NCBI GenBank assembly: GCA_947561395.2
Contig: OX387194.1
Location: 32,622,036-32,686,035 of the forward strand
Direction: 5' to 3'
Length of the DNA: 64,000 nt
Source: Buxus sempervirens
Taxonomy: Eukaryota; Streptophyta; Magnoliopsida; Buxales; Buxaceae
In this document: in pieces, positions 1 through 64,000 of the stretch
How positions within the stretch are numbered: position 1 is the first letter of the stretch
Layout: the number at the start of each line of letters is the position of its first letter
Translations under genes and position numbers: made by a program
Notes under the pieces: model-generated
What the model saw: the letters and a program-made list of their open reading frames with translations, nothing else
Told to the model about the DNA's origin: nothing
Database searches by the model: none

Positions 1-1327
1 AGCCTTGGAGCCAAGAGAAGAAGACACGTGATGCGCACGACCCAAACTGAAATTTGCCATGTAGTACAATCCCCCCCTCTTAGTACCATGCCCAATTATC
101 TCCTTGGTGAGAATATCCTGAAGAAAACAAAATCAGGATACATTAGCACCACACAATTTAAAGCTTTAGTAATTTGGCTAACAGATAATAACTTGTGGGA
201 TAAAGAGGGAACAAGTAGAGTGTCTGATAAATGAAGAGAGGGTGATAGGGTCACCAATCCGGCCCCTGTGACAGGTGAAACTACTTCGTTAGCATTGGCA
301 ATGCTGGTGCGCCTTGGAGATGAGTGATGAGAGAAATCCGTGGGATCAAAATATCTCGTTTTTTCCGGGCTTGGAGCTCATGCCACCAATCGGGGTAACC
401 ATGTAACTGGAAGCAATTTTCACGGGTGTGCTTCATATTGCCACAATGAGAGCGTTTGATACCGTTGGATGAGGTGCGGGTCTTGGAGAACGATTTCCCA
501 GTATGCTGAGAAGCCGATCCAGACAATCCAAGCTTGAGGCCTCTCGAGGCAAGCACAGCCCCTGGAGGTGGTTTGTGATCACCGGCATTCATCACCGCCT
601 GGCGAAGGGCCTCCCTATGGACATGAGCATATGCTTGCTCCACGGTGGGAAATGGGTGCATCTACAGCACGTTGCTGTGAGTATTATCCAACTTGTCGTC
701 AAGACCATCCAAGAATACATAGACCCGGTCTTCTTAGAGGAGATTATTATATCATTGAATATTGGCCGGGCACTCCATCAGATTGGGACGTCGAAAATCA
801 ATCTCACACCAGAGACCTTGCAAATTGGTGTAGTATTTTTCCAGAGAACCACCTGCTTGACTGAGACAAGAGACGCGACACCGCAGATCATAGACCTGAG
901 AGGTATTGCCGCCATCAAAATAGGTGGTCGCAACAGAATTCCAAACCAATTTGGCCATAGGAAATCAAATGAAATTGCAGATTAACACCCAATCCATGGC
1001 ATTGAGTAACCAGCCTTTGACAATGGCGTTGTCAGTGCGCCATTTGTGGAAGGATGGGTCGGTCGGAGATGGCGGAGGTAACTCGCCGTTGATGTAGCCC
1101 AACTTGTCTTTGCCCGAGATATACATCTCGACAACTTGGGACCATATGGCATAGTTGGAACCATCCAACTTAATGCCGATCGGAACAGCAGCAGGTTCAG
1201 GAAGCACAGTCGGGGCTTGTGCTTTGGATAGAGCTTCGGCCATCTTGGTGGTGAATAGTTCAGAAAGAAATGTATTAGGGTCGGTGAGAGAGTCACCGGA
1301 AGTCGTCGAGGTTTCGGTGTCTCCCAT
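1..1327 (-). pseudogene. Ty1/copia gag and pre-integrase fragment, runs off the window
   Basis: The minus strand from 1327 down to 1 encodes the N-terminal part of a copia polyprotein. It starts MGDTETSTTSGD and has the usual copia gag opening (LDGSNYAIWSQVVEMYISGK). The gag core continues in another frame at 958-752. A zinc-knuckle region follows at 661-281 (HCGNMKHTRENC followed by FQLHGYPDWW). The first cysteine expected in the CCHC knuckle is replaced by arginine. From about 300 to 1 the translation resembles the segment that precedes integrase (LSVSQITKALNC; ILTKEIIGHGTKRGGLYYM). The frame changes show that it is dead. The rest of the element lies left of the window. Family assignment is from motif recognition only. 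Confidence 0.85.
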
Positions 1328-1392
1328 TTGAGAAGGTAGCGAGCGGAAGAAGACTATGAGCTAGGGATCGACGTGAGCAGCCAAAGAGTTCT

Positions 1393-1405
1393 GGCTCTGA
1401 TACCA
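1393..1405 (-). other. Primer binding site of the copia element
   Basis: The minus strand reads TGGTATCAGAGCC. This is the primer binding site used by plant copia elements and matches the 3' end of initiator methionine tRNA. It lies directly against the LTR end at 1406 and 65 bp upstream of the gag start, as expected for the 5' leader of the minus-strand element. Confidence 0.9.
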
Positions 1406-1598
1406 TGTTGAATTTCTATCATTGTAATTCTTTCGTGTAACTTTACAAAGATATTGTATTTAGCATCCTATTCTTGGCAATACAGAATTTGGGGCTAGAA
1501 TCATGGTTGACATAATTCTAGAAAATGATTTTAGGAACAGTTATGGTTATTCCTATAATCCCTCTAATTTGTCTCTTAATTGACAACTCACGCCAACA
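1406..1598 (-). mobile_element. 5' LTR of the copia element
   Basis: The repeat is bounded by TGTTG and CAACA, a perfect 5-bp inverted terminal match, and is 193 bp long. It directly abuts the primer binding site. The sequence just outside (CAAGA, 1599-1603) would be the target duplication; its partner is outside the window. The insertion falls exactly where the homology shared by the three PPR upstream regions begins, so it hides the rest of that flank in copy 1. Confidence 0.8.
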
Positions 1599-1603
1599 CA
1601 AGA

Positions 1604-2444
1604 CTTGTTAGATTATATTTTTTTCAGATCTGAGGTATTATATATGTGGTTAATTTAAATTGGGAGTATCTTATCAAATGAATGGTCAAGGTTGAGTAGT
1701 CTATTCTTTCAAGATTGCCTTGTTTGGCCAACCGGAAAGGGATGATATCATCTATTGCCTTTTAATGTTGCTATTTATGCAACCATCGTGAGATGAAGTC
1801 ATATATAGCATCTCACGGTTGGGTTTTTTTTTATTTATCAAAAAGTTGTTTTGCCGTTTTTTTGAAAAGAGAAAAAGCAATAACCATTGTATATTATATA
1901 TGTCAACATCTAAATGAAGCAGTGGTCGCAAACGATGGCTGCAAGCGATTTCATCCCTACCGCAAGGGCTAACTTATGTAAAAAGAGATTTCAAAATTTT
2001 TTAAAACTTTATGGAAAAGATGAAAATGCATTTTAAAAATATTTTTTGTAATTATTTATGAGATATATATGTGTGGTCGTCCTAAAAGCTTTTTGTCGGT
2101 TTGTATGGAAAGCCCTAGCGATTGGGAGCAGAAATAAAAAACATAAGAAGAGGAAGAAGCAGAACAGGGGAATACTGGTTTGCTTCGTCTTCTCTCTCCC
2201 TCTTCTCTTCATGTTCTCTCTCTCACTCTCTCTCTCTCTCTCGCGTATTAGTTCAAAATTTTCTGGTTTTTAGCCGAAAATTGTCTGTGCACTTCCATCT
2301 CGACTGACCTGAAAAATCGAAAAGTTTCGGTGTCCATGTTTCAGGTATGAAAAGCCTAACTGCAGGGATATCTAAGTTGGAGCTATTCCGAAATGGGATT
2401 CCTTCTCGAAAAGTATGCTCCATTAGCTTCTAGATACTCTAATT
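1604..2444 (+). repeat. Upstream region of PPR copy 1, shared with copies 2 and 3
   Basis: From TTGTTAGATTATA onward the sequence matches 53787-54410 and 58857-59482. The match includes a CT-rich leader (2190-2245) typical of plant 5' UTRs. Copy 1 has about 230 bp that the other two lack (1733-1962). No start codon before 2445 gives a longer PPR reading frame. Confidence 0.8.
1733..1962. repeat. Insertion specific to PPR copy 1, with an internal hairpin
   Basis: This stretch is absent from the otherwise collinear upstream regions of the other two copies. It contains an inverted repeat (arms 1780-1795 and 1809-1821, CAACC..GTGAGATG against CATCTCAC..GTTG) around a short AT loop. No clear target duplication is visible, so it may be a small nonautonomous element, or a piece lost from the other two copies. 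Confidence 0.5.
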
Positions 2445-4624
2445 ATGAGCGCTGCGGAGTTTGGTTGGTTCCAAAATGCGCGTCTTCTTCAGCAAGGAAG
2501 TTCCTTAAGAGTATACGTCACTGCTTCTCTGCCATTTCAACTACAGAACCGCACAGTAGATTCAAACCTGGCCATACATGACTTAACAGGTCAAAGTAAT
2601 GTTCCGGCAGATAATTCGTATACCTGTAGGAGGAAGAAACTCTTTCCCTTGGTTGTCAAAGTGTTGCATCGCTTGAATTGGAAGGTTAAGAGAACAACGT
2701 TTCCAAACGCGGTTAAGGAGTATGGATTCTCTCCATCAATCAGTGCTTTTGGGATTATTATTCATATCCTCGCCCTTGCAGAAATGCAGGAGCAAGTATG
2801 GGCTCAACTCGGGGAGATTGTATGCTACTATAAGAAAGAGAAAATTGACGCGTTCGAATTGTTTCCCACGTTATCCGCACCGTTAAACGGGACAGCGTTA
2901 TCACCAGCTGTATTTGATGCTTTGATTAAGGTTTTTTCTGGGTTATCCATGCTTGAAAATGCTGTCGACGTGTTTGTGTAGGCAAATAAACTTGGGTTTG
3001 AACCAAACATTTTGTCTTGCAATTTCTTGCTCAAATGTTTGGTGGAGGCAAATGCAGTTGAAGATATTAATGCTTTACTTGAAGAAATGAAGAACTCGGG
3101 GCCGCTTCCTAATGTTTATACCTACAACATCCTGCTCAATCTCTACTGTAAAGGGCATCGTAGGCAAGCTGAAGAAAATATTAGTAGAGAAACGGAGATT
3201 GTACAAGAAATGAAGAGGGTCGGGATTAAACCAAATGTTGTGACATATGGTAAACATATTCATGGAATTTGTAGATTTCGAAATGTGGAGTCTGCTATGG
3301 AATTCATCGAAGGTCTGAGATACAGAAACTATTCTCTTATTTCTAACTGTTATAATGTTATTATTTATGGATTTTCTTGTAAAGATGAATTGTACAAGGC
3401 TATTAGCGTTTTCGAAGAAATGAAAAGCTATGGAATATCGCCGGATGTTCATAGCTTTAGCATTCTGATTGATGGCTTCTGCAAGCAGGGAGATATTCTT
3501 AAAGGTCTCAGTTTGCTAGATGAAATGAAGGTCTGTAACATAAGCCCTTCACTGGGGAGCTATTGCTCTCTCTTGCAGAGTCTCTGTAGAACTAGACGGA
3601 TTGAAATTGCACTAGATATGTTTCATGATCTTCAGTCTGCTGGTTACAAGCACAACCAGATTTCTTACAACATCTTAATTGATGGACTCTGCAAGAAGGC
3701 AGATTTAGATTCTGTCTACGGACTGTTTGAGGAGATGATAAGAATTAAGTTGGTTCTTAACGTTTTCAATTTTACCGGTCTGATTGATGGTTACTGCAAG
3801 ATTCGATGCTTCGTCAAAGCTTTGGAAATATTTAAGTTCATGCTGGAAGTTGGTATATTACCAGACATTGTTACTTGCAATGTCATTGTTGACGGATTCT
3901 GTAGGGAAGGCCAGGTAGCAGAAGCTTTCCAGTTTACGAATGAAATGCTGGAACGAGGTATTACTCCCACTTTAAACACCATAACATTGTATGAGGAAAG
4001 GAAAATGGAGAGGGCCTGGAAAGGGTCATTCTTGATACTAAAGAGAACACTTGTTCCCAATGTTATCACTTTCAGCACCCTTATGGATGTTTTTGCCAAA
4101 CAGTCAATAAAGAGGAGACTTTGAAGTTATATGCAGGGATGTTAAAATGTGGGATTGTACCCAATATAACTACATTGACAATTCTGGTCAAAGGACTGTG
4201 TACTGGGGGTAGAACACATGAATGCCTAGAAATTGTTCAAGGAAATGAGCAGAGAAGGCCCTGTACCTGACAAAATTTCGTACACGACAATTATTGCTGG
4301 AATCTATACAATTGGAGACATGAAGAAGACTTGGGTTCTGTTTACTGAGATGGTTCAGAAAGGCCTTGAGCCAAATGTCATTACTTAGAACTGTTTAATT
4401 ATTGGCTATTGCAAGTTGAATCAGATGGACTATGCATTCATTTTGGTTGATGAAATGATAAGAAGAAAAGTATCTCCTGATGTGGTTACTTATTATATGT
4501 GGATAACGTAGACTTGGGTATCTAGATAAAGCTCATTTATTGTACAAAGACATGCACAGGAAGGGTGTTTTTCCAAGCAAAATTTCTTATTCAGAAATGG
4601 GGTTGGATGCTCGTGGTGATCAAT
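2445..4624 (+). pseudogene. PPR gene copy 1, inactivated
   Basis: This is a close paralogue of the intact PPR gene at 59483-61687. It starts at the equivalent ATG (MSAAEFGWFQNARLL) with a likely organelle-targeting N-terminus. The frame is open for 178 codons and then meets TAG at 2979-2981, where the intact copy has CAG. It reopens through most of the PPR array (3012-4124, repeats such as VHSFSILIDGFCKQGD). A small deletion near 4108 shifts the frame (copy 3 reads AKQSDIEETL here). Further stops and indels follow up to the shared terminal stop (TAA, 4624). A functional product is very unlikely. The 3' flank stays similar to copy 3 only to about 4657. Confidence 0.9.
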
Positions 4625-4657
4625 AAGGGAACTGAATATAATATATTGTTAGAATCG

Positions 4658-5061
4658 AACACACCTTGGAACATTGGGGAAATTCAATGAAAAACAGATT
4701 TTAACAAAATTAAAGCACTACTTTAAGCACAAATTGAAAACAGCAACTAAAGATTTATCTAAAATGAGTTAAACTTGGTAAAGAAAGTAATCTAAAAACT
4801 AAGAAAATGAACTAAATGGGGATCTAGCTACAAACAAGAAATAAGAAAAAAAAAAAAAAAGCAAAACAAAGAGAAAGAAAAAAGACTAGTTAGGATTATT
4901 CTCAACATGGGTTTGGTAAGGGGGGAGGTTTTGCAAAAGGATGGTGATAAGGTGGTATTGAGCTAAGATATTTATTTTTATATTCAGAATTTTGCTCAAC
5001 ATCTATTTGAAACATGTTAGAGGTCTTACTTGCCTTACCTGAACCATTGGGAGGTATATCC
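4658..5061. other. Non-coding stretch between PPR copy 1 and the Athila-like gag
   Basis: PPR homology ends near 4657. The sequence then becomes AT-rich with a poly-A run near 4845, and no protein frame is recognisable. It should contain the 3' end of the minus-strand Athila-like element. I could not match it to that element's LTR at 40904-42264, so the element is probably deleted or rearranged here. Confidence 0.5.
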
Positions 5062-5782
5062 ACCCCTCCCCCCAACTTTCAAGTTGAGATAGCTTTGCAT
5101 GCTTCCATAGTTTTTTCCGCAATGGTTAGGTCACCTCTTTGACTTTGACCTTGTGGGTTAGGTTGTGGCTGAGCTGGAAACTTTCCCTTCTCTTGAACAC
5201 TTAAGGTTGTGGTCAACCTTGAGATTGATTCCCTTATTTCTTCAATGGCTTGAGAAGTTTGGTTGTTGATGTTGGATTGGGCTTGCATGAACTGTTGGAA
5301 GCTTGATGCCAACTGCTGCATTGTGTCTTCAAGGCTCTTCTTTGATGCCAAAGGTGCTTGAGAATGATATTGAGTGGGTCCTGGCATAGCTGAATGCATG
5401 TTGGGTGCTTGAAATGAAGGTCCAAGTGCATGGGGTGCTGAATGAGCCCCTTTATCATTCCTCCAACTTAAGTTGGGATGATTCCTCCAAGTAGAATTGT
5501 ATGTGTTGGAGTATGCATCTGAAAAAGGTTTAGAGACAAAATTTTCAGCATTAGATTGATCCAAAAGTACTTCTTTAAAAGCAGGGATTGTAGGACAATC
5601 ATTAGTTGAATGTCCTTAATCCACACAAATGCTACATTTATCATGAGATTTTTCTACAGCTTGGATCTCATTCACTTTTTTCATATCCAAACTCTCCAAC
5701 TTCCTAGAAATCAATGCTAACCTAGCATTCAAGTCATCTACCTCCTTCAAATGGTATCTTCATAGCTTTTAAAGGCTCTATC
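5062..5782 (-). pseudogene. Athila-like gag, C-terminal part
   Basis: The minus strand from 5782 continues the gag broken off at 37003. It has a gag zinc knuckle (CSIC, then GHSTNDCPTIPAF) interrupted by a TAA at 5616-5618. Then comes a low-complexity tail (NTYNSTWRNHPNLSWRN) and a helical Q-rich segment (DTMQQLASSFQQFMQAQ) ending in VQEKGKFPAQPQ. The frame closes at 5079. No protease or reverse transcriptase follows. The break at 5782 is exactly the CTATC target duplication of insertion Y, and the other half begins after 37002. Confidence 0.8.
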
Positions 5783-8700
5783 TGTAACGCCCCGGATCCA
5801 ATTTACGTAGTGAAACCGTAACTCATCTTCGAAGGCTAATTTATAACACAGGATTGCAATATCAAAGTGAAGGAAAAACATGAATAAATCAAAAACTATA
5901 TAATCAGAGTGCACTATAAACCCAAGCTCAAATATAAAATACCATAACCAAGTCTAACTCACATAAATCAAACATATACCCGCTGGTGTTGTCCTTACCA
6001 TAATCTAAAAACAAAACAAAACATAATGAGATACGAATATCCCAGTAAATAGCACATGCATGCTCAAATATAGTTTATCAGTTCTAAAATATGATACAGT
6101 TGTAATTCATGCATCAGTAGCGATAACACATCAGTTCCGAATAATCTGAGTAATCCAATAGTAAACCATCGATCAGTACGAGATAACAAGAATAATCCAG
6201 CACAACAAACAAATCTGTGTCATCAAATCAGCAGTTGATAAGTCACAGCAGGACTCATGAAATAAGACTGCCTTTAACTAGGGTAATGACAATGTCCACT
6301 ATGTCACTTCTCGGCTTAGGTGTGAAATCGAGTACACGATCATCGTCTTATTGCGGAAGAACCCACTCAGTACAGTGATGGGTTGGCATGTATTAATCCA
6401 GTCACAGTCCGAGTACACGATAAAATGATGGATAGCCGTAGTAGCCGAGTACACGATCAGGCCTCACTGAGTACACAGTGGAAATGTGTGCGTGAACAAA
6501 GTATTACAACTAGCAAAGAACAATCCTTTCCACTAGCTAGCTCCTAACATGGATCCATATCGAGCTATGCCCACTAAACTCTAAAACCAAAACCAACCGT
6601 GAAATATAGCAAGCACAACTCATCTCAATCTCAATCATATCATCTCGAGTACACGGGGCATCTCTGAGTACACAGAGGCATCAACATCCCAAGTACATGG
6701 AGTATCTCCGAGTACACGGAAGTATAACATCTACCCAAGTACATGGGCATCATAAACCGTCTCTCCAAGTACATGAAGGAAAACCAATTCCAAACCAAAA
6801 ACCAATCATTTATAATCAGTTTAAAATCCTCTTTCCGTAGAATTCGCTTAAAAACCTGTGCGATGTAAAAATTACATAATCATGACAATTCCGCCTAATC
6901 AGAGGTGAAATCCAATACTAATAATCAATTTTCAACTATATTTGAAAGATCAGCGAATTATAGATACAATTTAGTCTAAATAATAAGTCTTACATTTATT
7001 GCTTTATAGTTCTTTCAATTCTAAAATTAACTTTCTAACATCCCCTTTTTATCCTAGCATTATCCTCAATTAATTTATGTAGTTTCCAGAAGTCCAGCAC
7101 ACCTTCCAATAGCCAACAAGAACCATTACATTTAGTTTACCAACTCTTTCCAGTGTCTTTCAAAAAATCCCTTTAAAAGTCAAATTTTAGTAAAAGTATT
7201 GTTCTAGGTTTAACCGGCAATTCCGGATGTTGAAACCATAATTTAAATACTATTATTAATTTCAACCTTGAATTATTAGACTTGTGTCCTAAACAGTAGC
7301 TCTTTTTATAATTATTAACCGTAGTAACCATTTATATTCCTATTAACACTTCTAATACCATTATAAACAAATCCCAGCTTTTCACTCTTTTTAGTTAATT
7401 TAGTTTTCTGGATTTATTTTCTTTTATATCCTCAAACAATCCCAGGTATGAATCTGAAGCTAGAAAAATACATCCTCCTAAGCTTTACCTTGAAATCCCC
7501 AGTGCACTAAAATTATTTGTATCATATATAAAGTAATCCTTAATTTCATAAGGTTAAACCCCATTTTATACACTCATTTTAGTTTCTCTTAATCCTCTAT
7601 AATTATTCCCATACTTAACCTAAATTATTCTAACTAATGCTTGCACCATTTCGATATTCAAGAATATTTAATCCAAATCCATACTAGTTCCCAATCCTTT
7701 TTACTTAAAATTCAAATATAACCTTATTTCAGTAATGATCTTACTCATCTAAAGACCTTTATTAACCCTTATCTAGATTCCCGAAGGAAATCCCTGAACT
7801 AGAATTTAAAACGGTTGAACAAAGACTGAAAATTTAGTTGGCACCATTTCATTATTATAGGATCTGATCCTTACCTGAACAAGTACCCAATTCCATTCAT
7901 TGAAAACTCAGATCTGATCCTAATTCAGCATCTTCTATTCGCCCAAAGCTTTCGTATAACCCTTAGTTAGTTTCCCCAAGAATATCCTAACTGCGTTTTA
8001 AGAAAACAGTCACAAAACCCAAATAAGGGAGCCGGCGCCAACCTCTGCAGAGGTAGTCGCCACCAGGCATCACTCAGCGCATACTAAAACTTTTGCTAGA
8101 TGAAATGCGACTAGATCAAAAACACCTTGACTGATCTAACTAATCTCCTCCGAACTAGTTCCAACATGATTCTCAACCTTTAAACTTTAATTTAACACAT
8201 ATTCGGATTTAATTAACACATGAAAACATTCTCTACTAAATCAAATGCCATTTTCATGCTAGAACAGGGTTTAGATTTCACATTCAATTATAACAACTCA
8301 AAGCCTCAAATAGATCATTCAAAACTAGAATAAATGATGCTACTTACCTGTTTGGAGACTAATCACAGCCCTAAACCTCTCAATTCGACCAACAGCACCT
8401 CAACAGCCAATAGCAACTCAGCAGTCAACCTTCCCCTGAACTTGCTTCACCTCCGATAAGAAGAATCTGATTTGATTTCAATTTACAATAGGAATTTGAC
8501 TAAAGTCTTCAAATTCAATGCTAACTTCCTAATTGAATTAGAGGAAGAACCAACCTGATCTTGACAAATCTTAGAATGCTGCCGTAGGTAAGAGCTGCTC
8601 CCTTTTAATTGACTTCTTCTACAATTCTTTTTTTTTAAAAACCTAATTAGATCTCTACTGATGTAAGATTATCAATTAAAACTCAACAATTTCTAACCTA

Positions 8701-8933
8701 GATAACCATTCTTACCTGGAGTTTAGATTGAATTTGATGAAAAACACAGCTCCTGATGAAATCTGCAACTACTGCTGCAAGAGACTTCACTCCTCTTGAA
8801 TAGCAACTCAACGGCCACAATCTCTTTGATCTCTTGAATTCTCCAATTCTGGTCCAGAAACCCTAGCTCCTTCTTCTCCTTCTCTTTGAGATTCAGTTTA
8901 GTCGTTCAATTGCTCAAAACAAACCAGCGAACT
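5783..8933 (-). mobile_element. Solo LTR Y, distal part
   Basis: The element starts TGTAACGCCC right after CTATC (5778-5782) and ends TTTTACA at 36997, followed by a second CTATC (36998-37002). Element Z splits it at 8933. The two parts total about 3.4 kb with TG..CA ends, no coding capacity and no second LTR, so it reads as a solo LTR. The TATA box near 36717-36725 is on the minus strand, so this part is the downstream (R-U5) portion. A minisatellite of GAGTACACG-like units lies at about 6300-6790. I see no gene. Confidence 0.8.
6300..6790. repeat. Degenerate minisatellite in LTR Y (GAGTACACG-like units)
   Basis: Short degenerate units of the type CGAGTACACGAT, GAGTACACAG and AAGTACATGG recur many times. 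They lie at the place in LTR Y that corresponds to the CTTGGTGGC minisatellite of LTR Z (35150-35560), suggesting that the same slot in the LTR family evolves rapidly. Confidence 0.6.
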
Positions 8934-9907
8934 TGTAAAACCCCGAACTTTCAGTAAATAAATAAATAAAAATTTAATACAAATATTTGGAGTGTCAATG
9001 AATTTGTCAAAATAAATTGGGGATTTAATATAAAGGAATGATTTGGGGTACTTATAATTCGTTTGGGATGTATAACGGACTAATAATGACAAAGAGAATA
9101 AATTTGGAAATTTTGGAAAAAATTGAATGGGTAGATGTGAAAATATCAAGATAAGGGTATTTTGGTCAATTCTCATTAGATATTGAGAGATAATTAAATC
9201 CATTAATTAAATTATTATTATTAGACTTAAGAAACAATGATAAATTTAAGTTGGGGCTAGATTGCCTATTAACGATGACATTTATAGCTTAATAAGTGAA
9301 ATAAAGGCATAATGGTAATTATGTTTGATTTAGAGCCTTAAGTCGAGGAGATGAGAATTTTATTGAAGGATATTAATTATAATTATATATGGTCACATTG
9401 ATAGAGGAGATCCGGAGTTTGACGTGGATCTGATCGTTGGATCATAAGATATCAAGGTAACTGTGGATTGAAGGTCCTTATTAAATCTGATTGGTGGATA
9501 AGTAACAAACCCGACATTAGTGCGATGCGTGGGATCAAGGGAGAATAAAATAGGGCTTTTATATTTTATTTGGGGCTGATCGTATGGGGGGTTTTGGGGT
9601 TTGACGGCTGAAGGGAAGAAGAACAAGAGAGAGAGAGAAAGGGAGACCGAGAGGAAAAGAAGGAAAAGCCAGGGAGATCTTGAAAGGGATTTGGCTGCTG
9701 CAAAAGAAGAGATCGAAGTCACACAAAGGAGAAAGAGAAGGAAGAAGGTGTTCTTGCGCGATCAGAGGTAGGTAACACCCTATTTTGTCGTGGAATTGTG
9801 TTTTCTTCGTGTTTGATTGCAATCGCATGTTTAATCGGGATATATGTGTATGTTTCGTTAGAATATTGTTGATTATACGTGTAGAAATCGTTGAAATCAA
9901 GTAAACC
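8934..9907 (+). mobile_element. Solo LTR Z, 5' part
   Basis: It begins TGTAAAACCCC directly after GAACT (8929-8933) and is continued at 34312-36699, where GGGCGTTACA is followed by the second GAACT (36700-36704). Its ends match those of Y in the opposite orientation. A TATA-like TTTATATTTTA lies near 9558-9570, followed by a purine-rich transcribed-looking region and a possible splice donor near 9767 (AGAGGTAGG). Element W interrupts it at 9907. Confidence 0.8.
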
Positions 9908-10024
9908 TGTAAACACCCCAAATTGCACTACAAAATGAGAAAATAATGAAAACATATAATTGGGATTTAAAACAAGGCAAAAATGCATGAAAATCAATAA
10001 TTCAAGCCTTGACCGTAGTGTATC

Positions 10025-10129
10025 TACGGGCTAAGCGCGCCCGAATTTTATATACGGGCACGCAGCGCCCGTAATACATATACGGACACCTTTGGACCGT
10101 AAATCATTTACGGGCACATCAGACTCGTG
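10025..10129. promoter_or_regulatory. Palindrome array, 5' LTR of W (4 units, 28-bp period)
   Basis: Units start at 10025, 10053, 10081 and 10109. Each is a 7-bp arm, 7-bp spacer and 7-bp arm followed by a 7-bp linker. The best unit is TACGGGC-N7-GCCCGTA (10053-10073). The array is upstream of the TATA box at 10316. Its regulatory role is inferred. Confidence 0.75.
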
Positions 10130-10315
10130 CGAGTTCTGTTCTTCTCTCGATTTCTAAGCCTTATCTTTAGTCCAATATCCCTTTAAATGAGCGAATTATA
10201 TATTTTATTCATACGGAATATCTTTGTGGATAAAGGATGGGCATGATCTTGTGTTTAACTCAAACTGAAACTCTATCTTGCCAAACCTTGGACCAACCAT
10301 ACCCCTGAGTTTGCC

Positions 10316-10323
10316 TATAAATA
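10316..10323 (+). promoter_or_regulatory. TATA box of the W 5' LTR
   Basis: TATAAATA in the context GCCTATAAATAGAGG, about 190 bp downstream of the palindrome array. The 3' LTR has the same box at 33016-33023. It is the likely core promoter for W genomic RNA. Confidence 0.75.
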
Positions 10324-11698
10324 GAGGGCCTTTCCTCAAGCAAAAGGCCACAAAATTTTGAAGTCTAAGGAGCTCCAAGAGAAGAGAGGAACCCCTGCTG
10401 CCCTGCTTCCTCAATCCAGGTAAGTCCCTTTTCCCTTTTATTTTCTGTCTTCAATTCTAGATGTAATAGGATTTTCTCCTTTTTTATAGAATAAGGCCAT
10501 CTTTTGTACTTGTATTCCTAAACTTGCCTCTAAGTACCTCAAGAGTCTCTCTAGCCGTAAAACGTGAAGAGAGGGCTAGGGGAAAAGAGAACAGGTGGAT
10601 CCCTAGAATAGAACCCCATATCTGTTTTTCTCTTTTTTCTAGAATAAAGCCTTTGATTGTGTTTGTGTACCTAAACCTATCTCTGAGTACCTCAAGAATC
10701 CTCTCTAGCCGTAAAACGTGAAGAGAGAGTTAGGGGAAAAGAGACCAGGTGGATCCGTAGGGTAAACCCCCATTTGCTCTAATCTGTGAGATGTGGCTGC
10801 TTTGAATATCTTGATCATGTTTTAATGGTTTTTATGATGAATCCATGATGTCCATGATGTTTATAGCATGAGATCCCTACTCTTTTCTAAAATTTGGATT
10901 TTTCACATCTTTGCACCTACAGCACTGTTTTCGTGATTTTTGTGATATTAGGCTAAGATCTTGGATCTATCATGATCAGTATGATAGATCTGGATCCAGA
11001 AGCCTGAAAATAACTTCTAGGGTTTCATGATATGGTTTTTAAATCGTTTTTCACTTTTGAGAGAAGACCCTACAATCTAAATTCTCCCCTTTTGATGTTC
11101 TTCATCAACGTAGGTATTTTTGGTTTTTATTTCTTAATTTAACGTGGAATTTGGGCTATATCTATGAACTGGACTGTTCAAGTTCAATTTTGAAATATTT
11201 TATAAAAATCATATTTTTCTAGATTTCTAGAATTTAACTTGAAGCCAGATTTTTGGATTTTTCATCTAAATTGATTTTATTTGATTTTATCTCAATTTTA
11301 TTTTGATCATGAAACCCTAGGAATGGTATGATCATATTTGAAAGTTCTGGATCAATCAGGCTATTCGTATGAAGAAACCATATATTTTGTCTTTTTGTGA
11401 TTTTTCATGATTTTTATAGCAAGCCTTTTTCCTTTATTTTAACATGAACAATACCTGGCAACCACCTTGTGTGGATGAATAGGGGTGCCTAACACCTTCC
11501 CCTGTTCATAACCTAATCCCCTTACCCATCTCTGGTTGTTTTTTTAAGAGGGTTATTTTTACCCTAAAATTGCCTTTTGAGCTTATTTGATATTTTGGTG
11601 TCCATTCACACCTAAATTGAATTGTGGCGACTCTTTGTTTTATTTAATCCCGTGTGATGATTAGGAAGTCATTGGACAGATTTTCCATGTCTCACAAC

Positions 11699-11717
11699 TG
11701 GCGACTCTGCTGGGGAC
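11699..11717 (+). other. Primer binding site of W
   Basis: TGGCGACTCTGCTGGGGAC begins two bases after the 5' LTR end. This form of PBS is used by Ogre/Tat elements, reported as primed by an arginine tRNA (recalled, not checked). Confidence 0.8.
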
Positions 11718-12937
11718 TTGAGGATTTGAGCCTTTTGGTGTTTTAGTTCATGTTTTTGATATTTTTGGATTTGCTTACTATTTTGTGTTCTTAAGCATGT
11801 TGGGTATGTTTTAAATCTGAATTATTGTTTAAGAATTCATGGGGGTAGAAACATGCTTAATTTTGATTTATAGGATTGTTTCTAGAAACATGCATAGGGG
11901 AGGTTCGTTTTGCTGAACCATGTTTATTTCTTGCTATATTTTTATAATAGCATGTTTTAATTTTCAGTATGATCTCCATGATGATTTTTTGGTGTATAAC
12001 ATGATCGGATGCTTGCATGATTGGCTGATTTTTATGAGCATGTTTTAGGTGCTATAGGATTGTTTTGTGTATTTGTTTACTTTAAATATGCTTTCATATT
12101 ATGCCTTGGTTTGTTTATGCGTGGCTACGAAAAGAGTGGCAAGGGTTTGGTACGTTGTGAATGCGCCCTATTTTTACAATGTACTGTGCACATTTTATTT
12201 TTTACACAGCCTACCCTTAACCTATAGGAAGTTGAACCCGAATGTGTGTAGCTTAGCGCAACGAGGTCGATACTTCGGAAAGCGAAAGTGAAAACATTCA
12301 CCTTAGAACTTTGGGCTAATGATGTGATGATAACGTGGATCTGTGATTCTGGTCATCACTAGGCTTGAGTGCTAAGTTGCCATTAAGCCAAAACCCAAAA
12401 CCCCTACGCTTGAAGGTGGAGTTACACGTTTTTGGCTAAAGTACACAATTACGTGGGGATATGGGCTTATAATTGTGGGAAGGCCGTTTGCATGGCTTGC
12501 AAGCCAAGGCATAATGCGGATGCCATATTGAAGGTAAACAAGGTAACAAGGTAACCTTAATTTTTGCATTATTTTCATGTCATAGGAGTGTCATGGTGCC
12601 CATTGGTTCGGGATAAAACTGGTCCCCAAAATATGTATGTTTCCTAAAATTGGTGTAGCCCGCCATAGGAAGAGTTTCTAACTCTGTTTAGAATCAATCC
12701 TACCCAATGTTCATACAAGAGGCAACAAAAGGGTACCAAATTCTAGAATATGGTGTCAATTCAGAGGGTACATGTGCCCTCCTAAACATGTGTTTTAGCA
12801 AAAATGCCAAGGTCCACTTTGGGACAGTTTAGAAGCTTTGCAATGGGTGAACCGTATGTTTGGATGAGCAATTAAAGTGATCAAACCATGTAAAAACTGG
12901 GAAAACATAAAAGAGTTCCGTAAAACCGCATTTGATA

Positions 12938-13042
12938 CACGGGCTGGGCTCGTCCGTATTAGTTATACAGGCTGGGTTCGCCCGTGTTTTCCATACGGTC
13001 ACGGCTTGCTCGTAATTTGAATACGGGCAGGGCTGGACCGTA
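12938..13042. promoter_or_regulatory. Palindrome array, W leader (4 units, 28-bp period)
   Basis: Units start at 12938, 12966, 12994 and 13022, exactly 28 bp apart, each arm-spacer-arm of 7-7-7. Examples are TACGGTC-N7-GCTCGTA and TACGGGC-N7-GACCGTA. It is the same motif as the W LTR array but at an internal position ahead of gag. A weak TTTAAATA lies about 70 bp downstream. Confidence 0.7.
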
Positions 13043-13181
13043 CTGTGTATACCGTTTTCGCGGAAAATTCAATTTTAATCAGTTTTTCCCACTAAATCTT
13101 GTTCCTTTAACCTTTAAATAATGATAAAGTGAAATGAGTTTGAATAAAATGCTTCAAAAAAAATGTGAGAGAAAATCCTTT

Positions 13182-13908
13182 GGGCCTCTGAAAGCCTTTG
13201 AATTTCAGACTTTTTCTCAAAAACTCCTTAGGCCTCTGAAAGCCTCTGAATTTCAGACTTTTTCTCAAAAAAATCTCCGGGCCTCTGAAAGCCTTTGAAT
13301 TTCAGACTTTTTCTCAAAAATGTCCCCGGGCCTCTGAAAGCCTTTGAATTTCAGATCTTTTTTCCTTTTGGGCCTCTGAAAGCCTTTGAATTTCAAATCT
13401 TTTTCCTCGGGCCTCTGAAAGCCTTTGAATTTCAGATCTTTTTTCCTTTTGGGCCTCTGAAAGCCTTTGAATTTCAGATCTTCTGGGCCTCTGAAAGCCT
13501 TTGAATTTCAGATCTTTCTCCTTTTGGGCCTCTGAAAGCCTTTGAATTTCAGATCTTCTGGGCCTTTGAAAGCCTTTGAATTTCAGATCTTTCTCCTTTT
13601 GGGCCTCTGAAAGCCTTCTAATTTCAGATCTTTTTCCTCGGGCCTCTGAAAGCCTTTGAATTTCAGACCTTTATCAAAAATCCTTGGGCCACTGAAAGCC
13701 TTTGAATTTCAGACCTTTTACAAAAAAATCCCTGGGCCTCTGAAAGCCTTTGAATTTCAGACATTTTCCAAAAATATCCCTGGGCCTCTGAAAGCCTTTG
13801 AATTTCAGACCTTTTCCAAAAATATCCCTGGGCCTCTGAAAGCCTTTGAATTTCAAACCTTCTCCAAAAAAAATCCCCCCGGGCCTCTGAAAGCCTTTGA
13901 ATTTCAGA
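13182..13908. repeat. Tandem repeat in the W leader, 17 copies with a palindromic core
   Basis: GGGCCTCTGAAAGCC recurs 17 times with spacings of 34 to 51 bp. The strongly conserved core is itself 21 bp and nearly palindromic: CTGAAAG, CCTTTGA, ATTTCAG. The sequence between cores varies in length and composition. The conservation pattern points to the core as the selected or homogenised part. Confidence 0.85.
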
Positions 13909-14147
13909 TCATTTTCTCTTTATTGTGGGACATGTTGGAAGCCCTAGAATATTCCAACAATTCTAAAAAAAAAAAAAAGAAGCAAATAAAAAAACAAAAT
14001 TCAAACTCGTATTCACTCAGCTTGCACAAAGGCATTCCTAGGCATGTGAATGAGATTAATTGGGCACTGATATTTTTTCCCTTATTTTTTGCCAGGTACT
14101 AATACACTTGCAATCATAGCTTCTGTAACCAGATCAAGAGCTCACCC

Positions 14148-17052
14148 ATGAATCCCATTGAGACTGAAGCTGATGCTCCTCACCCAGATATTGTCTTGCT
14201 TCAGGAACAGGTGGTAGGACTAGCCCGAATGCTAGAAAACATACTGTCAGTATAGGCTCAACAAGTGCAAGCCCAGAACCAAGCATCCACTTCCAACCCA
14301 ACACCTCCACCACAAATCAACATTCCACTTCCGGTTCAACCTATTCCTGAACCCATCTACGAACCCACCCCTGAACCTATACTGATCAGGGATGAGACAG
14401 TGGAGTCGGACAAAGCCAAGGAAAAAGAAAGGATGAGGGAAGAAGCTGAAAGGAAATTCATGCACAGACTGGAAATGATCCAAGACGAACTGAGGGAGGT
14501 TAAATGCGTGAACAACTTTGGGGGCACCAATTTTGAAGACCTGTGCCTATACCCCAACGTTAACCTGCCAGCTAAGTTCAAGTGCCCAGACCTAGATAAA
14601 TATGATGGCACTGGCTGCCCCATGAGCCATCTGAAGTTGTACTGCGGTGCCTTATGCCAGTTCAGGCGGGATGAGGGTGTTTTAATTCAGCTCTTCCGAA
14701 GGAGCTTAACTGGAACGGCTCTGAGGTGGTTTGCCACCTTAGACCATGGGAAGATCAAAAGATGGAAGGACTTAGCAGATGCCTTCCTAGCCCAGTACCG
14801 GTTTAATTCAGAAATCGTGCCAGATAGGTACGACATAATGAGAATGAGTAAGGCTAGGGATGAATCCGTGAGACAGTATGCTAAGAGATGGAGGAAGACG
14901 GCCTCTCAGGTCAAGCCACCCACGCTAGAGCAGGAAATGATTTCCACTTTCATCAGTACGCTGGGTCAACCATTCTACAGCCACCTGGTAGGTCAGACCA
15001 CCACTAATTTTGCGGCTTTTGTACAAGTGGCCAATCGAATCGAAGATGGGATAAGGTCGGGTAAAATAATTGACCACTCTGCTATGGTCAGTCAGCAAGA
15101 CCCCAACCTAAAGAAATGAAGTAGGATAAAGAAGAATGGGAACATGAAAGAAGGGGAGGTAAACATGGTACAGCCACCGTCGGGCCCTAACAAACCCATA
15201 CAAATCAACATACCTGCTCATTTTCCTACTCCATCTACCCAGGCCCCCATGAGGGTTAATGTTCCAGCAGCACCCTCAGACCAAAAGAGGGTTTTCACTA
15301 AAGAGGAAAAGGATGCCTATTTCGCAGCAAGGAGAAATAGGGTTTTCACCCCTATTCCAATGACTCCTTCTCAGTTGCTTCCCACCTTATTGCAAGCAGA
15401 GTACATTACTTTAAGAGAACCTAATCCAAATGCATCCAAGGGGAGAAATTTTAACCCCTCATCCACTTGTGATTACCACATGGGTGCACCTGGGCACCCT
15501 ACTGACAAGTGCTGGCCTTTGAAGCATGCCATTCAGGATTTACTGGACCAGAATACCCTGTCTTTTAATACAGGGGTTCCTAATCCTCCCAGAACAGACA
15601 TTGGCCAAAACCCATTGCCTCAGCATCATGGGGTAGGCCCCTCTAATGTCATAGGGGTAATTTCCTCTGATAAAATAACTTTTGACCCATCCCAGTTAAT
15701 TGCTCCTATAGGGACAACGGTCAAGGTTTATTTTGACAGAATAAATAAGGAAACAGAAATAAATATGGTTTCAAAAGGAAATGATCGTGCTACTAAGAGC
15801 ATTAGCTCTGCTTTAAACCGAGCCTCCTCCCTCATGGCCCAAGTAAACATTGCAAAGCCGCCTTTGGTTATCAATTGCAGTCCATCCATCCATTTTTCAC
15901 CCATTCAGTCAAAACCACCACTGGTCATAAATTGTTACCACCTTAATGCATCAGTCACTTCTGCAACCCCTCAACCAAAACAGGGTCCACCATTGGTTGT
16001 TGATATCCCTCTCACTCAAATTTCACCATCCAAGTCCAAACTTCCTCCCTTGGTGATAAATGTCCCTAAGCCTTCCTACTCTGAATCGGCTGTACCATGG
16101 AACTACAGTGAAGGCTATACCACTACATTCCCTGCAGCTGAGGCAGAAAGCAAGAAAGAAGTAAACCTCATGATGAGGTCGAGAAAATGTGTAGGGGTGG
16201 AAGAAAAGCAAAAGGAGATAGAAAAAGAAAAGGAAGAAGAGAAAAATAAAGGAAAGGCCAATGTAGGGGAAGATGCCCCTCAGGTAACTAACAATGAGGC
16301 TGCTGATCTCATTAAGTTAATTAAAAAGAGTAAGTTCAACATTGTCGAGCAGCTGAACAAAGTCCCTGCCCAGATCTCAATACTGGGCTTATTGTTAAAT
16401 TCTGAAAAACATAGGGACTCCTTGTTAAGGATACTTCAGGGGGCCCATGTGCCTAAAAACATTGAACCAGACCAACTAGGCCGGATGGTTGGGCAGATTT
16501 TATCCCACAATGTTATAACTTTTTCAGAGACTGAAATCAGCCCAGCAGGGTACCATCATGTTGACCCTTTGCACATAGCTGTGCTTAGTAAGGGTTGCAT
16601 GATAGCCCGGGTTTTAATTGATAATGGGTCGGCTCTAAATGTCTGCCCATTAATAACCTTTGTTAAGCTCGGTGTAGAGCAAAATAAAATCAAACAAAAT
16701 GGAAGAATCATAAGAGCATTTGACAGCTCCAAAACACAATCCCTAAGGGAGGTTGAACTGCCGGTCACAATTGGACCGTATATTTTTAACATCACATTTG
16801 AAGTAATGGATATACCCGCAGCCTTCAACTTACTCCTAGGAAGGCCGTGGATTCATACAGCTAGGGCTATACCATCTACCCTCCACCAAAGAGTCAAATA
16901 TATCAGAGGGCAAAAGGTAATTACTGTCCTAATTGAAAATTTGGTTCCTCCCATGTGGTCCCCTGATGTACCCTACATAAACATGGAAATGACTGCTAAC
17001 AAGATGGCATTTCACTCTTTCCAGTTTGAAACTGTGAATTTTATACCTGGGG
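14148..17052 (+). pseudogene. W gag-protease region (interrupted by element A)
   Basis: The frame starts at ATG 14148 (MNPIETEAD). A TAG at 14253 and a TGA at 15117 interrupt it, but it is otherwise one frame to 17052. Gag holds the retrotransposon core (KYDGTGCPMSHLKLYC; ALRWFATLDHGKIKRWKDLA). A nucleocapsid-like finger follows (CDYHMGAPGHPTDKCWPLKH), in the CxxH..H..C form seen in Tat/Ogre gags. The aspartic protease has LIDNGSALNVCP and LLLGRPWIH. A proline-rich linker with repeated PPLVI motifs lies between gag and protease. The frame breaks at PGG, where A is inserted, and continues at 20681. Both early stops can be read as C-to-T changes (CAG, CGA), so the ancestral protein was probably a single gag-pro-pol. 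Confidence 0.85.
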
Positions 17053-18045
17053 GGTGTGCGCGCCTGACTTTTGGTCGCACGGGTAGAAACGGGAATTTGG
17101 AGTCGCCACCCGCCTGATAGGGTGCAGGCGGACACCTGAGTGCCTAGATTAGTCTATTTTGGGCTTTGGTCTGCGGCTTGAGATTCTAAGTCGGGGTCTC
17201 GGTTGTGGTCTGGGGAAGTCCGTAGACACCCTAGTCCACCCCATCGGATGACGGGTCCCGTGGGTTCCCTGGTTTGAGTCAGCTTGCTTTGGTCTCTCAC
17301 CCGATCCCTAATTCGATATGCAAATTGGTTAAGTCTGTCGGGACCACTTGAGTGGTGTGGATCCCTTTAAATTGATTTTATCTTGTTTTACTTAAGTTGT
17401 CTGAGTCTGTTTGGGTGAGCCCCGTTGGAAGGCCCACGATGTCCTTGGTGGGCTTGACTAAGCCCATGCACCCTTGGTGGGCCTCTGTCTAGTCCTAGGA
17501 GGCCCTTTGGGCTTTGGTTAAGTGTGTTGGTTTTATTTTAATTGTTCAAATTTGACACTTAAGTGACTGCCAACAGGATTTTATCTTTACTTAAATTTTC
17601 CAAGGTGAGTCGGATATTGGGCTTGGGGCCCATAGTCCAAAGGTAGGGTTGAAAGCCCAAGTTCTAGAAGTATAGGGTTTGCACCCTAACTTGGTTAATT
17701 AGTGGGCTTTGGTGGGCCCGATAGGCCCTAGCCCTTGGTCTCGGCCAAACCACACAATTCAAACATGACATTCCACGAGACAAAATCCGGGTGGGCCGCA
17801 TTGGGTTTGGCCCGCCCGATTCAATTAGTTCATTTTACTTAACTTGCTTATTTGCATGCTTTTGGATTTATCGGGCTTAGTGGGCCCCGTTGAAAGGCCC
17901 ACGGGTATTCCGAGTTGGACCGGCGGTCCATGTCCCAAGTTGGGTTCCCGGGTGGCCCGGAAACCCTGTTGGTTCATTCGGTTTTGTTGAAAATGGCATG
18001 GAAATTCAACAAGGACCAAAAGGACATAAAAATTGCATTTCTGTC

Positions 18046-18113
18046 GTGTATCCGGCCTTAGTTGCCGGATACACATGGGCCACAGGTGATCCGGCCTGAG
18101 TTGCTGGATCACC
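18046..18113. promoter_or_regulatory. Distal palindrome array of LTR A (2 units, 39-bp period)
   Basis: Two 11-7-11 units: GTGTATCCGGC-N7-GCCGGATACAC (perfect) at 18046 and GGTGATCCGGC-N7-GCTGGATCACC at 18085. The outer arm bases differ between units but still pair within each unit. Confidence 0.75.
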
Positions 18114-19872
18114 CTGCGATGGGCTTTTTTGGAGTTTGGCCATTTGGGGTTGCTTCCAGGGGTTCCTGGGGGCTTTCTATAAGTCATGTGAGCCCCTAAG
18201 TGGGCCCACACAGGTTCAGGTTTGGGGGGAAGCCTCCTTTGACTTCCTTTTGGGTCTCTTAGCTAGGCAAGGGAGATAGCCAGGGTGCATGGGCCTGCTG
18301 CTTCACTTCTTTCCAGCAACCAGCAACATGGACTTGTTGTTGTCCAAGGGATCTCACGTATGCTAAAACCAGAAAACTTTAAAGGCAAGAATGACATGCT
18401 TTGACACATCAGAACATCAAACTCAAAAGGAAGGAAGAACATGCACTCATGCCCAAAAGGTAAGATAAAGAAGTTAGCATGATACAAGAACATGGCTGTA
18501 GGTTAAGGTGTTATGTTTGGAAATCAAGGTAAAGAAATATAAAGGAAAGGGAAATGGGGTTCCTTCTCATGGGGTGTTGCTTGGTGCTGGAAAACCTACT
18601 AAGGACAGCAGTAGCACCAAGGCCCCCTACTGTCCTCGGTGGTAACCTACATAGGTCAGTACAAAGGGGATGGGGGTGAGGGAAACATGCCTATTGTATC
18701 ATCAAATCAGCAAGTAAAAAAAAAGCAAACAAGGGCATATCAGGACAGTAGACAGTAAAGGGCTGGGGGAGCATACATATTAGCACAAAAACAGTAGGCA
18801 AAGCGAGGAGAAAAAAACACACACTCATGAAGGTGATGGCCTGCTGGAGGTTCAGGGACAGCAACAAACAACAAGGATTTGTTGCTGTCCCTGGCAGCAG
18901 TTGGCAAGGATCTTGGGAAGGCTTGCAAAGCAAACTTAAAGGGAGGTGAAGGGGATCATGCTCATAAGATCTTTCTCCCCTGGTTCGAACACCATAAGCC
19001 TGGTGTGCAAATCAACTTTACTAAAAAGGAAATGGGGTGCTGCTGCTGCCGCCAACAGCAACCCCAAAAAGTGCCTCACATACCTACTAGTTTAACATAA
19101 AAAGAGGGAGATCATGCTCATATTCAAAGGAGCATGCTCCATGCTCAATAAACATGTCAACACATGCAAACATATACATTTCACCATCATTAACATGCTC
19201 AAAACAGCAACTTATTAGACGGAAAAGCAAACCAACAATAAGGGTGAAGAGGGGGGATTACGTTGGGGTACATTAGATGAGATGAAAGAGGAACATGCCC
19301 CTCTAAAAATGGCACAACCTACTGCTGGAAACCCAAACCAAGCCAGCACCTTATCTTGGACTCTTGACCCACTTTTAAGAACTAAAAACTTCCTCTCCCT
19401 CACCCCAAAACCGAACGTGAGGTCCCCTTCACCATTAGAGACCTCCATGTGATGGAATGGAGAAATAACACATGCTAGGACTTCATGGGAGAAGGTCCAG
19501 ACCAAGAGAGAAAAAAAAACCAGCTGGGTGAATCTTTAAAAAAAAACCTCATTTCAATATATGTTAAAGCAAATGTATCCAGGAACCTCACCTGGGGTTG
19601 CTTGAGCCTTGGAGTAGGGGGGAGTCACCTCTTTGAAGTTGGACAACAACTGAGGCTTGCTTCTCCTTGCACCAACAGCACTTGCTCCTCTTCTTCTTGG
19701 AGTGTAAGTGAAGGAGAGAAGGAAAAGAAGGGTGGGAGCTCTTTTGATGATCTAGGGGAGTGGTGGAGGCAAATAGGGTTGAAAAGGGAAGGATTCGGAC
19801 CAACACAGGTGGGGGAAGAAGGCTCAAAAACAACCAAGGGAGCCAACCCCGGGCAAGGGGGCTGCTATTGGC

Positions 19873-19879
19873 TTTTATA
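19873..19879 (-). promoter_or_regulatory. TATA box of LTR A
   Basis: The minus strand reads CTATAAAAGC immediately downstream of the palindrome array in LTR orientation. It fixes the orientation of A. Confidence 0.65.
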
Positions 19880-19890
19880 GTGCTTTTTTT

Positions 19891-20136
19891 TGTATCCGAT
19901 GAACAGTGCCGGATACACTATGTCCTATGTGTATCCGGCCTCCAAGGCCGGATACACTAAGGGTTATTTTGTATCCGGCATTAAATGTCGGATACAAAAC
20001 ATAATTATTCGTAAAATTAATGCCGCCGCGAATCTGTCGGAGAATCGGCGCGAATCTCGTCGAGCAAATCTTTGTATCCGGCATTTGAGTCCGGATATGA
20101 AGAGGAGCAAGTGTATCCGGCATATTTGGGCGGATA
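19891..20136. promoter_or_regulatory. Promoter-proximal palindrome array of LTR A
   Basis: Five units with TATCCGG-type arms and 7-bp spacers centred near 19904, 19943, 19983, 20086 and 20125. Spacing is 39-40 bp within the groups of three and two, with a 103-bp gap between groups. The low-coordinate edge is 11 bp from the minus-strand TATA box. Confidence 0.75.
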
Positions 20137-20680
20137 AAAATCAAAAAATTACGGATTTGTCCCTCGACTTGACCGATTCGACCGATTTGACACTTTTGGA
20201 TATCTACGGATTGCCCCGTACGAATTTTTGTTTAGTCCCTGGGATATTTATCAAGTTTTGATATTTAGAGATTAACCCTTGAGATATTTTGCTGCCACGT
20301 GTGCAGTTTCCCGCTCCGCAACTCAGAAACTTCGACAGCTCATATCTCCTTCATCCGAACTCCGATTTGAGCAAACTCAATTGCGTTAGACTCGTATCGG
20401 AACCCTCTATTTAATGACATAGTGCTAAGCACTTGGCACGGGGTTTGAGGAAAAGTCAACTTTCGGCTCTCCCTCAAGTTTGACCAGCCCACCGAACAAT
20501 CATCCGGACTCCGATTCCAGCAAACTCAGTTGCGTTGGACTCGTGTCGGGATTCTCCATCCATTGAGATAAAGCAAGGTGACCAATTTTCACTTGACCAA
20601 AAAGTCAATTTTCCACCCCTTATGGTTTGACTTTATTTCTGGTTTTTCTGGGAGCGCAAAAATGAGGTACTTACATGGGG

Positions 20681-23600
20681 TATCAGGAAAAAGAAGGAAA
20701 GTTGACCTGTGCTGAGAAAATGGTCAAGAATGTGCTGGAAAAGTAAAAATTTCACCCTGGAAAAGGTCTGGGGGTTAACCTGCAAGGAATGATAGAACCG
20801 GTAATGGTTAAGAAGATGGTCCACAGAGCAGGACTGGGGTCCAGACCAAGGAATTGGAGAAGACAGAAAGAAATGGAAGACATGAAATTCCCTCACATCA
20901 GGGAAACTTTTCCAAAGCTTTCTCATATGATTCAGCTGTCTCCTCCTGAGGATCAGTCCAAACCCCCATACTATAACATCAACCCATTCCAGAAACCCAA
21001 GTCCTCAACTGTGCAACTATATGTTCCACCTTCACCTCCACAAGCATTGGGTGGGCCTGTGCCACATACAGAACAGGAGCATGATTTTTCTGAGGACATT
21101 GGAGCCTTTTTTGCCATGACAGAAGGCAACCAAGAAGAAGTAGCAGAGGAGCTACCTTTTATTGATTGAGCTGCAGTAGAAGTTCCATCTGGGACCAGCC
21201 CTATAGAAGAAGTAGGCAATGCAACTCACCCAGTACTGGTGATTTTGGATGCGGACCCTGAGCTTGAGGAGCAAGCTTGTATCCCTGCCCCAGATTCTTT
21301 TATTCTGAACAATTGGGAGGAAACTCCCCTTACTTTTGAAGTCGCGTTTGTTTGGCAAACAGACATGGCTTCCAAAAAAAAACTCCATTAGTGGAATACC
21401 CTTTTCCTAAAGGTTTTAATGAGCCTTCGTCTTCAGGGAAAGATTTTGTAGAAGGCTCTCAAAAAACACAAAAAGATTTTTCAATTTTTTATAGAAAAGA
21501 TAAATTTTTCAAAAAGGTCCAAACCACTTATGACCCCTTTAAGCAAACGGAATTGGATCAGGTTAAGTATGACTTCGACCTCGAACTCGAGTTTGACCTA
21601 ATGGGGGTTGAAGAAGAGACCGAAGACGAAGAAGACGACCCTCCAAAAGAAATCACATATCAATTGGAGCATCATGAAAAGGGGGTCCAACCCAATATTG
21701 AAGAGACCATATCAATAAACTTAGGGACCGAAGATGACCCAAAAATAGTAAAGATTGGGGTATGCCTATCTGAGGTACAGCGTGATGAAATGATACGATT
21801 TTTGGTTGATTATGAAGATGTATTTGCATGGTCGTATCAGGATATGCCAGGGTTAGACACGGACATGGTTGTGCATAGGCTACCCATTCTACCAGATGTC
21901 AAGCCAGTTAAGCAGAAACTGAGAAGGTTAAAACCAGAATGGACATTGAAGGTCAAAGATGAAGTGGTTCAGCAATTCCAAGCTGGATTCTTGGCGGTCT
22001 CCACGTACCCTGAATGGCTTGCAAATATAGTACCAGTGCCAAAGAAGGATGGAAAGGTCCGAATGTGCGTAGACTACAGAGACTTGAATAAGGCAAGCCC
22101 AAAGGATGATTTTCCACTCCCACACATCGACATATTGGTGGACAACACCGCTGTACATAGCCTGTTTTCATTCATGGACGAGTTTTCTGGGTACAATCAA
22201 ATTAAGATGGCTAAGGAGGACCAAGAAAAACAACCTTCATTACACCTTGGGGTACCTTCCACTACACTGTCATGCCATTTGGGCTTAAAAACGCCGGGGC
22301 AACCTACCAACGGGCCATGACAGCATTATTCCACGACATGATCCATAAGGAGATAGAGGTCTATGTGGATGATATGATAGCCAAATCATGTGAAGAAGAA
22401 GACCATTTGATCAACTTAAAGAAGGTGTTTGACCAGCTCAGGAAATATAGTCTAAGGCTTAACCCTGCGAAATGTGTCTTTGGGGCTACATCAGGAAAAT
22501 TATTGGGCTTTATAGTAAGCAGGAAGGGAATTGAGATTGACCCAGCTAAAGCTAAAGCAATCATTGAAATGCCATCACCTAGAACGGAGACGGAAGTTCG
22601 TGGTTTTCTTGGAAGGATTCAGTATATAAGCCGGTTCATAGCACAGCTCACCGCTATCTGTGAACCAATTTTCAAGTTTCTAAAAAAGAATAACCCAACA
22701 GTCTGGAATGACAATTGCCAAGAAGCCTTGACACAATAAAGGAATATTTATTGAACCCACCTGTGCTAGTGCCACCAACTCCAGGAAGACCATTAATTTT
22801 ATACTTGTCAGTTTTGGAGACGTCAATGGGGTGTGTCTTGGGGCAGCATGACGATACAGGTAGAAAGGAAAGGGCGATTTACTACCTAAGCAAGAAATTT
22901 ACAGAATATGAAGCAAAGTATTCTCCTTTGGAAAAGACTTGTTGTGCTTTAGTGTGGGCAACTCAGAGACTGATACATTATTTCCTTAGTCATTCCACCT
23001 TATTGATATCCCGAATGGACCCTTTGAAGTATCTATTTGAGAAACCAACTTTAACTGGCAGAACAGCAAAGTGGCAGTTGTTACTCTCTGAATTTGACCT
23101 CACCTATATCACACAAAAAGCCATTAAGGGACAAGCCATTGCTGATCACTTAGCTGCACACCCTTTACCAGAATACCAACCCTTGAAGACTAATTTCCCT
23201 GATGAGGTAATCCTGTTTACTGAAGAAGAAGAAGGGGAAAGCTCATGACAAATGTTCTTTGATGGGGCCGCCAATATGAATGGAAATGGAATAGGGGTTG
23301 TTTTGATCAAACCAGATGGGGTTCACATCCCAATCGCAGTGAAGTTAAGGTTCTAATGCACAAACAATACAGCAGAATATGAAGCATGCATAATTGGGTT
23401 GCAAGCTGCCTTAAACCACGAAGTAGAGGAACTTGAAGTATATGAAGATTCGAGTCTTATCATATTCCAAACAACTGGTGAATGGAAAACTAAGGATCAC
23501 AAACTGATCCCCTATCACCAGTATTTGGAAGAAATAAGCACCAAATTCACTCGAATTTCCTTTAATTATATGCTAAGGGCCAAAAATCAGTTTGCGGATG

Positions 23601-24975
23601 CTTTAGCAACATTGGCTTCAATGGTCAGTATGCCAGAAGGTGTTGATATTAGACCACTGGAAATTGAAGTCAGAGATGAACTAGCTTATTGCCTTGTTCT
23701 AGAAGAAACCCAGAAGAAGAAGTACCATGGTTTCAAAATATTAAGAACTTCCTAAATGATCGGAGTTTGCCAGAAAATATCACTTCTACAGAGAAAAGAA
23801 CAATACAGAGGTTAGCAGGACAGTTCTTATTAAGTGGTGGGCAGTTGTACAAAAGATCACACAATGATATACTACTTAGATGTGTTGCCAAGACCGAGTC
23901 AGAAAGGTTAGTTAAAACTGTACATGGAGGAGTGTGTGGACCCTATATGAACAGGCACATGCTTGCCAAGAAGATTCTGCGATTGGGATATTACTGGTCA
24001 ACTATGGAGCACGATTGCTATATACATGTTAAAAGGTGTCATTTATGCCAAGTGTATGCTGATAATAAAAATGCACCCCCAAGTGAATTGCACAACATGA
24101 CATCTCCATGGCCCTTCTCCATGTGGGGTATAGACGTCATTGGAATGATCTCTCCAAAGGCATCAAATGGACACAAGTTTATACTTGTAGCAATTGATTA
24201 CTTCACCAAGTGGGTAAAGGCAGCTTCATATGCAAACATTACAAGTAGCCACGTTCTGAAATTCTTGAAGCACAATATCATTTGTCGCTATGGTTTGCCA
24301 AGTGCCATAGTATCAGACAATGCTTCAAACCTTAAGAACAAGGACATGAGGAAGATGTGTGAACAGTTTCAGATCACCCACCACAAGTCAGCTCCGTACA
24401 GACTAAAGATGAATGGGGCAGTGGAAGCAACAAATAAGAACATAAAGAAGAACATTCAGAAGATGGTAGTAAGTTTCAAAGATTGGCATGAAATGCTACC
24501 ACTTGCTCTACATGCTTACAGAACCTCGATTCGGACTTTTACAGGGGCAACCCCGTATTCTTTAGTATATGGGATGGAAGCGGTTTTACCAGTAGAAGTA
24601 GAAATCTCTTCATTAAGAGTGCTAATGGAAGCTAAATTAGAAGAAGCTGAATGAATACAGTCAAGACATAATCAACTCAATTTAATAGAGGAAAAGCGTT
24701 TGAAGGCGCTTTGTCATGGCCAATTGTATCAAAAGAGAATGGCCAGGGTTTACAATAAGAAGGTAAAGCCCAGAACTTTCCAAGAAGGAAATTTAATATT
24801 GAAGAAAATTTTACCCTTTTTGGAGGACCCTCGTGGAAAATTCAAACCAAATTGGGAAGGACCTTATGTGGTCAAGAAGGTCCTGTCAGGGGGTGCTCTC
24901 ATCTTAACAGAAATGGATGGGAAGGATTTTCCTGAGCCAATTAATTTTGACGCAGTAAAGAGATATTTTCCTTGA
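20681..24975 (+). pseudogene. W pol: reverse transcriptase, two RNase H domains, integrase
   Basis: It continues the W polyprotein after A. First is a linker ending in GKGLG..LQGM (about 20760). RT follows at 21750-22700 with VPVPKKDGKVRMCVDYRDLN, MPFGLKNAGATYQR and the catalytic YVDDM. The first RNase H (22780-23160) includes YLSKKFTEYEAKYSPLEKTC. A second RNase H (23250-23640) has FFDGAA, NNTAEYEA and RAKNQFADALA; this doubled arrangement is a Tat hallmark. Integrase has an HHCC region ending CHLCQ and a DDE core with D in WGIDVIG, D in IVSDNAS and E in NGAVEATN. The C-terminal part ends FDAVKRYFP. Damage includes stops near 20729, 21167, 22737, 23246, 23354 and 24652 and frameshifts near 21375 and 22230. 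No active enzyme is expected. Confidence 0.9.
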
Positions 24976-25930
24976 ATGAATATTACTAGGAAATGATCTG
25001 AGGCCATTTTTCTATATTTCCCAAAATTTTCATCCCTAGTCAAGCCAATTTAAGCCTATTCGTCGTCTTTGATAAACCTAAATCGGACTTACAATCTTAT
25101 ACTGGGGCAAGGCCAATAGGCGCAGAAAGAAAAAAAAAAAGAGAAAAAATAGGGGCAAATGAAAGCCAAATACAAAAGAAGGGGAATGGGATTGAATTCA
25201 TCATGACTATAAGTCCGGTTGACCCATTTTCACACTTAGAAAATTTTGAGCCTTTAATACCTTTTCTTTCATAAACCGAGCTTAGCCTTTGTTTCGTCCT
25301 ATTCTTAAGCTCTCGGTGATTTTAGTATATTCATTCAACTTTCAGAGTAAGATTGGTGATGACGGAATGCAGAAGCCGGCCCTAGTGAAAACCGTAATTG
25401 GCGCTAAGGGCAATAGGGGCAAAAAGAAAAAGAAAAAAAAGAGAAATAAATAAATAAAAAAAGTAAAAAAATCAAAGGTTGAGTTGATCATGAGGTACAA
25501 GTTTGAAGTCAGCATGAGTACTGGAAACTGAGCAGATTAGCAGGGTCAGTAATTAGGGGATGATTCTAAAGGCCACGGGGTAGACAGATTTGGTCTCTCC
25601 CTATTGCTTGGATTACCCTTTTCATTATTCAACCTGATTTTAATTCCTTTGATTATATGTGATTAAGTGTTATGGATCAGTTTTCAAAAAAAAAAGAAGA
25701 GAAGAAAAAAAAAAGAGAAAAAAAAGAACCAAAAAAAAACTATACTTTGGCCAGTGATGAGAAATCAAATACTTTTTTATAAAACTTCTGTTTTTACAAG
25801 CATCTGAGAATTCTGAGGCCAATAATATAAAACCTAATTTTGAATTAAATCTATTGTCTTTCCACTAATGGAGTTGGCTTTTGTATAAAAGTATGAAAAA
25901 AGAAAAAGAAGGAAAAAATAATAAAAGAAT
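24976..25930. other. Non-coding gap between convergent pol and antisense gene 2
   Basis: Pol ends at 24975 and the minus-strand gene ends at 25931, so transcripts converge here. The stretch holds three purine-rich runs with poly-A interruptions (about 25120-25150, 25425-25470, 25685-25740), each following a GGGGCAA- or GGCCA-type phrase. No gene is visible. Confidence 0.6.
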
Positions 25931-27644
25931 CTAATCCCTACTCCCCAACTGCTCCTCAAGCTCCCTAATCCTAGTTGTCTGAGTTGCAATGATTCCAGAA
26001 GCTCCCTCTGCATTAGGATCACTCAAAAAGGAGATGATCTCATCTGAAAAAGAATACTTGATCTTCAACGCCCTAAGGGTAGCCAAGGAATCCTGATATT
26101 TCTTCCGCATCGCTCGGACTTCAAAGCAACGAACCTGCCTTTGTTCTTCAAGTTTCTTCTCCATGGCAATGCGGCAAGACCTCTGCTCTTCAAGTTGCCT
26201 CTCCAGATCAATATCCTTTATCCTGAGGTCTTGTGCTTCTCGTACCCAAATTTGTTGAAGCCGCTTGTGGGTTGCTCTTTCAGACTCCAGAATGTCCACA
26301 TAAGTAGGGGAAGAACTGCAGGAGGATCCTATGGTACTGGGGCATGACTCTGCACCTGCTCTTTGATCCAGAAGTGATAGTCCTTCACATGGGACTCAGA
26401 AAAAACTGGACCCCGCAGAAAGCGAACATATGACCACTCATTCATTAATTGAGCATTTAGCCCCATGGTGGCTGATGTAAGTGGTCCTACAAGGCTCTCA
26501 TAGCCAGTTGGGATCATAATTCCCTGGGTCGCTCCAAACTGCCGAAGAACCCTCAAAGGAAGATAAAGAACAGCAGATTTCAAGCCTGCCAGGACCAGAA
26601 AGTTCCTATCTCTGAAGCTGATCATTGTCTCTGGATTAGGCTGATAAGTGCCAGGCCATCTCACTTGATCATCCTGAAGAGTATCCAAGAAAGTGAACCA
26701 TCCCTGCTTGCCGCCTTGGATATTAGGACAACCCTTGTGGCTCATCAGAACATGAACTTTCAACCTTGGAAAGAAGCAGCGAGTTATCTCTTCAACTTGA
26801 CTCAGGTGGTCAAGCAACCAAAGCTGCAAAAAAAGGGAGAATTTCAATTTATTTTGAAAGAAAAAAAAGAGAAAAAAAAAGAAAGAAAGAAAGAAGAAAA
26901 GAAAAGAAAGAAAGAAAAAAAAAAGAAAAGAAAAATTTTTCTTACCTGTAGGATAGGGTTGCAGGCAAGAAAGCGTTTCTTCTTTCTGAAATAGCAGTCA
27001 GTTAAAGCCTGCTATATCTCTGCCAAGATCATAGGAACCAATCTCTTACGTTTCCTAACTTAGCAGATAACTGAGATGAGAGCCAAGTCAACCTGGTCAT
27101 CACCCCGTGGAAAGAGCAACTGGTTAACCACTATCAGAGTCAAAGCATTAAACCTAGAATCCTTGTCTCTACTCCTTAGAAGTTTTTCAGTCAAAAAGGT
27201 TTTGGACAAGGTCAATAATGTATCAGAATTTCCTAAGTCTTTCTTCCCTATACCCAAGAATGTAGAGGCCTCCTTTTTGTAGCTAGGCTTTAGGGGAGGG
27301 TTCACAACTTTTTCAGAAAATCTTAGGCCAAGGATGGTTTCAATTTCTTCTATGGTAGGAGTCATCTCTTTGTCATCAAAGCGGAAGAGATTCAGTTCAG
27401 GAACCCAGTGTCCAATCAAAGCTTCAATGATTTCCCACTTAAAGGGAATTTTAGGGATGTGTAGGATATTCCCTAAGTGGATAGAATCCCAGCAAATTTC
27501 CTCATCAAGGGTCATGGAGTTAACCCACCTATCATAGAAGGAACCCACAATATTGTACCTGGTGAGATTAGGAGGTTTTGATCTAACAGGTTGTCTTGCA
27601 GGAGGAGATTCATCGATAGAAGCGAAAGGGGCGAGGGAAGCCAT
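25931..27644 (-). pseudogene. W antisense gene 2: DUF7745/PMD-like protein with coiled-coil tail
   Basis: Exon 1 is 27644-26946 and exon 2 is 26823-25931, with a GTAAG donor and a T-rich GCAG acceptor (122-bp intron). The N-terminal part (FKWEIIEALIGHWVPELNLF; MTPTIEEIETILGLRF; LLFPRGDDQVDLALISVI) and the later RNFLVLAGLKSAVLYLPLRV resemble the plant DUF7745 family, related to plant-mobile-domain proteins. Residues of the 26299-25931 segment (EDIDLERQLEEQ-like heptads) form a coiled coil. Breaks are a TAA at 27060, a TAG about 20 codons later, and a one-base shift near 26330. Upstream lie a TATA box (27736-27743) and a four-unit palindrome array (27780-27884), so the gene has its own promoter. 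Cellular function is unknown. Family naming is from memory. Confidence 0.7.
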
Positions 27645-27735
27645 GGAAGCACCAAAGAAGCCAAGGAAAGCAGAAAACGGAAGGCTCAGGGAGTTTTTAA
27701 ACTATTAAAAGTGTCATAATGATGTCCCCCATGAG

Positions 27736-27743
27736 TTTATATA
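27736..27743 (-). promoter_or_regulatory. TATA box of W antisense gene 2
   Basis: The minus strand reads CTATATAAAC, 92 bp upstream of the ATG at 27644 and 36 bp downstream of the palindrome array. Confidence 0.6.
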
Positions 27744-27779
27744 GAAAATTTGAAAGGGCAGTAAAATCCGTAATTATAA

Positions 27780-27884
27780 TACGAGCATGGCATGCCCGTA
27801 TAAAGAATACGGACACACTGTGACTGTGAAAAATCCACGGGCATAGTGCGCCCGTATTAACATTACGGGCACGGCTTGCTCGTA
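27780..27884. promoter_or_regulatory. Palindrome array upstream of W antisense gene 2
   Basis: Four 7-7-7 units start at 27780, 27808, 27836 and 27864, a strict 28-bp period. Arms include TACGAGC/GCCCGTA, CACGGGC/GCCCGTA and TACGGGC/GCTCGTA. It is the same motif and layout as the W LTR array. Confidence 0.75.
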
Positions 27885-28103
27885 ACTTAATTACGTTCCT
27901 TTCGGAAAATGCCAAAAAGTGGGAAATTTTGATTTCAATGGTTTCCTAAGCTTCACCTATCCCTGCTTTAACAGATATCATGCAAGAAAAGCTAGAAATA
28001 AAAGAAAAAAGAGCACAAATGAATAAAAATGAATCAAATTTCTTATATATATATGAATGGATACATCAGTTTGTCAAAATACATGTATATAAATAATCCT
28101 AAT

Positions 28104-30931
28104 CTACTGTCTACGCAGGTCCACCCCTACGGCCACGGGACCACGTCCTCTGCCTCGACCACGGCCTGAAGATCTCCGGGGCTCAAAAACATATCACACT
28201 ATGTTACGGGCTGTACTACGGGTCATCCTGCTCAAAACAGACTGAATATCATGCCACATATATAAAGGCACAAGACCAGTAGTGGGATGATCAGGAGGAA
28301 CGTACCCCGAAGTATCCACATATCCCGTAGACTCGATATCAGAATCCGTATAAACAGACATAGAATCATCAGAAGCAGTCTCTACCTCAGGCTCCACAGG
28401 TTCAACCGAAGCCTCCTTCATCACCACAGCCTCCTCGGTAGGCTCCACCACAGCGGCATCCCTAGCTAGCTCCATATCCATATCTGTAGACGCATCAGGA
28501 GCGGTCTCAGGTGCTGGAGCAGACTCTGGCACATCCACCACAGCAGGAGCAACCTCAGTCTCTACCTCAGGCTCTGCTGCAGGTGCCTCTACCGATCTGG
28601 GAGAAGTCACGAACTCCACCGGTGCCACAGAAAATACCTCACCACGAAGATGCATAGGCACAGGTGGAGCAGATGAAGAAGGGCCGGCTGTGTCATCCTA
28701 AAAATAAGAAAGGAAATTTTAATCAGAACAGGATAAACAGAGATAAAAGCAGAAATGGAAAGAGGTGAAAGAATTAACCTGAGTATGAGATGGACCTGCC
28801 TGGTCCTTTGTACTAGAAGGTCCACCTGGCCCTATGCCCTGGCAAGCTGTCCCCAGAGATCAGAAATGGTACTGTAGAGGGCATCCCGCTTGGCGATAGC
28901 AGCATCTCGCTGGCGCTCTATATCAGCATACCGAGATCGGATTTTTGCCAACTGAGCCTCCTGAAATAGAAAAGAAGGTGTTAGAAAATGCCAAGTTCAA
29001 ATAAAGTATATGAATTGAAGATCAAAAAAGGAGAAGACATACCGTAGTGTCATATGCCCTAATCACTACCCCTCCAATCTCTGTGACTCCGCCACAGACA
29101 GGCATAGGTGGCATGAGGCACCCAACTGAAGATCGCCTGAACCAGGCATCATAGTCACCCTCCTCTAATAATGTCTCTGCCTCAGTCCAATCTACGAACT
29201 GGGCAGGATCAACAGGCATGGGAGGAAAAGAGGGGGTAGTATCTGGAGGGATGGCAGGAATCCGGGGCTCTCCAACATGTTGATAGAAGAAGCGCTCGCC
29301 GCAATACCAAATGCTCCCCAACTGACCAATGAAGAACTGATATCTCTGATGTCTCTAGTCAGGGGCAAAAGCATCATCTCTGGCCGCATGCAGGGCCAGC
29401 ACCTCATGAATGTCCTCCATCCTGGGGACGAACAGCTGAAAAAGCAGAAGGGATATTAGACAAGTGATCCAGAAGAAAAGAAAAAAAGAAGAGAAAAAGA
29501 AGAGGAATTAAAGCAGCTTACCTCAGATCGATACAGCCTGTCCAGGTGGACCCGGGCAGACCTAGGACGACTCTTTTCAGAGTCGTGCTCCACATGACAC
29601 CACCTACGAGCCATGGGATATGTCTCCTCTGGCATCGTAGAGGTAGGGCGGAAATAGGGGATATACACCCTAGCAAAGAACTGCAAAAAGAAGAAAAAGG
29701 GTCAAAAAAGAATAGAAAAGACAGAAAGAGAAGGAAAGAGAAAGAAAGAGCGGAGAAATAATTGTTTCACCTGCAGGAAGGGCCAGAGGAATCTACACCC
29801 AACCCCAGCTCCTCGAGAAGTAGAGAGGCCGCTCACTGATCAGCGCAGGCCGGCCAAAATAGTACCAAAAATGAGCGGGCCCCATGCATACCTCCTCGCT
29901 TGCTGCAAGTCTCCCAATAAACTCAAAAAGTGAGGACTAACTGAAGTCGTGTCCTCTGGGAAGAAGCAGGAGCCCATCATGTACAGAAAAAGGAATCGGA
30001 AGGCAAACGGAAAAACTGGGTCACCGGCGGCAAGCTGGCCAAACTGCCTCCCCCTGAAAGTCTCTCTCAACCAAGTCAGAGACAATATCGCTCTCCCTCT
30101 ATCCCATGCCTCAGGAGGCAGCACGATATAGCCAAGGTAAGCGGCGATTTCATCAGCATCTGGCATCACCATCTCAGGAATAACATCACCAATCATCCGA
30201 ATCCCGGTGATAAGCGTGAAGTCAGACGGCCTGATCCCAATCTCGATATTCGGAAAATGGAAGCTCAATGTCTCGGGGAAGAACCTCTCAAGCAGCGCCG
30301 CAATAAGGGCTCGATCCAGGCGCACATCCGGAATGGTGATGAATAGGCCAAAGCCATACAAGCCTAGCTCCCGATGGTAGGCTGAACTGCAAGCTCCAAT
30401 GAATCTGATAAAGCTAGCCCAGCTCCCACGATAATGAGACATGGGATAATCCAGAGGGATATCTGCTCTAATACACGCTGAGGAATGAGTCCTCAAGCCA
30501 TGCAAAAGATCAGTATCCCTGATCTGGACAACAACCGCCTCAGGGACCTCAACTCTGGTCTTGGCCTCATCTCTGCCACGGCCTCATCTGCGGCCTCCCC
30601 TACGGCCCTCATCATGGTCTCCATCTCTGCCTCCACCTCGGTGCCTGCTACGGTTCCTGTCTCTGCCCGAAGTCTCAACTGTCGGCTAAAGAAGCAATTG
30701 GAAAGAAGATAGGGTCAGGGTGAATTTTGTGAAGGAATGTGAAATTTCAGAAATGTTAGAATATACCTCCGGGGTCGCCTCTCGCGAATCCCCAGAAGGG
30801 AGATCTGGGACATCCGAATCAGAATCCTTCTCGGCCCTCGAAGAAGAGGCCACATCAGCATGATCCCTCCTAACCCTCGAAGAGGAAGGCTCATCTGCAG
30901 GATCCCTGGAAGCTGATCGAAGGCGGGCCAT
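28104..30931 (-). pseudogene. W antisense gene 1: plant mobile domain (PMD) protein, six exons
   Basis: Exons run 30931-30767, 30685-29771, 29680-29522, 29435-29043, 28960-28779 and 28697-28104, all with GT..AG borders and short introns (81-90 bp). The first exon is Ser/Arg/Asp-rich (MARLRSASRDPADEPSSSR). Exon 2 carries the PMD core (FGLFITIPDVRLDRALIAAL; SFHFPNIEIGIRPSDFTLIT; FLYMMGSCFFPEDT; RRYAWGPLIFG). Exon 5 looks coiled-coil. Exon 6 is acidic and ends in an RG-rich tail (GRGRGRGRGP). In-frame stops occur at 30584 (TGA), 29840 (TGA), 29355 (TAG) and 28194 (TGA), and a shift lies within exon 5. All four stops fit C-to-T changes. PMD proteins are plant-specific; host members (MAIN/MAIL1) act in silencing and genome stability. 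A role here is inference. Confidence 0.75.
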
Positions 30932-32167
30932 CTACGGTTCAAATCAGGGAGATGTTTAATTATTCTTGTTAAAATTTTTATTGCTTAATTTTCATTTTAA
31001 CCAAGTTTAATTGATTTTTCAGGGAAAAGAAAATGGAGAATGGAAGAAAGGGCTTCAGAAACTCCTGATCAAATCAAGAATCAACTGAAGGAGTTTATTT
31101 TTCTAGGAATATTTTATTTGTATATGCTTTAAAAATTATATAGAGAAACTATATAAGAAGTACATGCTTCTTATAGGATTTCTTTATATGAAAAAAAATG
31201 TGTTGGTGTTTTAATTTCCTAAAGATGTCTGACCAGGGATTTTACTTGGTTTCAAGATAGTCAAGGCATGAAGTTGGGAACAAGAGTCCAAGGATCAGTT
31301 CAGGGATCAGTCCATACCAGGCTATATAAGTGCAACTCAAGCTAAGGTTTTCAAAGCAAAAATCAGGCATTAGTTTACATGTGCCACAATCAGAACACTA
31401 AAATGAAAGCATAAATAGATGCAAGCAAAATGAGGATGAGCCAATGGCAACTGTAAATTGCTCCTTGATGATCAATGTCAAAAAGAAATCTAAAGCATAC
31501 AGCAAATAAAGCAGAAATTCAGTCTCAATCAGAAAAATTGCAAGCATCAGTTCAGTCAACAAGGAGCAAACTCAGAAATTTAGGAATTCGCTCAAAAGCC
31601 AAATCTGTTAGCCCAAGAGCAGAAAATCATTTGATCAAATATAAAAGTTGAGGATTTACTCATGAAGATCATACAAGCATTCAAGGTATCCATACAACAA
31701 TTTTCGGATGTAACATTGGCACAAAAATCAAATGATGAACCATGAAACAAATCAGAATCAAGGACAGAGAGTTAAAACAGGAGATTGAACAACTCATGGA
31801 CGAACTATACTTGTTTATCTGAATTGTGAAAGAAAAATGTGAGCTTGGTCTCACCCAAGAAAGAAGTTTGCTCACCCACAGAAGCCGTCCACGGTCAATG
31901 ACTGTTTCGAGTGGTCGCCCAAGGAATCAAGACGTCGCCGGAGATGTCGAATGGTTGCTTGCTAACAGTGGTCGCCGGAATAGAAAAGATGAAGTCGCCG
32001 GAGAACAATGATCGCCGGAGAACAGTGGTCGTCAGAGATTAGAAGGAGAAGAAGAAGGGGAAACCGTAAGAGAAGATACGGGCACAAGAAGTTAGGGCAG
32101 AAATGCGAGCAGAAGAGAATAAAGTCGCGGCCGCGGTTAAGAAGGAGGTCAAAATCCATAAAAACAG

Positions 32168-32257
32168 TACGGGCTACAGGCACCCGTGAAGGTAATACGG
32201 TCTACTTCGCCCGTATTCAAATTACGGGTAGCATCTGTCTGTAATGTAAATACGGGC
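32168..32257. promoter_or_regulatory. Palindrome array upstream of W antisense gene 1
   Basis: Units start at 32168, 32196, 32223 and 32251 (periods 28, 27, 28). Arms are TACGGGC/ACCCGTG, TACGGTC/GCCCGTA (6-bp spacer) and TACGGGT/GTCTGTA, plus a left arm only. It is more decayed than the other four W arrays and lies about 1.2 kb upstream of the gene 1 ATG. Confidence 0.65.
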
Positions 32258-32593
32258 GAACCAGAAAATTGCATATTTTATTATTTTCTCCACACTTTTC
32301 AGGAGATTAATGTTTATATTAGTTGTAAGTTGCAAGGATTGACACCTTACCCACTTTTGTTTAAAATTTTTGTCTCAAATCTCACTTCATAACCACGAGT
32401 GCTCAGTGAGAGGAGAGAAGAGGATTTGGCCCTTAAGCTGAGGGACTTTTAGCAAATCTTCCACAATCAATTCTTTTTTTCCCAAAATCATCCATTTAAT
32501 CCTTGCAAAATGCAATTAGTTAGACAAAGATCTCAAAAAGTGCAATTAGTGGGTCTTTTTGCTTTCTGCTTGTAATTGGTTCCAATTACCAGT

Positions 32594-32606
32594 AAAGAGG
32601 GGGCAG
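32594..32606 (+). other. Polypurine tract of W
   Basis: AAAGAGGGGGCAG lies one base before the 3' LTR start (TGTAGACACCC, 32608). This is the expected plus-strand priming site. Confidence 0.75.
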
Positions 32607-32607
32607 T

Positions 32608-34306
32608 TGTAGACACCCAAAATTGCACTACAAAATGAGAAAATAATGAAAATATATAATTGGGATTTAAAACAAGGCAAAAATGCATGAAAATCAATAA
32701 TTCAAGCCTTGACCGTAGTGTATCTACAGGCTAAGCGCACCCGAATTTTATATACGGGCACGCAGCGCCCGTAATACATATACGGGCACCTTTGGACCGT
32801 AAAACATTTACAGGCACATCAGACTCGTGCGAGTTCTGTTCTTCTCTCGATTTCTAAGCCTTATCTTTAGTCCAATATCCCTTTAAATGAGCGAATTATA
32901 TATTTTATTCGTGCGAAATATCTTTGTGGATAAAGGATGGGCATGATCTTGTGTTTAACTCAAACTGAAACTCTATCTTGCCAAACCTTGAACCAACCAT
33001 ACCCCTAGGTTTGCCTATAAATAGAGAGCCTTTCCTCAAGCAAAATGTCACGAAATTTTGAAGCCTAAGGAGCTCCAAAAGAAGAGAGGAACCCCTGCTA
33101 CCCTGCTTGCTCAATCTAGGTAAGTCCCTTTTCCCTTTTATTTTCTGTCTTCAATTCTAGATGTAATAGGATTTTCTCCTTTTTTATGGAATAAGGCCAT
33201 CTTTTGTACTTTTATTCCTAAACTTGCTTCTAAGTACCTCAAGAGTCTATCTAGCCGTAAAACGTGAAGAAAGAGCTAGGGGAAAAGAGAACAAGTGAAT
33301 TCCTAGAATAGAACCCCATATCTGTTTTTCTCTTTTTTCTAGAATAAAGCCTTTGATTGTGTTTGTGTACCCAAACCTATCTCTGAGTACCTCAAGAATC
33401 CTCTCTAGCCGTAAAACGTGAAGAGAGAGCTAGGGGAAAATAGAACAGGTGGATCCGTAGGGTAGACCCCCATGTGCTCTAATCTGTGAGATGTGGCTGC
33501 TTTGAATATTTTGATCATATTTTAATGGTTTTTATGATGAATCTGAATGAATCCATGATGTTCATGATGTTTATAGCATGAGATCCTCACTTTTTTCTAA
33601 ATTTTGGATTTTTCACATCTTTGCACCTATAGCACTGTTTTCGTGATTTTTGTGACATTAGGCTAAGATCTTAGATCTATCATGATCAGTATGATAGATC
33701 TAGATCCAGAAGCCTAAAAATAACTTCTACGGTTTAAATTCTCCCCTTTTGATGTTCTTCATCAACGTGGGTATTTTTGGTTTTTATTTCTTGATTTAAC
33801 GTTGAATTTGAGCTATATCTATGACCTGGACTGTTCAAGTTCAATTTTGAAATATTTTATAAAAATCATATTTTTCTAGATTTCTAGAATTTAACTTGAA
33901 ACCAGATTTTTGGATTTTTCATCTTAAATTGATTTTATCTCAATTTTATTTCTGGATCAATCAGGCTATTCGTATGAAGAAACCATATATTTTGTCTTTT
34001 TGTGATTTTTCATGATTTTTATAGCAAGCATTTTTCTTTTATTTTAACATGAACAATGCCTGGCAAACCACCTTGTGTGGATGAATAGGGGTGCCTAACA
34101 CCTTTCCCTGTTCATAACCTAATCCTCTTACCCATCTGTGATTGTTTTTTTTAGGAGGGTTATTTTTACCCTAAAATTACCTTTTTGAGCTTATTTGATA
34201 TTTTGGTGTCCATTCATACCCAAATTGAATGGTGGCTACTCTTTGTTTTATTTAATCCCGTGTGATGATTAGAAAGTCATTGAATTTGATTTTTCCATGT
34301 CTCACA
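32608..34306 (+). mobile_element. 3' LTR of element W
   Basis: It is 1699 bp, from TGTAGACACCC to TGTCTCACA, followed by the AAACC duplication. It repeats the 5' LTR with scattered substitutions and two deletions of tens of bases. The TATA box is at 33016-33023. The PBS-like motif near its end is mutated (TGGCTACTC). Confidence 0.9.
32725..32829. promoter_or_regulatory. Palindrome array, 3' LTR of W
   Basis: Units start at 32725, 32753, 32781 and 32809, matching the 5' LTR array. Two arms have changed to TACAGGC (G-to-A). The unit at 32753 is still a perfect TACGGGC-N7-GCCCGTA. Confidence 0.75.
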
Positions 34307-34311
34307 AAACC

Positions 34312-36699
34312 ACAATGTTTATTCTCGGATTAGCCACACTTGCGTAGAGCACCAAACCCCCATCACCTAGGCGAAGGTAGGCGTCTCTTTTGTTTAAACG
34401 AAACCTGCGTATCGTTAATGCATAGTCGCTAACGAATGCTTAGGAGACTAAGGGTTAGCGTCAGTAACGCGTGATTTCCGTAAATGCCCGATCGCTGATG
34501 GACGCCTAGGAGAACGTGGTTGGCGAACTTAAGCGTCCAAGCTTAAAAGCAAGCGCTTAGTTGGCGAACTTAGGCGAAATTAGGCGTCCAAGCATAAAAG
34601 CAATTTTAAAGGCTTGTAATGATTACAAGCCTAAACCATAATTATTTTTCTTTATTTAAATGAGTAAAAACTAAAGTTTAAATACTTTCTTCTTACTTTA
34701 TTGAATTAAACTAAACTCTAAATACTTTCATATGTCTTTTTGGCCCTCACCAAACTTTAAATAATTTGAAAAACTTAACCTAAACATACTTAGATTGTTT
34801 ACGTACATTAGTTTTTCACTAAATCTAAACTTTAATAACTTTTGATAATTTAACCATATCTTAATTAAATCATAATACTTTAAAAACCACCCACATATAT
34901 TATTAAACAATTGAATATTAATGTAATTAATACATGATTAGAACCGCACTTTAACGTGCGTGTTATGCTTTCAATTTCAGGTGTAATTAAATATCTGTCT
35001 AACACTAAATCAGGATGTCACGCTAAACTTATTTAAATATACTAAACAAAATATTATAATAAACTGAGGAACTGTTTAGAACCAGACTTTGAATTATCAA
35101 CTAAACATGAACCTAATATGCTATAAATAATAATGGAATTGAGAATTATTTGTACATTGGCTTGGTGGTCAGTTTTATTGATAACCTACTTGATGGCAGA
35201 GATGTATTGTATATTACCTGTTTGGTGGTAGAGATTACCCGTTTGGTGGCGGAGACCCTTAACCCGTTTAGTGATGGAGACCCAACCTGCTTGGTGGCAG
35301 AGATAACCCGTTTGGTGACGGAGACCCTAACCCGCTTGGTGGCAGAGACCCTTAACCCGTTTGGTGACGGAGACCCAACCTGCTTGGTGGTACAGATAAC
35401 CCGCTTAGTGGCAGAGACCCTAACCCGTTTGATGACGAAGACTCAACCTGCTTGGTGGCAGAGATAACCCGCTTGGTGGCGGAGACCCAACCTGCTTGGT
35501 GGCAGAGATAACCGGCTTGGTGGCAGAGATACCCGCTTGGTGGCGGAGACATTACCTCTTACGGGAGAGACATATTTCCTCCTGTGGGGCAGATGTATTT
35601 CCGATGGATTGCATCCTACAGGAGAGGTACCCCATGTGAGGGAGATGTAATTATGCGTGATTGCATCCCACATGGGGGATGGGTGTGTGAATTACTACTG
35701 AAAGGTGAGGAAGCTATCTCCTGCGGTAGAGGTAGATGCTATGTGTTCACATCCTGCGGTAGAGTTATGCTGTCTCCTGCAGGGGATACCTGTAGTCGTA
35801 GAGATGTGCATTCTCCTGCGGAGTAGTGTGGGTACTATGTGTTTACGTCCTGCGGCAGAGGTAGGCTACTACCTAAAGGTGGACTTCTACTATTGATTAT
35901 ATGATTGATTCTGAGATTGATTGATCGGTTTAGACATATCAAACGAGATTGTTTATTTAAATGAAATGCTTAAATGACATAATCGTACAAGACTACTAAG
36001 AATTAGTTTAAATTGTTAAAATTGAATATTATGGAATTATGAAATAAGGGTTAAATTGTTCCTAAGGAAATACAAATAAAATAAATTGAAACCAGGTACT
36101 TATGACTTATAATACATTGTTCTAATAATTAAAACGAAATTTACATAATAAACTTTCTTTATTTAGAGCACTGTTTTGAGAATGATTTTATATTGTGATT
36201 AATCGTTTACCTTACCGACTGTGATTACTCAATTATTTTACCGAGCATGAAACCACTATTATTTTCCCTATCTATATAAATTGTTTTCTACATACATAGT
36301 GTTACCTACTGAGATATTCGTATCTCACCCCTACTTTATATTCTATTTTTCAGGTCATCTTGGAGAGGACGCCATGGGTTAGACTGATAATGGGTTGAAG
36401 TCTAGAAAATCCTGAAGACAAGTGTAGGACATTTTATATAGTTGTATTTATCCTTTTGGATTAATAGTAGGTGATCTAGAACGATTTATGAGTTAGTTAA
36501 ATTTGTAGTTGCCTTTCATTTGATTAATTAATGTAATAGGATGATTCAGTTTCTAATAAATAATTTAAGCTTCCTAGCACTCTGATAAATCTTAGTTCTT
36601 TATTTTCTTATATTTAAATTGATTGTAATGTACCACAAGTTAATGCCTTGATTTGAGTCAAAATGAGAAAAAAAATGACCCAGATTCAGGGCGTTACAG
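34312..36699 (+). mobile_element. Solo LTR Z, 3' part
   Basis: It resumes Z after the W target duplication and ends GGGCGTTACA at 36699, followed by GAACT. With 8934-9907 it totals about 3.4 kb, the same as Y. It contains a GGCGAACTTA..GCGTCCAAGC repeat (34518-34600) and a minisatellite at 35150-35560. A segment near 36310-36390 (GAGATATTCGTATCTCA) matches Y at about 6020-6045 in reverse. No gene is visible. Confidence 0.8.
35150..35880. repeat. Minisatellite in LTR Z
   Basis: Units of about 21-25 bp built on CCCGCTTGGTGGCAGAGA alternate between GGCAGAGATAA, GGCGGAGACCC and TGACGGAGACCC forms to about 35560. A second group, CCTGCGGTAGAGGTA-like, runs to about 35880. Open frames across it are repeat by-products. 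Confidence 0.8.
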
Positions 36700-36704
36700 A
36701 ACTC

Positions 36705-36997
36705 AAATGTCTTGGTATTTATAGTTGCCGCCTTCGGCAACTCAATTCACGATCCTGCAATACGCCGCTACACCAGGTTCAATACATCAGCACCATTGGT
36801 TGAATATTAAAACTCACATGCCACTTCATTAAGCCAACTTTAATCATCCAAATAAAATTAAATAAATTCCCTCACCTTTATAAATAATTTTTTTCCAAGT
36901 TGGTTTACTCGGAACCTCGATCGAACCCTCTCGATCTCCGATTCTGCCTAATTTTCCAATTTGGCATTAATTAATTACTTAAATTTGGGATTTTACA
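36705..36997 (-). mobile_element. Solo LTR Y, 5' part with promoter
   Basis: This is the U3 side of Y on the minus strand, starting TGTAAAATCCC at 36997. A minus-strand TATA box near 36717-36725 directly follows a perfect inverted repeat, TTGCCG-N4-CGGCAA, so Y also has a palindrome just upstream of its TATA box. Confidence 0.75.
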
Positions 36998-37002
36998 CTA
37001 TC

Positions 37003-37606
37003 CTATCATGAACATCCGAAATGTCCCATGATTGGGCATTTTCAGCTAAGTAATCAAAGTATTCAAAAGCCTCTTCAGGTTCTTTGTCAAAAAAACTCCC
37101 CATTACACACGGTCTCCACAAATTGTTTCGTTTTGGGTTGCGAGCCTTCATAGAAAAAGCTTATAACCCTCCAATTTTCATAACCATGGTGTGGACAAGC
37201 ATTTAGAAGATCCTTAAACCTTTCCCAACATTGATAAAAAGTTCCTCCATTCTTTTGGGCAAAATTCATAATTTACCTCTTCAAGGCATTGGTCATTTGC
37301 ATTGGAAAAAATTTCTTAAGAAATTTAGTTTGCATTTCTTGCCATGTGCCTATGGACCTAGGCCTTAAAGAGTTCAACCAAGTCTTTGCCTTATCTTTTA
37401 ATGCAAAGGGGAATAGTTTCAACCTAATGACCTGCTCCGTACAAGTTTGGTCCATAAAGGTTGAGCACACCTCCTCAAACTCCTTAATATGCAGGTATGG
37501 ATTCTCTAATTTCATTCCATGAAAATGTGGAATCAAGGGAATCATACCAGGCTTAAAATTGAAGGCATGGGCTTTCATAGGCAAAATTATACAAGAAAGA
37601 GAGGTG
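37003..37606 (-). pseudogene. Athila-like gag, central part
   Basis: Minus-strand gag core: FKPGMIPLIPHFHGMKLENP, LHIKEFEEVCSTF, then LFPFALKDKAKTWLNSL and the FYQCWERFKDLLNACPHHGY block typical of Athila-type gags. A stop at 37273 and a frameshift near 37087 break it. The upstream piece is 40605-40526, separated by LTR B. The downstream piece is 5782-5062, separated by the Y-Z-W-A stack. Confidence 0.85.
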
Positions 37607-38372
37607 GTCCTTGTACGCACCTATTTTCGCACGACGAGGCGCATGCCGGAATGCGTGCCTTGGGACTATCGGAGTCGCCACTGCCTGAGAGGTGTAGGCA
37701 GACACCAAGGTACCTATTCAGGTCTAATTTGACTGGTTTGCGGCTTTTTAGAGATTTGGGCAAGTTCTCGGTTACGTCCGGGGAAGTCCGAAGACACCCC
37801 GGCCCGCCACGTCGGTTTGACGGGTCCTTCGGGTCTCCCTGGTTTTAGTCAACTTAGTCTCACTCTTTCCTAATCCAGCATGTATTCTGTTTGGTATGAT
37901 GGGGACCACTGAAAGTGTGGGTCCCCTTTAGCTGATTTTATCTTTCTTATCTTCTTGGTTAAATGGGTCGGATATGGGCCCCGTTGTAAGGCCCATGGGA
38001 ACGCCAAGTTGGGCTTGAGCCCATGGCCCAGTCAGGGTTATTGGGTAACCCTAATTTCGGATTTGGTTGTTTGATTTTGAATTAATTTAATCATAAAAAT
38101 TAAGTGGGTTAAAGATTTTAAAGGCCCAATGGGCTTGTGATTGGCCCACGATCAATTAACCAGATGGCCTATGGCTCATTTATTGCAAATGGGCTTTGGT
38201 TTGGGCCGGGTTGAATGTGGGCTCCGTTGGAAGGTCCACAAAGCCTTGGTGGGCCCATTGTCTCAAAATGGGTTTGGGTCAACCCCAAAAACCCAATAGG
38301 ATCAGACTGCATCAAAACGGGTCGGATTGGGTCCAACCGGGTCAAAGAAAATTGGTTTTTTAGCATATACAA

Positions 38373-38477
38373 TGCGGTCTGGGCAGAACCGCAGAACTAA
38401 TGTGGTTCGGGCCTGACAGCATATGAATTGCGGTCAAGCCTAAACCGCACTGAGTATGCAGTTCGGCTCAAAATTCG
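38373..38477. promoter_or_regulatory. Distal palindrome array of LTR B (4 units, 28-bp period)
   Basis: Units start at 38373, 38401, 38429 and 38457. The best are TGCGGTC-N7-AACCGCA at 38373 and 38429. The layout is 7-7-7 plus a 7-bp linker as in W, but the arms are TGCGGTC instead of TACGGGC. Confidence 0.75.
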
Positions 38478-39700
38478 AAAGCAGCCAAAACGACGACTGG
38501 GTCCGGTTCGCTTGGTTCCCTGGGATGTCCCCCGGCTTCTGTGGATTTTCAAACAGGAAAGGATTCCTGCTTTTGATCTCCTCTCAGTTCTTGAAATAGC
38601 GACTCTGGGGGTCTCTATTTATTATGGATTCAGTCCCCTTCCTCCCTCTCTTTGAAGAGATGCCATGAAGATTCAAAATGTCGCACATTAACCAACCAAA
38701 GCATTCAAGCATGTTCATTCAAACCATGCATGCCTAGCATATAAAACTATCAAGAATGGGCTATGCACGTGAAAATGACTTAGAGGGCATATAAAACAAA
38801 CAAACGAGCATGTGGAATGGTTACGAAAACATTAGATATATTATATGTGCTATTCCAAAACAAGCAATATCAATCTGGATGACCCGCTGGATATGCTGAA
38901 CATGAAGCTACATCAGGAGGATCATGACAACACAAGTCGAAACAAATCTCTGACGAATCGTGTATGATGTGTGAGCATGGTGTTTATGCATGACCTTAAG
39001 AATGTCCTAAAACATAAAAAGAGTGTAATGAAGCACATATGATCATGGTGACGTGAAATGGGATGGTGTGAAGAAGAAATAATAAGCTACTGATTACTTT
39101 AAAATAGAAGGGAAAGAGGGATAACAATTAATGGGGTACATTAGATCTCCAAGAGGACAATCCGCTCTTAAAAAGAAATGAACCATCACAAAGAAAATGT
39201 CAGCTCCAAGATAATAAAACAAGACTCTCTAATTTATATATGACTCTCTTTTCCTCCCATCTCTTCATATGAAGAATCCCCTACTATGAGGGCCTTGTTA
39301 GCATGTAAGGGAAAACAAATTGGTTAGACAAAAATAATGACAAAAAAGATCAAAGTAATCAAGAATGAGCATTCAAGGGAAACTTCATTCTTCCCTATAT
39401 TGGATGAAACATAACATTAAATCTCACCTTGATTCTACCTTTACACTTGAATCTAAGATGGTCTCCAAGTTGATGTAAGCAACCACTTCAAGAGCTTCGA
39501 AGTTCCAAAAATGGTCTTTTGTTGGTTCTTAGGAGAGTAGGAGAGTCAAAAGGAGTGAAAGGGATGCTTGAAAGGGCAAAATGGGGATAAAGAAAAGGAT
39601 TTAGAGGTTGAAGAAGGGTATGAGTGTTCAATGGCCGTGGGAGAAGAGGTGGTGACGATTGGGGGACCATCAACCTTGAGAAATGGGGGCTGGGGCCCCC

Positions 39701-39707
39701 TTTTATA
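39701..39707 (-). promoter_or_regulatory. TATA box of LTR B
   Basis: The minus strand reads CTATAAAAGGGGG, 15 bp from the proximal palindrome array. Confidence 0.65.
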
Positions 39708-39722
39708 GAAAAAAAATTCTAA

Positions 39723-39832
39723 AACCGCACTTCAAGTGCGGTCGAGCCTCTCATGTGTGCAAATCTCGAGCGGATAAGAACCCATCCGCACTTAAAGTGC
39801 GGTCCAAATTAAACCGCACTATAAGTCGCACG
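39723..39832. promoter_or_regulatory. Promoter-proximal palindrome array of LTR B
   Basis: Units start at 39723 (AACCGCA-N7-TGCGGTC), 39784 (ATCCGCA-N7-TGCGGTC) and 39812, the last two 28 bp apart. Spacers CTTCAAG and CTTAAAG are themselves near-palindromic. Arm polarity is inverted relative to the distal array. Confidence 0.7.
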
Positions 39833-40525
39833 TGTTAAATGCTTGCGGACGCAAAATTCTTCTCCATTTTGGCGAAATTCCGGATTTTTATCTGCAAATT
39901 TCTTTTATTTTCGATTTAATTTAATTACGAAAATTAGATATTTTAATAAACATTATTATTTTATTCAAGATTTTAATTTGTTATGTTCTTTTCTGCCTTT
40001 TCACCACGTGGACAGTTTTTCCTGAAAAACTTTGACTAGCCATAACTTTTTCATCTGATGTCCGATTTTAGCAAACTCAGTGGCGTTGGAATCAGGTCAA
40101 GGTTCTCTATCCACTGAGCTAAAGTTTGACAGCAAATCCAAATTTTTAGTAAAAGTTGAAAATTGCTACTTGGAAGTCAGTTTTGCTCATAGCTTGCTTT
40201 CTGGGACTCCGATTCCAGCAAACTCAGTTGCATCGGACTCGTGTCAAGATCCTTTATCTTTTGGGACCAAGTTGAGCAGCTGAACTAGGTTTTAGCAGAA
40301 AGGCAATTTCTGCTCCACTTAAGTTTTACCGGCCCATAACTTCTTCATTCGGACTCCGATTTGAACAAACTCAATTGTGTCGGAATTTCCTTTTAAATGG
40401 GAAGAAGTTTGGCTATCACCTTGCACCGGGTCAAAAGTCAACTTTTTGACCCATCCAGGTTTGACCTTTTTAATTATGATTTTCATTTTCTGCATTTTTG
40501 GATGTGCAAAAATCAGGTGCTAATA

Positions 40526-40605
40526 GTCCTAACAGGTTGAAGGTATTCTGTAAGGGTTCTAATTGGATTTGGGGCCAACCTATCATCTTGATCATTCTCG
40601 GCCAT
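40526..40605 (-). pseudogene. Athila-like gag, N-terminus
   Basis: ATG at 40605 (minus) opens MAENDQDDRLAPNPIRTLTE, a typical Athila-group gag start, and runs to the GTCCT junction of LTR B. It joins 37606 downward in the same frame once B and one duplication copy are ignored. Confidence 0.75.
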
Positions 40606-40876
40606 GGTGCTTTGAATTTCAGATTTAGAATCAAGACAAATACATGCAAATTCAGAGCAAAAATTAGAATCAAACCTAACCAACCTGTTTGTATAATCCC
40701 TAATCCGACCAGACTTGGAAATCCAATACGAACCATAAAAGAAAATGAACTAAATGAATAAAATAAAAAAAACAGCAATTAGACTAAGAGGTTCAAATAT
40801 CACCAAAGTTGTGAAGAGATTCACAACACCAAAATTTTCCTCTTAGCTGGTGGAACCACTTCTAATTACACCGATG

Positions 40877-40894
40877 TCCCCGGCAATGACGCCA
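40877..40894 (-). other. Primer binding site of the Athila-like element
   Basis: The minus strand reads TGGCGTCATTGCCGGGGA. This is the form of PBS common in Athila/Tat elements (usually TGGCGCCGTTGCCGGGGA, recalled as aspartate tRNA). It lies 270 bp upstream of the gag start. Confidence 0.75.
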
Positions 40895-40903
40895 AAAACT
40901 TGA

Positions 40904-42264
40904 TGTGATTGCAAAAGTTCTGCTCCCAAGCGTAGGAGTGTCAAGTTGTATTACTTGGGTGAGCCTCAAGGTAGATTTCCATAGGGACACGATGATTAGA
41001 AGTAAGCCATGAATATTGAAAGATTAAAAAAATGCTAAGTAAATCAAAGAAAGAAAATAATATTGAAACTATATAAACTAGTTAACAATATGCTATTTAT
41101 ACTTCAAAATTAAGCTAAACTACCTCCTAATTCTAAGAACAAAATTAGTCAAAATAGACTAACCTAATTCCTTATACACAAGAAAAAATTTGATATAAGA
41201 TAAACATGACAAAAAAATTCCATAAGAGATTCTTAAAATTTGCATGAAGGAAATTGAGATTACTTAACAAAAATTAAGGGAAATAGAATGCTGAATTTAT
41301 AAGCAATTTAAAATTGAAGAGTAAATTGTTCTAAGAATAAAAATATCAAACACCTAAGCTTTAGGTCTTGCCCTTCCATGGATTGAACCTCTATTCAGTC
41401 TCAAACTCTCTCCTACGAATGCCAAATCAGTCATGACTTAAGCATTCGGATGATTCATCCTTGAAAACTCCAAATACAATCCACCTAGCTACCTATTAGG
41501 ATTCAATCAAATGTAGATTACATAGCTGATTAGGAAAACCCAAATGATAATCCAAGCATTCAATGTGCCTATTGTCAACAGTGAATCAAAATTTACTTTG
41601 AAGAAATCCAATCATATTAATAAGAAACAATTTGAACTCCAGAAGGTTTAAACATGCTAACCAATCTGAGTTTGATGAAAACAAAGATCACAAACCATAT
41701 TCGGACTCCACCTAAGCTCAGGAACAAATTCACTCACGCATAGAAGAAGTTCTGATGTGTTCGTTCAAACCTAGCTCTAGAAAAAATGAAAATACAGCAA
41801 AAATAAAAGTGAAGAAGAAAACTAAAAGCTAAAAGCTAAAAGCTAAACCTATTTGAAAATCCCCATTTTATTGAACAACCCCCTCCTTTTTTTTTCTTGT
41901 TGCGATTCCTCCATTTCCATTTGCTGGTTTCGTTCAGCTCCTCCATTGGTTGCTTCTCAACGAACCTCCCTCCATTGGTTGAGCTCCCCATTTTGCCCCT
42001 ATTAACAAAACAAATCAATATAAGTGGAAGTGGTATACAAGTAAATTGCAAAATCTTAAAAAGAGAAATCATATTTGCAAATTTGCAATGCAAAATTAGC
42101 ACAAACCAATGCATAATTAAGCCTATTAATACCAAGATAATTTCAATTTAATGTTTAGGCTCTCTTGTGTATCCTATTGCATAATTAAGAACTTTTAAAA
42201 GACTTTTCCCTATTTTTCACTTCATTAGAAGTGCTTAATTATGCATTTCTAGCACTTTATCACA
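40904..42264 (-). mobile_element. 5' LTR of the Athila-like element
   Basis: The AT-rich non-coding block is bounded by TGTGAT next to the PBS and ATCACA at 42264, about 1.36 kb. The partner LTR expected near 4660-5060 was not recognised. The end is provisional, because LTR C is inserted only 7 bp further on. Confidence 0.55.
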
Positions 42265-42329
42265 GACCTAGTGTAAGCACCTCATTTTTGCGCTCCCCGA
42301 AAAACCAAAAATGCAAACCCTGGACAGAA

Positions 42330-43200
42330 AGTCAAACCCTAAGGGGTGAAAAGTTGACTTTTTGATCAAGTGAAATTTGGCCACCTCGCTTTATGCCATT
42401 GGATAGAGAATCTCGACACGGTTCCAACGCAACTGAGTTTGCAGGAATCGGAGTCCGGATGAAGGTTCTGCGGGCGGTCAAACTTAAGGAAAAGCCGAGA
42501 GTTGACTTTTCCTCGAATTCCGTGCCAAGTACCTTGCTTTATATCATTGGATAGAGAATCTCAACACGAGTCCAACGCAACTGAGTTTGCAGGAATCGGG
42601 GTTCGGATGAAGGTTCTGCGGGCGGTCAAACTTAAGGAAAAGCCGAGAGTTGACTTTTCCTCGAATTCCGTGCCAAGTACCTTGCTTTATATCATTGGAT
42701 AGAGAATCTCGACACGAGTCCAACGCAACTGAGTTTGTAGGAATCGGGGTCCGGATGAGGGTTCTGCGGGCGGTCAAACCTGAGCAGAGCCAAAAGTTGA
42801 CTTTCTGCTAAAATCCGATCCAGAGGCCTACCCCTAGGTCATTGGATAGAGAATCTCGACACGGTTCCAACGCAACTGAGTTTGCAGGAATCGGGGTCCG
42901 GATGAAGGTTCTGCGGGCGGTCAAACTTGAGCAGAGCCAAAAGTTGACTTTTTGCTAAAATCCGATCCAGAGGCCTACCCCTAGGTCATTGGATAGAGAA
43001 TCTCGACACGGTTCCAACGCAACTGAGTTTGCAGGAATCGAGGTCCGGATGAAGGTGCTGCGGGCGGTCAAACTTGAGCAGAGCCAAAAGTTGACTTTCT
43101 GCTAAAATCCGATCCGGAGGCCTACCCCTAGGTCATGGGATGGAGGGCTCCGATACAATTCTAATGAAACTAAGTTTGCCCAGATCGGAGTCCGGATGAA
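42330..43200. repeat. 147-148-bp tandem repeat in LTR C, about 6 units
   Basis: The anchor GGATAGAGAA recurs at 42401, 42549, 42697, 42844 and 42991, with a mutated copy near 43138. Spacings are 148, 148, 147, 147 and 147. Each unit contains CGCAACTGAGTTTGC and GGTTCTGCGGGCGGTCAAAC. Related LTRs have two or three diverged units. Confidence 0.85.
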
Positions 43201-43428
43201 GGAAATATGAGCTGACGAAATTCCCGGGCAGCAAAACCGGCAATCTGCGCACGTGGCAAAAAGCTGCACACGTGGCGAGTTGCGCAGGAAAATATCTCGT
43301 GGATTAAATCCGTAAATATCCAAACATACAAAATATCCCAGGGACTAAATCCGTGAAAATCCGAGAATATCGGATTAAATCAAAAATTGCCAGGGACTAA
43401 ATCTGAATTTTTCAGATTTTTACGTCCT

Positions 43429-43495
43429 GCGAGCGGCGGCATTAAATGATTTTCATCATTATGCCGCTCGCGCGGACGTGGCGAGCGAGCGTGCG
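43429..43495. promoter_or_regulatory. GC-rich inverted repeat before the LTR C promoter
   Basis: GCGAGCGGC at about 43429 pairs with GCCGCTCGC near 43463-43471, and an inner ATGAT..ATCAT pair lies between. GC-rich CGAGCG repeats follow. It occupies the same position relative to the TATA box as the arrays in A, B, D and E, but without clear 28- or 39-bp phasing. Confidence 0.5.
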
Positions 43496-43545
43496 CCCAC
43501 CTTGAGCTGGGCGCCAAGGTGGGCGGCACCTTTTTTTTTCTTGCC

Positions 43546-43553
43546 TATATAAC
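43546..43553 (+). promoter_or_regulatory. TATA box of LTR C
   Basis: TATATAAC in the context TTGCCTATATAACCCG. Confidence 0.6.
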
Positions 43554-44576
43554 CCGTGCGAAATCTCGCGCACAGGGTTGGAAGTTTTGGTCGAAAAAAA
43601 GCTAAGGGTTCGGGATTTTTTCTGGAGGTTGGAGGACTTTCAGGTTGTCTTTTTTGATTGGCTCCCTTTGCTGTTCTCAAGTCTTCTCTCCTCAGCCCTC
43701 CTTGCCCCCATTACCTCCTTGGACCATCCGAAGTTATTCTCATCCCTCCTCCCTCCTATCTTCTCCATCTTCACTCAAGCAAGAAGAAGTTTGGCTGCTG
43801 TTGGTGGAGCAAAGGAGCTTTCCAGCTGCCGTAGGAGCTCCAGGGGAAGTCTACGTACCTCAAGAGAGTCTCAAGCACACCAGGTATCACTCCTTGGGAC
43901 TTTCTTGTTCACATATATAAAAATGGATAGACGTTGCCATGTTTAGAAAGTTAAGTTTCTCCTCTGCTTAGATTTAGTTCGCATGTGCTAATGGCCCATT
44001 TCTATGAGCATGGAAGACTCTCAAGTTAAGAGAGACCGCGTGTGCAACTTTGTGAGAGAATGAGAGTCAAGCTCACACTCATTTGGGGTCCTCCACCCTG
44101 CTATTTTGGGGTTGTTCTTTGATTATTTTCCAGGGAGTGTGTTCCCTCTTGATTAAATCCCTGATGTATCCCTCTAAACCCCCCTCCTCTCTCCCTTCTT
44201 CGGATGTTAATGTGCCGGCTCGGAGGCCCAGTCGGGGGAGGAAAGTGCATGTAGGTCTGCATGTTGTTGTCTTGTTGTTTTTACATTGCTATACTTGCTA
44301 GCATGCTCCCATCACCCCCCTTTTTTCCTTTTTTTTTCAAACATGTTATTTCATCTGTATCTGTTTGTTTTTATCGGGTTTGTTTCTTTTCTTTTAAAGG
44401 ATTTTTATGAAGCATGAATCTTGTTTGGATTAATTTCAATATAAGTTTAAGTATGTTTTGGGGAGTGGCTGAAGCCTTGGGAGGGCTTACAGAGCCTTAA
44501 AAAATGGGTTACAGAGCTCAAAATCAGCTCAGAAATGGAGTCTGAAAGAAAAACCCAGAGCATCGGGTATCCGCCG

Positions 44577-44735
44577 AGCTCGCGCGAATCTCGCGAAGCT
44601 TGCGCGAAGCTCGCGCGAAGCTCGCGCGAAGCTCGCGCGCACCTTCGCGCGAGGCTCACGCTCATCTCGTGCGAGGTTCGCGCGAGGTCGCGCGAAGCTT
44701 GCGCTCAGCTCGCGCCCACCTCGTTTTTTTGTGTG
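44577..44735. repeat. GCGCGAAGCTC array in LTR C
   Basis: 11-bp GCGCGAAGCTC units in tandem, grading into palindromic CGCGCGAAG/CTTCGCGCG variants. It sits where A, B, D and E carry their distal palindrome arrays. Confidence 0.7.
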
Positions 44736-45978
44736 TTTTTCGCGTTTTTGGTCCGCCCGACCCGCGCCTACCTCGCGCCTAGTGCCCGAGGTCGGCGCAT
44801 ACCCCTAAAAAATGCCAAATTGATATATTTTTGAAAATTTCCAAAAATGCCCTTTACTGTACCGCGGGGGGCTTCGCCCCCCGCACCCCCCACCCTTTTG
44901 TTCGTTGCGCATCCAACTCGCACAATGAGCCAGTTTTTTTTTCTGACAAAGTGTCTATCTTGTGTCTTTTTGTGTGATTATTGTTAGATGTGAATGATAT
45001 TTCTGAACCGAACCGGATAAACCAATAGGGTTTCTGGGTCACCCGGAAACCCGACATGGGACTTGGACTCCCGGTCCAACTTGACCTCCAATGGGCCTTC
45101 CAACGGGGCCCACCAAGCCCAATAAACACCAAAGCATGCCATTAAAATAACCTAAGTAAAATGAACAATTTGAACTGGGCGGGCCAAACCCAATGCGGCC
45201 CACCCGAGTCTTGTTACATGAAATTGATGCATGAATTGCGTGGTTTGGCCGAGACCAAGGGCAAGGGCCTATCGGGCCCGCCAAAGCCCACCAACCGAAC
45301 CAAGGAAGGGTGCAAACCCTAACTTTCGGTAACTTGGGCTTACAAGCCCAGATTTGGACCGCGGGCCCCAAGCCCAATGTCCGAATCACTTTGGCAAAAT
45401 TAAAAAAAGATAAATTCAATAAAAAATACTTGGCCACCATGTGGGCCCACAAACCAGTCCGGCCTACTTGTGCATAAAAAACACTTAACCTTCAAATCTG
45501 AATCTAAAGTAAAATCAATGCACCAACCAAAGCCCAAAGGGCCTCCTAGGACAGGCCAAGGCCCACAAGGGCACACGGGCTTGACTAAGCCCACCAAGGA
45601 CACCGTGGGCCTTCCAACGGGGCCCACCCAACCAGACTCAGATCACCTAAGTAATCAAGATAAAAGCAATTAAAGGGACCCACACCACTCAGGTGGTCCC
45701 GCCAGACTTAACCAAAATTGCATATCGGATTAGGAATCAGGTGAGACCTATGTAAGCTGACTCAAACCAGGGAACCCACGGGACCCGTCATCCGACGGGG
45801 TGGACCGGGGTGTCTACGGACTTCCCCGGACCACAACCGAGAACTGACTTAGAATCTCAAACCGCAGACCAAAAGCCCTAATAGACAGGATTAGGCACCC
45901 AGGTGTCCGCCTGCACCCCATCAGGCGGTGGCGACTCCAAATTACCCCGTGCCGCGTTTCCCACGCGCGCACACCTAG

Positions 45979-47033
45979 TGCTTCAAGCGGGAAGCCAAAA
46001 AGAGTCACTATTAATATAGATTGAAGACTCTAGTATAAGGTTGAATATTCATGCTGATCTTCCTCCTAGTTGATAAGACTGTCAAGTAAACATGGTGTAC
46101 CTAAAACTAAGGCGAGCTTGCATTTGGAAGAGAGAGATCTCGAGTGGAAGATAAAGCAAAAGATGTATACGATAGTAGGTTGAGTTGATGGATTGTGTCT
46201 GGTTAGTAGTCGCTATTGGTCTTCAGGTTTAGAAATTTGTACCTGTTAGTACTGTTGGGAGAGCTTTAAACTTTCGCTCCTACTTTAATCATCGTCTGTG
46301 GGCATGTTACTGGACACCGTAAATAAAAAGTTAAAATCATTTGTGACCTACCAATAGCATTCATGAAACATAAAACTCTTACGCGGCATATGTTCTTTGT
46401 GGATGATTTCAAATTTGTTTGGTTGTTTGTTTTCGTGTTCTAGAAACTAGCACCAAATATTAAATGTAAATAATTTTTTTCTTCTTTCTTCTTTGTTTAT
46501 ATCAGGTTTTTTACATTCTATAGATTGTTATGTCATGTTAGCATAATTAATCAAATGGAATGTGATTTGGGCGCTTTTGCTTTTTAAAAATTAATTTTCT
46601 ACGTGCATGTGTGTAAATACATATGGAGCAAAGGCTTACCAAATGTTATATGATTGTTTATTTAAAGCTTAAGAATATTAGAAAATTAAAAGTCTATCAA
46701 TGAATGTGATCTATTTTCATGCACATATGGATAGCATGAAGCTTATACGTATCTTGGTTATTGTCTATATGTTTAATCTAGAGTGGCCCTAATTGATTGG
46801 AAGGTTAAAGAGGAGAGAGACTCGTCTATTGCATTCCATGGCATTATCCATAAAATTTGTGGTTGCATGCCACATTCAATAGAAGCATTCAATAGAAGGA
46901 CCCGCACCTAAAACGAAAGAAAGTGTTTCCTCTAGACCTAAAATTCAGATTAGGATGGAATTTGAATGTGTGGGGCCCCTTCCTAACATGGGCATCCATC
47001 TGAGAGTTTCACCTAGAGCCACTCAATGCACTC
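45979..47033. other. Unassigned intergenic sequence
   Basis: AT-rich sequence without a recognisable gene or repeat boundary. It does not match the 3' flank of the other PPR copies, so the region right of the Athila-like element is not simply the continuation of PPR copy 1. Confidence 0.5.
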
Positions 47034-47267
47034 AAAACGAAATCATAGCCTGTGGTACCATGTTAACCATGTTACACACCTCCTTCTTAATAATATTCCA
47101 GTAGGTTTGATAGAATACTCCCTGGAAACCATCAGGTCCCAGACTCTCAAGAGATTCCATTTTCTTAACTGCAACCCATATCTCTTCCTGCATAGCTGGT
47201 TTAGACAAACTATCATTTTCAGTTTCAGATATGCATGGGTTGAGGAATGAAAAGTCCTTAACCCTAT
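47034..47267 (-). pseudogene. L1 LINE fragment next to PPR copy 2, part 1
   Basis: Minus-strand L1-type ORF2 just before the RT palm (LGPDGFQGVFYQTYWNIIKK). It is homologous to 58220-58440 and is split from its continuation by solo LTR D at CCTAT. Confidence 0.75.
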
Positions 47268-48068
47268 TGTGCGCACGTGGTTTCGCACGGGGTGAGGCGC
47301 TCGTGCCTCGGGACATCAGGAGTCGCCACTGCCTGAGAGGTGCAAGCAGACACCAGGGTACCTATCCGGTCTAATGTTTGCTGGTTTGCGGCTTTTTAGA
47401 GTTTCTGGGTAAGTTCTTGATTACGTCCGGGGAAGTCCGAAGACACCTTGACCCGCCCTGTCAGTCTAACGGGTCCCACGGGTATCCCTGGTTCGAGTCA
47501 ACTTAGTTTCACCCCGTTTCCTAGTTCAGCATACTCATTTATTTGGTCTAGGTGGGGACCACTGAAGGTGTGGGTCCCCTTTATTTAAATTGGTTTTATC
47601 TTTTTATTCAAGGTGAAATGGGTCTGGTATGGGCCCCCATTGGAAGGCCCATGGAATGCCATGTAGGGCTTAAGTCAAGCCTAAGGCCCGCCTAGGGTTA
47701 CGTTGTTGGATAACCCTAATTATTGGGCCTGGTTATCTGGTTTAGGGTTAATTAAATGCACAAGATTTAGTGGGTTTAGATTTTTAGGGCCCATTGGGCT
47801 TGGACTTGGCCCACGGGTAATTATCCAAGTGGCCTTGGGGCCCATTTATAGAAATGGATCCTGGTCTGGGCCGAACTGGACGCGAAACTCGTTGGAAGGC
47901 CCACAAGGCCTTATTGGGGCCCCCCAAATGGGCCCAAGTCTCAAAATTATGGCATGGGTTGGCCCATGGGTCTAATTGGTTCAATATAATTAATATTGGG
48001 TCGGATCGGATGGGTCTGGACCAAAGAAGGGAGATTTGGATATAAAATGGGTCTATCCGCATATCCTC

Positions 48069-48173
48069 TGCAGCTAGGCTCTGTTTGCAGAGTTGGTGCG
48101 GTCCAGGCCTGACCGCACATTTTGTGCGGTTGAGCCCGAACTACACTGATAGTGCGGATCCAACCCGAAATCC
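48069..48173. promoter_or_regulatory. Distal palindrome array of LTR D (4 units, 28-bp period)
   Basis: Units start at 48069, 48097, 48125 and 48153. The best is TGCGGTC-N7-GACCGCA at 48097, with the spacer CAGGCCT. A weaker fifth unit may lie at 48041. Confidence 0.75.
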
Positions 48174-49358
48174 TAGAATGGCCGAAATCTCATGACGGAC
48201 CCATTCGCCTTCCTCTTGGGTGTCTTTGCAATATTTTGTGGGTCTCTGAGCAGACCCACAGTGGTTTCCATGCATCAATCTTGGCACAAATAAACTTTAT
48301 TCACCCATTCTTCCTCTTTTGTATTCAACCATCACAAGCAAACACAAGCAAGCATATAAACTAAGCAAAATAGTGGTGATTATGCATGGGATTGGTGCTT
48401 TAAAGCTCACAAAAAGAAACAATAGATAATTATGGAGATGTTAGAAAAACATGCATGTTTCATACGATGACTTTGGTGCATATAAAGGCAATATAGAACT
48501 CGAATCCCCTAAACAGGAGATCATCCTTAGCTGTTCATAATGATTTGGATATATGACAAAACAAATACTCAAACAAGCCCTCGAATCCCCTAAAGACTAC
48601 ATGCGAGTATGTATGCGGTGATTGCTTAAAACCTTTTATGATATGCTAAAACAATAGATATAGTGGGAGTGGAAGTGTGTGTACCATGCCCTTTTTTTTA
48701 CTATATGTACATAGCCATGATGATGTGATAAGCAATTAGGTTTGAGAAAAGTCAATAAATGACGCTATGAGAGAAAGGAAGAAGGGGGATATTAAGGGTA
48801 CAACATATTAACAAAGGAGGACAGGCCCTCCTAAAAATAACATCAAAAGAGATCAAAGATGAACTTATTTATATGACACCTCTTCTTTTTTACCTTAGGA
48901 ACTCTCCTCCCAAATTCATATGGGGAGTTCCCCTCTCACCATGGGAACTCCCATAACATGCAAAACGGATCACAAGGTGAGTAAAAGACAATAAAAGATA
49001 AATCCAAAGACAATCAAACAGAGGGACTTGCTTAAAATAACTTTACTTCAATATATGTTGGAAAATATACAATGAAGGTTATTACCTTGGTATTACCTTC
49101 TCTCTTTGGAGTGATATGGTCCTCTAGAAGATGTAGACAGCAGTTTGAAGACCTCTTTTGCTCCGGAAATCAACTCTTTTTGGTTCTTTGTGTGTAAACA
49201 GTGGAGAAAATGAGCAAAAGAGAGACTTAGAGGGGTATTTTGGGGATTAAGAGAGATTTAGATGAAGGAGCAATGGTTCAAGGGTCGGTTGCAGGTCGCT
49301 AGAGCGACAGGGTAATGACATGGGGAAGAGGCTCTCCCAACAATGGCTACTGGACACC

Positions 49359-49366
49359 TATTTATA
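49359..49366 (-). promoter_or_regulatory. TATA box of LTR D
   Basis: The minus strand reads CCTATAAATAGG, 14 bp from the proximal palindrome array. Confidence 0.65.
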
Positions 49367-49380
49367 GGCAAAAATTCCGT

Positions 49381-49555
49381 GTTCGCACTTATAGTGCGGA
49401 TTGGCCTGATTCGCACTATAAGTGCGGATCCTCTTGATCCGCATTATAAATGCGGACGAATTTAGCATATGCGCAATCTACCACGCATCCGATCGGATAA
49501 GAATGCATCTGCACTATATGTGCGGACACGACACGTCCGCACATATAGTGCGGAC
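49381..49555. promoter_or_regulatory. Promoter-proximal palindrome array of LTR D
   Basis: Units start at 49381, 49409 and 49437 (28-bp period), then 49507 and 49535 (28 bp). Arms are TCCGCA/TGCGGA types. Spacers CTATAAG, TTATAAA, CTATATG and CATATAG are themselves near-symmetrical. Confidence 0.75.
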
Positions 49556-50278
49556 CCGCACGTTTTTATTATGTGGATTTCAAACCACATTTCATTTTGA
49601 TTCAATTCTCAATTCTTATCCGATTTAAATGATTTTTTAATCTAATTATTTATTTATTTATTTAAATTAAAATAAGATATTTTTAAGAGAAATTAAATTA
49701 TTTTTTTTATTGAAGATTTTTATTTGTTTATTCTTTTTAGATTCTTTGCCACGTGGGCAGTTTCCATGAAATTTTGAATTGCCATAACTTCTTCATATGA
49801 TGTCCGATTTTAGCAAACTTAGTGGTGTTGGAATCAGCTCAAGATTCTCTATCCACTGAGCTAAAGTATAGCAAAAAATTTAGGCTTTTAGTAGAAAGTC
49901 GAAACTGCTCCCCGGAAGGTAGTTTTGCTTATAACTTCTTATCCAAGACTCCGATTCCGACAAACTCAAATGCGTCAGGATCGTGTTGGGATTCTCTATC
50001 TTATAGGAGCAAGTTGGGCAGCTGAATTGGGTTTGAGCAGAAAGGCAATTTATGCTCCCCTTGAGTTTGCCCAAACCATAACTTCTTCATCTGGACTCCT
50101 ATTTGAGCAAACTTAGTTACATTAGAATTGTGTCGGAATTTCCTATTCAATGGGAAGAAGTTTGGTGGTCAATTTGTACCAGATCAAAAAGTCAATTTTT
50201 TGACCCCTCAGGTTTTGACTTTTCAGTTAAAATTTTATTTTCTGTACTTTTGAGAGGTGCAAAAATGAGGTGCTGACA

Positions 50279-50562
50279 CCTATTATCTTTCATGTACATC
50301 CCTTTGAAATAATCAACAATCATAGTTTCAATTTCCCCCATCTCCTTCACCTGTTCGTTGAAATCATTCTTCTGAGATACAATTCTATTTCTGATCTTTT
50401 TGTTTATGGTGGTTAGGTGGAAAAATTTTGTATTTAAATCCACATCCCTCAGCCACTTGATTATAGATCTCTGCCCCCCGCATTTTTTCTTGAGCTTTTA
50501 AGACGAATATATAGACCTTTTGTAATTATTTCTTAGCACTAACCAAGTTTTGGTGGTCATGG
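50279..50562 (-). pseudogene. L1 LINE fragment next to PPR copy 2, part 2
   Basis: The minus strand includes DLNTKFFHLTTINKKIRNRI, the linker before the RT of plant L1 elements. It lies between solo LTRs D and E and is homologous to 58434-58713. Confidence 0.75.
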
Positions 50563-51140
50563 TGTAAGCACCCAAATTTTGATCAAACCAAATAAAAGAG
50601 GAAAAATGTGATAAAAGACAGCAGAAAAGTCAAACCCTGAGGGATTAAAAATTGACCTTTTGATCAAGAGAAAATTGGCCACCATGCTTCATCTCAATGG
50701 ATAGAGAATCTCGGCACGGTTCCAACGCAACTAAGTTTGCTGGAATCGGAGTCCGGATGAGGGTTCTGCGGGCGGTCAAACTTGAGGATGAGCCGAAAGT
50801 TGACTTTTCCTCGTACCCCGTGCCAAGTGCTTAACCCTATGTCATCGAATAGAGGGCTCCGATACGAGTTCAACGCAATTGAGTTTGCTCAAATCGGAGA
50901 TCAGATGAAAGAGATATGAGCTGTCGAAGTTTCCAGGCAGCAAAAGCCGGAAACTGCACGCGTGGCGCAGGAACTGCACACGTGGCAGCCAACGCAGCAA
51001 AATATCTCGGGGCTAAATCTTAAATATCCAAAAATCTCAAGGACTAAACAAAAATTCGTACGGGGCGATCCGTAGATATCCAAAAGTGTCAAATCGGTCG
51101 AATCGGTCAAGTCGAAGGGCAAATCCGTAATTTTTTGATT

Positions 51141-51388
51141 TGTATCCGGTCAAATATACCGGATACACATACCCTTATGTATATCCGGACTTCAAGGCCG
51201 GATACGAAGATTCGTTCGGCGAGATTCGCGCCGATTCCCCGACAAATTCGCGGCGGAATTAATTTTTTCCAATTATTATGTTTTGTATCCGGACTCCAAG
51301 ACCGGATACAAAGGCAGCTTAGTGTATCCAGCCTTGGAGGCCGGATACACATGGTTTATAGTGTATCCGGACTCCAAGTCCGGATACA
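51141..51388. promoter_or_regulatory. Promoter-proximal palindrome array of LTR E
   Basis: Spacers start at 51151, 51190, 51294, 51333 and 51372: two units 39 bp apart, a 104-bp gap, then three units 39 bp apart ending 10 bp before the TATA box. It mirrors the three-plus-two pattern in LTR A. One unit has GGT/ACC where the others have GGC/GCC, keeping the arms paired. Confidence 0.75.
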
Positions 51389-51398
51389 TTAAAATTGT

Positions 51399-51406
51399 TA
51401 TAAAAG
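51399..51406 (+). promoter_or_regulatory. TATA box of LTR E
   Basis: TATAAAAG followed by GGGGGCAGCAGCCCCC, the same start-region context as in A. Confidence 0.7.
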
Positions 51407-52462
51407 GGGGCAGCAGCCCCCTTTCCAAGGGTTGGCTTGGTTTTGGCTGTTCCCACCTCTTCTCCTCCACCCTTCCTGGTACGAAACCAACCCCTCTCAC
51501 CACTCCTTGCTCCTTGAACCTTAGAGCATCACCTAAAGACCATCTTACCCCCCCTCACCCCCTCTTCATCCTCACTCAAGAACTTGAAGAAGGAGAAGGA
51601 GCCATTGTCGGTGGGTGGAGGTGCTGCTCCAGCAACCCTCGGAGCTTCAAAGGGGGGAGCAACGCTCACCACAAAGGGTTTTGAACCCCAAGGTATTGTT
51701 CCCTAACGCATTGTATTCAACATACATTAAATCTAGATTTTTCTGAAAATATATGCTTCCATTTGTTTTCTTGTTCTGCATGGCCTGGTTCTAGCATGTT
51801 TTATGCATGCATTTGGTGTTATTCTCATGGCATGAAAATCGTCGGAGGTAAGAGGTCCACGTAGGATCCTTAGGGAAGCATGGGGGCCGTTTCACATCCT
51901 TTTTTTTTTTTTGCTCACCTTTGGTCGCTGTCCATGAGCTCATTATCAAGTTTTTTAGAAGGAGCATGTTCCTTCTCGTTTTTACAATCTAATGTACCCC
52001 TTAAATAACCCCCGGACTCCCTTCTTGTTTCTTTTCTTTTTACCACTCTTGTTCTCTCGCTTTCTCTCGTATTTTTGCTGAGCATGTGTCTTCTTATCAT
52101 TGTTGGCTGCAGCTCTTTGTATTGTTTGTTGCTTTGGTTGAGGTCTTTGCATGCTCCATGATCCCCTCTCCCAACATGCTGTCCTCCCAGGTCTAAGCAT
52201 GCATTTTCTTTTTGGACGATAACATGCTAGGTAATAATTACGGTGTCGTTTTTTGATTGAAGGATCACTAGGGTCTTTGCATGCTCCATCACCCCTTTGC
52301 CCCCCTGTCTTGCTGGAAAGTCCCAAAGAGAAGCCACATGAGGCTTCTCCATCAAATCTGAACCAACGTGGGCCTGCCCAAGGGCCCACAAGACTTTTAG
52401 AATGCCCTAGGAAACCCCTGGAATCAACCCCAAGTGGCAGAACTCAAAGAGGAGCAATTCAG

Positions 52463-52569
52463 GGTGATCCGGTAACTCAGGCCGGATCACCTAGGGTTCA
52501 TGCATATCCGGCCATAAAGGCCGGATCACCTGCAGTTTATGGGTATCCGGCCTGAGTTGCCGGATACAC
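52463..52569. promoter_or_regulatory. Distal palindrome array of LTR E (3 units, 39-bp period)
   Basis: Spacers start at 52474, 52513 and 52552. The first unit is GGTGATCCGGT-N7-GCCGGATCACC. The others use ATATCCGGC and GGTATCCGGC arms. Confidence 0.75.
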
Positions 52570-53635
52570 ACAGAAATGTATTTTTCGCATACTGTGATGC
52601 CTTGCCGAATTGTGGGGATGATTTTTGCTGAAACCATTGAACCAATAGGGTTTCCGGGCCACCCGGAAACCCAACTTGGGACCTGGACCACCGGTCCAAC
52701 ATGGCACACTTGTGGGCCTTCCAACGGGGCCCACCAAGCCCGACCAATTTATTTTTGCTTAACTAAGATAAATAAAAGATTTGAGTGGGCCAGACCACTT
52801 GAGGCCCACCCAAGCCCTAGTTGGGCCATGCATGCTTAAAGTAGGATGTGGTTTGGCCGAGACCACGGGCAGGGCCTATCGGGCCCACTAAGCCCATGAA
52901 CCCAACCAACTTAGGGTTTCAGAACCCTAACTCAAGAAGTCTTGGGCTTTCAAGCCCAAGCCTAGGTAAAGGGCCCCAAGCCCAATACCTGGCCCACTTT
53001 GGCAAAGGTTAAATCAAGAATAACTCAAAACACTTGGCAACCAGGGTGAGGCCCACTCAAGGGCCCACAAACAGTCCCGGCCCGCTTGTGCATAGAAATC
53101 ACTTAAATAATCAAACTGGAATTTAAATAAAATCAATTTACTTAAACCAAAGCCCAAAGGGCCTCCCAGGTTTAGACTGAGGCCCACCAAGGGACATGTG
53201 GGCTCAACCCAGCCGACCAAGGAATCCGCGGGCCTTCCAACGAGGCCCGCCCAATCAGACTCACACCACCTTAATTAAAAAGATAAAATCAAGTAAAGGG
53301 ACCCACACCACTTTGGCGGTCCCGCCAGACTTAATCAAATTACATGCCGGAATTGGAATCGGGTGAGTGAGAGACCAACTGAGTTGACTCAAAACTAGGG
53401 AAACCTATGGGACCCGTCACTTGACGGGGTGGACTGGGGTGTCTACGGACTTCCCCAGACCGCAACCGAGCCCCTACTTAGAATCTCAAAAGCCGCAGAC
53501 CAAAAGCCTTAGCAGAAGAACTTAGGCACCCAGGTGTCTGCCTGCACCCATCAGGCAGTGGCGACTCCAAACAAATCCCGAGGCACGCATCGTTTTGCGT
53601 GCGCCTCGTCGTGCGACCGAAATCGGGTGCGCACA

Positions 53636-53786
53636 CATGGGTTTCAAGAAGTTTTTGGATTCATCTAAGTTTTACAGAGGTCTCATCTACCCTTTTATTG
53701 TCATCCCCCACATTTTCCTTATTTTGGTGGTATCACCATACCACCAACTTTTAGCACTAGAAGATACGCATTCGATAATGGCTCGT
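53636..53786 (-). pseudogene. L1 LINE fragment next to PPR copy 2, part 3
   Basis: Homologous to 58713-58856 (minus). It continues the L1 fragment after LTR E up to the start of the PPR upstream region. Confidence 0.65.
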
Positions 53787-54410
53787 TAGATTATACTTTT
53801 TGGGATCTAAGGTACTATATATGTGGTTAATTTAAATTGGGATCTGTTATCAAATGAATGGTCAAGGTTGATTAGTCTCTTCTTTCAAGATTGCCTTGTT
53901 TGGCCAACTTCAAGAGCTAATTTATGTAAAAGGAGATTTCAAAATTTTTAGAAACTATATGAAATAGATGAAAGTGCATTTTAAAAATAATTTCTGTAAT
54001 TATTTATGATACATATATGTGTGGTCCTAAAACCTTTTTGTCTGTTTGTGTCTTATGAGTTGAACAATAGAAAGAAAGCCCTAGCGATTGGGAGCAGAAA
54101 TACAAACTGAAGAAGAGGAAGAAGCAAAACAGGGGATACTGGTTTGCTTTGTCTTCTCCCTCCCTCTTCTCTTCTTCTCTTCACGTTCTCTCTGTCTGTC
54201 TCTCGCACGCATATAAATTTTAAATTTCTGGTTTTCTGCTGAAAATCGTCTGTGCACTCCCGTCTCGACTAACCTGAAAAAATCGAAAAGTTTCGGTGAC
54301 CATGTTTCAAGTGTAAAAAGCTTAACTACAGGGATATATGAGTTGTAGCTGTTCAGAAATGGGATTCCTTCACATAAGGTATGTTCCATTAACTTCTAGA
54401 TATTCTAATT
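53787..54410 (+). repeat. Upstream region of PPR copy 2
   Basis: Homologous to 58857-59482 and to 1604-2444, including the CT-rich leader (54150-54205). Where copy 3 has TATAAAAT, this copy reads TATATGAAA. Confidence 0.8.
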
Positions 54411-56625
54411 ATGCGCGCTACGGAGTTTGGTTTGTTGCAAAATGCGCATCTTCTTCTGAAAGGAAGTTCCTTAAGTGTTTACGTCTCTGCTTCTCTGCCA
54501 TTTCTACTACAGAATAGCACAGCAGATTCAACCCCGGCCATCCATGACTCCATCCACGAGTTGACTGATCAAAGCGATGTTCCGGGATATAATTCGTATG
54601 CCTGTAGCAGGAAGACACTCTTTCCCTTGGTTGTCGAAGTGTTGCATAGCTGGAATTGGAAGGTTAAGAAAACAGTGTTTCCAAGTGTGGTTAAGGAGTA
54701 AGGATTCTCTCAATCAATCAGTGCTTTTGGGATTATTATTCATATCCTCACCCTTGCGGGAATGCAGGAGCACGTACAGGCTCAACTCGGGGAGATTGTA
54801 TGCGTTCAAATTGTTCCCCACGCTATCTGCACCGTTAAACAGGACAGCGTTATCCCCAGCTGTATTTGATGCTTTGATTAAGGTTTTTTTTGGGTTATCC
54901 ATGCTTGAAAATGATGTCGACGTGTTTGTGCAGGCTAAGAAACTTGGATTTGAACCAGACATTTTGTCTTGAAATTTCTTTTTTTTTTTTTTTTGGTAGT
55001 GTGTCTTGAAATTTCTTGCTCAAATGTTTGGTGGAGGCAAATGCAGTTGAAGATATTAATGATGCTTTATTTGAAGAAATGAAGAACTCGGGCCCACTCC
55101 CTAATGTTTATACGTATTACATCCTGCCCAATCTCTATTGTAAAGGGCATCTTAGGCAGGCTAAAGAAAATATTAGTAGAGCAACGGAAATTCTACAAGA
55201 AATGAAGAGGGTTGCGATTAAACCAAATGTTGTGACATATGGTACATATATTCATGGAATTTGTAGATTTCGAAATGTGGAGTCTGCTATGGAATTCATC
55301 CAAGATCTGAGATACAGAAACTATTCTCTTAATACTAACTATTATAATGTTATTATTTATGGATTTTCTTGTAAAGGTGAACTGTGCATGGCTATTAGCG
55401 TTTTGAAGAAATGAAAAGCTATGGAATATCGCCGGATGTTCATAACTTTAATATTCTGATTGATGGCTTCTGCAAGCAGGGAGATGTTCTTATAGGTCTT
55501 AGTTTGCTAGATGAAATGAAGGTCTGTAACATAAGCCCTTCACTGGGGAGCTATTGCTCTCTCTTGCAGAGTCTCTGTAGAATTGGACGGATTGAAATTG
55601 CACTAGATATGTTTCGTGATCTTAAGTCTGCTGGTTACAAGCACAACCAGATTTCATACAGCATATTAATTGATGGACTCTGCAAGAAAGTAGATTTAGA
55701 TTCTGCCGACGGACTGTTTGAGGAGATGCTTAGAATTAAGTTGGTTCCTAACGTTTTCAATTTTACCAGTTTGATTAATGGTTATTGCAAGATTGGATGC
55801 TTAGGCAAAGCTTTGGAAATATTTAAGTTCATGCTTGAAGTAGGTATATTACCAGACATTGTTGCTTGCAATGTCATTGTTGATGGGTTCTGTAAGGAAG
55901 GCAAGGTAGCAGAAGCCTTCCAGTTTATGAATGAAATGCTGGAACGAGGTATTACTCCCACTTTAAACACCATTAGATTGTGTGAGGAAAGGAAAATGGA
56001 GAGGGCCTGGAAAGGGTCATTGTTGATACCAAAGAGAACACTTGTTCCCAATGTTATCACTTTTAGCACCCTTATGGATGGTTTTGCCAAACAATCAGAT
56101 ATAGAGGAGACTTTGAAGTTGTATGCAGAGATGTTAAATTGTGGGATTGTACCCAATATAATTACGTTGACAATTCTGATCAAAGGACTGTGTACTGGGG
56201 GTAGAACACATGAAGCCTGGAAATTGTTCAAGGAAATGAGCAGAGAAGGCCCTGTACCTGACAAAATTTCTTGCACGACAATTATTGCTGGATTCTGTAG
56301 AATAGGAGACACGAAGAAGGCTTGGGTTCTATTTACTGAGATGGTTCAAAAAGGCCTTGAGCCGAATGTCATTACGTAGAACTATTTTTATCAGTGGTTA
56401 TTGCAAGTTGAATTAGATGGACTATGCATTCATTTTTGTTGATGAAATGAATAGAAGGAAAATATCTCCTGATGTGGTTACTTATACACTAATTATATGT
56501 AGATATCACAAACTCGGGTATCTAGATAATGCTCATGAAGTGTAGAAAGACATGCGGAGGAAGGGTGATTTTCCAAGCAAAATTTCTTATTCAGAAATGG
56601 GGTTGGATGCTTGTGGTGATCAATA
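54411..56625 (+). pseudogene. PPR gene copy 2, inactivated
   Basis: It is the closest paralogue of the intact copy 3. Breaks in order: TAA at 54699 (TAC in copy 3); loss of about 20 bases near 54803; TGA near 54971 (TGC in copy 3); a 37-bp gain at 54981-55017 made of a poly-T insert plus a 15-bp duplication; a frameshift near 55405; TAG at 56377 (TAT in copy 3) and several later changes. Most PPR motifs remain readable between 55411 and 56379 (for example FNILIDGFCKQGDVLIGLSL). A full-length protein is not possible. Confidence 0.9.
54981..55002 (-). mobile_element. Tiny retroposed insert with poly-A in PPR copy 2
   Basis: On the minus strand this is ACACTACC followed by 14 A, flanked by perfect 15-bp direct repeats (GTCTTGAAATTTCTT, 54966-54980 and 55003-55017). 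Poly-A and a target duplication of this length are signs of LINE-type target-primed insertion, here almost completely 5'-truncated. Confidence 0.7.
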
Positions 56626-57170
56626 GGGGAACAGAATATAATATGTTGTTAAAATCAAATTATACAAATATGGATCTCCTTTTTAGCAGTTGATATGGCA
56701 TCCTATCTGATGTAGGTTTTGCTTATTGTTTTTGAAGTTCTTGAAGCCTTAATCCGTGCTAACTGTATTTATCACTTATTCTCTCTTTCATGTTGTAGAG
56801 GTTTTTGGAGGCCAAAGCCTCAAGAAGTAGAGGGAAGGAGGAGATATGTTTAAATCCTCAATGCACTAGAATTTATTATTCAAGGTTCGTCATCATTATC
56901 AGAATTCATCTGCAATCAGTAGAAACTAAAATGATTGGGTCTTTAACCAGAGTAGCTGAAAATTTCTTAAAAATACTGATCATTCCTGCATTGTTTGTGT
57001 TTTTTTTCTTTCATCTCATATTTTTTGCCCTTCAAAGATCACAAATATTAACAAGTGATGTACAAGATGGGTCCGGAGTTCAACTTGCCATACTCAATTT
57101 CTCCCCCTTTTTGTTAGCCAATGGAACCTCTCCTGCTAATAAATGTGCTAGTCACACCTAAACCCACTCC
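56626..57170 (+). repeat. 3' flank of PPR copy 2, shared with copy 3
   Basis: Matches 61688-62235. It includes a likely splice acceptor or UTR segment (TTCATGTTGTAG, then AGG) and a stretch with a hydrophobic open frame that is not clearly coding. Homology stops near 57170. Confidence 0.7.
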
Positions 57171-57834
57171 TACTGGAATCTATTTGCTAACAACACACAA
57201 TGAAGACAAGGACAGTGAAGGGGTTTACCCTAACCAGTTATCTAAAGGGGAGTAATCGGCGGCAACCCCCCATCGTCATCCTCTTGGGGATTGTCAGAAT
57301 CTTCCCCTGCTGATGCCGTCTGTAGCAGGATCAAAGCCAGCGAACTTAGTAATTAAGCGCTAATTATGAATGGGAAAAGTCTAAATTAAATGCGAAGTAC
57401 GTTTCTTTGAGAGATGGAGGAACTGATGCTTAGAACGCATGGTCATAATTTAGCAATTAAGCTTTAATTATGAGTGGTAAAAGTCTAAAAAAGAATGAAG
57501 AATAATACAACCGCCTACCCAAAAAAAAAAATGAAGAATAATACAACCCCTGCACGGGCCCAAAGCCATGAAATCTTCAGTTACTGTAGCGAGAGAGATA
57601 GAGGAGTGGGGCCCTACTACAACTGGGCATCGTCCTGAAAACTGGTTTTCGGGCACGATGGGCGGACTGGGAGGTAACGGCATTCTCTAAAATTGATTTC
57701 TATATACTTTGTTTTTTTTGTTGAGTATAAATGCGGTATCCGGTCCAGGCCTTTCTATTTGTACGCATGCCTTACACTTAACAAGAATGCTATATAAAAA
57801 GGATTTGATGCATAACATAATCGGACTAATGGTT
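57171..57834. other. Unique spacer between PPR units 2 and 3
   Basis: No gene recognised. It contains AATTAAGC and TAATTATGA repeats and the small poly-A insert at 57513-57530. Confidence 0.5.
57513..57530 (+). mobile_element. Tiny retroposed insert with poly-A
   Basis: GCCTACCC plus ten A, flanked by 18-bp direct repeats beginning ATGAAGAATAATAC (57495-57512 and 57531-57548). It has the same architecture as the insert in PPR copy 2. Confidence 0.65.
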
Positions 57835-58813
57835 TTATGACAAACCATATGCATGTAAAGAACTTCCAACAAAATCCCAATCTAGTTTATCATATGCTTT
57901 AGTAAGATCAAGTTTAGCAGTAAACAAACCATGATTTTTAGCTTTTTTCTTGCTCCTGATGGTATGGTATAATTCATGGGCAACCATCATATTTTCTTGA
58001 ATAACACGCCCCGAGACAAAGGCAGCTTGGTGAGTGGAAATCAATTTAACTATGAGGGGCCTAAGTCTATCAACAATAATTCTGGAAATTATCTTGTAGC
58101 TGAAGTTGCATAGACTAATAGGTCTAAACTCACCTATTCCTCTTGGATTTTCAATTTTAGGAACGAGGATTATTTTGGTGAAGTTCATTTTTCAGTCAAG
58201 AGTTTCATTTATAAAGAATTCGTTAACCATGTTACAAATCTCCTTTTTAATAACATTCTAGTAGGTTTGATTGAAGACCCCCTGGAAACCATCATTTCTC
58301 AGGCTCTCAAGAGATCCCATTTTCTTGACTGCGATCCATATCTCTTACTCCGTAACTGGTCTAGACAAGCTATCATTTTCAGTTTTAGATATGCAGTAGT
58401 TTAGGAAGTTTAGAAATTAAAAGTCCTTAACCTTATTATCTTTCATTTACATCCCTTTGAAATAATCAACAATCATAGTTTTAATTTTTTCCATCTCCTT
58501 CACCTCTTCGTTGAAATCATTCTTTAGGGATACAATTTTATTTCTGATCTTTTTGTTTATGGTGGTTAGGTGGAAAAATTTTGTATTTAAATCCCCATTC
58601 CTTAACCACTTGATTATAGATGTTTGCCCCCCTCATTTTTTCTTGAGCATTTAAGGCGAAGATGTAGGCCTTTTGTAATTGTTTCTCAGCACTAACCAGA
58701 TTTGGGTGGTCATTGGTTTCAAGAAGTTTTTGGATTCTTTTAAGTTCCGCATAGGTCTCATCTACCTTTTTATTGTCATCCCTCACATTTTTCTTATTTG
58801 GTGGTACCACCAT
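57835..58813 (-). pseudogene. L1-type LINE ORF2 fragment (reverse transcriptase)
   Basis: Minus strand. 58188-57835 encodes the RT fingers and start of the palm (FRPISLCNFSYKIISRIIVD; QAAFVSGRVIQENMM; KLDLTKAYDKLDW). 58430-58190 is a decayed preceding stretch. 58813-58538 encodes the endonuclease-RT linker, interrupted by shifts. It is truncated on both sides. The right-hand 600 bp recur beside PPR copy 2, so the LINE was in place before the PPR duplication. Confidence 0.85.
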
Positions 58814-58856
58814 ACCACCAATTTTTAGCTAGAGGATACGCATTCGATAAAGACTC

Positions 58857-59482
58857 GTTAGATTATATTTTTTGGGATCTAAGGTACCATATATGTGGTT
58901 AATTTAAATTGGGAGTGTCTTATCAAATGAATGGTCAGGGTTGATTAGTCTATTCTTTCAAGATTGCCTTGTTTGGACTTTGTCCTCAAGAGCTAACTTA
59001 TGTAAAAGAGATTTCAAAATTTTTAAAAACTTTATAAAATAGATGAAAATACATTTTAAAAATATTTTTTGTAATTATTTATGATGTATGTGCGTGGTCT
59101 TAGAACATTTTTGTCTGTTTGGGTCCTGCGGGTTGAACAAGCGAATGAAAACCCTAGCGATTGGGAGCAGGAATACGAACAGAAGAAGAGGAACAAGCGA
59201 AAGAGGGGATACTGGTTTGCTTCGTCGTCTCTCTCCCTCTTCTCTTCTTCTCTTCATGTTCTCTCTGTCTCTCTCTCTCACGGATATTAGCTTCTAAATT
59301 TCTGGTTTTTGGCAGAAATCGTCTGTGCACTCCCGTCTCGATTGACGTGAAGAATCGAAAATTTTCGGTGACCATGTTTCAAGTATAAAAAGCCTAATTA
59401 CAGGAATATATGAGTTGGAGCTGTTCAGAAATGGGATTCCTTCTCATAAGGTATGCTTCAATAGCTTCTGGATATTCTAATT
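58857..59482 (+). promoter_or_regulatory. Promoter and leader region of PPR copy 3
   Basis: It contains TATAAAA at 59033-59039 and a CT-rich leader (59225-59280). Of the three copies only this one keeps a clean TATA box at that position. It is the best candidate promoter for the intact gene, but the distance to the ATG (about 440 bp) implies a long 5' UTR. Confidence 0.5.
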
Positions 59483-61687
59483 ATGGGCGCTGCGGTGTTT
59501 GGTTTGTTGCGAAATGCGCGCCTTCTTCAGAAAGGAAGTTCCTTAAGAGTTTACGTCTATGCTTCTCTGCCGTTTCTACTACAGAACCGCACAGCAGATT
59601 CAACCCTGGCCATCCATGACTCCATCCACGACTTGACTGATCAAAGCGATGTTTCGGGAGATAATTCGTATACCTGTAGGAGGAAGACACTCTTTCCCTT
59701 GGTTGTCAAAGTGTTGCATAGCTTGAATTGGAAGGTTAAGAAAACAGCGTTTCCGAGCGTGGTTAAGGAGTACGGATTCTCTCAATCAGTCAGTGCTTTT
59801 GGGATTATTATTCATATCCTCGCTCTTGCGGGAATGCGGGAGCAAGTACAGGCTCAAGTTGGGGAGATTGTATGCTACTATAAGAAAGAGAGACTTGACG
59901 CGTTCGAATTGTTTCCCACGTTACTCGCACTGTTAAACGGGAAGGCATTATCACCAGCTGTATTTGATGCTTTGATTAAGGTTTTTTCTGGGTTATCCAT
60001 GCTTGAAAATGCTGTCGACGTGTTTGTGCAGGCTAAGAAACTTGGGTTTGAACCAAACATTTTTTCTTGCAATTTCTTGCTCAAATGTTTGGTGGAGGCA
60101 AATGCAGTTGAAGATATTAATGCTTTATTCGAACAAATGAAGAACTCGGGCCCACTCCCTAATGTTTATACCTACAACATCCTGCTCAATCTCTACTGTA
60201 AAGGGCATCTTAGGCAGGCTGAAGAAAATATTAGTAGAGCAACGGAGATTCTACAAGAAATGAAGAGGGTCGGGATTAAACCAAATGTTGTGACATATGG
60301 TACATATATTCATGGAATTTGTAGATTTCGAAATGTGGAGTCTGCTATGGAATTCATCCAAGGTCTGAGATACAGAAGAAACTATTCTCTTAATACTAAC
60401 TGTTATAATGTTATTATTTATGGATTTTCTTGTAAAGGTGAATTGTACAAGGCTATTAGCATTTTTGAAGAAATGAAAAGCTATGGAATATCGCCGGATG
60501 TCCATAGCTTTAATATTCTGATTGATGGCTTCTGCAAGCAGGGAGATGTTCTTATAGGTCTCAGTTTGCTAGATGAGATGAAGGTCTGTAACATAAGCCC
60601 TTCACTGGGGAGCTATTGCTCTCTCTTGCGGAGTCTCTGTAGAATTGGACGGATTGAAATTGCACTAGATATGTTTCGTGATCTTAAGTCTGCTGGTTAC
60701 AAGCACAACCAGATTTCATACAACATATTAATTGATGGACTCTGCAAGAAAGTAGATTTAGATTCTGCCTACGGACTGTTTGAGGAGATGCTTAGAATTA
60801 AGTTGGTTCCTAACGTTTTCAATTTTACCAGTTTGATTAATGGTTATTGCAAGATTGGATGCTTAGGCAAAGCTTTGGAAATATTTAAGTTCATGCTTGA
60901 AGTAGGTATATTACCAGACATTGTTACTTGCAATGTCATTGTTGATGGGTTCTGTAAGGAAGGCAAGGTAGCAGAAGCCTTCCAGTTTATGAATGAAATG
61001 CTGGAACGAGGTATTACTCCCACTTTAAACACCATTAGATTGTGTGAGGAAAGGAAAATGGAGAGGGCCTGGAAAGGGTCATTGTTGATACCAAAGAGAA
61101 CACTTGTTCCCAATGTTATCACTTTCAGCACCCTTATGGATGGTTTTGCCAAACAATCAGATATAGAGGAGACTTTGAAGTTATATGCCGGGATGTTAAA
61201 ATGTGGGATTGTACCCAATATAATTACGTTGACAATTCTGATCAAAGGACTGTGTACTGGGGGTAGAACACATGAAGCCTGGAAATTGTTCAAGGAAATG
61301 AGCAGAGAAGGCCCTGTACCTGACAAAATTTCTTACACGACAATTATTGCTGGATTCTGTAGAATTGGAGACATGAAGAAGGCTTGGGTTCTATTTACTG
61401 AGATGGTTCAGAAAGGCCTTGAGCCAAATGTCATTACTTATAACTGTTTAATTAGTGGCTATTGCAAGTTGAATCAGATGGACTATGCATTCATTTTGGT
61501 TGATGAAATGATAAGAAGGAAAATATCTCCTGATGTGGTTACTTATACCCTAATTATATGTGGATATCACAGACTTGGGTATCTTGATAAAGCTCATGAA
61601 GTGTACAAGGACATGCGGAGGAAGGGTGTTTTTCCAAGCAAAATTCCTTATTCAGAAATGGGGTTGGATGCTTGTGGTGATCAATAG
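59483..61687 (+). CDS. P-class pentatricopeptide-repeat protein, intact
   Basis: 734 codons, no intron, stop TAG at 61685. PPR proteins bind organelle RNA in a sequence-specific way through paired-helix 35-residue repeats. P-class members act in RNA stability, processing or translation. The N-terminus (MGAAVFGLLRNARLLQKGSS) is rich in R, L and S and poor in acids, fitting a mitochondrial or plastid transit peptide. About 16-17 repeats follow from roughly residue 105 to the end, for example VHSFNILIDGFCKQGD, QISYNILIDGLCKK and VITYNCLISGYCKLNQ. One unit (near LNTIRLCEERKMERAWKGSL) is shortened. No E, DYW or SMR domain is present. The ATG was chosen because it gives the targeting-like N-terminus and is aligned in all three copies. 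RNA target and gene name cannot be assigned. Confidence 0.92.
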   Translation: MGAAVFGLLRNARLLQKGSSLRVYVYASLPFLLQNRTADSTLAIHDSIHDLTDQSDVSGDNSYTCRRKTLFPLVVKVLHSLNWKVKKTAFPSVVKEYGFSQSVSAFGIIIHILALAGMREQVQAQVGEIVCYYKKERLDAFELFPTLLALLNGKALSPAVFDALIKVFSGLSMLENAVDVFVQAKKLGFEPNIFSCNFLLKCLVEANAVEDINALFEQMKNSGPLPNVYTYNILLNLYCKGHLRQAEENISRATEILQEMKRVGIKPNVVTYGTYIHGICRFRNVESAMEFIQGLRYRRNYSLNTNCYNVIIYGFSCKGELYKAISIFEEMKSYGISPDVHSFNILIDGFCKQGDVLIGLSLLDEMKVCNISPSLGSYCSLLRSLCRIGRIEIALDMFRDLKSAGYKHNQISYNILIDGLCKKVDLDSAYGLFEEMLRIKLVPNVFNFTSLINGYCKIGCLGKALEIFKFMLEVGILPDIVTCNVIVDGFCKEGKVAEAFQFMNEMLERGITPTLNTIRLCEERKMERAWKGSLLIPKRTLVPNVITFSTLMDGFAKQSDIEETLKLYAGMLKCGIVPNIITLTILIKGLCTGGRTHEAWKLFKEMSREGPVPDKISYTTIIAGFCRIGDMKKAWVLFTEMVQKGLEPNVITYNCLISGYCKLNQMDYAFILVDEMIRRKISPDVVTYTLIICGYHRLGYLDKAHEVYKDMRRKGVFPSKIPYSEMGLDACGDQ

Positions 61688-62235
61688 GGGAACTGAATAT
61701 AATATGTTGTTAAAATCAAACTATACAAATTTGGATCTCCTTTTTAGTAGGTGATCTGGCATCCTGTCTGATGTAGACTTTGCTTATTGTTTTTGAAGTT
61801 CTTGAAGCCTTATTCTGTGCTAACTGTATTTATCACTTATTCTCTCTTTCATGTTGTAGAGGTTTTTTGGAGGCCAAAGCCTGAAGAAGTAGAGGGAAGG
61901 AGGAGATATGTTAAAAACCTCAATGCACCAGAATTTATTATTCAAGGTTCGTCATCATTATCAGAATTCATCTGCAATCAGTAGAAACTAAAATGCTTGG
62001 GTCTTTAACCAAAGTAGCTGAAAATTTCTTAAAAATACTGATCATTCCTGCATTGTTTGTGTTTTTTTTCTTTCATCTCATATTTTTTGCCCTTCAAAGA
62101 TCACAAATATTAACAAGTGATGTACAAGATGTGTCCGGAGTTCAACTTGCCATACTCAATTTCTCCCCCTTTTTGTTAGCCAATGGAACCTCTTCTGCTA
62201 ACAAAATGTGCTAGTCACACCTAATCCCACTCCTG
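61688..62235 (+). repeat. 3' flank of PPR copy 3, shared with copy 2
   Basis: Nearly collinear with 56626-57170. It contains TTCATGTTGTAG, then AGG (possible 3' UTR intron acceptor, about 61860), and is probably transcribed 3' UTR. Homology to copy 2 ends near 62235. Confidence 0.65.
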
Positions 62236-64000
62236 CCCTAATCACCCTTGTAATGACAAAAAAAAAAGGCTATTTCATTAAAAGTTCTTCAATCAACCTC
62301 ATTCATGCTACTACATGCATACTTCATCTGTGATAAAAATTTTCATAAGTTTTGGACAATGTCATTTTACATAAGTTCTTTAGAAAGATCTCATCACAAC
62401 AATGTGTCATCAAAATTCATTTGTCTTGGCTAGAAACAGAAAAAATAATTGTGTGCTTTATTATAAGGTAAACCTAAAAGGTCCATTTCATATATTGGAT
62501 TGAACGTTTAGTTGATGCTTTGAAGGATTTTTATTTGTTTGCCATCTTTGCCATTTGGACAATGATTCACACTGGTTATTGTTTACCGATGAAGCTACTA
62601 CATTCTTCAATCTTTCAGAAACCTGTGATAATTAATTGAATGATTGTGAAACTCATAATGCTCTGTTGCATCATGAAGCAGTTATGGATTGAAAATTTAT
62701 CCATCAACATCAATAGCGTAACATATATGGGGAGGGTAGCACGATATGATCTTCCTTGCATGGCCTGACTGTCTCAAATCGGTGGAGGATTGCAGGATTC
62801 CTCATCACCAGATGAAAAAGATCTCAAAGGACGTTGCTCAATAAGCATCAAATTTGATCGACTCCTCTTTGGGCATAGATTAGTGTAAACATTAGAAGAA
62901 AAGATATGGAAGTTGGCCAGGAAAAAGCATCTTTGATATAGGTCTTCATCTAATTATCAGAACAATGCACTATCATTTCTTTTTCTATGCATTTTTTGAA
63001 CTTCATGGTTTTGACATTGTATGCTGAGCTTGCAATTTTTTATTATTACCTTCTGATTTTGTGGTATTTCTTTATCACGAAGTAACCTCTTTATTTTTGA
63101 GTTGATTCTGCCATCGTGGATCTGAACATACTTGAAATCTTCCATTTGTTTCATCAGGTATTGGCTTCAACTAAGAGAAAAACAACCTCGCACATATATA
63201 ATTACCCAAATCTCCCATCTCTTCTGATGCGCCAGGTTCACAATGTTATACTACATGTACATGTTATAGCTAATCCAGAGTATCCTTATCCTTATTTTCA
63301 TTTCTTTTCTATGCTAAATATTTTAAGAAGGCTTTATGTGCTTTTTTTAATTGTGAATTACATTATCTTATTCCCAGGCAGATATAGAAACAGATCAAAT
63401 CTAATGCCCAAGTGACTCTTCAGCCACTGAATTCTGTATGTTCAACTTCACTGCTCACAGAAGAAACTCTTATATCCATCACTTGCTCCATTATTTTGTA
63501 AGAGTAATGGGCTTTATATATACAAGGTTTTGAATAATTGATATCCGGATGAAATCCAACAAGCATCCAGGTGAATTCTTCTGCAAAACTGTTGACTGCA
63601 AGTGGCACAAGCCCACATGGTGGCTTCTCTGTGCCCTTTAAAGCAGCAGAAAAACTTTTTCCTCTTTTGGTTAGACTTCTCTTGAAAAGGAAAAAAAAGC
63701 AAATATAAGCTGTTGTGGGGAGAATAATAGTGCAAATGAATTCACAAATATAAGCTGTTATCTGTTACAGGATTATTTCCTGCAACCTCGAACTAAGGAG
63801 CTTATATTTAGTGATCTGCATGATAATCTGTGGACAGCTCGTCATGTATAGCGGCGAGTTTTTTTTTTCATTTAATAATATAGAAATTTTTGTATTGTTG
63901 TATAGAGGTAATTTTAGTGCAAGCCAAGGCTGATACATTTTTTTCCCTGAAGTTTTGAAATAGCACGGTTTTAGCTTCTCATTTTGATCTCTTCATTATA
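62236..64000. other. Intergenic sequence, nothing recognised
   Basis: AT-rich, with short open frames only and no repeat boundary or domain that I can support. It is the least repeat-laden stretch of the window. Confidence 0.5.

Follow-up and report, generated by a model that had tools for sequence, protein, structure and literature searches.

Introduction

VANDALs and maize En/Spm are DNA transposons, and in En/Spm the self-encoded TnpA targets a short motif with a CpG that is arrayed at the element's own promoter. In viruses, repeated sites near promoters answer the element's own protein, as with the Tax-responsive 21-bp repeats of HTLV-1, which also has the antisense gene HBZ, and the palindrome arrays of papillomavirus E2 and EBV EBNA1. 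For the VANDALs of Arabidopsis, the accessible text of PMC5735166 describes element-encoded VANC anti-silencing proteins, short family-specific motifs that occur as tandem repeats in non-coding regions, and related elements that switched target together with the protein. Closer in element type, Retand/Grande elements carry proposed regulators encoded antisense between pol and the 3' LTR, with TRP28 rather than PMD, and tandem repeats are common; in the available part of that report the stem "palindrom" occurs in one cited title only (PMC11963269). PMD is present in 57% of Ogre elements according to the available text of PMC6317226, from which the same stem is absent. PMD genes occur widely, both in plant retrotransposons and among host silencing genes, and PMD binding to DNA appears as a hypothesis in the accessible part of PMC7156037.

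Here we describe phased arrays of inverted half-sites in element W, located in a 64,000-nucleotide stretch of Buxus sempervirens DNA (the window), and in related elements including U and V. As in VANDALs, the non-coding parts of these elements hold clusters of short family-specific motifs; as for a VANC-type protein, the antisense frames put through Pfam at E <= 0.1 gave PMD/DUF7745 and no other domain. W, U and V differ from VANDALs in being LTR retrotransposons with PMD genes, in the phased inverted lattice and in the position of the arrays beside TATA boxes. What they share with the TnpA system is a short, CpG-bearing motif arrayed at their own promoters, although En/Spm has terminal arrays and no PMD. 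HTLV-1 likewise combines an LTR with an antisense gene, but the viral proteins are unrelated and the W array additionally stands at the antisense genes. Like PMD-bearing Ogres, W is a Ty3/gypsy element of very large size that carries PMD in extra genes. A literature search for comparable arrays found nothing similar.

Results

By its gag, reverse transcriptase, integrase, LTRs and TSD, W is a Ty3/gypsy element, probably of Ogre/Tat type. Pfam gag, RVT_1 and rve score above cut-off, and the 5' LTR (9908..11696, + strand; TSD AAACC at 9903-9907, TATA CTATAAATAG near 10316) is paired with a 3' LTR of 89% identity (32608..34306, + strand) directly followed by AAACC. A protease motif was seen by eye. 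Directly downstream of the 5' LTR, at the primer binding site position, lies TGGCGACTCTGCTGGGGA, whose letters may match a tRNA-Arg primer binding site. The Ogre primer binding site is described as being of tRNA-Arg type in the available text of PMC9289625.

Two antisense genes lie between pol and the 3' LTR. Gene A (25934..27644, - strand) contains DUF7745/PMD in two exons, as judged by eye, and a coiled-coil-looking region; its TATA box CTATATAAAC is at 27736..27743 (- strand), and the window copy has in-frame stops. Gene B (28197..30931, - strand, extent by eye) contains PMD, a coiled-coil-looking region and an acidic Pro-rich region, and in the window copy a GRGRGRGRG tail lies beyond a stop codon. 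Gene B matches PMD (PF10536) at 61 bits (cut-off 34.9), while gene A matches DUF7745 (PF24924) at 51.6 bits (cut-off 26) and PMD at 25.4, under the cut-off; the antisense proteins of U are also above the PMD/DUF7745 cut-offs. Gene B ends in an acidic C-terminus (33 D/E versus 7 K/R in 167 aa; 40 versus 2 of 185 in copy L021), a composition that would fit a transcription factor. No relatives were found in viral contigs or in a large protein set, and the array pattern was also not found in viral contigs. Searches of PDB by sequence returned no match for one query and a chance-level match (E = 0.27) for another, and an AlphaFold2 model of PMD-B from single-sequence input was set aside at a pLDDT of 36.8.

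The initial annotation placed four-unit palindrome arrays at 10025-10129, 12938-13042, 27780-27884, 32168-32257 and 32725-32829, in both LTRs, the leader and upstream of both antisense genes, with units every 28 bp except for a 27-bp step and a 6-bp spacer at 32168-32257. These locations, placements and distances were all borne out. What did not stand was the division into four separate palindromes: the spacer within units equals the spacer between them (7 bp), and the true repeat is therefore a 14-bp lattice of alternating TACGGGC/GCCCGTA half-sites. Chains of at least five alternating half-sites (<=2 mismatches, ~14-bp steps) occur five times in the window, all at the W arrays, and in none of 20 dinucleotide-preserving shuffles (60 shuffles were used for site counts). 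Neighbour spacing in 66 pooled sequences, many of them related copies, peaks at 14 bp for both convergent (123) and divergent (150) half-sites. The lattices also continue beyond the extents first given. In the U3 of the 5' LTR the lattice occupies 10011..10129 (+ strand), including GACCGTA at 10011-10017, ~187 bp upstream of the LTR TATA, and its 3' LTR copy occupies 32711..32829 (+ strand); the gene A promoter lattice spans 27753..27898 (- strand), with the TATA 23 bp on in most copies measured. The leader lattice (12938..13042) and that upstream of gene B (32168..32257) are both on the - strand. The lone left arm noted at 32251-32257 is present, and is the promoter-distal half-site of the gene B lattice. 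Arm symmetry proved imperfect, 3-7 of 7 bases matching in the 19 complete units and 1/7 in the lone-arm unit. Since both LTRs hold copies of a single array (5 differences in 119 bp, 4 of them in arms), the five sites amount to four independent ones.

The units are inverted repeats and the leader copy lies inside the expected transcript, as would suit hairpins in RNA or DNA, or precursors of small RNAs, in place of protein sites. With stems of just 7 bp, with most arrays upstream of TATA boxes in sense and antisense units alike, and with inter-unit spacing fixed as tightly as intra-unit spacing, which hairpins do not need, we consider this highly improbable.

Flanking sequence had been described as unrelated between W sites. 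This is mostly so in 12 comparisons, except that the similarity of the LTR and gene-B proximal flanks beat all 200 shuffles; that of their distal flanks was reached by 5/200, and the remaining 10 comparisons by 28 or more. Save for this weak LTR/gene-B similarity, the comparison rejects the arrays as pieces of larger duplicated blocks.

At corresponding positions, related families carry a different half-site. Element U has TATCCGG with a 39-bp period at the LTRs, the leader (4227-4331 in copy L048), gene A and gene B. In element V the half-site is AACCGCA, a motif that was read in the gene A promoter, predicted for the V LTR, and then found in the LTR and, weakly, in the gene B promoter; the half-sites of V gene A form two blocks of four with a small phase offset between them, and V gene B has just two half-sites. 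In a motif-by-site matrix, an element's own half-site was the commonest of the four counted at 13/13 sites (W 5, U 5, V 3). U and W have pol in common, the U RT being 94.6% identical to that of a W copy, whereas PMD-B identity is 52%; a link between PMD-B and lattice geometry would here be drawn from three elements.

The arrays had been read as an operator set linking all transcription units of one retrotransposon. This reading gains strong support from the sites read within one element, which share a class that differs among W, U and V. Overall it is supported in part: the W leader array yielded no transcription unit, no canonical TATA was found beside the gene B array, and the motif also occurs in a second lineage of elements. 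The orientation of the leader array hinted at an antisense gene there, where no ORF of at least 90 aa and no TATA were found. By eye, the leader lattice is flanked by degenerate half-units that resemble the gene A/B promoters in minus orientation.

Across the window's own 676-Mb genome, TACGGGC-class palindromes number 30421 versus 1845 for the reversed control (<=2 mismatches), and at <=1 mismatch the TATCCGG and AACCGCA classes number 27912 versus 4 and 13121 versus 66. W copies lacking the arrays, named in the initial annotation as contrary evidence, did not appear at gene A, where 23/23 promoters read keep the lattice (one shortened). Outside gene A fewer copies were read, and these retain the arrays (LTR and leader in L015, LTR and gene B in L021). 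The last half-site lies 21-24 bp from the gene-A TATA in 17/19 measured slices and 37 bp in the other two, and in W-type loci the TATA lies 187-211 bp downstream of the LTR lattice. By eye, the L069 array is ~56 bp shorter, copy number shifting by 28-bp steps, and the L031 promoter shows apparent recombination within the array.

Functionless repeats spread passively by slippage or gene conversion would produce such 28-bp steps and a recombined-looking promoter, and would fit the weak arm constraint in young copies: in 16 of these, arms are weakly more conserved than spacers (0.073 versus 0.110, permutation p = 0.077), and the constraint on arms seen within a single family was set aside as too weak a basis. 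Against passive spread, spacers and flanks differ among sites, the gene-A TATA stays at a constant distance, and motif class agrees across one element's sites, and we judge it quite unlikely.

A motif-blind lattice test, which leaves out self-complementary words, found chains of 4-8 half-sites in 6/6 gene-A promoters of W, U and V tested, with shuffles at <=3. Upstream of other PMD genes, 0/12 regions exceeded 3 (shuffles up to 4), in slices that may miss promoters behind 5' introns; for the loci read, this test rejects the idea that PMD genes carry such arrays in general. It replaced a cruder test (3 shuffles each) that was misled by self-complementary words and scored true W promoters low (L068 and L069, 6 and 4 only). 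In that test, 4/10 other PMD loci (L054, L057, L060, L061) scored 8 versus 4-6 shuffled. Their scores come mostly from self-complementary words with irregular spacing.

The motif is not private to one retrotransposon: all three classes of W, U and V (lineage I) recur with the same geometry in the long-LTR elements W2, X and Y (lineage II). W2 has a TACGGGC lattice, yet the one PMD detected in it shows 35-40% identity to PMD-A whether compared with W, U or V, so PMD-A similarity is no predictor of motif. Nested in W pol, X1 carries a TGTATCCGG-N9-CCGGATACA array (19885..20146, - strand) with a TATA 11 bp on, and the solo LTR X2 a TGTATCCGG array (51140..51390, + strand) with a TATA 10 bp on. 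CCGCA-N7-TGCGG units occur in the solo LTR Y2 (49382..49562, - strand; 28-bp period, TATA 16 bp on) and in the LTR Y1 (39724..39820, - strand; TATA 17 bp on). One additional unit was seen at 18047-18095 in X1, and second arrays near 52540 in X2, at ~48094-48157 in Y2 and near 38426-38466 in Y1. Arrays are also kept in short forms without a detected PMD (L005, L015/16, L046/47), among which the distance to the TATA is 15 bp in L005 and ~10 bp in L046; a PMD was looked for in the short X element and not found.

Short forms that retain arrays so near the TATA without a detected PMD would be expected if lineage II elements were trans-parasites that kept or copied lineage I operators and use the lineage I PMD. 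This would be a special case of a PMD circuit, and we regard it as possible but rather unlikely. Host transcription factors could also read the arrays, three specificities having been recruited repeatedly, one per element at all its promoters, with PMD at most a coactivator, much as HTLV Tax works with host CREB. The occurrence of the same classes and geometry in both lineages, including elements whose PMD is distant or went undetected, makes this a serious rival, as does the hypothetical status of DNA binding by PMD. However, half-site and geometry differ among elements of the same genome with nearly identical RT, and we know of no long phased lattices that serve as host-factor sites; on balance we think host factors an unlikely reader.

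Discussion

We propose that the arrays are family-specific operators joining the LTR and the PMD genes in one circuit, and that their reader is a DNA-binding protein, most likely PMD, a reading in which we place about as much belief as doubt. The arrays would act as upstream activating, rather than repressing, sites. A regular lattice of inverted half-sites suits cooperative binding, and a dimeric protein may thus bind along it. With one lattice shared by the sense LTR promoter, the leader and both antisense PMD promoters, a single DNA-reading factor could set genomic RNA and PMD expression jointly. That factor would most probably be the element's own PMD protein, with gene B as the better candidate, and a feedback loop would result. 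A CpG is present in all three consensus half-sites, so that binding may also serve to sense DNA methylation or to relieve it. Half-sites that differ among families at all sites read would insulate their circuits from each other. A broader proposal, which we hold tentatively and lean against, is that PMDs are reprogrammable, sequence-specific dimeric transcription factors that occupy phased half-site lattices on every promoter of their own element, that the operator sets travel along with them, and that the second lineage plugs in.

Three half-sites, each matched to its own element, provide a ready-made binding test. If PMD is the reader, the arrays would reveal the means by which giant LTR elements coordinate their expression and keep it insulated, and the ways in which families compete with or parasitise each other. 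If the broader proposal is true, the PMD domain would gain a molecular function, including in the host genes MAIN and MAIL1, and since the second lineage would plug into the same three codes, the genome would hold parallel, insulated retrotransposon networks with their hosts and parasites.

Lattice structure of the arrays in element W

Element W is a Ty3/gypsy retrotransposon with gag, RT and integrase, and with a nested element inside pol (the element letters U, V, W2, X, Y, Z and T used below were coined in this analysis). Its LTRs start at 9908 and 32608, share 89% identity, and are accompanied by the target duplication AAACC. The initial annotation had proposed that five four-unit palindrome arrays form an operator set of W, and all five were recovered: in both LTRs, in the leader and upstream of antisense genes A and B (10025-10129, 12938-13042, 27780-27884, 32168-32257 and 32725-32829). 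These five places account for every alternating chain of five or more half-sites in the 64-kb window; none appeared in any of 20 dinucleotide shuffles. The described 7-7-7 unit and 28-bp period are correct but mask a simpler rule: with units likewise separated by 7 bp, TACGGGC/GCCCGTA half-sites recur every 14 bp in alternating orientation. Among 66 pooled sequences, many of them related copies, 14 bp is the commonest spacing of neighbouring TACGGGC half-sites (convergent, 123; divergent, 150).

When the two LTR arrays of the window W are compared, four of five differences lie in the arms, as expected from post-insertion decay. Across 16 copies, divergence is slightly lower in arms than in spacers (0.073 vs 0.110; permutation p = 0.077). 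Neither the leader array nor gene B yielded a TATA box. The W leader 3' of the lattice (13172-13918) contains tandem repeats of ~41-48 bp (GGGCCTCTGAAAGCCTTTGAATTTCAGA), and the leader of element U repeatedly contains short segments from their right end (13923-13988).

Between pol and the 3' LTR are the two antisense genes, of which gene A matches DUF7745 (51.6 bits, cut-off 26), with a plant mobile domain (PMD) match below cut-off, and gene B matches PMD (61 bits, cut-off 34.9); coiled-coil-like stretches are visible by eye in both. According to PMC6317226, 57% of Ogre elements carry a PMD. The C-terminus of gene B (28197-28697) is strongly acidic and proline-rich, and a GRGRGRGRG tail follows a stop codon in the window copy (28110-28196); a similar stretch is found in U (RRRRGGRGRGRG). 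These features suit a candidate activation domain and a tail that is basic and may bind nucleic acid.

Conservation among W copies

The W palindrome, with at most two mismatches, was counted 30,421 times in the window's own genome (676.5 Mb), vs 1,845 times for the reversed pattern. Searching with the gene A protein gave 5,361 first-look candidates, of which 150 were scored, each at least 90% identical. Other W copies had been suggested as a check on array retention, and the lattice is present in all 23 gene-A promoters read (19 usable of 20 fetched slices, L020, L068, L069 and the window). These copies are mostly young, since they were picked near the top of the match list, with six stop-containing rows excluded; the LTR, leader and gene-B arrays were examined in fewer copies. 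Measured in 19 slices, the distance from the last half-site to the TATA box downstream of it is 21-24 bp in 17 and 37 bp in the other two. In L069 the lattice is shorter by ~56 bp, equal to two full periods. The gene-A promoter of L031 is of gene-B type in its upstream part, with the junction inside the array, which looks like recombination through the lattice. Separately, identical palindromes ~61 kb apart (G000 C1:8895665, 8956692 and 9017743) suggest a segmental tandem duplication.

Motif switching in elements U and V

Element U (L048-L050) has the layout of W, and its RT is 94.6% identical to that of a W copy and 90.5% to that of the window copy. TATCCGG half-sites with a 39-bp period occur at both LTRs, the leader, gene A and gene B. 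Two further U copies, L062 and L066, carry the TATCCGG array at gene A; in the sequences of their right ends, L063 and L067, it recurs in the LTR and at the expected position of the gene-B promoter. Element V (L019) encodes a PMD-A (gene A product) relative at 62-66% identity, and its gene-A promoter has AACCGCA/TGCGGTT half-sites in the 7-7-7-7 geometry of W, in two blocks of four. From this promoter AACCGCA was predicted for the V LTR, and was then found there at two places 5' of the TATA box; at gene B it is present, though weak. The element's own half-site is the most frequent of four counted in 13/13 W, U and V sites, the V gene-B entry being based on two half-sites. When alternating 7-mers at regular spacing were sought in a motif-blind manner, all six gene-A promoters tested from W, U and V gave chains of 4-8, and their shuffles (10 each) at most 3; the words returned include ATATCCG, GTATCCG, TGCCCGT and AACCGCA. 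The motif class is coherent within each regulatory set.

Because W and U share pol but differ in gag (70.6% identity), PMD-A (78.8%) and above all PMD-B, the gene B product (52.1%), the simplest history is one past pol exchange between two older lineages. Half-site spacing is 14/14 bp in TACGGGC and AACCGCA lattices, with small counts for AACCGCA (15 and 6), and 16 bp convergent and 23 bp divergent in TATCCGG arrays. PMD-B is closest between W and V (62.1%; V-U, 53.2%) and PMD-A between W and U (other two pairs, 66.3 and 65.3%); thus, among these three elements, PMD-B, unlike PMD-A, tracks geometry. A CpG is present in all three consensus half-sites.

A second lineage with the same motif classes

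In the window, X1, X2, Y1 and Y2 are solo or partial LTRs with arrays 10-17 bp 5' of TATA boxes; another array lies further along the LTR. Arrays in X have the half-site and geometry of U, and those in Y have CCGCA-N7-TGCGG, the V half-site core, with V spacing as read from positions. Genome counts are 27,912 vs 4 for control (X/U form), 13,121 vs 66 (AACCGCA form) and 271 vs 0 (narrow Y form). W2 (L011-L014) has the W half-site. The one PMD gene detected in it is sense-oriented, lies between the LTR and gag, and encodes a product 35-40% identical to PMD-A of W, U and V alike. With X in the U class, Y in the V class and W2 in the W class, all three classes are found both in lineage I (W, U, V) and in lineage II (W2, X, Y). 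With the queries used, no PMD was found in a short X element (L046/47), L005 or L015/16, which keep their arrays. This sharing of each motif class can mean that lineage II relies on lineage I in trans, or that host factors read the arrays. Mainly because both fit, our confidence in the mechanism proposed below is moderate.

The window also holds three related copies of a PPR-gene region (53636-57171, 58711-62234 and 1600-4660), with identities reaching 92%. One copy is interrupted by the solo LTRs Y2 (47269-50276) and X2 (50563-53631), with empty sites at ~58434 and 58711 and TSDs CCTAT and CATGG. Within LTR Z (42397-43202 and 44577-44715), the 5' part holds a 147-bp tandem repeat, irregular GCTCGCGCGA repeats are also present, and the palindromes are not as regular as in X and Y.

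Other PMD genes

Motif-blind search upstream of other PMD genes, in 12 regions (ten loci from a Pfam search and two from the tandem-PMD family L051), gave a best chain of 3, with shuffles reaching 4. A cruder earlier test had raised scores in 4/10 other PMD loci, without regular spacing. As 0/12 regions have the lattice, the arrays are not tied to PMD genes at large, and for the loci read we rejected them as a general property of such genes. In L051, PMD reading frames of 589 aa (4074-5840) and 590 aa (7394-9163) follow each other in tandem. Many PMD matches have frames of 575-590 aa, several paired ~3.4 kb apart, giving the appearance of a distinct PMD-bearing element that lacks lattices.

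Known systems and proposed mechanism

In titles and abstract openings, covering few subscription journals, we found no report of palindrome operator arrays in elements that bear PMD or are of Ogre type. Host PMD proteins are described as having roles in silencing and expression, with direct DNA recognition put forward as a hypothesis only (PMC7156037). Nearest in logic is the VANC system, in which related proteins have changed in step with their repeated target motifs (PMC5735166); however, W, U and V differ from it in transposon class and in protein, and are thus not members.

The arrays, with their phase, promoter position, conservation and coherence, are observed directly. A dimeric protein would bind along the lattice, most likely a PMD protein encoded by the element, and CpG in the half-sites may make this reader sensitive to methylation. 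Such a reader would set the activity of the LTR and of the PMD genes jointly.
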